Below, piece after piece: positions 1 to 35,227 of a stretch of DNA of 35,227 nt (within the stretch, counting starts at the first letter, position 1; each line of letters begins with the position of its first letter). The notes beneath the pieces were generated by a model. That model was not told the DNA's origin and did no database searches. It was given only the letters and a program-made list of their open reading frames with translations. Position numbers and translations under genes: made by a program. Source of the stretch: a virus; the IMG/VR virus record IMGVR_UViG_3300001450_000119, positions 1-35,227 of that record, one strand, 5' to 3'.

Positions 1-233
1 ATGTCAATTATTTTGTATAACTTAGCTGCATATTTATATGTTATGTTAAACAGTTAAATAAATATATTGATTAGTTATTTAGTATATTTTATGATAGATA
101 TTCGATAACATATTGATTATCAATGTATTAAGTAGTTAGTAGTTGTATAATACTAGTAAATAGTAGTAGTATTAAGGGTATTAGACTAGCTAGCAAGCTC
201 ACACTCACACTTATAATTACACATATATTGTGC
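1..233. other. AT-rich non-coding left edge
   Basis: No convincing gene is seen on either strand, because all frames are broken by frequent stops. It lies downstream of the minus-strand small gene. Visible structure: a perfect inverted repeat ATTGAT-T-ATCAAT at 112-124, an 8-bp inverted repeat TAATACTA/TAGTATTA (148-155 and 167-174, 11-nt loop), and short TAGTAGT-type repeats at 130-172. No Bacteroidota-type -7 box (TAnnTTTG) was found on the minus strand. The inverted repeats could be regulator binding sites or weak RNA hairpins, but nothing proves either. Confidence 0.5.
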
Positions 234-258
234 AAAAAAGAGAGTATTAATCTCTTTT
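234..258 (-). terminator. Intrinsic terminator of the minus-strand small gene
   Basis: Read on the minus strand, AAAAGAGA (258-251) and TCTCTTTT (243-236) form an 8-bp stem with a 7-nt loop, followed by further T residues down to 234. The loop contains the stop codon of the small minus-strand ORF (plus-strand TTA at 247-249), so stop and terminator coincide. The stem has only two G-C pairs and is therefore weak. Its placement is the best support that the ORF is a real leftward gene. Confidence 0.5.
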
Positions 259-387
259 AGGTAGCTTAGGTACTGATTTAGGCCATTTATCTTTGATGTA
301 TAGGTAGATAAGGTAGGTTGCTGCTGCGAAGAAGAATAGTTTAGCTACGATAAGTAGCACTGATAGGATAAGCATGATGTAGTTCAT
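247..387 (-). CDS. Small single-pass membrane protein, unknown function
   Basis: This is a 46-residue protein read leftward from the ATG at 387. A hydrophobic stretch (about residues 5-31, rich in Leu, Ile, Val, Phe and Ala) is followed by a short basic tail with Lys-Pro repeats (KWPKSVPKLPKRD). That pattern fits one transmembrane helix with a cytoplasmic positive end. The frame stays open upstream to a TTG at 462 (71 residues), but that start would lie inside a GC-rich hairpin region, so I prefer ATG 387. It is the only leftward gene in the window and has its own terminator. A holin-like or membrane-modifying role is possible, but size and topology are the only hints. No minus-strand -7 promoter box was recognised upstream. 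Confidence 0.4.
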   Translation of the reverse strand: MNYIMLILSVLLIVAKLFFFAAATYLIYLYIKDKWPKSVPKLPKRD

Positions 388-429
388 AGTAGTATAGTAT
401 TGATTAATAGTTATTAGTAATGTAAACAG

Positions 430-512
430 GAAGGAGGAACGACGCTCCCCTAGGGTGTTCAAAGTTTTCGAAACAGGACGGGGAGGTTTGCTATATCGTA
501 TCCCTCTCTCAT
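430..512. promoter_or_regulatory. GC-rich foldable island in the divergent intergenic region
   Basis: This stretch is clearly richer in G and C than its AT-rich flanks. It holds CTCCCC (445-450) complementary to GGGGAG (480-485), the 8-bp palindrome CCCTAGGG (448-455), an inner hairpin GTTT-TCG-AAAC (464-474), and competing partners GGAG/CTCC (434-448) and GAGG/CCTC (483-506). It sits upstream of the rightward promoter at 553 and would be the leader of the leftward small gene if transcription starts near 510-550. A structured leader, a DNA-binding site or a packaging/replication signal would all fit. Confidence 0.4.
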
Positions 513-552
513 AACTAAATAGAATTTATAAAAAAAATATAAAAATTTTTTA

Positions 553-560
553 TATCTTTG
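553..560 (+). promoter_or_regulatory. Bacteroidota-type promoter, -7 box TATCTTTG
   Basis: TATCTTTG matches TAnnTTTG exactly, is preceded by an A/T tract ending in ATTTTTTA, and lies 27 nt before the ATG at 588. No clear -33 TTG is visible. It should start the first rightward unit (588-3648). Confidence 0.65.
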
Positions 561-587
561 TATATTGTTAATTTAGAATAAAACGTC

Positions 588-923
588 ATGGCTAAAAAAA
601 TTATAGGCAAGAGAAAATCAAAAAGGTTAAATAAGAGAATAGCTAAAGCTAATAAAGCTTACGAAAAAGTTACTACTACCGATTATCCTAATACGGATGA
701 AGGATGGGCTCAAAAGAAAAAAGACCAAGACGCTTCATCAAAAGCTACAACTAAGGTATACAAAACATCGGGTCACTTTAAGAAAAAGAAAACTAAAAAA
801 TCAAAAGCCTTAGCTGCTACAGTTCATGTAGATGACCAAGGGGTATTCCATAGGTCAGGTAAAGTCTTTAGAGAAGGAGGTAAGATAAATGTAACAGGTA
901 ATTTCCGCAAACAACATAAATAA
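588..923 (+). CDS. Small basic hypothetical protein
   Basis: This 111-residue protein is very rich in Lys and Arg, especially residues 1-35 and a KKKKTKKSK cluster near 65-73. That suggests binding to nucleic acid or to an acidic virion surface. No catalytic motif is seen. The C-terminus carries FREGGK (94-99), one copy of a short aromatic-x-x-Gly-Gly motif that recurs in the neighbouring lysin (934-3648) and in the protein at 22585-23832, so it may be a minor virion protein. The ATG lies 27 nt after a consensus -7 box, and the next gene starts 10 nt downstream, forming a two-gene unit. The product is not recognised as a known family. Confidence 0.75.
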   Translation: MAKKIIGKRKSKRLNKRIAKANKAYEKVTTTDYPNTDEGWAQKKKDQDASSKATTKVYKTSGHFKKKKTKKSKALAATVHVDDQGVFHRSGKVFREGGKINVTGNFRKQHK

Positions 924-933
924 AATATAAGAT

Positions 934-3648
934 ATGGCGACATACAGAGAAATGATAGAGATGATAGGTAAGTTTAAACAAGTACCTGAAATATTAGCGA
1001 ATCCTGATTTAGCTTATAGAGATGATATATATAACCATGGGGGACGTCACCCTAAGTATTATGGTGGAGGTAGAGTTCCTAAGTATACATCTGGAGGTGG
1101 ATTTGGTGCTGGTCAAGCAATTCAAGGAAAAGGTGGTGTAGGTAGTGGTTATGTAAGTCCTTATTCACAAAACATGGGAGAAGGCACTGTTTTATCAGGA
1201 GTTGCGGGTGGACTAACTGATGATTATGGAAATTTACTATCAGGTTCAGGTGCAGGTCCTGGATACCAAGGATTAACTCCTTATGAAGGAGGTTCAGTAA
1301 TGGCTCATGAATTAATCAATCCAAGAGTAAGCTCTTTTAATGATGGAGGACGATTAGGAGAAGTAGCATCCGAAGTACCAGTATTTCCTGACGCTCCAGG
1401 AATGAATAAAGAAGGATATCAAACTGAAATACCCCAAATTAACCCTCACGTTTCTGATGACTCATATCAAAGTTTTTCTGCTCAATTAAAACTTGGTGAA
1501 AATGCAGCAAATAAAGGATATGATGCAGATAAAGAGTTGTGGTTTCCTTTTGATGTAGGCATTAATAAAGAACGGAATATTGGATGGGGTATTAATATGT
1601 CTACGTTTTCTGAAGAAGAAAAATTAAGAATATCTCAAGGTGTAACAAGTGAAGAGATAGAAGAAATGTTTAATAATAGAATATCAAAACATTTAGACAA
1701 ATCAAAAGAAAAGATTACAGAAATGGGGGGTGACTGGGATACATTACCAGATAATGTAAAATTAGCATTGACAGATTTTTCTTATAATTTAGGTAGTTTA
1801 AAAAAGTTTCCTAAATTTACACAAGCTGTTATTGATAATGACTTAGAAACAGCAAAAAAAGAATATAAAAGATATTATAAAGATAAAGGGGTAAAGAAAG
1901 AAATGACAAAGAGAAACGAGGATATAGTTAAGATGTTATTTCAAGACGCTAAGGGTGATGGAAAGATTTACAAGAAGGGAGGAACGTATGTGACGACCAC
2001 TCAAGACAAAAACCAAAAATTGACTCCTTCGGAGTCTAAAATGACGAACCCTTATACGAATCCAGAATCTGAATTAAAAAATACATTATCAAAATCTTTT
2101 AGTAAAGGAGGTAAGTTTAATACAGGAGGTACAGTAAAAAAAAACTCTACTGATGAAGATGAGGTAGAAGCAAAATCAAATTATTCAAAATCAGCGAGTT
2201 CTAGAAATAGAGGAGCTTTTCCAAGAATGTCAAATGAAAGTATTACAAATGGTAATGTTAATGAATCTACTTTTCTAGCTATATCTATGGCTCAATATTA
2301 TGGATGGACAGGAGAAATAAATATGACTAGTGGTCAAAGAGGAGGTAAAGACCAAACAAGAGTGTATAGTACATATCAAAGAGAAGATGCTGGAGTATAT
2401 AGAAGATATCCTGAATATCAACAATCAATAGCAGATTCTTTAGGAGTTTCTTTATATGACTATAAAAATAATAATGTAACTGAAGATGAATGGGATAATC
2501 AAGATACAGATGCGATTAGTGGATGGATTGATGATATTTGGGCAAAAGTACAGTCTGGAGAAATGAATATGGAAGAAGCTGGTAAGTTATATCCTATGCA
2601 CCATATGGAAGGAGCAGCAGGTGATTTTACTGGAGGGTTTAAAAACTGGTTAAATAGTAGTAAAAGTAAACAGTTTAGAGAAGATTTTAATATAGAAGTA
2701 TTAGATGAGAGTGACCATTTTCATGTTACCTTTGGACAGAATATAAATATGGAAAGTCTTCCAGAAAAATATCATGCTGATTATTTAACACATAAAAACC
2801 AATTCTCTCAACTTTCTATAGATAGTCCAGATGTAGCAGGAACTAGAATTATAAATATGAATCCTCTTTCTTATCAAGGAGAACAGCGTGGTGTATTAAC
2901 TAATGACCAAGTAAGTATTAAACCACAAGAGGTTACTTTAGGAACCGATGGACCTCCTACTGAATTATCAAAAGCAACTCCACCTCCAGGATTTCAGGCG
3001 TATCAAGAATATCGTGATGAAGCTACAAAGAAACAACAAAAAACTACTGGATATCAATTAGCTGAAACCTTTGGATACATGGATAAATACAATCCTCAAA
3101 ATCCTATCTTAAGTTATGATGAATGGTTAAATGAAAATCCTGAACATCAAGAATATCAAGAACAAAATTCCACAGAAGGAAGTGAGACTGTAAGAGTAGG
3201 AGACCATGGAGTTCCTTTTAATGAAAGTGAAGACCAACCAATTGATAATATATTAAATCCAGAAGGAGTTATTGAAGAAGATTTTTCACAAGGTACTAAT
3301 CCATATGGTTTTGGAGAAAGCGGAAATTGGATTGAAGACATGATGAATAGACTCAATATAACAAGAGAAGAAGCAGAAGCAATTATAGAAAAACAAAGAA
3401 CCAATCCTAATAACCCTAATAACTTTCCTGAATTTACTCCACCTGAACAAGAACCTTTTGACCCTGGATATCCAGCACCAACTGACCCTTATAACCCAGT
3501 ACCAAGAACACCTACACCTGGACCTTGGGAGACTTTACCTGACCCTGGACAACCATCAAAAGAACCAGAATGGTTTAGTCTTTTTAATGTAGGAGTAAAT
3601 AATAAAGTAAAAGATATAAATAAAATGATAAATCCTTATGGTGGATAA
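934..3648 (+). CDS. Bifunctional cell-wall lysin: GH24 muramidase plus M15-type peptidase
   Basis: A 904-residue protein with two predicted peptidoglycan-cutting domains. Residues about 181-340 resemble T4-type (GH24) lysozyme: candidate catalytic E189 in LKLGEN, D207, IGWGIN (216-221) in place of TIGYGH, and the helix DFSYNLG (281-287); the usual Thr of TIGYGH is Asn215. Residues about 425-605 look like a zinc D,D- or L,D-peptidase of the M15/VanY type: SGQRG (466-470), H557-M-E-G-A-A-G-D564 (HxxGxAxD), and E592-S-D-H595-F-H597. The N-terminus (33-60) is Gly-rich, linkers carry repeated GG motifs (YKKGGT, FSKGGK, FNTGGT), and the tail (820-880) is Pro-rich. Together the enzymes would cut glycan strands and stem peptides. 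No signal peptide is visible. The length and linkers favour a virion-associated lysin, but an endolysin is possible. Confidence 0.8.
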   Translation: MATYREMIEMIGKFKQVPEILANPDLAYRDDIYNHGGRHPKYYGGGRVPKYTSGGGFGAGQAIQGKGGVGSGYVSPYSQNMGEGTVLSGVAGGLTDDYGNLLSGSGAGPGYQGLTPYEGGSVMAHELINPRVSSFNDGGRLGEVASEVPVFPDAPGMNKEGYQTEIPQINPHVSDDSYQSFSAQLKLGENAANKGYDADKELWFPFDVGINKERNIGWGINMSTFSEEEKLRISQGVTSEEIEEMFNNRISKHLDKSKEKITEMGGDWDTLPDNVKLALTDFSYNLGSLKKFPKFTQAVIDNDLETAKKEYKRYYKDKGVKKEMTKRNEDIVKMLFQDAKGDGKIYKKGGTYVTTTQDKNQKLTPSESKMTNPYTNPESELKNTLSKSFSKGGKFNTGGTVKKNSTDEDEVEAKSNYSKSASSRNRGAFPRMSNESITNGNVNESTFLAISMAQYYGWTGEINMTSGQRGGKDQTRVYSTYQREDAGVYRRYPEYQQSIADSLGVSLYDYKNNNVTEDEWDNQDTDAISGWIDDIWAKVQSGEMNMEEAGKLYPMHHMEGAAGDFTGGFKNWLNSSKSKQFREDFNIEVLDESDHFHVTFGQNINMESLPEKYHADYLTHKNQFSQLSIDSPDVAGTRIINMNPLSYQGEQRGVLTNDQVSIKPQEVTLGTDGPPTELSKATPPPGFQAYQEYRDEATKKQQKTTGYQLAETFGYMDKYNPQNPILSYDEWLNENPEHQEYQEQNSTEGSETVRVGDHGVPFNESEDQPIDNILNPEGVIEEDFSQGTNPYGFGESGNWIEDMMNRLNITREEAEAIIEKQRTNPNNPNNFPEFTPPEQEPFDPGYPAPTDPYNPVPRTPTPGPWETLPDPGQPSKEPEWFSLFNVGVNNKVKDINKMINPYGG

Positions 3649-3656
3649 ATTTTTTG

Positions 3657-3664
3657 TATATTTG
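3657..3664 (+). promoter_or_regulatory. Promoter -7 box TATATTTG just after the lysin gene
   Basis: TATATTTG fits TAnnTTTG and is preceded by AAATTTTTTG. It begins 9 nt after the lysin stop codon and only about 40 bp before a strong terminator (3702-3724). It would therefore drive a very short transcript unless the terminator is read through. Confidence 0.5.
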
Positions 3665-3669
3665 CAACT

Positions 3670-3726
3670 TCTTTGCTTTTTCCATGTTTTCATGCAGTTA
3701 GCCCCTTAATCAAAAGGGGTTTTCTG
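3670..3726 (+). ncRNA. Possible short RNA between promoter and terminator
   Basis: If the -7 box at 3657-3664 is active, the transcript would start near 3670 and stop at the T-run ending near 3726, giving about 55 nt. It contains a small CATG-TTTT-CATG inverted repeat (3683-3694) and the terminator stem. The only ORF inside is five codons. It may instead be just a 3' end with a chance promoter match. Confidence 0.25.
3702..3726 (+). terminator. Intrinsic terminator CCCCTT/AAGGGG with T-run
   Basis: CCCCTT (3702-3707) pairs with AAGGGG (3714-3719) across a 6-nt loop, followed by TTTTCTG. It closes the unit 588-3648 and is followed 25 nt later by the next promoter. Confidence 0.8.
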
Positions 3727-3751
3727 TTTATAGGGAATAAAATAAATTTCG

Positions 3752-3759
3752 TATATTTG
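3752..3759 (+). promoter_or_regulatory. Promoter -7 box TATATTTG before the packaging unit
   Basis: TATATTTG is preceded by ATAAATTTCG, and the box ends only 4 nt before the ATG at 3764. Transcription should start at or next to the start codon, so the mRNA would be leaderless or nearly so. The upstream context (TTTCTGTTTA, then ATAAATTTCGTA) is shared with the promoter at 13778. Confidence 0.7.
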
Positions 3760-3763
3760 TAAA

Positions 3764-4027
3764 ATGAATATAGCTAATAGAAATAAAGGAAGAATAGTCA
3801 AGCAAGGTGAATTTTTTTATTTAGAAAAAGATTATAATAACTTTCACGATTTACTAAAAGAAGAAGATTTACTAATAAATAAAATTGAAGATAATAATTT
3901 TATATATCTAGATAATACAGTTTCTCTTTGTAAAAATCCACACTATAAATTAGATAAGTTGTATAGAAAAAAAACTAATAAATTGAATTATAAAAATACT
4001 TTTAAATTAATGCACACAGGATTTTAA
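3764..4027 (+). CDS. Hypothetical protein, first gene of the packaging unit
   Basis: An 87-residue protein rich in Lys, Asn, Asp and Leu, with no recognisable motif and no membrane segment. It starts 4 nt after a consensus -7 box, implying a leaderless message, and ends 2 nt before the next gene. Because it heads the unit that leads into the large terminase gene, a packaging-related or regulatory role is possible, but the sequence itself gives no functional clue. Confidence 0.65.
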   Translation: MNIANRNKGRIVKQGEFFYLEKDYNNFHDLLKEEDLLINKIEDNNFIYLDNTVSLCKNPHYKLDKLYRKKTNKLNYKNTFKLMHTGF

Positions 4028-4029
4028 AT

Positions 4030-4560
4030 ATGTATCTATTACAAATAAACAAAAAGGGAGATATTAAAAAAGAGGATAATGGAGTTATTCTTGTACCAGA
4101 ATTTAACAAGGTATTAGAAACAGAAAAATTAGGTCAAACTGCTATGAAGTGGATTGCTATGGTATATGATTATGAAAGTCCTTATAGACATTATACTGAA
4201 AAAGAAAGAATAAAAGCTGTCTCTATGGACCTGTATAATAGCTATAAATGGTCTGGTCACACTAAACCAGAAATGAAGGCTGCCGCAAATAAATATAAAG
4301 AATTACAGTTTGACCCACTAGACGAACAACTTATAGCGTTTAATAAAAAAATTAATGAGTTTACAAACTTAATTGATAATATGTTTTTAAATGAAGAGAA
4401 TGCTGAATTATTACAAAAACTTATGATAGGTGTAGAGAAGATATTAAAAACAAGGCAATCTTTATTAGACTCTATTGAAAGAAGAGGAGAAAGACAAAAG
4501 ATTGCGGGTGATAAAGGTTTGTCCTTCTTAGAAAATCGTAAAAAAATAAAAGAAATGTAA
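4030..4560 (+). CDS. Hypothetical protein upstream of TerL; candidate small terminase subunit
   Basis: A 176-residue, mostly helical protein. Residues about 45-95 hold a helical segment with conserved-looking aromatics (SPYRHYTEKERIKAV; YNSYKWSGH), and residues about 100-150 form a probable coiled coil. The size, helical make-up and position two genes before terL fit a small terminase subunit (DNA recognition and oligomerisation), but no helix-turn-helix is clearly visible, so this is inference from context. The stop codon TAA overlaps the next ATG by one base (TAATG at 4558-4562), suggesting coupled translation. Confidence 0.7.
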   Translation: MYLLQINKKGDIKKEDNGVILVPEFNKVLETEKLGQTAMKWIAMVYDYESPYRHYTEKERIKAVSMDLYNSYKWSGHTKPEMKAAANKYKELQFDPLDEQLIAFNKKINEFTNLIDNMFLNEENAELLQKLMIGVEKILKTRQSLLDSIERRGERQKIAGDKGLSFLENRKKIKEM

Positions 4561-4850
4561 TGAGAAATAGTATAAGAAAACCTATTGGTAAAAAAAACAA
4601 ACCTATACAAGCTAATCGTAAAGGAAAAAATGAAAAAGATAAGAAAAAAAATAATCTTATTTATTTAAAATCAAGATATAGTTTACATTATAAAAAAGCA
4701 AATTGGGAAAGAGCGGAAGAATATAACCAATATAGTATAACTCATTATAATACTAATTTAAGAGATTGGATGGATAAAAAGGAAGTAAGTAAAATGATGA
4801 ATAAAAATGTATTTGGATTTGACAAACCTAAAAAGATAAAATATGGGTAA
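4560..4850 (+). CDS. Small basic hypothetical protein overlapping terL
   Basis: A 96-residue protein with a strongly basic first third (Lys/Arg/Asn-rich, residues 1-38) and an aromatic, helical second part (YSLHYKKANWERAEEYNQY). It starts on the last base of the preceding stop and its own end overlaps the terL start by 8 nt, so it is embedded in a coupled run of genes. The basic tail suggests contact with DNA or the motor. No family was recognised; it is another small-terminase or motor-accessory candidate. Confidence 0.65.
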   Translation: MRNSIRKPIGKKNKPIQANRKGKNEKDKKKNNLIYLKSRYSLHYKKANWERAEEYNQYSITHYNTNLRDWMDKKEVSKMMNKNVFGFDKPKKIKYG

Positions 4851-6657
4851 GATAAAATTTGACCCACAAAGATACAGACCAATACCTAATAAAGGATTTC
4901 CTGATTTAGAAGAAGGTTCTGTATCGTATCAAGAATGGTGGACAGAACAACAGGAAAGATGTATAGACGGTTTTAAACCTAAAGGCATGCCTAAGATTTC
5001 TGGTAAGTATTATTTTTATCTAAATTTTTATTATATTCTGGGTAACAGTGGGGAGAAAGGAGGTCGTAAATCTTTAATACATCCGTGGTATAGAGAAATG
5101 GATAGAGAATATTTTAACCTATTTGAAACATGTAAAGAAGAAGGAAAGGGAATGATTGTTATTAAAGCGAGGGATAAGGGATTTTCTTATATGAACTCTG
5201 GTATGGTTGCTCACGAATATACATTCTTTCCTTACAACGATATAGGTGTTGCCGCTGGGTTACAAGCTACTGCAGACGCTTTCTTTGATAAAACTAAAAA
5301 AGGTCTAAATGGGATACACCCTAATTTTAAACATTCAGTATTAAAAGATACAGATGGTATATTACGTTCAGGTTACAAACAAAAAAACAGGGATGGTAAG
5401 TGGGAAATTGGTGGATATCAATCTACAATTATATGTAGAACAATGGATAATCCAGAAGTATTTAAAGGAGAAAGAACGTCTTTAATGATATTTGAAGAAG
5501 CTGGAGAATTTAAACATCTCAAAAATGCTTACATGTCATCTAAAGCATGTTTTATGGATGGTGATATCCAATTTGGAGTTCCTATTGTTGGGGGTACAGG
5601 TGGTGATATTTCTAGAGCTTCTAAAGATTTTATGGATATGTATTATAGTCATGATGCATATAACCTTATACCTATGTTTATTCCCGCTTCAAAAGCTTAT
5701 TATGGTTTCTTTGATATAGAGACAGGTATAGAAGATGTTTCTGGAGCTAAAGATAAGCTAACAGAAGACAGGGAGATTATTAGAAAGTCTGGAGATAATG
5801 AAGCATATAATTTACATATACAAAATTATCCTTTAACTATAGAAGAGGCATTTCTTAATACAAAAGAAAGTAGATTTGATATATCTTTATTAAATGCTCA
5901 AAGGTCAAGAATACTTGGAAGTAAGGATTATAAAAATCAAATACAGTCTGGATATTTAGATTGGGCATTAAATGACGACCAAGAATTAAAGGTTTTATGG
6001 AGGCCTCATCCCGCTGGACCTTTTAAAGTTTTATCACATCCAATGCCAGAATTTAAAGGAATTGACATAGGAGGAGTGGATTCTTACGACCAAGATGAAG
6101 CAGGAGCGTCAGATTCCTTGGGTAGTGCAATAATTTATCGTAGATTTGCAAATACAAATATTCCAAGCGATTACGTTGTTGCTGAATATACTGATAGGCC
6201 TAAGAAAAAAGAAGATTTTTGGGATGGGTGTTTGAAATTGGCCGTATACTATAACGCTAAAATGTTAGTAGAGTATACAAAGATAGGTATATTAGATTAC
6301 TTTAAACGTATGAATGCTTTAAAGTATTTGAAAGAAAAACCAGAATCTGCTCATAACCCAGGTTCTAGAACAAGAAATCAATATGGCGTTCACATGAATA
6401 AACAAGTGAAAGCTTTATTAGAAGACTTGATAGATGATTATATTAGAGAGAATATCAAAGAGATTTGGTTTTTGGATTTAATAGATGAGTTGGCAAATTA
6501 CGGATTAAAAAATACTGACCGAGCTATGGCTTTTGGTATATGTTTAATTCACAATATAGATAATTACAGAATGAGAGTACAAGAAGAAAAAATAGAAGAT
6601 ATAGGTCTAAAATATTATAAAAGAAGTATCAATGGTACCCCAATTAAATTAAATTAA
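4843..6657 (+). CDS. terL: Terminase large subunit (ATPase-nuclease packaging motor)
   Basis: A 604-residue motor that pumps DNA into the procapsid through the portal and cuts it. ATPase half: a divergent Walker A region KARDKGFSY (108-116), Walker B LMIFEEAGEF (214-223) with E218/E219, and a coupling motif GGTGGD (250-255). RNase H-like nuclease half: D408 in KGIDIGG, E477 in MLVEYTK, and D559 in KNTDRA, a plausible metal-binding triad. The Walker A stretch lacks the classical GK[S/T] order, having KG-FS instead. It ends one base before the portal gene. Length and domain order are normal for crAss-like terminases. Confidence 0.92.
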   Translation: MGKIKFDPQRYRPIPNKGFPDLEEGSVSYQEWWTEQQERCIDGFKPKGMPKISGKYYFYLNFYYILGNSGEKGGRKSLIHPWYREMDREYFNLFETCKEEGKGMIVIKARDKGFSYMNSGMVAHEYTFFPYNDIGVAAGLQATADAFFDKTKKGLNGIHPNFKHSVLKDTDGILRSGYKQKNRDGKWEIGGYQSTIICRTMDNPEVFKGERTSLMIFEEAGEFKHLKNAYMSSKACFMDGDIQFGVPIVGGTGGDISRASKDFMDMYYSHDAYNLIPMFIPASKAYYGFFDIETGIEDVSGAKDKLTEDREIIRKSGDNEAYNLHIQNYPLTIEEAFLNTKESRFDISLLNAQRSRILGSKDYKNQIQSGYLDWALNDDQELKVLWRPHPAGPFKVLSHPMPEFKGIDIGGVDSYDQDEAGASDSLGSAIIYRRFANTNIPSDYVVAEYTDRPKKKEDFWDGCLKLAVYYNAKMLVEYTKIGILDYFKRMNALKYLKEKPESAHNPGSRTRNQYGVHMNKQVKALLEDLIDDYIRENIKEIWFLDLIDELANYGLKNTDRAMAFGICLIHNIDNYRMRVQEEKIEDIGLKYYKRSINGTPIKLN

Positions 6658-6658
6658 A

Positions 6659-8953
6659 ATGAGTAAAAAAACAACTGCCTTTCCATCAATGATGGTTTCA
6701 GAAAAAGAAAAAAATATAGAATGGTGCGAAAGTGTATTAGATTCTATTGTTGGATATATGTCTAATGATGGTAGCACGTATTCATCGTCAAGAGAAAAAG
6801 ATATTGTAAATTATTCTATCTATAATGGTAATATAAATCAAGAGGACTACTCATACATAACAGAACAATATGGACTGTCATATCCAGCTAGATTAGTAAA
6901 CTATCCAATCATTACTCCTAAAATTGATTTACTTATAGGAGAAGATTTAAAAAGACCTATAGACATGAAAGTTTCTACTGTTAATAAAGAAGCTGTCGTA
7001 AGAAAGCTAGACCATAAAATCTCTATACAAATGAAATCTTTATTAGAGGAAATTCATTCAGAATTTGAAGAAAATTACGGAGCTCCTATAACTGACGAAG
7101 GGCAGGGAATGCCAGTTCCAGATGATATAGCTGTATATATGAAATACAATTATAGAGAAATGATAGAGGAAAATGCTCAAGATGGACTAGAGTATGTGTT
7201 AAATAGATATAATTTGAAAGATAAATTTAAAGAAGGGTTTAGAGACTTATTAGTAACAGGCAAAGAGTTTTTTAAAGTTGATGTAGTAAATGGAGACCCT
7301 CACGCTCGTAGAGTAGACCCACGTTCTGTTATATATGATACTTCTGTACATTCTGATTATTTAGATGACGCCGCTTGGGTGGGAGAAGAAAGATGGTTGT
7401 CCGTTAATGAAATTAATGATGAATTTAAAGAATGGCTAACTAAAGAAGATTTAGAAGAGTTAGATTCTATGAGAAATGCATTTGGTTCTGATGTAGGAGG
7501 ATATAACGATAGTTTTTTATGGCTGGATGCTGGATATGGTAAAGAAACTCGTATTCGTGTAGTATCAGCGGAATGGAAATCATTAAGAGCTATTAAATTT
7601 AAATTATCTCCTAATAGATATGACCCTGACAGACCATTTAGAAAAATGGTAAAAGACACATATAGAAAAAGAAAAGGAGAAGTTGTAGAAACAAAATGGG
7701 TGGATGATATATGGGAAGCTACTAAAATTGGAGGAAAAATTACTGTTAAAGCAAAAAGAAGAGATAATCAAGTTAGAAGTGTAGACGACCCAGGAAAAAC
7801 ACCTTTATCATATATTGGATGTATAAAAGGAAATACTACAGGACAATCTACTTCTATAGTAGATTTATTACATAACGTACAAATGTTATACAATATTGTG
7901 GTTTACCAAATAGAATTAGCTATGGCTCGTTCAGGTGGTAAAGCTGTGGTTTATGATACATCGCAAATACCTACAAATGTAGGAATGGATATGCAAACAG
8001 TATTGTACCATTTAAAAACAGATGGTATTATACCTATTAATTCAAAAGATGAAGGTGGTCAAGTAGCTTCATTTAATCAATTTCAACAAGTTGACTTCAC
8101 TTTATCTCAGTCTGTTCAACAGTTAATTAACCTTAAAGTCATGTTAGAAGATATGGCTGGTCAACTTTCTGGAGTAACAAGACAAAGAGAAGGAGCGGTT
8201 GAACAATATGAATATGTAGGTAACGTACAAAGAAGTGTCGTTCAATCTTCTACTATTACTGAATCTTGGTTTTATTCTCATGCGGAAGTTAAACAAAGAG
8301 TTTTAGAAAGTTTGTGTAATACTATGAAAATTGCTTGGGCTGGAGGTAAAAAAGCTGCAATGATATTAGGAGATGGAGCTTATAAAACTCTAAATATAAT
8401 GCCAAGTATCGCTTTACAAGATTTTGGAGTTTACGTAGGAGATGCTGGAAAAGATGACGCAATGAAACAAGTGGTAGGACAATTAGCTCAATCCGCATTA
8501 CAAGCTGGAAGTATTGATTTATTAAATATATTAAAAGTTCTAAAATCTGATACTATGACTGAAGCTGAACATGTTTTAGAAAAAGGTATGGAGAAAATGA
8601 AAGAACAAGCTGCAGAACAACAACAAAGAGAAATGCAACAAATACAAGCTCAACAAGAAGCTGAACAAGCTAAATTTCAAGCTGAAGCTCAACTTAAGCA
8701 AATGGATAATGACACTAAAATACAAGTTGCAGAAATTCAAGCTGAATCTAGAATGGCTGTTGCTTCATTACAATCAGAAGATAAAAGAGATATACACGAT
8801 TCATCACAAGATGCTGAGTTTAATAAGAAATTAGCAGACCACGAATTAAGTAAAGATTCTGGAAAAAAAGAAGAAAGAAAAAATACTTATACTGGTGAAT
8901 CAGAAACAACTATGGAGGATAAAGTTAGAGCAAAGGAAAAGATTTCAAAATAA
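6659..8953 (+). CDS. Portal protein
   Basis: A 764-residue protein expected to form the dodecameric DNA gate at the capsid vertex and bind TerL and the ring proteins. Supporting points: its place directly after terL, its size, and the N-terminal segment ITPKIDLLIGEDLKRPIDM (near residues 84-102), which matches the LxGExxKRP pattern I associate with Bacteroidota phage portals. A helical hairpin region follows (QSVQQLINLKVMLEDMAGQLSGVTRQREG), then a long Gln/Glu/Ala-rich coiled coil (about 640-715) that may form the barrel extending into the capsid. It ends 4 nt before the -7 box that serves the next gene. Confidence 0.88.
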   Translation: MSKKTTAFPSMMVSEKEKNIEWCESVLDSIVGYMSNDGSTYSSSREKDIVNYSIYNGNINQEDYSYITEQYGLSYPARLVNYPIITPKIDLLIGEDLKRPIDMKVSTVNKEAVVRKLDHKISIQMKSLLEEIHSEFEENYGAPITDEGQGMPVPDDIAVYMKYNYREMIEENAQDGLEYVLNRYNLKDKFKEGFRDLLVTGKEFFKVDVVNGDPHARRVDPRSVIYDTSVHSDYLDDAAWVGEERWLSVNEINDEFKEWLTKEDLEELDSMRNAFGSDVGGYNDSFLWLDAGYGKETRIRVVSAEWKSLRAIKFKLSPNRYDPDRPFRKMVKDTYRKRKGEVVETKWVDDIWEATKIGGKITVKAKRRDNQVRSVDDPGKTPLSYIGCIKGNTTGQSTSIVDLLHNVQMLYNIVVYQIELAMARSGGKAVVYDTSQIPTNVGMDMQTVLYHLKTDGIIPINSKDEGGQVASFNQFQQVDFTLSQSVQQLINLKVMLEDMAGQLSGVTRQREGAVEQYEYVGNVQRSVVQSSTITESWFYSHAEVKQRVLESLCNTMKIAWAGGKKAAMILGDGAYKTLNIMPSIALQDFGVYVGDAGKDDAMKQVVGQLAQSALQAGSIDLLNILKVLKSDTMTEAEHVLEKGMEKMKEQAAEQQQREMQQIQAQQEAEQAKFQAEAQLKQMDNDTKIQVAEIQAESRMAVASLQSEDKRDIHDSSQDAEFNKKLADHELSKDSGKKEERKNTYTGESETTMEDKVRAKEKISK

Positions 8954-8957
8954 TTTG

Positions 8958-8965
8958 TATCTTTG
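8958..8965 (+). promoter_or_regulatory. Promoter -7 box TATCTTTG before scaffold and capsid genes
   Basis: TATCTTTG lies 4 nt after the portal stop codon and 29 nt before the ATG at 8995. A short A-rich leader follows. It is well placed for strong expression of the scaffold-like and capsid genes, since no such box is found in 9970-10050 right before the capsid gene. Confidence 0.7.
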
Positions 8966-8994
8966 CAAAATAGGGACCAATAAATTAAAATAAT

Positions 8995-9969
8995 ATGTCA
9001 GAAGAAAAATCAAGTTTAGTAGAAGAAGTTGCTAGTGAAGTAACTACTAAAGAAACAGAAGAAAACAATCAGGAATTTAATCCATTAGCATTTACAGAGG
9101 GAGCTTCTTTAGGAGAAGTTGAAGTTCCAGAAGTTGATGATGAAGGAGAACCAGTAACAGATGAAGATGGGTGGAAGTGGGATAAAAAAGAAGAAGAAGT
9201 TAAAGAATCTGAACCATCAGAAGAATATGAATGGGAACCAGTTACAGAATCTAAAGAAGAAGATGATTTAGATTGGGATAAAATTGCAAAAGAATTAGGA
9301 ATTAAAGGAGCGTCTAAAGGAGAAATAAAACAAACTTTAGCGGCTATGAATAATAAAGAAGATGATAGTGAAAATAAAATATCAAGTCCTGAAATTCATA
9401 CTTTAGAAACTTATTTAGATTATTCTAATAAAGAACTTATAATAGAAGAATTAAAAGCTGATGGACTAACTCAATCTGAAATAGACGATACAGTAGATAA
9501 AATGCAACGTAACGGAATGATTGCTGTTAAAGGTAGAGAAATAAAAAGAACTATTAAGGGAGCTATAAAGCAACAAAAACAACATTTAGCTGAAAGTCAA
9601 AAACAACAATCAGCACAAAAACATAAACAAGTAAGTGACGCAAGAGAAGGATTGCAAACTCACTTAAAAGATATGGAAAGATTCATGGGAGGTAAAGTAA
9701 CCAAAAAACAGAAAGAAGAGGTTTATAGATTTGCTACTAAAGATATGGCAAATGAATTATGGTCAAGTCATGCCAATGTCGCTGACGTCGCTATGTTTCT
9801 GCTGTATAAAGACCAAATCAAAGAAATTCTTCGTTCTCAAGGCCGTAACGAAGGTAGTAAAAGTCTAATGGACAAAATACAATCGCCAAGCCTTAACTCT
9901 GGGAAAAACCGTAATCCTTATCAACCGAAAGGTAAAGGATTCGACCCAAAAGCTTTTATGAGCGAGTAG
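8995..9969 (+). CDS. Probable capsid scaffolding protein
   Basis: A 324-residue protein placed between portal and capsid genes, the usual position of a scaffold. The first third is highly acidic (Glu/Asp about 1-125) with tryptophan-bearing acidic repeats such as DGWKWDKK, EYEWEP and LDWDKI. The middle and C-terminal parts are helical and basic, with a Gln/Lys-rich coiled coil (about 180-215), a helical domain (ATKDMANELWSSHANVADVAMFLLYKDQI) and a basic tail. The acidic N-terminus and basic helical C-terminus resemble scaffolds that bind the inner capsid wall. No protease triad was identified. It stops with TAG, one of only two TAG stops in the window. The assignment is by position and composition, not by a diagnostic motif. 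Confidence 0.6.
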   Translation: MSEEKSSLVEEVASEVTTKETEENNQEFNPLAFTEGASLGEVEVPEVDDEGEPVTDEDGWKWDKKEEEVKESEPSEEYEWEPVTESKEEDDLDWDKIAKELGIKGASKGEIKQTLAAMNNKEDDSENKISSPEIHTLETYLDYSNKELIIEELKADGLTQSEIDDTVDKMQRNGMIAVKGREIKRTIKGAIKQQKQHLAESQKQQSAQKHKQVSDAREGLQTHLKDMERFMGGKVTKKQKEEVYRFATKDMANELWSSHANVADVAMFLLYKDQIKEILRSQGRNEGSKSLMDKIQSPSLNSGKNRNPYQPKGKGFDPKAFMSE

Positions 9970-10050
9970 ACAAATATAAGACAAAGTCTAAAATAGTTGA
10001 AAGTTAATTGAGCAAATTAAAATAATGTTTAATTAATAAATTTAAAAAAA
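9970..10050 (+). other. Leader region of the capsid gene
   Basis: An 81-nt A/T-rich spacer without a plus-strand TAnnTTTG box or a GC-rich terminator, ending in an A-run directly before the capsid ATG, the typical Bacteroidota start context. A minus-strand match to the -7 box (plus-strand CAAATATA, 9971-9978) is probably chance. Confidence 0.4.
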
Positions 10051-11529
10051 ATGGCAACAATTGCTACGGGTACGTATGGTAATGGAACAACGGCTGCAAA
10101 TGCTTTAAATGCAAACTTGTTACAATATCCAGAAATTGCTAAAACTTTAATATCTCTTTACCCAAGATATTCTATGACATATCTTCTAGAACATACTAGA
10201 AGACATGCTTCTGAAATGGTTTTAGGTGATAGTTCTTACGAATGGAAAGTAATGAATAGACTATCAAGAAAATGTTTAATAGATGCAACAGGTACTGGTG
10301 GAGCTGTAGCTGCTGGTGCGACAGATACATTTGAGTTTGAAAATGTTACATCTGGTGGTGCGGAAGATTGGTTCAATTTATATGATGTAGTTAGATTCTC
10401 TGATGGAGCTACTGGTTTAGTAGTTGCTCATGATGGTTCTCTTACATATACAATTGAAATGATTTCAGCTTTATCAGCTGCTGCTAATACAGTTGGACAA
10501 GTAACTGGTAGAATAGGTTCTGCATTCCCTGTAGGTTCTTCTGGTGCTGATGTTGGAGAAAACAACATGTATCCAGATACTTATAAAAACTGGATGACTA
10601 TCAACAGAAAGAAATGTACAATCACTGGTAAAGATGCCACTGATGTTTCTTGGGTTGAAAACAATGGTCAATCACTTTGGTACTTCACTAAAGAGCAACA
10701 CATGATGGACCAATTTATGTATGAGCAAGAATTACAAAGATGGTATGGTGAAACTTCTGTATCTTCTGCTGCTACTTCTTATGCTGCTACAAACACTGAT
10801 ATTATTAATTCTATCGTTGCTGGAGAATATGCTGATGGTTCAGCAAGACCTGCAGTTGCAGTTGGTGATGGTGCTCACACTATTGGTGATGGTGTATTAG
10901 CTCAGATTAGTTCATCTAATCAAGCTACATATACTGCTGGTTCATTAACAGAAGATATCATTACTGAGTTTATTGGAAAAATTTCTCTTAATTCACAAAC
11001 AGCTGAAGGTAACCATTGGGTTGTGTTCACTGGAACTGAAGGAAGAATTGCTTTCCATAGAGCTATGAAAGACCTTATTGTTGCTCCTGCTGGTGCAATG
11101 ACAGGTGGTTCAATGAAAGATATCAAAGCTGGTTCTGATGTTGAACTAGGAGGTAACTTTACTTCGTACAATGCTTTAGGAAATAAAATTACTATTGCTT
11201 ATTGTCCAGTATTTGATGACCCACATATGCATGGTGCGTCTGGAGGTACAAATTCATTTGGAGACACTAGATTAAAAGAGTCTTTCAAAATGGTATTTAT
11301 GGACTTCGGTTCTACATCTGGAGTTTCTAATGTAGAATTAATTACAAAAGGTGCTGCTGGTATTAATCGTTCACTAGTTAAGAAATATGTTGGAGGTATG
11401 GTAAATCCTTACGATACTAAAGGCATGATGGCTCAAAACGGTGATGATAGATTCCAATGTCACGTTTTATCTGAATCAGGTATTATTGTTAGAAACCCAC
11501 TATCTTGTGGTATTCTTTCAGCTGCCTAA
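10051..11529 (+). CDS. Major capsid protein (HK97-fold, crAss-like type)
   Basis: A 492-residue protein that should form the icosahedral shell. The N-terminus (LLQYPEIAKTLISLYPRY, about residues 24-41) and the C-terminal part (FKMVFMDFG, about 412-420, and KKYVGGMVNPYDTKG, about 446-460) follow the pattern I associate with crAss-like capsid proteins. A beta-rich, Gly/Ala/Thr-rich insertion (80-170) precedes a core segment with aromatic helices (WYFTKEQHMMDQFMYEQEL). Position after the scaffold-like gene, an A-run before the ATG and a very stable UUCG hairpin after the stop all suit a highly expressed structural gene. There is no obvious protease-cleaved delta domain within the ORF. Confidence 0.88.
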   Translation: MATIATGTYGNGTTAANALNANLLQYPEIAKTLISLYPRYSMTYLLEHTRRHASEMVLGDSSYEWKVMNRLSRKCLIDATGTGGAVAAGATDTFEFENVTSGGAEDWFNLYDVVRFSDGATGLVVAHDGSLTYTIEMISALSAAANTVGQVTGRIGSAFPVGSSGADVGENNMYPDTYKNWMTINRKKCTITGKDATDVSWVENNGQSLWYFTKEQHMMDQFMYEQELQRWYGETSVSSAATSYAATNTDIINSIVAGEYADGSARPAVAVGDGAHTIGDGVLAQISSSNQATYTAGSLTEDIITEFIGKISLNSQTAEGNHWVVFTGTEGRIAFHRAMKDLIVAPAGAMTGGSMKDIKAGSDVELGGNFTSYNALGNKITIAYCPVFDDPHMHGASGGTNSFGDTRLKESFKMVFMDFGSTSGVSNVELITKGAAGINRSLVKKYVGGMVNPYDTKGMMAQNGDDRFQCHVLSESGIIVRNPLSCGILSAA

Positions 11530-11546
11530 GTTAATAATTTGATAGA

Positions 11547-11564
11547 GGGGGGCTTCGGCCTCCC
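11547..11564 (+). terminator. UUCG-capped hairpin after the capsid gene
   Basis: GGGGGGC-TTCG-GCCTCCC forms a 7-bp stem with one G-T pair and a C(UUCG)G tetraloop, 17 nt after the capsid stop. No T-run follows (AATATCGCC), so it is more likely an mRNA 3'-end stabiliser or a partial attenuator than a full intrinsic terminator. Confidence 0.6.
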
Positions 11565-11588
11565 AATATCGCCTAAAAAAATAAAAAA

Positions 11589-12038
11589 ATGGCAAATTAT
11601 TTAGATTTATCAAGCAAATCCTCAGAACAAGGGAAGGGAAGACTTCCTAAGTTTAGAGGTAATTTAAAAAATGTATCTGCAATAACTGCAGCTACTACAT
11701 TATATGATTACAATAGTGGTAATGTATATACTATTGCTCAAGGAAGTGCTTTTACTATTACACTACCATTAGCTACAGTTGCGGCTGGTATAGAATTTAC
11801 TTTCGTATTACAAGCGTCTGCTGCTAATATAGTAAAGATTGATGGCGGAGCTTCTAATGCTGTTTTAGGTGCTAGTATGGATATGTCAACTGGTGTTAAC
11901 GCAATTGACAATAACCAAGTTCACTTTGCAGCATCAGGTGTTGTAGGTAGCCGTATTCATTTAGTAAGTGATGGTACGAGATACTTATGTACAGCTATTG
12001 ATATGGGTACTGATAAAATTGTTGGTGCTAACTCATAA
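11589..12038 (+). CDS. Probable capsid decoration / head-fibre base protein
   Basis: A 149-residue protein rich in Ala, Thr, Ser, Val and Gly that reads as a beta sandwich: SGNVYTIAQGSAFTITLPLA, then AGIEFTFVLQAS, then VHFAASGVVGSRIHLVSDG. The pattern 'xTLPxxxAGxxFxFVL' is common in small phage capsid-decoration or fibre-attachment proteins. It is directly downstream of the capsid gene, beyond a stable hairpin, and has an A-rich start context. It likely sits on the capsid surface as trimers. There is no enzymatic motif. Function is inferred from fold-like pattern and position. Confidence 0.65.
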   Translation: MANYLDLSSKSSEQGKGRLPKFRGNLKNVSAITAATTLYDYNSGNVYTIAQGSAFTITLPLATVAAGIEFTFVLQASAANIVKIDGGASNAVLGASMDMSTGVNAIDNNQVHFAASGVVGSRIHLVSDGTRYLCTAIDMGTDKIVGANS

Positions 12039-12054
12039 TAATTAAATGGAGGAC

Positions 12055-12073
12055 GGAGGGGCTTGTCCCCTCC
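12055..12073 (+). terminator. GC-rich hairpin GGAGGGG/CCCCTCC overlapping a promoter
   Basis: A perfect 7-bp stem (12055-12061 with 12067-12073) and a 5-nt loop CTTGT, 16 nt after the stop at 12038. It is followed by TAATTCC, not a long T-run, so termination may be partial. The loop holds TTG (12063-12065), which lies 16 nt before the next -7 box and could serve as its -33 element. Confidence 0.55.
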
Positions 12074-12081
12074 TAATTCCT

Positions 12082-12089
12082 TATATTTG
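12082..12089 (+). promoter_or_regulatory. Promoter -7 box TATATTTG, leaderless start
   Basis: TATATTTG ends 3 nt before the ATG at 12093, so the transcript would begin at or beside the start codon. A TTG in the hairpin loop 16 nt upstream is a plausible -33 element. It decides the start of the next gene: the in-frame TTG at 12063 would lie in the hairpin and upstream of the promoter. Confidence 0.6.
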
Positions 12090-12092
12090 CAT

Positions 12093-12296
12093 ATGGCAAA
12101 AAGATTAAAACTTAAATTAGTAATAAGAGACGGAAAGGTTCTTGATGTTACTGATGAAGAAAAAGAGAGAGGTAATGAAGCGTTTTCTATAGGAAAATCT
12201 TCAGGACTTAAATGGGGTAAAAGAAATTACCAAGAAACAAGAATCTCTACAAATGAGAGAGGACAAAGAAGAATATTTAAAGAAGTAAAAAAATAA
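12093..12296 (+). CDS. Small basic hypothetical protein
   Basis: A 67-residue protein, rich in Lys, Arg and Glu, with a short beta-like N-terminus (RLKLKLVIRDGKVLDV) and a basic C-terminus (RNYQETRISTNERGQRRIF). The frame extends 30 nt further upstream to a TTG, but the -7 box sits between the two starts, so ATG 12093 is chosen. It lies between the decoration protein and the 248-residue protein. It is probably a minor virion or assembly protein, with no recognised family. Confidence 0.6.
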   Translation: MAKRLKLKLVIRDGKVLDVTDEEKERGNEAFSIGKSSGLKWGKRNYQETRISTNERGQRRIFKEVKK

Positions 12297-12325
12297 AAGG
12301 GAGTATTAATTAAAATTAAAATAAA

Positions 12326-13072
12326 ATGGCACATTTAGTTTATGTAAAAGCAAAGGATGAAAAAAGATTTAGTTATGTTAAATTTGGTCCTTATACACAA
12401 AGAAACGGCAAATCAGCTGTATTGTTAAATCCAGATGACAACCCTGTAGATGGATGGGGAATGTCAGACCCACTAACCACGTTAGATATAGATAATGAAT
12501 ACGATAAACGTATATATGATTTCTTATTAGGACATCCATTTATTACAAATGGAAAACATTATGAACTTATTGATACAAAAGCAAATGTTCAAAAACAAGC
12601 AGATGCTGTATTAAAATCTGCAGAAGCTGTACAGGTAGCTACAAAAATTAATGATAAAGAATTAGTTGATTTATCAAAACTATTTGGTATCGGAGATAAT
12701 CATGAAAATAAAATAGTTAAAGCTAAACTAATACAAATAGCAGGAGCAGCTCCTGAAAAATTCTTAGAAATTTATAATGATGCTGATAAATCTTACAGAG
12801 TATTCTTAAAAAATGCTTTAGATAAACAAGTTATCCAAAAAGTTAATGATGTTTGGAAACATGGTAATTATACATTAGGTATTTCTGATGAACATGCTAT
12901 CGCATGGTTAAAAGATAATTCTGAAGTATATGCTGTTATGAAAAACCAAGTTAGAGGTAACTTTAAAACTAAAGTTGAAGATGTTGTAGAGGTAGATACA
13001 TCTGATATGAAATCTAGTGTTGGTATAACTGCTTTAGAACAAGAAATAGAAAAACAGAAAAATAGTAAATAA
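12326..13072 (+). CDS. Structural protein, candidate auxiliary capsid protein
   Basis: A 248-residue protein. The N-terminal ~90 residues look beta-rich (LVYVKAKDEKRFSYVKFGPY; a turn-rich NPDDNPVDGWGMSDP), and the remainder is helical with a charged C-terminus (ALEQEIEKQKNSK). The gene lies two genes after the capsid-shell genes and directly before the first ring/connector protein. In the crAss-like layout I remember, this slot belongs to an auxiliary capsid protein. The assignment is by order only; there is no catalytic motif. Its TAA shares one base with the next ATG (TAATG, 13070-13074). Confidence 0.55.
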   Translation: MAHLVYVKAKDEKRFSYVKFGPYTQRNGKSAVLLNPDDNPVDGWGMSDPLTTLDIDNEYDKRIYDFLLGHPFITNGKHYELIDTKANVQKQADAVLKSAEAVQVATKINDKELVDLSKLFGIGDNHENKIVKAKLIQIAGAAPEKFLEIYNDADKSYRVFLKNALDKQVIQKVNDVWKHGNYTLGISDEHAIAWLKDNSEVYAVMKNQVRGNFKTKVEDVVEVDTSDMKSSVGITALEQEIEKQKNSK

Positions 13073-13683
13073 TGAATATAAATACTGCATACGACTATAT
13101 AGACTTAATGATTGATAAGGCAAATCAACCTTATTTTATAAATACTGAAAAAGATATATTTATAAATCTATCTATATCTGAGTTTATGAACTCAAGGTAT
13201 GCAGTAATGGGTATTAATCAAGATTTTTCAGAACAATATGGTAATAGAAAAGATGCGAATCAACTTAGTAGTGGATATACCGTAGCATCAAACTTTGTAG
13301 AACTTCCAAACTACCATCATATGACATATGCTGCATTAAACGGTGTTACATGTAGAATAGTTTCAGACGATAAATTATCTGAATTAAGAACGACAAATAA
13401 TCCATTTGAAGAAATAACTCCTGACAATCCTGTGTGTGCTATCGTTGCAGGTCCTCCAGTAACACCTAGATTGTTTTTTCATCATGGAGCAACTACACCA
13501 AATTTTTTCGCTCCAGGTACTGACACATTTAATATACGTTATTTAGAACATTTAACAGTAGCAGAGTGGGGTGATATTCCAGAACAATATCAACATGACA
13601 TTTTAAATATAGTTGTAAGAAAACTTACAGCAAACATAGAGAGTACAAATTATACGGTGCAGGCGAACGAGCAGCAACAATAG
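13072..13683 (+). CDS. Head-tail connector / ring protein
   Basis: A 203-residue protein. The start, NTAYDYIDLMIDKANQPYF followed by a helix ending FINLSISEFMNSRY, is the pattern I associate with small portal-adjacent adaptor proteins of Bacteroidota phages. The rest is beta-rich with turn motifs (FEEITPDNPVCAIVAG) and ends in a helix (IPEQYQHDILNIVVRKLTANIES). It would stack beneath the portal as part of the ring series. It is translationally coupled to the preceding gene by a one-base overlap, stops with TAG, and is followed by a terminator, closing this unit. Confidence 0.6.
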   Translation: MNINTAYDYIDLMIDKANQPYFINTEKDIFINLSISEFMNSRYAVMGINQDFSEQYGNRKDANQLSSGYTVASNFVELPNYHHMTYAALNGVTCRIVSDDKLSELRTTNNPFEEITPDNPVCAIVAGPPVTPRLFFHHGATTPNFFAPGTDTFNIRYLEHLTVAEWGDIPEQYQHDILNIVVRKLTANIESTNYTVQANEQQQ

Positions 13684-13720
13684 TATATGTCATTATGATT
13701 TTGCTCCCTGTGCAAATGAG

Positions 13721-13760
13721 ATAGGTCCAAGCATTAATTTGTAAGGGCCTATTTCTGTTT
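13721..13760 (+). terminator. Terminator ATAGGTCC/GGGCCTAT with T-rich tail
   Basis: ATAGGTCC (13721-13728) pairs with GGGCCTAT (13745-13752) with one T-G pair across a 16-nt loop, followed by TTCTGTTT. It ends the transcription unit that closes at 13683 and is followed 18 nt later by a promoter whose context matches that at 3752. Confidence 0.7.
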
Positions 13761-13777
13761 AATTAAGATAAATTTCG

Positions 13778-13785
13778 TAATTTTG
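13778..13785 (+). promoter_or_regulatory. Promoter -7 box TAATTTTG before the ring/tail unit
   Basis: TAATTTTG fits TAnnTTTG, is preceded by GATAAATTTCG, and ends 16 nt before ATG 13802. It should drive the long unit of ring and tail genes starting at 13802. Confidence 0.65.
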
Positions 13786-13801
13786 TAATTAATATAATTA
13801 T

Positions 13802-14683
13802 ATGGCAACATTAAACGACATAGCGTACAATATCAAAGAATTATTATCTGGTGGAAATGAAGCTCATGAGCAGGGAATTAGTATAAGACAAATTAAACAC
13901 TGGATACATTATCATAGAGCAAAGATAATAGAAGAAAAATTATCATCAGGAGCTCCTATAGATAGGAGGTGGGTACAACCTATAACAAGTGTTAGGGTTG
14001 ATTATTTTAATCTCTTTGATTTAGTAGGTAATCTAAGTTTTATTAATAATAGTTCAGGTACGTATAACACTAAAGCTTTTTCAAATACAGAATATTATGG
14101 AAAAGATTATGCAGATGGTAAAGAATTTAATACTTACGCTAAAACTATAGAAATACCTCATACTATTAATGTTGCTCAAAACGATGGATTAACAGACGTT
14201 AGATTGAAAAAAAGAATTAATGGTGATTCTGGAATAGGTAGATATAGTTCTTGGGCTAAAATACCTATAAAAACAAAAGACGAAGCTATGTTTGGATGGG
14301 CTAATAAATTTACAAATATTACAACTCCATATGTTGTTCCTTATAATAATGTTGATGCAGGAATGAATTTAGAGGTAAATGGTTTGAGGCATTTTCCTGT
14401 TGATAATGATGATTCTAATTACTTTGAATATATAATTGATATTTGGGGAATTTTAACAAACCCTACATTATCTAGAGAATTAATAATGATTGGCGCAGGA
14501 GGTGAATCATATAATGAATTTATTGACGCTACAAGTTATTATCCAATGTCAGAAGAAGATTTACCTTTATTAATTAGTAGGGTAGCAGAAGTAGAGATGA
14601 CATTATTATTAAAAACTCCTGTTGATTTAGTAGAAGATAATACAAACACTTCTAAAATAAATATAGGGCAACCAGAAAAATAA
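13802..14683 (+). CDS. Ring / head-tail connector protein
   Basis: A 293-residue protein. The N-terminal helical segment (SIRQIKHWIHYHRAKIIEEKL, about 27-47) and the C-terminal one (YYPMSEEDLPLLISRVAEVEM, about 247-267) bracket a beta-rich centre. This is the layout of ring proteins in crAss-like and related marine phages. It likely forms one of the stacked rings between portal and tail. It is the first gene after a promoter, and its TAA overlaps the next ATG by one base, tying it to the HU/IHF-like gene. The exact ring number cannot be assigned from sequence alone. Confidence 0.65.
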   Translation: MATLNDIAYNIKELLSGGNEAHEQGISIRQIKHWIHYHRAKIIEEKLSSGAPIDRRWVQPITSVRVDYFNLFDLVGNLSFINNSSGTYNTKAFSNTEYYGKDYADGKEFNTYAKTIEIPHTINVAQNDGLTDVRLKKRINGDSGIGRYSSWAKIPIKTKDEAMFGWANKFTNITTPYVVPYNNVDAGMNLEVNGLRHFPVDNDDSNYFEYIIDIWGILTNPTLSRELIMIGAGGESYNEFIDATSYYPMSEEDLPLLISRVAEVEMTLLLKTPVDLVEDNTNTSKINIGQPEK

Positions 14684-15078
14684 TGAGTAGTAAATATAAA
14701 CATAAATATACGCAAATTAGAGAAATTTACAATAATGTAAAAAAAGATTTATTAAAGAAAATAAACTATAGTACATTTTATAATATTGTAAAAAGATATT
14801 TTGAAATATTAATTAGAGATTTAGTTGTAAGAGAAGAAAAGATACATTTACCAAATAACATGGGATATGTGTATTTAGATAAAAGAGAACATACAAGAGC
14901 TTTTCATGTTAGGATAGACCAAAAAGCAAGTAAAGAAACAGGAGAGTTAGTAAAATATAAGGTTCCTATATTAGATGATTATTATCATAAACTAGTATGG
15001 GTGAGACCAAAGAAATATAAAACTTGTAAGATTGTACCTTTAGGTATATACAAAAGAGTAATTAATAATATAAACTAA
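14683..15078 (+). CDS. HU/IHF-like protein within the ring gene cluster
   Basis: A 131-residue basic protein. The core (about 30-70), helix NIVKRYFEILIRDLVV then EEKIHLPNNMGYVYLDKRE, resembles the HU/IHF pattern 'helix, then xVxLPGFGTFxVxxR'. The canonical short PGFG turn is replaced by PNNMG, and the flexible DNA-binding arm is not obvious; instead a basic beta-rich C-terminus (LVWVRPKKYKTCKIVP) follows. IHF-type genes near the structural module are known from crAss-like phages. It may bend DNA for packaging, or be an HU-derived structural subunit of the neck. It is coupled to the previous gene by TAATG and lies 5 nt before the next gene. Confidence 0.55.
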   Translation: MSSKYKHKYTQIREIYNNVKKDLLKKINYSTFYNIVKRYFEILIRDLVVREEKIHLPNNMGYVYLDKREHTRAFHVRIDQKASKETGELVKYKVPILDDYYHKLVWVRPKKYKTCKIVPLGIYKRVINNIN

Positions 15079-15083
15079 AAATT

Positions 15084-15563
15084 ATGGCAGATACAGATTT
15101 AAATATAGGTACATTAACAGTAACAATAACAGAATCTTTAGCGATAGGTCATGATGTAGCTGCAGATGAAAGAGATTTTGCTCAAATATCTACTATGTCA
15201 TTCGCTAGTATTATCAATACATCTAAACGTGTATTAAAACTTGGTAATACAGATTTAACAACAGTAGTTGGTTTTGGGTCAGTTGAAGGAGCTGGAGTAT
15301 TTAAAAGAACTGATGTAAAATATATTAGAATTACTAACTTAGATGGTACAGCAACTTTATCTGTTGGACTGGATGACGGTGCAATTGGAGCTGGAGGTTC
15401 AGACGCTGGCTATATGGAAGTAGCTCCAGCTTGTAGCGTTATATTTACAGGAACAAAAATAGAAGGAGATACCTTGCTTCCAGGCACGTTAGATAATGCA
15501 TCAACTATAAATGTAAAAGGAATAGCAGACCAGCAATTAGAAATATTTGTAGCTACAATATAA
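15084..15563 (+). CDS. Beta-rich minor structural protein
   Basis: A 159-residue protein with Thr, Gly, Ala and Val-rich beta segments (NIGTLTVTITESLAI; VKYIRITNLDGTATLSVGL; YMEVAPACSVIFTGTK). The pattern 'xxLDGTATLSVGL...G...YMEVAPxxSVIF' is that of a small jelly-roll type phage neck or head fibre protein, with a C-terminal beta hairpin. It lies between the HU/IHF-like gene and a ring protein, with only 5- and 4-nt gaps. It is probably surface-exposed. No enzymatic residues are seen. Function is inferred from composition and location. Confidence 0.6.
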   Translation: MADTDLNIGTLTVTITESLAIGHDVAADERDFAQISTMSFASIINTSKRVLKLGNTDLTTVVGFGSVEGAGVFKRTDVKYIRITNLDGTATLSVGLDDGAIGAGGSDAGYMEVAPACSVIFTGTKIEGDTLLPGTLDNASTINVKGIADQQLEIFVATI

Positions 15564-15567
15564 AATT

Positions 15568-16638
15568 ATGTATACACATATAGAAAGAATATATAACACA
15601 GTAGGTCGTAATCTTGGATTAAAAGATTATAGTCAATATATTGATTCATGGGTTGAATGGGCTTTTGAAGCAGAATTACTAATAGGAAGTAGAGATACCT
15701 TTGAAGAATCAGAATATACATATTCTTCAACAGGAGCTGCAGCAAGTGGAACTATAGTATTTACAGCAAATCCTTCTTATAATGATAGTATAACTCTTAA
15801 TGGAGTTACTTTATTTTTTAGAGATAATTCTAATGCTACAGGTCTAACGCAAGAGAAACCAGCAAACGCAATAAATATAGGAGCATCACTTACTGATACT
15901 CTTACAGAATTAGCCGCAGAGATTAATGGAACCTCTTCTAATATTGCAAATGCAGCAGGAATGATATTTGCTGATTCATTAGAAGGATATACATATACAG
16001 TAGATACTACAACTTTAACTATTACAAAAAATGAAGTAGGAATAGAAGGTAATAATTATACATTAGAGTCTAGTGATGTAAATGCTCAATGTAGTAGTTC
16101 TCATTTAACAGGAGGAAAAGGACTTTTATCTAATCAACAATTAAGATTACCAGACAACATGGTAAAATTATTAGGAGTAAGAGTTGGAGCTAATTCTACT
16201 AAAGATAAACATAGAGAATTAAGAAAACCAACATCAATACATAAACAAAGAGTTGGTAAAAATATAAACGAAACAAGACAAAGAGCGTTTAGATATTATA
16301 TACAAGGTAATAGATTAAATATACAGCATGACCAAATTGATGAAATAACTATAGTTTGTTCGTCTTATCCTGTAGACGCTAAAGGACATCCTATGATTAA
16401 AGAAAGCCATGCAACCGCAGTAGCACAATATATTATGTGGCAATACAAAAATATAGATTATATAAATGGAAGACTATCTATGTATGTTGTAAAGGATTTA
16501 GAAAAAAGATGGTATTTTTTATGTAGTAAAGCAAGAGGAGATGATAATATGCCTACTTCAGAAGAATTAAAACAAATAGGTAGAATATGGAATACACTAG
16601 TGCCCTTAAAAAGTAGCACAGGTTTAATAGATTTATAA
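15568..16638 (+). CDS. Ring protein with an inserted beta domain
   Basis: A 356-residue protein. The start (HIERIYNTVGRNLGLKDY ... WVEWAFEAELLIGSRD, residues 4-43) and the resumption at QQLRLPDNMVKLLGVRV (190-206) match ring/tail-adaptor proteins, where these two parts normally lie close together. Between them, residues about 57-183 form a separate beta domain: GTIVFTANPSYNDSITLNGV, NAINIGASLTDTLTELAAEI, GIEGNNYTL and SSHLTGG. This is a repeated small domain I associate with phage tail and capsid proteins ('GxTITFxGNPxxGDTITINGV...LTGG'). The C-terminus is helical. It likely forms the ring that meets the muzzle protein encoded next, 2 nt away. Confidence 0.65.
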   Translation: MYTHIERIYNTVGRNLGLKDYSQYIDSWVEWAFEAELLIGSRDTFEESEYTYSSTGAAASGTIVFTANPSYNDSITLNGVTLFFRDNSNATGLTQEKPANAINIGASLTDTLTELAAEINGTSSNIANAAGMIFADSLEGYTYTVDTTTLTITKNEVGIEGNNYTLESSDVNAQCSSSHLTGGKGLLSNQQLRLPDNMVKLLGVRVGANSTKDKHRELRKPTSIHKQRVGKNINETRQRAFRYYIQGNRLNIQHDQIDEITIVCSSYPVDAKGHPMIKESHATAVAQYIMWQYKNIDYINGRLSMYVVKDLEKRWYFLCSKARGDDNMPTSEELKQIGRIWNTLVPLKSSTGLIDL

Positions 16639-16639
16639 G

Positions 16640-19600
16640 ATGGCTAAAAAGCAATCTCAACCACAATCAAATAAAAATTTATCGCAAGCTCAGGGGTTTA
16701 CAGGCGGTATGATTACAGACCCAGACCCAAGATATCAAGTCAAGGGAAGCTATAGAGACGCATTAAATATACGATTATCAAATGATGACGCAAGTACATT
16801 TACAGCTGAAAATATTTTAGGAAATAAAAAGATTTTTAACTTAGATGATATTTGTTCACAAACGCATGATGTAGGTCTTCCAGAAGGTATATTAGGAACA
16901 AGAGTGGCAGGTAAAGCTGGAGTTACAACAGCTGGTGATAATTTCTCTGAAATATATATGGACCCTAGTACTCTTGATATTAATGGAGTTCCAGTGGGAG
17001 ATTATTTTCCAAGTGATAATAATAACACATCTCCTCCTTTAAATGCTTCGTTTGAAGGGATAGTTCCATTTATAGGAACAATGGTATCAGGTGGTTCAGG
17101 TTTGTCTAATCATCAAGCTAGTATTGTAGGTCATTATTCATATAATAGAAATGTTATATTTATAATTGTTATACCTCATTATGGTTTACCTAATAGAACT
17201 CAAACTATATTTTTAAATGTACGATTTGATAAAGATTTAAATATAGAACTTATTACAGATTTAATGATTTCTTATGACCATTTAAACCAATTTAGATATC
17301 CTGATATAAATATGGATTTAGATATGCCTGTAAGAGTTGAAGGAATTGTAGAGAACGAATGTATATCTAGAATATTTTGGACAGATAATAAAAATCCATT
17401 AAGGTCTATTAATATAAATCAACCAGGAAAAAATAAATTATCTCCAGATGTTTTAGACTTAACTCCTTTACATACTCCTTCACAAGTTGTTGTAACAAAA
17501 TCATTAGCAGGAAGTTTGCCTGTAGGTCAATTACAATATTGTTATAAATATGTTTCTTCTAATGGAGGAGAAAGTGTAATGAGTCCTTTTAGTAATCTTT
17601 ATCATACTTCAAAACATTCTTTTTCAAATTCTTCTCAATATTACGGAAGTTCATCAGGAGACCCTTATATAGATGTTAGTTCTCAAGGATTTGAAATAAC
17701 AGTAACAGATTTAGATAATGATTTTGATATAATAGAACTATATGCTATATTACATGTTGAAAATGATGGCCCTGTAAGAGTGTCTAGAGTAGGTAGTAAA
17801 CAATTTAATGTTGGAGCGGCAGAGGTAATTTTTTATCATACACAATGGAGTGGAGACTTAATAGAAGGTGTAGATAATGTATTGATAGATATAAATACAT
17901 GGGATATATGTAAAGATATAGCTATTAAAGATAATATATTATTTGCTGCTAATTTAAAAACAAGAGATAATACAATTAGTGAAAAAGAATGGAATGTTAA
18001 AATTAGAAGATATAATATTGCAGATGAAGATTCAGCTGGGAGTTCTAATACAGGAAAAATTACATCTAATGATGTACAAATAAATGAATATGAATTATCA
18101 GCAGGAATACCAACTACAGTAACTCCTTCTTTAGGAGAAACTTGGTCAAACGGAATGCCAAAATGGAGAACATATAAAGGAGATGATACTTCAGATTTCG
18201 GAGGTATTGATATTCCTGATAATGGTAGAGTAGATATTCACAAAAAACAATGTCATGAATATAGATATTTATCCGATGGAATGACATTAGGAGGGGAAAG
18301 TTATGATTATGCAGATAATGAACTAGGAGGATGTAGAATAACTTTTGGATTAAAAGAAAAACCAATAGATGTGCAAAATAATGTTTCCTCATCTCCTTAT
18401 ATACAAGCTTCGTCAATAAGTGGTATGTCTACAGATAATATATCTGACAATGGAATTGGTGGAAATGTAACAGATAATACAGATACTACATTTACAGCTA
18501 CTATGTCTATAGGAGGAAGTAAAGACCCTGCGGTAGGAAACTTTAAGGGATATCGTAGAGGAGAAATGTATAGATTTGGAGTTCAATTATATGATAAAAA
18601 TGGTAGACAAGGAAATGTTTTGTGGATAGGAGATATAGAAATGCCAGAAATGAACGACCCTCTTAGAATGTTAAAAACACAAGACGGTGATTATGACCCT
18701 ACTAGACCTACAAACGATGGAACAACTAATAGTTTACATTATAGAAAATTATTCGCTTCTCATGAGCGTTCTGGAGACCATAGAACTTCGTATATACATG
18801 GAGTTACTACACCTTCAATAGATGTCGCTTGGTTTAATCAAACTATAGGTCCATGGATTACTAGAGAAACCTTAAGGTATGTAGAGACTGGAGAATTTAC
18901 ACATAAAGTAAATAATCCCGCTCCTTTTGTTCATAATATACAAGCGGAAACAACTTCTAATACAGGAGATGGAGTTGACTTACTTGCCGCTTTTGTACAT
19001 CCTGATGGAATGTGGGATATAAGTTCATCTTCTTCTGGAGGATGGTACAGCCCTAGAGTATTTGAACTTACATCTTCTCTACTTCAGAGCCACTTTACAG
19101 TTAAACAAATACCTACACGTAGAGGTATGTCCACACATGATGACATACATTATTCTTTAGATTTATTTGTAAATTTTGAATTTAGAATACCCTTAGAAGT
19201 AAGAGATAAAATATCAGGATTTAGAGTTGTTAGAGCTGAAAGAGAATATTCAGATAAAAGTATTTTACAACAAGGTATATTAAATCAAACAGTAGCTTAT
19301 GGTCATAACGAACCACAGAAAGGATATAATCAGACAACTAAGCTGATGCCAGGTGATAGTGAACAGGACAATATGATAAAGTATAATTCTGGAGTAATAA
19401 TGCATAATATCTATGATTCAATATTAAATGGATATATAGGTTTAGCTGAAAACTCTAATCTAGCTTTTTGGACTAATGGAGCAAATGCTAATTACAAACT
19501 TTTAGAAAACGCAGCTTTTTCTGATGACCATTTTTACGCTTTTAATGAATTTGAAGAAGCCTCAGCAAAAGATAATGGTGGTTTTACTTGGTGGAACACG

Positions 19601-22585
19601 CCATTTGATTATGCTACTTTTTCCACTCCTTTTAATGATAGAAATAAACGAAGACATAGTGCATATTTTGGATGTTATGAAGTAATGCCAAACACACAAG
19701 ACCAATATTCTGATTCTCATAAAATTAAGATGAATGAAAGTGACGCTCAACATTGGTCTGGAGGAGCTTGTGCTCACGCTGTTCAGGGAAGTCTTTTTAC
19801 TTTTGATGCTCCTGATAGTGCTTTTGGCTTTTCTCCTTATAATTTTAGAACAGGAGATAAAATACGTGTTGACGCTGTTATGAAATTACTTTATGACCAT
19901 AAAACAGAATTACAAGCTAACACAGCAGGTACTGCAGCTAACGTTCCCTTTGGTTCGTCTAATAGTTCGGGTAATAATTTTGGGGCTACAGGTACTTCTC
20001 TACCTCTTGGTGGTGCCGATAGAAATACTGTACAATCTACTGTAGGAACCACTTGGTATGCACAAGATAAAACACGTACATCTGAAGATTCTTTAAGATA
20101 TTGTAGAAAAATTGATACAGGAAGTAGTGAAGAAGGATATGCAGCATTAGTTGCTAAATACTATATATATGATACATATTGGGGAATAGGAATGTCTGTG
20201 GATGGAGGGAGTGGATACGCTGTTGGTCATTATCCAGGAAGTACAGGAATCCTTGATAATAGTGCTGTATCAAATGGAGCAGCAGCTCCTAATACTAGAT
20301 ACAATCCATCTCAACATCATGATATTTATCATCATACTATACTACAAGCTAAAGAATTATGGCCAGGAGAACAAGTAGGACAATCCTTTTTTAAAGAAGG
20401 TATTTTAATGATAGATAAAGGAGAAAAAGCTTTTGCTAATCCTACTGGAATGGGTCAAGCTACTAATATAATGAATGGTTTTTCAAATAATACATTAGGA
20501 TTTTATGCAGGAGGTAGACAGAAACGAACAAATGGAAGCACATCTTGGTATTCAGGAGGAACATCTTTTCTTTTTTCAGGTATGAATCCTACTACAGAAG
20601 AATATGATTCTAATACAAATAAACATGATAGAACATATGACACTATTTCTACAGTACAGCAAGGAAAAAGAACTATACTATTACAAATAGATGGAGACGG
20701 AGATACTGGTGAAAAAAGAGGATTGTTAAATCCAAGAGATTTATCTGGAATATTAGAACATAGACATTGGGGAATGGGACCTGGAGGAACTCATTATCAC
20801 GCATTTCAAAGTAAAGTAAGCACTCAAAATAGTGGTATAATTAGAAAAGGAGGTATTCAGGCAACTAGTAGTGCATATGGTGAAAGACCAGATGGAGAAT
20901 GGGGAGGCCCATCATATATTCCTTATAAATTTTTATGTTCTATAGTAAGAAATAATATACCTTATGGAGGACCAGGATTGAATGCTATTATATCAACTAG
21001 ATATATACCTGCTGGAAATTATCATTCTATTAAAAAAGATGCAAATGGTAATTCAGAAGAAGGTCATTTGTCACAAGTTTTTGGAGGAGATACATTTATT
21101 ACTTTTTATTCACATCAAAAAACATGTTGTCCTCATGAACAAAGGTCTTATGCTAGATGGCAAATATTTCCAGTAGAATCTGATACAAATACAGATATGA
21201 GAATGGGATATCATTTAGGAGCAGGTGATTTAGATTTAGGAGAAGTTCAACCTGATACTAATGTTGAAGTAGGTAATGATTTTGAATACAATGATGTTTA
21301 TAGTCAAGAAAATAATTTAAAATCCGCTATATCTGTAGATGAATCACAAACTTGTAAATCTTTAGAACTGCCTTATCAAATAGTTTATTCAGAAACAAAA
21401 ATATCTGGAGAACCTGCAGATTCATTTAAAGTGTTTTTGATAAATTCCTTTCATGATATGGAAAGTCAATATGGAGAGGTTACTAAATTAACAAAATGGA
21501 AAAATGATGTATATGTTTTACAAGAATCATCACTTTCTAAATTAATGGTAAATCCTATATCTATGATACAAGATGAACTAGGAACAACTTTAAATGTTGG
21601 TACAGGAGAGACTGTTGAAAATCATTTATACATTTCTACTAAATTTGGAACAAGGCATATGGAAAGTGTAATTCCATCAGAATCAGCTTTATATTATATA
21701 GATAATACATATGGTAAATTGTTGCAATACACAGGTAATGAGTTAAAAATTATATCAGATGATTTAGGACAAAGAGACGCTTTAAATAATATTATTAAGG
21801 GTGCTGGAGATTTAGATAGTCTTAAAAAAGTGGGTAGAAATTTTATCTGTGATAATTCATTAAAGTTTAATGGTATAACTAGTATTTTTGATTATAAAAA
21901 TAATGAATTATTAATTACAATGCATAGTTCAATATTAGATGAAAATGGTAATAGAGAAATAAAAAGAACTGGAACAGACCCAAACTATTATTATTCTGCA
22001 GAAACAAATTCAAAAACTTTAGTTTATAGTGAATCTATAAATGCCTTTACATCTTATTATTCTGTAACTCCTAGAAAATGGATGGATATAGGAGGTTTTG
22101 TTGTATCTACAGAAAGTATGACTTATTTAAATGATGATACTAATGATTTTAATAATAATTATTTATCAGTATGGAAATGGGACGAACAACTTAATAATTA
22201 CAAAACAGTATTTTTTAATGAAGACCCTGCTGTTACTGGTAATGATATTGAATTAAGTTCAATTACTAAATCTATATCAGAAATACCTTCAGCAACTAAA
22301 GTATTTGATAATGCTAAAATTATAATGACTCCTAATGCAAAAACTAATTTAACAAATTCATCGGCAACATTTGGAACTGAAATTATAGCTGATGAAAATT
22401 TAAATATAGATTCTAATACAGCTGCAAAATATCAAGAGGGAATATTAAGATTTCCATTACGCGCTACTAATAAACCAGGACCTAGAATGAGAGGTACATA
22501 TATAAATATAAAATACAGCACAAGAAGTACAAATAAATTTAATATCTTTGCAATACTTGCAAAATACAGAAAATCTTATCAATAA
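16640..22585 (+). CDS. Very large tail (muzzle-like) protein
   Basis: A 1981-residue protein and the largest complete gene here. The N-terminus (QGFTGGMITDPDPRYQVKG then SYRDALNIRLSND, residues 18-49) is a hallmark pattern of the big tail/stabilisation protein of crAss-like phages, and the C-terminus (RMRGTYINIKYSTRS ... FNIFAILAKYRKSY) is equally typical. The body is Asn, Ser, Gly, Thr and Tyr-rich and probably largely beta propeller-like, with Cys/His motifs (KTCCPHEQ, about 1494-1501) and an acidic DGDGD loop that may bind calcium. It should form the terminal tail tube or muzzle and recruit receptor-binding parts. A promoter for the next gene lies inside its last 45 bases. The TAA overlaps the next ATG by one base. 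Confidence 0.78.
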   Translation: MAKKQSQPQSNKNLSQAQGFTGGMITDPDPRYQVKGSYRDALNIRLSNDDASTFTAENILGNKKIFNLDDICSQTHDVGLPEGILGTRVAGKAGVTTAGDNFSEIYMDPSTLDINGVPVGDYFPSDNNNTSPPLNASFEGIVPFIGTMVSGGSGLSNHQASIVGHYSYNRNVIFIIVIPHYGLPNRTQTIFLNVRFDKDLNIELITDLMISYDHLNQFRYPDINMDLDMPVRVEGIVENECISRIFWTDNKNPLRSININQPGKNKLSPDVLDLTPLHTPSQVVVTKSLAGSLPVGQLQYCYKYVSSNGGESVMSPFSNLYHTSKHSFSNSSQYYGSSSGDPYIDVSSQGFEITVTDLDNDFDIIELYAILHVENDGPVRVSRVGSKQFNVGAAEVIFYHTQWSGDLIEGVDNVLIDINTWDICKDIAIKDNILFAANLKTRDNTISEKEWNVKIRRYNIADEDSAGSSNTGKITSNDVQINEYELSAGIPTTVTPSLGETWSNGMPKWRTYKGDDTSDFGGIDIPDNGRVDIHKKQCHEYRYLSDGMTLGGESYDYADNELGGCRITFGLKEKPIDVQNNVSSSPYIQASSISGMSTDNISDNGIGGNVTDNTDTTFTATMSIGGSKDPAVGNFKGYRRGEMYRFGVQLYDKNGRQGNVLWIGDIEMPEMNDPLRMLKTQDGDYDPTRPTNDGTTNSLHYRKLFASHERSGDHRTSYIHGVTTPSIDVAWFNQTIGPWITRETLRYVETGEFTHKVNNPAPFVHNIQAETTSNTGDGVDLLAAFVHPDGMWDISSSSSGGWYSPRVFELTSSLLQSHFTVKQIPTRRGMSTHDDIHYSLDLFVNFEFRIPLEVRDKISGFRVVRAEREYSDKSILQQGILNQTVAYGHNEPQKGYNQTTKLMPGDSEQDNMIKYNSGVIMHNIYDSILNGYIGLAENSNLAFWTNGANANYKLLENAAFSDDHFYAFNEFEEASAKDNGGFTWWNTPFDYATFSTPFNDRNKRRHSAYFGCYEVMPNTQDQYSDSHKIKMNESDAQHWSGGACAHAVQGSLFTFDAPDSAFGFSPYNFRTGDKIRVDAVMKLLYDHKTELQANTAGTAANVPFGSSNSSGNNFGATGTSLPLGGADRNTVQSTVGTTWYAQDKTRTSEDSLRYCRKIDTGSSEEGYAALVAKYYIYDTYWGIGMSVDGGSGYAVGHYPGSTGILDNSAVSNGAAAPNTRYNPSQHHDIYHHTILQAKELWPGEQVGQSFFKEGILMIDKGEKAFANPTGMGQATNIMNGFSNNTLGFYAGGRQKRTNGSTSWYSGGTSFLFSGMNPTTEEYDSNTNKHDRTYDTISTVQQGKRTILLQIDGDGDTGEKRGLLNPRDLSGILEHRHWGMGPGGTHYHAFQSKVSTQNSGIIRKGGIQATSSAYGERPDGEWGGPSYIPYKFLCSIVRNNIPYGGPGLNAIISTRYIPAGNYHSIKKDANGNSEEGHLSQVFGGDTFITFYSHQKTCCPHEQRSYARWQIFPVESDTNTDMRMGYHLGAGDLDLGEVQPDTNVEVGNDFEYNDVYSQENNLKSAISVDESQTCKSLELPYQIVYSETKISGEPADSFKVFLINSFHDMESQYGEVTKLTKWKNDVYVLQESSLSKLMVNPISMIQDELGTTLNVGTGETVENHLYISTKFGTRHMESVIPSESALYYIDNTYGKLLQYTGNELKIISDDLGQRDALNNIIKGAGDLDSLKKVGRNFICDNSLKFNGITSIFDYKNNELLITMHSSILDENGNREIKRTGTDPNYYYSAETNSKTLVYSESINAFTSYYSVTPRKWMDIGGFVVSTESMTYLNDDTNDFNNNYLSVWKWDEQLNNYKTVFFNEDPAVTGNDIELSSITKSISEIPSATKVFDNAKIIMTPNAKTNLTNSSATFGTEIIADENLNIDSNTAAKYQEGILRFPLRATNKPGPRMRGTYINIKYSTRSTNKFNIFAILAKYRKSYQ
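22543..22550 (+). promoter_or_regulatory. Intragenic promoter -7 box TATCTTTG before the cargo genes
   Basis: TATCTTTG, preceded by AAATAAATTTAA, lies in the end of the muzzle-like gene, 34 nt before ATG 22585. The same box and spacing pattern is seen at 553 and 8958. It would allow separate or stronger expression of the cargo-protein block. Confidence 0.5.
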
Positions 22586-23832
22586 TGCCAAATTACTTAG
22601 ACTTAATGAACCAAATGCAGGATTCTCGTAGAGCTTCTCTAGCTGAATACAATCCTGATAACCCATACGGAGCTTCATCATACACTTATCAATCCGCTGA
22701 TGATATTTATAATCAATCTCAAGGAGAAGCTTATAGCCAAGAAATAGCAGACGATTACATACCTTCTAGTATGTACACGCCTCCTACATCAGAAGAAAAA
22801 ATGGTAAAAGGAATTTCTAATGTTTCTACAGCTAGTACATTAAATACTCAACTTGCACCTACATTAGGTAAGGTAGGAAGCAAATATCTAACTAGCAACG
22901 CTGCAGTAATGGAGAAAGCTGGGTTAACAAATGTATCAGCAACAGTAGCAAATCCAGCTTATACAGATTGGGTTGCTGCTGGTAGTACAGGAACAGCTCC
23001 TGCAATGACAATACCAAATCCAACTGCAGGAGCAGGACCAATTGCTGGTGTGGGAGCAGCAGGATATGGTACAATAGGAGCTGTAGCTTATGCGATGGCT
23101 AATGATAATAATCCTTATACATATGATACAGGAGAAGCAATAGGAATGGGAATTGGAGATGCAGCAACCGCCACTGGAGTTTCAATGGCTTTAGGAGTTT
23201 ACGCTCCTTGGGTACCAATTGCAGCAGCTGCTATAGGATGGTTCTTTAGAAGTAAAAAATCAAAAAAACTAAAGAAGAAAGAGAAAGAAATCCAACATAC
23301 CTCAGATAAAAGTGTACAAAACTTATATAGTCAAAATATGATAGGAGAAAGAAAGAAAAGAGACTATTATCAATCATCAAGATATCGTGAACAAGGTAAT
23401 CTACCGTATGGACAAGGATACGGCAATCAAGCTGCTCATGGTATGAGATATAAATTTAATACAGGAGGTAAAAATATAGGTGCAATTCAAGCTGAATTTA
23501 CAGGTAATGAATTAATTGTAAATAATCAAAATATAGTAGAAGCTGGATTAAAAGAAAAAAATTACGCAAAAGCAGCTGCTCCTATAAGAGAGTCTATAAG
23601 AAAAGGAACTATAACTCCTGGACCAGAAACACACAAGAACAATCCTATGCCTGTTACATCTGAAGGAGTTATATATGCAGCAGGAGGAGCTTTACCGTTT
23701 ACAGTAAGTGATGGAGCAGGTATATATGACCACGCTTCTGACCAATTCAAATCTACAATGACAGATAAACAAATCGCTATGACAGCTCAGAAAAACATCA
23801 ATAAGTGGAAATCTAATAATATGTATGCATAA
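22585..23832 (+). CDS. Putative virion protein with membrane-type segments
   Basis: A 415-residue protein. Residues about 145-172 (Gly/Ala-rich, VGAAGYGTIGAVAYAM) and 199-221 (MALGVYAPWVPIAAAAIGWFF) are hydrophobic and could span or insert into membrane, followed by a very basic stretch (RSKKSKKLKKKEKE, 222-235). The C-terminal ~125 residues are a distinct domain opened by FNTGGK (291-296) and containing AEFTGNELIVNNQNIVEAG and VIYAAGGALPFTV. The GG motifs recur in the lysin at 934 and the 111-residue protein. It stands at the head of the cargo block, with its own promoter in the preceding gene, and is coupled by TAATG at both ends. A role in DNA ejection or membrane penetration is inferred. 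Confidence 0.6.
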   Translation: MPNYLDLMNQMQDSRRASLAEYNPDNPYGASSYTYQSADDIYNQSQGEAYSQEIADDYIPSSMYTPPTSEEKMVKGISNVSTASTLNTQLAPTLGKVGSKYLTSNAAVMEKAGLTNVSATVANPAYTDWVAAGSTGTAPAMTIPNPTAGAGPIAGVGAAGYGTIGAVAYAMANDNNPYTYDTGEAIGMGIGDAATATGVSMALGVYAPWVPIAAAAIGWFFRSKKSKKLKKKEKEIQHTSDKSVQNLYSQNMIGERKKRDYYQSSRYREQGNLPYGQGYGNQAAHGMRYKFNTGGKNIGAIQAEFTGNELIVNNQNIVEAGLKEKNYAKAAAPIRESIRKGTITPGPETHKNNPMPVTSEGVIYAAGGALPFTVSDGAGIYDHASDQFKSTMTDKQIAMTAQKNINKWKSNNMYA

Positions 23833-26800
23833 TGGCAAACGGAGACCCAAAAGAATTTAGAAAAACTATAGACGCTGAAGCTAAAAGAGCTGGACTCAAT
23901 GATGAGCAAATAAAACTTTTATATATACTTAATGGTATTGAAAGTAAAAGTGGTACAGCTTCAGAAAAAAGTTATAAAAATACTACCGCAGCTCGAATAA
24001 GAAAAGTTTTCGGCTCAGGTTCAAGAATAGCTAAACTATCAGATGAAGAAATAAACGAACTAAAAAAAGATGATGAAGCATTTTTTAATTTTGTATATAA
24101 AGGAAGGATAGGAAATACAGATGAAGGAGATGGATATAAGTATAGAGGAAGAGGAGGAGTGCAATTAACAGGAAGGTCGAACTACGAGAATATTACAAAA
24201 ATATTAAATAAAAATGGTATAGATATTGATTTAGTAGCTAATCCAGAATTAGCTGCAGACCCAAGATACTCAGCGTCTATTTTAATTGCTTTTTCTGAAC
24301 ATAGAGGTATGTTTGACCCTAATCATAAAAGATATATAAGTCCAGAGGATATTGAAGCTATTAAAAATGGAGATATAGAGGCAATAGATAAATTACATGA
24401 AATAACAAATCCAGGAGCTCCAAACGAGCGTCTTCAAAAACAAGCGGCAATAGTATATGAAAACACTGATGGAGAATATGATATTTCAGATGGTTCTGAA
24501 GGTAATGAAATATTAACGAACTTAGGAAGAACAGACACCAAAACAGCACCTCCACTTCAATATAAAGTCCAAATTGGTGTATGGAAAGGTCATACTGTTC
24601 CAGCAGAAAAACAAAAACTAATTAATAGCTTAAGAGAAGATGAAGGATATACAGTAATAAAAGAACATCTTAGAGGAAAATTATATAAATATAGTGTTTA
24701 TAAGACAGACGATGGGATACTTACAGGAAAACAATCAGCAGACAAACTTACAGAAGAACTTGTAGGTTTAGGATTCCCAAATTCTTTCGTTTACGCTGAA
24801 AAAGACGGAGTAAGAATAGAAATGGAAGAAGCTAAAAAAATAGAAAAAGAAAAAGAAAAGAGCCCTTACAATATGCCTCCTACAGAAACTAATCCTACAC
24901 CAGAAATGTTAGAAGCTTCTCCTAAATATAGTTCTGCTGAAGAAATAAAAAAGGATTATGATAATGGAGTTATTAAAAGTGGAGATATTGTAAATCTTGA
25001 TGGATATCATTATCAAATAGAGGAAAGTGATGGAACAGGATTAATAACACCCTATAGAGAAAGTGACAATACATTTAATGGAGGAGAAGGAGGAACTCTA
25101 TCGATTGATGATTATATAGATAGAATAAAAGAAGATGAAAAATTACAAAAAGAAGTTAGAGAAGAAGAAAATAGAAAGAAAAAAGAAAAAGAAAGAAAAG
25201 AAGAACTTTCTGGAGGTGATATTTATGGAGTTGTAACAGACACAGAAACAGGAGCTATAATACCAAATGCTAAAGTAACTATAACAGACCAAGATGGAAA
25301 CACGCAAGTAGTTATAGCAGACGAGAATGGTTCTTATACTGTAGAAAAAGTAGACACTAATAAAAATTATACTATTTCCATAAAAAATGATGCAGGTGAA
25401 GAATTGTATAAAACCGAGGTAAATAGTGAAGATTTTGTAGATGGTAATGTTATTAGAGATTTAAATGTAGAAGACGTAGTGGAAGAGGAAGTAGAAGATG
25501 TGGTAGAATTAAAAACATCTACTTTATCAACAGAAGAACAAGATATTTTAGATAATTATAGTATAGACGGAACTGTAGGAGAAGGTAAGGCAGAAATAAA
25601 AGATTCTACTGGAAAAACTATAGCTTATTTAGAAGGAAATAAATTAATTGGTAAAAAAACTATACCAATTATAGGAGAACAAACTTTTGAAATAGGAGAA
25701 TATGTAGATAATGGAGATGGCACATATACATTTAAAGAAGGTAAAGACTATAATACAGTTATGTCGGCAGCTTCTTCAGAAGAGAAAAAAGTCATAGAAA
25801 CATTTAGAAAAGCTGCTGAAGATAATCCACAATTCGCTCAAGATATTATAAATACAACAGAAGGAAATGATACTAATATGTCTGGAGATGATTTAAAAAC
25901 ATCTGCTACTACATTTACACCTTCATCAGAAGAAGAAGAGGTAGTAGTAGAAGAAATAATAGAAGAGAAACCAACAACCACAGAAGTAGAGGTTTATAAT
26001 CCTAATACAGAAAAAACAGAAACTATAACAGTGCCAATTGATGATAATGGAGCTGTAACAGAATATCCAGAAAATGTAGAGTATGATGAAGATAATGATA
26101 GATACGTTTATAAATCAACGGAGATAGATTATGAAAACATAGAGTATCAAGATGTTCACTATCTTGATGATGAATCAACTGTAAAAGCAAAAATATTAAA
26201 CAATAATCCTGAGCATGCAAACGACCCAGATAAATTAGAAGAACTATATAAAGAGGAGTTAGAAAGCCAAGAATGGACAAGAGAAGAAATAGAAGAACTA
26301 ACAGAGAGACAACAATATATAGACCAGATATTCGCTGAAAATCCAGAACTAGCTGAAAAATATAAAGATATTCCTATAGAAGATTATCAGATAACAGATG
26401 GATTTTACGAAGAAATATATGACCGTATGTATGAGTTAGAGGAGGAAGATTTTGAAGTACAAAGGCGAGCAAATAAAGTAGAGACAGGAGTATTTGAAAC
26501 AAATCAAGAAAGAGAAGATAGAGAACGTGATTCAATTAGGGTTAATGAATTAAACGAAAGAAAGAATAATAATACAATCACATCAGAAGAACAAACTGAA
26601 CTTTCTGAAATAATAAGCAATTATGGAGGATGGGACCCCAATGAATTATACGAAGAAAATAAAACTAACCAATCAGAAAGAGACGCTAATATAGAAGCTG
26701 GTAAAGGAGATTTTACAAACAGTGAGATACAAGACCAAGAATATGAAGAAGAAGAGTTAGATTATGAAAGAGAAGATAATTTTAAAATAACTGGAATAAA

Positions 26801-28826
26801 AGAAACTAACTCAGAAAAATCTGATAGAATTGAAAGTGAAAAAATTGCTAATGAAGAAAAAGGTTTAGGTAGAATTACAGACGTTCAAGCAGAAGACCAA
26901 AATGTTATATGGAGTACTCCTGATTCAGAAAAGAAATTAAGAAATGATTTAAAAGATTCACTTAATACTCAAGAAAGTCAAATAAGAGCTGCTGCTGGAG
27001 ATGATGAAAAGATAGCGGAACTAGAAGAGCAAGCAGAAACAACAAGATTAGCTTTAGAATATTTAGAATTAAAAAACAAGCATGGTAGAAAAGATGATGT
27101 ATTTGATATAAAAACATTTAAAGAGGCTCTAGAAAATAATGATACACAGCAACTTAGTATGTTTTATAATGACCAGAGAACAGAAGCTATAGGTAAATTA
27201 GAAAAAGATAGACAAAGTATTGAAGACGGAACCTTTGAAGGTAGTGAAGAAGAAAGAGATAAAATATTAACCACACTTGAAACATTAAAAGAGTCTAAGC
27301 AAAAAAGTGAGTTACCAACTGAATACACTGATAGATTTGGAGAGATAAAAGGTACTGAAAGATTAAAATGGGACAAAAAAGGAAAAGCTTATGTAGGACA
27401 CGGAGACATAACAGGAGACTCAAGAACATCTAGAGAACTAGTATATCTTACTAATATTGACGCTGATGATAAGCAAATAAGCCAACTAAACGCTTTATTA
27501 AAAGACAGGGAATATATAGAGGAAGGAAATAAGAATAATTTAGCAGTTATAGCAAACGCACAAAACGACCTAGCAAATTCTGGTATTACTACAGTAGAAC
27601 CTGTAGGAGGACTTTCAGGTTCAGGATTTGCGAGGGTAATTGATTGGAATACTGGAACATCCTATTATGTGGACAGTGATTGGTTATATGCAGATGTGGG
27701 TACACGAGCAATAAATTTAGAAAAGAAAGAAAAAAAAGGTTCAATTACATTAGAGGAAGCTGAAGAACTAAAAGGGTTAAGACAAAATGCACCTTATCTA
27801 CGTATACAAGGACAAGTAAACAAAACAGCAGGACTATTAAGCAATGTCAAAAGTGGAACTCACGGACATCCAAAAGGAGTTCATTCTCGTTATAATAGTA
27901 TAAAAGAAGTAGATGAATTTATACTTAGCAGAAAAAAACAAATATTTAAAACAGGAGCTAATCCTGATGTTAATTTATCTGCAGAACAAATTGCTTTATT
28001 TGATGAAATAAACGACCCTGATTTTGATAATTCTTTGTTAGAACAAAAATTAAACGAAATAGTATCTTATAGTCCAGAAGCATTTGAATATGATTTAACA
28101 AAAGAACCTGAAACAACAAATGAAGAAACTAGAAGTCAGGGTCCTACAGGACAAGATATATTACAAGGAACAATTGATGTTGCTACAGGAATTATGGATT
28201 CATTTGGAGGTCCAGATGCTTTAATTAACGCTGTAATGGGAAAGAAAGCTTTAGCAGCAGCTATGAAAGATGTTACTCCTATGCAACAAGCTAAATTAAG
28301 TCCTATGTTTCACGAACATTTAAGAGAAACAAAAGAGTTATCTAAAAGAGGATATCATCCATCAGAAGAACTTAAAATAAGAAGAGGAATAGACACAGCT
28401 TACCAACAAGGATTAGAAAATACTGTAAGAGGAACAGCTGGAGATAGAGCTAAGTTTTTAGCTGCTTCAGGAATATTTGACGCAAAAAGAAGTTTAGCTT
28501 TATTAGAAGTATCTGCTCAAGACGCTGCTCTACAAAGGGAGAATAAAAAAGCATACACTGAATTATTAACTTATAAAGAAAACTTTGACGCTGCGCAACA
28601 GGAAGCTAAAAGAACAGAAAATCTACAAATGCAATTAGCAAACAAAAAAGCTGCTTCTGAGTTTGCTGGGCTTACGTTCGCAAACGCTTTATCAGGAATG
28701 GGTGGTAATTCTTCTCTTATAGACCAATTAAAAGGAATGATGATGAATAATTATACAAAAAATAATGGATTCAAATTAACCAGTGAATACGAAGAGAATC
28801 CACCAACAAACGAAACCGAAGAATAA
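23832..28826 (+). CDS. Giant cargo-like protein with GH19 lysozyme and SPOR-like domain
   Basis: A 1664-residue multidomain protein. Residues about 8-215 match GH19-type lysozyme/chitinase: candidate acids E37 (NGIES) and E45 (SEKSY), the diagnostic YRGRGGVQLTGRSNY (104-118), and the helix ANPELAADPRYSASILIAF. Residues about 242-325 read as a SPOR-like peptidoglycan-binding repeat (YKVQIGVWKG ... KYSVYKTDDG ... GFPNSFVYAEKDG). Residues about 462-545 resemble a carboxypeptidase regulatory-like beta domain (GVVTDTETGAIIPNAKVTI ... DENGSYTVEKV). A long Glu/Lys-rich helical middle follows, and the C-terminal ~180 residues are an Ala-rich helical core (TAYQQGLENTVRGTAGDRA). The wall enzyme is thus fused to what looks like an internal virion protein that would act during genome entry. 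It overlaps both neighbours by one base. Confidence 0.75.
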   Translation: MANGDPKEFRKTIDAEAKRAGLNDEQIKLLYILNGIESKSGTASEKSYKNTTAARIRKVFGSGSRIAKLSDEEINELKKDDEAFFNFVYKGRIGNTDEGDGYKYRGRGGVQLTGRSNYENITKILNKNGIDIDLVANPELAADPRYSASILIAFSEHRGMFDPNHKRYISPEDIEAIKNGDIEAIDKLHEITNPGAPNERLQKQAAIVYENTDGEYDISDGSEGNEILTNLGRTDTKTAPPLQYKVQIGVWKGHTVPAEKQKLINSLREDEGYTVIKEHLRGKLYKYSVYKTDDGILTGKQSADKLTEELVGLGFPNSFVYAEKDGVRIEMEEAKKIEKEKEKSPYNMPPTETNPTPEMLEASPKYSSAEEIKKDYDNGVIKSGDIVNLDGYHYQIEESDGTGLITPYRESDNTFNGGEGGTLSIDDYIDRIKEDEKLQKEVREEENRKKKEKERKEELSGGDIYGVVTDTETGAIIPNAKVTITDQDGNTQVVIADENGSYTVEKVDTNKNYTISIKNDAGEELYKTEVNSEDFVDGNVIRDLNVEDVVEEEVEDVVELKTSTLSTEEQDILDNYSIDGTVGEGKAEIKDSTGKTIAYLEGNKLIGKKTIPIIGEQTFEIGEYVDNGDGTYTFKEGKDYNTVMSAASSEEKKVIETFRKAAEDNPQFAQDIINTTEGNDTNMSGDDLKTSATTFTPSSEEEEVVVEEIIEEKPTTTEVEVYNPNTEKTETITVPIDDNGAVTEYPENVEYDEDNDRYVYKSTEIDYENIEYQDVHYLDDESTVKAKILNNNPEHANDPDKLEELYKEELESQEWTREEIEELTERQQYIDQIFAENPELAEKYKDIPIEDYQITDGFYEEIYDRMYELEEEDFEVQRRANKVETGVFETNQEREDRERDSIRVNELNERKNNNTITSEEQTELSEIISNYGGWDPNELYEENKTNQSERDANIEAGKGDFTNSEIQDQEYEEEELDYEREDNFKITGIKETNSEKSDRIESEKIANEEKGLGRITDVQAEDQNVIWSTPDSEKKLRNDLKDSLNTQESQIRAAAGDDEKIAELEEQAETTRLALEYLELKNKHGRKDDVFDIKTFKEALENNDTQQLSMFYNDQRTEAIGKLEKDRQSIEDGTFEGSEEERDKILTTLETLKESKQKSELPTEYTDRFGEIKGTERLKWDKKGKAYVGHGDITGDSRTSRELVYLTNIDADDKQISQLNALLKDREYIEEGNKNNLAVIANAQNDLANSGITTVEPVGGLSGSGFARVIDWNTGTSYYVDSDWLYADVGTRAINLEKKEKKGSITLEEAEELKGLRQNAPYLRIQGQVNKTAGLLSNVKSGTHGHPKGVHSRYNSIKEVDEFILSRKKQIFKTGANPDVNLSAEQIALFDEINDPDFDNSLLEQKLNEIVSYSPEAFEYDLTKEPETTNEETRSQGPTGQDILQGTIDVATGIMDSFGGPDALINAVMGKKALAAAMKDVTPMQQAKLSPMFHEHLRETKELSKRGYHPSEELKIRRGIDTAYQQGLENTVRGTAGDRAKFLAASGIFDAKRSLALLEVSAQDAALQRENKKAYTELLTYKENFDAAQQEAKRTENLQMQLANKKAASEFAGLTFANALSGMGGNSSLIDQLKGMMMNNYTKNNGFKLTSEYEENPPTNETEE

Positions 28827-30994
28827 TGGCAATAGACTATGGATTTTGGTCAACTTTAAGCACAGGATATCAGTCTTCTCAAGATAGAAAAAAGACAAGA
28901 GACGCTGAATCTATGAAAGAGATGCAATTGATGCAAATGATGCAAACGCAACAAGCTCAAAGAATAGACCAACAAAACAAAATACAATTAGAGTTAGATA
29001 ATGCTTCAGCATCAGCTACACAACTATTAAATAGTTCTTTTGGTAGACAAAAAGATGTTGATGATATGAAGACATGGCATGCAGAACATTCTGGATGGGG
29101 AGATATAAAAAATGTAATTCAACAATATAACGGAGATTATACACAAGCTAGACTGTATGGTAACTTAGATTATTATATAAATCAATATAAGATGAATATT
29201 AATAATCCAAATGCCGACCCTACAAAGGGAAATCCGATATTAAGAAGAGTTGCTGACAACAAAGCTAATTTAACAAATTTTATAGCGACCGCTCAAAATA
29301 CAGAAACATCAATGTTAATTATGCCTGGAGATAAAGATAGATACGATGCGTTTATAGCAGGGGAAACAGATGAATTTGATTATAGAGGAATGAGAGGAGA
29401 CTGGGATATAACTTCTATGATGGCAGACACAGATATGGGTAAAGAAATAGATGTAGATACTTTCTACGCTCATAATATGCATGCTATATTATCAGATATG
29501 GCTAAAGATACTGGAATGGATATGGGGACATTACAAAATAATCCAGAAGCTGTAAAAACTTGGATAAAAGATGCGTTGAATTGGACTGGAGAACCTGTAT
29601 ATGGACAAAAGAAAATTGAAACATCTTATGTTAATCAATTTCAAAGTAATATGGATGAAATACCTGCATTACTTTCTGAATATAAAGGCTCTACAGGAGC
29701 ATTTACATTATCAGATGTTTTTGAAATGGAAGAAAAACATGGAGGAAAATATAAAAGTGGATTTGCGTCTTTATTAGAAGGAAGAAGTAGTGAAGACGGA
29801 ACATCATATTCTGATGTATGGCAAATGTTAGGAGGATACGATAGTCAGCAAAATCCTCATAGTAAATTAGGAGGTACAAATATTATAGCTGGACATCAGT
29901 TAATGTCATCAGCCAGAATATTAACAGACCCAGCTTTACAAAATTCTGTTTTAAAATCTCATTATGGTGATTCATATTTTGCAGATGGCCAAACGGTTAA
30001 TGATATAGACGTAAAAGGATTATATACAGAAACTGGAACTATGGTAACAGATGATGATATATCTGGAACTTGGTGGGAAAGAGGAATAGAAGTTGGAGGT
30101 ACAACTGCAGTAGGGGGAGCTGCAGTAGGAGCAGTTACAGGTCCAGGAGCTTTAGTAGTAGGAGCTGTTAGTGGGGTTGTTGGATTTGCAGCGGGAGCTT
30201 TAGGATTCAATCCTTATGGAGAAGGCGAACAAATGGACCTAAAATATAATGGAACTTATTTAGGATTTAGAGTAAGAGGATTAGACAATCAAACAGGAGA
30301 GCCAACATCATTTTTAATAACTAGAGATACAGACAAAGCTGATATACAAAAGATAAAGTCACAATATGGAAATATGCCAGTTGAAATAGTTATGGTAAAC
30401 GAGCTTATTGATACAGATTATACTTCATCTGATGATATGTATTACGATGTAGTAGATATGAATAATATGTCATTTAGACAACAAATGGACGCAACAACAG
30501 ATAGTGAATCATTAAGTAAAGTATATAACGAATCATTATCTTATGAAACAAAACAAAAGAATGATGCTTTTTATCTAAAAAGAAAAACAATGTTAACTCA
30601 AGAGTTAGCTAATGTTTATACAGGAGGTAATACAGAAATATTACCACAAGTAGCTGATACATATAAATCAAGTATAGAAACAAGTCTTGTTGTTGGAGGA
30701 GTGAGTGCAGAACAAAGTAATCTTACATCTCCTATAATAATGAGTTGGTTATTAACAGAAGCAAATAAAGTTTCTGGTGGAGATATGGCTAAGACAAATC
30801 AAATTATGAAAGAAGCTACATCTGGATTAAGTTCTATGTTAAGTAAACCAGAGAACGCTCAACTACAAGAAGCAATGAAAAGTGGACCAAAAGGATTTAT
30901 GAATTGGTATAGTAAAAATACTGATAAAGAAACATTTAATAAATTTAAAAAAGTAAATAAATCTTGGTCACAATACTTTACTATAAATAAATAA
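28826..30994 (+). CDS. Cargo-like / ejected virion protein with a glycine-rich membrane segment
   Basis: A 722-residue protein. It has an N-terminal Met/Gln-rich coiled coil (about 25-60), a mixed alpha/beta middle, then one long Gly/Ala/Val segment at 423-461 (VGGTTAVGGAAVGAVTG and VVGAVSGVVGFAAGALGF) typical of a glycine-zipper membrane helix pair, and a helical C-terminus. No enzyme motif is visible. Its position between the GH19 protein and the giant zincin protein, and the membrane segment, fit a protein ejected with the DNA to form a channel across the inner membrane. It is coupled to the preceding gene by a one-base overlap and ends 1 nt before the next ATG. Confidence 0.65.
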   Translation: MAIDYGFWSTLSTGYQSSQDRKKTRDAESMKEMQLMQMMQTQQAQRIDQQNKIQLELDNASASATQLLNSSFGRQKDVDDMKTWHAEHSGWGDIKNVIQQYNGDYTQARLYGNLDYYINQYKMNINNPNADPTKGNPILRRVADNKANLTNFIATAQNTETSMLIMPGDKDRYDAFIAGETDEFDYRGMRGDWDITSMMADTDMGKEIDVDTFYAHNMHAILSDMAKDTGMDMGTLQNNPEAVKTWIKDALNWTGEPVYGQKKIETSYVNQFQSNMDEIPALLSEYKGSTGAFTLSDVFEMEEKHGGKYKSGFASLLEGRSSEDGTSYSDVWQMLGGYDSQQNPHSKLGGTNIIAGHQLMSSARILTDPALQNSVLKSHYGDSYFADGQTVNDIDVKGLYTETGTMVTDDDISGTWWERGIEVGGTTAVGGAAVGAVTGPGALVVGAVSGVVGFAAGALGFNPYGEGEQMDLKYNGTYLGFRVRGLDNQTGEPTSFLITRDTDKADIQKIKSQYGNMPVEIVMVNELIDTDYTSSDDMYYDVVDMNNMSFRQQMDATTDSESLSKVYNESLSYETKQKNDAFYLKRKTMLTQELANVYTGGNTEILPQVADTYKSSIETSLVVGGVSAEQSNLTSPIIMSWLLTEANKVSGGDMAKTNQIMKEATSGLSSMLSKPENAQLQEAMKSGPKGFMNWYSKNTDKETFNKFKKVNKSWSQYFTINK

Positions 30995-30995
30995 T

Positions 30996-33900
30996 ATGGC
31001 AGACAAAGTAGAAGGATACGATTTACCAACAATACTTAATGAAAATTTAATGGCTCCAGAAGACGCTGTTAAAGGATACGATAAATCTATGCCGACTTCT
31101 TCGGATATATTTAATAGTATGTTAGCTCCTACGCAACAAGAAGTAAGTCAAGAAAGAGATGTTGACGATTACTTCAAGAGTGCTGCTCAGAGGGAATCAA
31201 GAGAAAATTTAACACAAGGTTTAACAGAACCAATGAGAGGAGATGTTGAAACAGGAAGTTTATATATGACTGACCCTGACGCCGTTATGGGAGATGCTAC
31301 TTCAGATTTCGGTAGAGCTATAAGAGCGGGTTGGGGAGATTTAGTTTACGGCACAGGAGATACGATAGATTTTGTTTCAGCTTTAGTTAATCCAAATGAC
31401 CCAGACCCAAATACCGCTGTAGGAGATTGGTTAAAGAAGAAAGGAGAAGAGTTTCAAAACGAAAATCTTTTAATTATATCAGAAGACTTACAAGACGTAA
31501 CATGGGCAGATATGTTTAAAGCTGAAATGTGGACCCATAAAGTAGCTAGACTTATACCATACGCAGCTTCCTTTATGATACCATATGGAGGAGGAGCTTT
31601 CGCTGCAGGTAGATTTGCTAGTTGGGCTGTAAAGGGGTTAAAAGTAAGTAAAATGGGAAGAATGGTAAGTACAACACACAAAGGTTCTAAAGTATCTAAA
31701 TTATTATATGGAACAAATGTAGTTGGAGGTTCTGGTATAACCAAACATCTTGCTATAGACGCTGGTAAACAAGGAGTAATCCTAACAAAAGGAGCTGAAA
31801 CTGTTTCAAAAGCTATAGGTGGTGGTCTTGCAGCTAATACATTTGAAGGATTTTATTTAGGAGGGGAAACTTACAATCAAGCTATTAAAGATGGGTTAAC
31901 TAAAGAACAAGCAGCAAGTGCTGCGAGTGGAGTTGTTTGGGACAACTCTAAATGGGCGGCTGTGGATATAGTTCAATATGGGTTACTATTCGGAGGATTA
32001 GGTAAGACTATGAATATAAATAGAGTAGCTAGACTAACTCCACAACCAATGGCTTTTAGTGCTAGTGTCGGAGGAGTTATAAAACCTTTAATACAAAGAG
32101 GTCTTATAAATTTACCTACAGCTGGTGTTTATGCGGGAATAGAAGGATTTACTGAAGGAGTACAAGAAACATATCAAGAATGGATTAAATATGCTAATCT
32201 ACAAGAAGAAAAAGGGTTGGGATATGACTCTTATTCAAATTATCTAACTGAAGCAGACGGAACATTTACCGCAGAAGCAAGAGATATATTTTGGACATCT
32301 GTAGGATTAGGAGGAGCTATGGGTGGTACCAGAGGAGTAGTAGACGGAATCGCTGAAAGACAAAAAATGTTAGATGAAAAAATAGAGAAAACTGAACAAC
32401 TAAGATTATTATCTGAAGATGGAAGTTATTCAGAAGAATCATTGAGAGACTTTCAAAACCTATCTGACGAATTAGTTGCAGACCATATATGGAACTATAA
32501 TGGAGACGGAAGTAATATGAAATCAGTTATAGAGCAACAAGTTAAAGATGGTAAATTAACGGAAGAAGGAATGGAGGGCGTATTTCAAACTATAGATAGA
32601 ATGGTTGAAAACTATGAGAAACATTCTGTAAATACAACATTAACTGAATCAGGAGCTAAACAAGTTTTTTATAGAGAAAATAGATTAACTAGAAATACCT
32701 CACAACAAGAACAAGTAAAAGGAATATTTGAAGAAAAAAGAAAAAAGGTTAAAGAAAATGTTTCTAAAGAAAAACAACAAAGTAAACTGAACGACCTTAA
32801 CATGGAAGAAAAGGCTACTTTAGAAGAATTAGAAAAAGAAGAAAATCAATTAAGAAACGAAATAGAAAACTTTTATTTACAAAAGGAAGAGGTAATGACC
32901 AAAAAAGGTGAGGTAGATAAAAGGTATAAATCTAGACTTACTTCCGATGAAATGGAAAAATACACACAGAAGGGAGAAAAAAGAATGAACGCTAAGGAAG
33001 CTAAAGAAGCTGGCATGTCTATAGAAGAATATAGAGAGTATAAGAAAAAAGAAGAAGGAAAAGGATTTTTAAGTAAAGCTTTTGATGCTATTAAAGGAGG
33101 AGTTAAAAAAGGAGCAGAACTAGGTAAAAAAGGAGTGCAAGCGGTTTCATCAGCAGCTAAAAAAGGAGTAGAATCTGTTCAAGAATTAAGAGGAAAAGAT
33201 ATTATTGAAAGTGCAAAAAAATTAACAAAAAAGAATGTTGTTGAAGCTGTTGATAGAACAGAAAGAATATTAAAGAAATCAAAAACTGCACAACAAATAA
33301 GAAAAGCTTTTACTGAGTTTAAAAAGAAAATGAAAGGGATGTCTGGTGTAAGTGTTGAAACCTATAAAAAAGCAGAAGAATATTTAAAAGGAAAGCAAGA
33401 CGGAACAATTACAGAGTCATACACGGAGTGGGCAAACAAACAGGGAGAAAGTAAAAAAAAAGCGGTAACTGAAAAAAAACAAGTAAAATTACCTGAAGAA
33501 CCTAAATCCGAAGAGGTTCGTAAGAAAATTCCTATAAAAGAAAAGGTTAAAAAATTAGCTGAAGCTATAGTTAAAAAAGGCGGAGAGCTTATAGTAAAAG
33601 CTACATCTATTGTTCCTACTAGTGGTGGTAATAGTTATATGATTACAGACAGTAAGGGAAGTACAATTAAATTTTATAATCAAAAAGGTAAGGTAGGAAA
33701 TCAAACTATAGATAATTTCTTAGCTAAATATATAAATCAAGATAGTGTAGATGTAAAAATAAAATTAATATTACCACAAGAAGGACAAGAGAATGTTGTA
33801 AATATAGATGGTCAATTATTTTTTCAATTTAACAACAACCTTTATCAATATAAAATGGTTGCTGAGGTTGATGGTAATGTAATAGGAACTATAGAATATA

Positions 33901-35227
33901 GAGACTATGCTGTTTTAGATGAAGATATAAAAAGAGCTAAAAAACCTACTAAAGTAAAAGAGAAAGTAAAACAAGTTAAAGAAAAGATTAAATCTATTTA
34001 TGAAAAAATAAAAACTAAAGTTAAAAAAGAAGACACTAAACCATCTAAAGATAATACATTTGAAAAGTATGATGGAGCTGTACCTAGAAGAAATCACGAA
34101 GTATATACAAACGCTGGATTAGGAGAATATGTAATGTTACAAAGACTAATCAAAAAAGGATTAATACCAGCAGACCAAGCTTATATTTTGAGTGGTCAAC
34201 TTTTAGATTCTTTTGGAAATGAAGCAGTATCATTAGCTATAGGTAGCACATTATTAATATCAGAAGGAGGAACTATAGGTACAGATATTATACATGAAGG
34301 TGGTCATGTATGGTATAGAATGCAAGCTGAATCTCCACTAATTAAAAGAGTAAATAAATTATTAGTTGAATCAGATATATTTGATTTAACATCTATACAA
34401 TATCCTGAACTAACATTAATTGATGTAGGAGGAACTGTTATGACAGTAGGCACATTTGTAGAACTACAAAAAGGTATCATGAATAATAGTAACGAGGTTA
34501 AAAGTGATATTAAAGATATTATAACAAACATTATAAAAAATGAAGGAATAGACGATACTAAAACAGCAGAATTATATGTATCTCTTATTACACAACTTAC
34601 TACAAAAAGAAGAGGAGGAGCTATAGCTAAAAAGTTATCTAACTTAGAACAAAAACATTTATTAGAAGAATCTTTCGTAAGAACATTAGAAGCTAATACT
34701 TATGGTAGTTTAAACTCTATTATAAAAAATAGTAAAGTTCAAAAACAACTAGAAAAAGATTTAGTTAAGTTTTATCAAGAAACTAAGAAACTTGCTACAG
34801 AAGAAGAAGCTAGGGAATTTTTGAATTTAGTAGACGATGTAATACCTACCCTTACACTAGACGCTGCAATGAAACACATACTCTTAAACTTCGGTAAAAA
34901 GGGAACTATAGAAAATTCTGGATACGCTGAAATCAAACAAGCTAAAAAAGCAGCATTTAGAAAAGCTACAGAATATTCATTAGTTCATACATTCTTAAAC
35001 TATGAGTTAGGTAAAGGATTAGAAGACGAACAAATTGCAGATAATGTAATTAAAAGAATAGATAAATCTGGATTAATTAATTCTAAATCTTTAAAACCTA
35101 AACAAAAGGAACAACTAAAACAATACATAAGAGCTGTTTTATATACAACTAATCCTAAGTATAAAAAGAATTTAGCTGGTAGTGATAAATTGTTAATAGA
35201 AGCAATACTTAAAGAAAAAGGTATTGG
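30996..35227 (+). CDS. Giant polyprotein-like cargo protein with zincin motif (incomplete at right edge)
   Basis: The frame stays open from ATG 30996 to the window end, at least 1410 residues with no stop. Residues about 185-225 and 330-400 contain Gly/Ala-rich hydrophobic stretches (FMIPYGGGAFAAGRFASWAV; VGLGGAMGGTRGVV) and the helix EGFTEGVQETYQEW. Residues about 575-690 are a Glu/Lys coiled coil, and 690-730 a Lys/Gly amphipathic stretch (AIKGGVKKGAELGKKGVQAV). Residues about 1050-1240 hold a zincin-like metallopeptidase: TDIIHEGGHVWY with H1100-E1101-x-x-H1104, and a possible third ligand at E1224/E1225 in LLEESFVRTLEA. This resembles peptidase domains of phage polyvalent proteins. In crAss-like phages such giant ORFs may continue into a virion RNA polymerase, but no RNAP motif is inside this window. 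Confidence 0.75.
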   Translation, partial: MADKVEGYDLPTILNENLMAPEDAVKGYDKSMPTSSDIFNSMLAPTQQEVSQERDVDDYFKSAAQRESRENLTQGLTEPMRGDVETGSLYMTDPDAVMGDATSDFGRAIRAGWGDLVYGTGDTIDFVSALVNPNDPDPNTAVGDWLKKKGEEFQNENLLIISEDLQDVTWADMFKAEMWTHKVARLIPYAASFMIPYGGGAFAAGRFASWAVKGLKVSKMGRMVSTTHKGSKVSKLLYGTNVVGGSGITKHLAIDAGKQGVILTKGAETVSKAIGGGLAANTFEGFYLGGETYNQAIKDGLTKEQAASAASGVVWDNSKWAAVDIVQYGLLFGGLGKTMNINRVARLTPQPMAFSASVGGVIKPLIQRGLINLPTAGVYAGIEGFTEGVQETYQEWIKYANLQEEKGLGYDSYSNYLTEADGTFTAEARDIFWTSVGLGGAMGGTRGVVDGIAERQKMLDEKIEKTEQLRLLSEDGSYSEESLRDFQNLSDELVADHIWNYNGDGSNMKSVIEQQVKDGKLTEEGMEGVFQTIDRMVENYEKHSVNTTLTESGAKQVFYRENRLTRNTSQQEQVKGIFEEKRKKVKENVSKEKQQSKLNDLNMEEKATLEELEKEENQLRNEIENFYLQKEEVMTKKGEVDKRYKSRLTSDEMEKYTQKGEKRMNAKEAKEAGMSIEEYREYKKKEEGKGFLSKAFDAIKGGVKKGAELGKKGVQAVSSAAKKGVESVQELRGKDIIESAKKLTKKNVVEAVDRTERILKKSKTAQQIRKAFTEFKKKMKGMSGVSVETYKKAEEYLKGKQDGTITESYTEWANKQGESKKKAVTEKKQVKLPEEPKSEEVRKKIPIKEKVKKLAEAIVKKGGELIVKATSIVPTSGGNSYMITDSKGSTIKFYNQKGKVGNQTIDNFLAKYINQDSVDVKIKLILPQEGQENVVNIDGQLFFQFNNNLYQYKMVAEVDGNVIGTIEYRDYAVLDEDIKRAKKPTKVKEKVKQVKEKIKSIYEKIKTKVKKEDTKPSKDNTFEKYDGAVPRRNHEVYTNAGLGEYVMLQRLIKKGLIPADQAYILSGQLLDSFGNEAVSLAIGSTLLISEGGTIGTDIIHEGGHVWYRMQAESPLIKRVNKLLVESDIFDLTSIQYPELTLIDVGGTVMTVGTFVELQKGIMNNSNEVKSDIKDIITNIIKNEGIDDTKTAELYVSLITQLTTKRRGGAIAKKLSNLEQKHLLEESFVRTLEANTYGSLNSIIKNSKVQKQLEKDLVKFYQETKKLATEEEAREFLNLVDDVIPTLTLDAAMKHILLNFGKKGTIENSGYAEIKQAKKAAFRKATEYSLVHTFLNYELGKGLEDEQIADNVIKRIDKSGLINSKSLKPKQKEQLKQYIRAVLYTTNPKYKKNLAGSDKLLIEAILKEKGI

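Follow-up and report, generated by a model that had tools for sequence, protein, structure and literature searches.

What has removed every GATC from a stretch of viral DNA in which close to 100 of them would be expected? The window analysed here, a linear virus record taken over its whole length of 35,227 bases, contains none, on either strand, the word being a palindrome. The expected number is 96.8 from base composition, 94.5 under a first-order Markov model and 94.9 under a second-order model, so that both the complete absence of the word and the roughly 100 sites predicted by chance, as claimed in the original prediction made from the letters alone, are borne out by the counts. With site elimination defined as an observed/expected ratio below 0.1 and at least 15 expected sites, the window is a clear case (0 vs. 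94.5).

The loss was also evaluated against synonymous shuffling of codons within each of 22 CDS (34,161 coding bases, 500 runs), with both the proteins and their codon usage preserved. The shuffled sequences contained 95.4 ± 6.6 GATC, with a minimum of 76 in the 500 runs. Codon choice itself bears the imprint of the avoidance, in the form originally described for aspartate and for Gly-Ser and Arg-Ser pairs. Aspartate before a codon beginning with C is written GAC 71 times and never GAT, whereas elsewhere GAT (561) prevails over GAC (128); serine after codons ending in GA is always AGY (26) and never TCN; and isoleucine after a codon ending in G is ATA (42) or ATT (29), never ATC. The claim that a single palindrome had been lost holds for GATC, but not for GATC as the sole missing word: the window contains no CCGG (8 to 21 expected, depending on the model) and only six TCGA (22 to 97 expected, depending on the model), and other palindromes have disappeared from its relatives.

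Judged from its predicted genes, the window represents the structural module of a crAss-like phage of marine origin, encoding a terminase large subunit (TerL), a portal, a capsid and large virion proteins (Table 1). The combination of a crAss-type TerL and portal that characterizes Crassvirales is present (phrog_6681 and phrog_6547), and the TerL displayed 27.6–30.5% identity in 20 of 203 matching database records, many of which are named crAss-like phages. No tRNA genes were found in the window, and a megablast search of its first 25 kb against named phages gave no match. Gut crAss-like phages typically have genomes of about 97 kb; the four longest sister contigs among those listed are all 65–67 kb, in linear and perhaps incomplete records, which hints at a smaller crAss-like lineage.

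Table 1. Predicted features of the 35,227-base window
Feature	Coordinates	Strand	Best match
904-aa protein with a weak internal phage-lysozyme domain	934..3648		PF00959, E 1e-4
Terminase large subunit (TerL), crAss-like	4843..6657	+	phrog_6681, E 5.6e-94
Portal protein	6659..8953	+	phrog_6547, E 1e-120
Major capsid protein	10051..11529	+	phrog_11589, E 3.1e-25
Large virion structural protein, 1,981 aa	16640..22585	+	phrog_28748, E 1.1e-51
1,664-aa protein, endolysin-like N-terminal part	23832..28826	+	phrog_181, E 2.9e-23, residues 50-155

The TerL was used as the query for collecting relatives from IMG/VR and as the basis of a phylogenetic tree. Among the best 80 of 363 relatives, 19 with 88–98% identity contained a single GATC in total, and 61 with 80–84% identity contained GATC near the expected number. 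In the tree (81 rows), the GATC-free sequences formed a single clade of 20 rows, with an SH-aLRT value of 100, and one state change accounted for their distribution. In this clade (hereafter referred to as clade A), ten contigs totalling 402,550 bases contained one GATC, for about 1,095 expected, although these expected sites are not all independent because the contigs overlap in kind (near-identical methyltransferases are found in L140 of G006 and L139 of G033, and in L147 of G007 and L145 of G034). Seven sister-clade contigs (clade B; TerL about 80–83% identical; 423,870 bases) contained 1,169 GATC, for 1,000 expected. The loss is clade-wide, and the sister clade lies at about the expected level. 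Composition and protein sequence are excluded as its source by the shuffles together with this GATC-normal sister clade of like composition. An assembly or sampling artefact was ruled out by the co-occurrence of a GATC-free clade A contig and GATC-normal sister contigs in three metagenomes (IMG 3300001450, 3300030329 and 3300025168). The tree is unrooted, but a loss in clade A is the simpler reading of the direction of change, because GATC occurs at normal levels across clade B and over the first 50 kb of a cultured crAss-like phage.

The two clades differ in other words too. TCGA was reduced to 103 of 630 expected sites in clade A and was completely absent from clade B (0 of 568; loci L098–L116 and L415–L420), whereas AACGTT was depleted in clade A (8 of 73; L082–L097, L215–L220 and the window) and normal in clade B (73 of 72). 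GAATTC was found 3 times for 134 expected in clade A and 18 times for 125 in clade B. CCGG was almost absent from both (1 of 169 and 2 of 178, respectively), and its loss was perhaps an older event common to the family comprising the two clades. Up to nine proteins of the window were aligned with those of seven clade B contigs, giving 193 places, not independent of one another, at which clade B has GATC; the window retains none of them. At aligned places for other palindromes, it retains 11–29% (GTAC 24/152, CATG 34/117, AGCT 91/332, TGCA 34/280 and CTAG 16/145). Both residues are unchanged at 92 of the 193 lost GATC places, where the usual replacements are GACC (51), GTTC (17) and GATT (11); the remaining 101 show a residue difference as well.

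GATC elimination is not confined to this lineage. Two further families, S (G027, G028, G030 and G031) and Q (G029), include GATC-free phages whose TerL differs from that of clade A and which share few genes with it; these families were initially identified through carriage of a D12 adenine methyltransferase and then extended by TerL scans. In family S, 22 of 26 close TerL loci were GATC-free and four keep GATC to some degree. In family Q, 41 of 80 TerL loci were GATC-free and 38 were not, one locus being unscored (L314, 2/11), and the tree required at least four GATC state changes among its 79 scored rows. The Q phage G029 (L210–L211) and clade A (L085, G003) share a few genes with 86–95% identity outside the methyltransferase region, and such near-identity suggests recent exchange. 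Other words have also disappeared from these families: CTAG was entirely missing from three Q contigs (0/140, 0/111 and 0/130; L383–L384, L387–L388 and L391–L392), CATG from the S contig G061 (0 vs. 106 expected; L405–L406), and both ACGT and GCGC had counts of zero in several whole contigs. Clade A, unlike S and G029, has not been purged of ACGT.

A set of 38 contigs (1.59 Mb) was assembled from these lineages, with six of the Q contigs (G045 and G052–G056) covered only to base 40,000 and with expected counts varying slightly according to the mode of calculation (one strand first-order, pooled, or both strands). GATC was eliminated from 26 of the 38, a proportion that is not a population rate because contigs were selected for relatedness to the window, for methyltransferase carriage or through the TerL of two carriers; these 26 contigs together contained two GATC. 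At the thresholds given above, 86 of 522 word-contig pairs were eliminated for 4-base palindromes, but only 15 of 4,527 for all other 4-mers. The loss is therefore almost limited to the class of words read by most type II enzymes. The 15 non-palindromic pairs involve CCAG, CCCG, ACGG, CCGC and CGTC, all in S and Q contigs, and may reflect asymmetric recognition sites; CCAG was found 4 times for 149 expected in G061 and 5 times for 140 in G062 (L405–L408), and CCCG 0 or 1 times in seven Q contigs. An excess of AGCT (1.39–1.86 times the number expected at first order in the listed contigs of clade A, G027–G031, G064, G065 and G029) proved to be mostly a trinucleotide effect, with ratios of 0.96–1.34 under the second-order model.

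The original prediction reported no methyltransferase gene, and this is correct for the window but not for the clade. A D12 adenine methyltransferase gene (in G003 at positions 1370-2188) lies next to a gene for a 427-aa protein in four of seven clade A contigs, which are all those including this neighbour; the other three also lack the 427-aa gene, and the locus is thus not covered in them. The D12 gene was absent from all 12 clade B contigs, the 427-aa neighbour being present in four of five B contigs compared. The enzyme belongs to the D12 family (PF02086, E 3.8e-19), but two phage copies scored 50.9 and 61.1 bits with the curated Dam model TIGR00571, below its cut-off of 114.85. It is 21–24% identical to D12 enzymes whose genes adjoin that of DpnII, and the FNVPIGSYKKP stretch of two such enzymes from Flavobacteriales was missing from the phage enzyme, on comparison by eye. 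A 109-aa protein (P0002) is encoded beside the D12 gene (L085:1370-2514), in clade A only among the loci compared; it matched no known family, and its candidacy as a GATC nuclease was rejected.

Carriage of the D12 gene was associated with the GATC-free state. The gene was carried by 11 of 26 GATC-free contigs and by none of the 12 GATC-bearing ones; in a separate set of S and Q contigs, with the state scored at the TerL locus region and not always over the whole contig, the corresponding numbers were 2 of 20 and 0 of 15. Many carriers were GATC-free, and a methyltransferase tree of 80 rows showed only three state changes, but carriers with normal GATC also exist. The gene was lacking in 18 of the 20 GATC-free S and Q contigs, several of 35–42 kb, and in the GATC-free G064 and G065 it was missing at its locus, with both flanking genes present. 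The phage methyltransferase was therefore rejected as a candidate and is probably not the cause of the loss, for which it is unnecessary. No gene separated GATC-free from GATC-bearing contigs (blastp, 1e-3, incomplete contigs): the best was present in 12 of 26 GATC-free contigs and none of the 12 GATC-bearing ones, and the gene found most often occurred in 22 of 26 and 11 of 12, respectively.

The hosts are probably marine Flavobacteriia. Flavobacterium and Cellulophaga phages are among the nearest cultured TerL relatives of family Q, and Croceibacter, Chryseobacterium and Cellulophaga phages among those of family S. The highest-ranking S match is a sewage phage with no host given (vB_RanS_PJN03), and lower-ranked matches to the S TerL include phages that infect many other hosts. 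A TerL scan of bacterial genomes identified no relative. Among the matches listed, the cellular enzymes closest to the phage methyltransferase (59–63% identity) are encoded in Flavobacteriales MAGs. In five MAGs (L117 and L121–L124), the D12 gene is solitary and occupies a conserved chromosomal place between a gene for an exported protein (by eye) and a pseudouridine-synthase gene; no endonuclease was recognized beside it. In five MAGs carrying the chromosomal gene, GATC counts were 0.4 to 1.1 times those expected over the sequence covered. An 18,547-base contig filed under a Nanoarchaeota MAG (L120) encodes a methyltransferase identical to that of an IMG/VR phage contig, also of 18,547 bases (L175), and is probably a misbinned phage.

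The proposed check of candidate hosts revealed GATC enzyme genes in the likely host order, but in a minority of genomes. Among 395 Flavobacteriales genomes, PF02976 matched in 10, with frames of 417–481 aa, the size of Sau3AI, nine having two matched stretches; a C5 methyltransferase gene adjoined the PF02976 gene in both neighbourhoods examined, as in Sau3AI systems. The DpnII family exceeded its cut-off in four genomes, two matches being strong and both beside a D12 gene, one also with a second methyltransferase, and the DpnI family did so in seven. In one locus (L426:967-4029), genes for a C5 methyltransferase, a Sau3AI-type protein (PF02976) and a DpnI-family protein (PF06044, E 5.4e-29) lie in tandem. 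In a genome of 2.0 Mb that encodes a C5 methyltransferase paired with a Sau3AI-type protein, the 100 kb covered contained 86 GATC for 285 expected; the pair is on a 7.7-kb contig that is possibly misbinned.

We consider it very probable that the lineage lost all its GATC through cutting by GATC restriction in its hosts, which we infer to be marine Flavobacteriia; the selective force, the host and the enzyme are inferred, and the mechanism is read from composition only. Such hosts would cleave GATC in unprotected DNA, the simplest candidate being a type II system of the Sau3AI or DpnII kind, and each GATC would have been replaced by another word, often without effect on the protein (commonly GACC, GTTC or GATT), until no target was left. 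Relatives exposed to other enzymes would have purged other palindromes: TCGA in clade B, and CTAG, CATG, ACGT or GCGC elsewhere. Restriction is the best-supported cause because the loss is complete, clade-specific, recurrent in three families and practically limited to palindromes, and because GATC enzymes occur in the likely host order. Counting against it, these enzymes are found in only a small minority of the sampled order, with a PF02976 gene in one genome of the 52-genome family holding the MAGs with phage-like methyltransferases. Moreover, four of the 26 close S loci keep some GATC, and four cultured flavophages, three from among the nearest listed S and Q TerL relatives plus the crAss-like phi14:2, have not been purged of the word (43/47, 56/111, 115/128 and 36/96, two being covered to base 50,000). 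Some of the cultured flavophages lack other words: GGCC was missing or nearly so in 11b (0/30), phi14:2 (0/22) and phi10:1 (1/33), the last two to 50 kb, and CTAG in P2559Y (1/71).

Restriction avoidance, the core of the original prediction, is thus the best-supported reading, but its Dam-linked mismatch-repair variant is unlikely. Selection by methyl-directed mismatch repair, in which MutH nicking at unmethylated GATC would act against the sites, as proposed for enterobacterial phages, appears highly improbable here. MutH is about half the length of the 417–481 aa PF02976 frames, and none of the 10 matching genomes among the 395 had a frame of MutH length; the frames being about twice the size of MutH, this form of selection is unlikely, and it would also leave the loss of TCGA, CTAG, CATG and ACGT in relatives unexplained. 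The precedent in its favour is phiX174, which lacks GATC and in which restored sites lower the mutation rate, according to the excerpted text of PMC5014478. It is likewise unlikely, though less so, that GATC was methylated by the host or by the phage D12 enzyme and that a DpnI-like or type IV enzyme then cut Gm6ATC, in which case sites would disappear even though such an enzyme leaves unmethylated DNA intact. DpnI-family genes are indeed present in the seven Flavobacteriales genomes mentioned above, clade A carries a D12 adenine methyltransferase, and all 46 phages of hosts with Type IIM GATC enzymes are GATC-depleted in the excerpts of PMC6286503, the authors of which nevertheless suppose that this avoidance stems mainly from orthodox type II systems. 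The phage enzyme itself fits this role poorly, given its scores below the Dam cut-off, its lack of the FNVPIGSYKKP stretch and the absence of its gene from the locus in the GATC-free G064 and G065.

A phage-encoded weapon, a GATC nuclease or methyltransferase directed against GATC-bearing host or competitor DNA by a phage that is itself site-free, would account for the pairing of the D12 gene with the unassigned 109-aa gene in clade A and for the way in which the D12 gene tracks the GATC-free state in both contig sets and in the 80-row tree. We nevertheless regard it as scarcely credible, given the carriers with normal GATC, the lack of any gene separating the two states, and the GATC-free contigs, G064 and G065 among them, without the D12 gene. 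A different GATC-reading host defence, such as phosphorothioate-based (Dnd-type) restriction, would be compatible with the rarity of type II GATC genes in the sampled Flavobacteriales, and phosphorothioation at GATC in archaea is mentioned in the excerpts of PMC7230728. As each of the other eliminated palindromes would need an agent of its own, we judge this defence improbable as the selecting agent.

If type II restriction is the cause, the set of missing palindromes may register which restriction enzymes uncultured hosts possess, and we suggest tentatively that clade A, family S and G029 infect the same streamlined marine Flavobacteriales. Despite their unrelated TerL, these phages have purged overlapping words (GATC, CCGG and, mostly, TCGA), and this overlap, together with a methyltransferase that moves horizontally and the genes shared by G029 and clade A, would be explained by common hosts. 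The sets are not identical, however, as illustrated by ACGT. Were this reading true, switches of set between close relatives would mark host jumps or turnover of host enzymes. The on/off difference can be mapped on trees, with several independent switches, providing access to the rate at which about 100 sites can be purged; it also raises the questions of whether phages of different families that infect one host lose identical words, and of whether the restriction enzymes of a host seen only in metagenomes could be predicted from the words that are missing.

A search of the open-access literature retrieved no paper titled on GATC loss in marine crAss-like phages; two papers on crAss isolates matched "GATC" owing to a company (GATC Biotech) and a service bearing the name. 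Several known systems offer points of comparison. The window shares with phiX174 the complete absence of GATC, but phiX174 is a small coliphage in which this absence has been linked to methyl-directed mismatch repair (PMC5014478, in excerpt), and no MutH was found among the Flavobacteriales genomes sampled. The Cellulophaga phage phi14:2 (Crassvirales, Steigviridae), with a known flavobacterial host, is likewise a marine crAss-like phage without CCGG (0 vs. 11 expected in its first 50 kb), but over the same stretch it has 115 GATC for 128 expected and lacks GGCC (0 vs. 22). The haloviruses of the HF1 group resemble clade A in combining the absence of GATC with a methyltransferase gene; seven isolates are wholly devoid of GATC and CTAG, a feature ascribed to host defences; most members encode an N6 methyltransferase that, according to the authors, must target another motif (PMC7230728, in the text available). 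Those viruses are archaeal myoviruses, whereas the phages described here are marine, probably infect Flavobacteriia, and include close GATC-free and GATC-normal clades with differing sets of missing palindromes. The phenomenon and the threshold are those of the "site elimination" described in the available sections of PMC6286503 (CB below 0.1; 3.9% of the dataset, or 7.5% of cases by another count), in which the commonly avoided sites are those of orthodox type II systems. There, phages were matched with sequenced hosts; here, the switch is placed on a tree, and what is new with respect to an already known process lies in how sharply close relatives differ and in the recurrence of the loss in three families.
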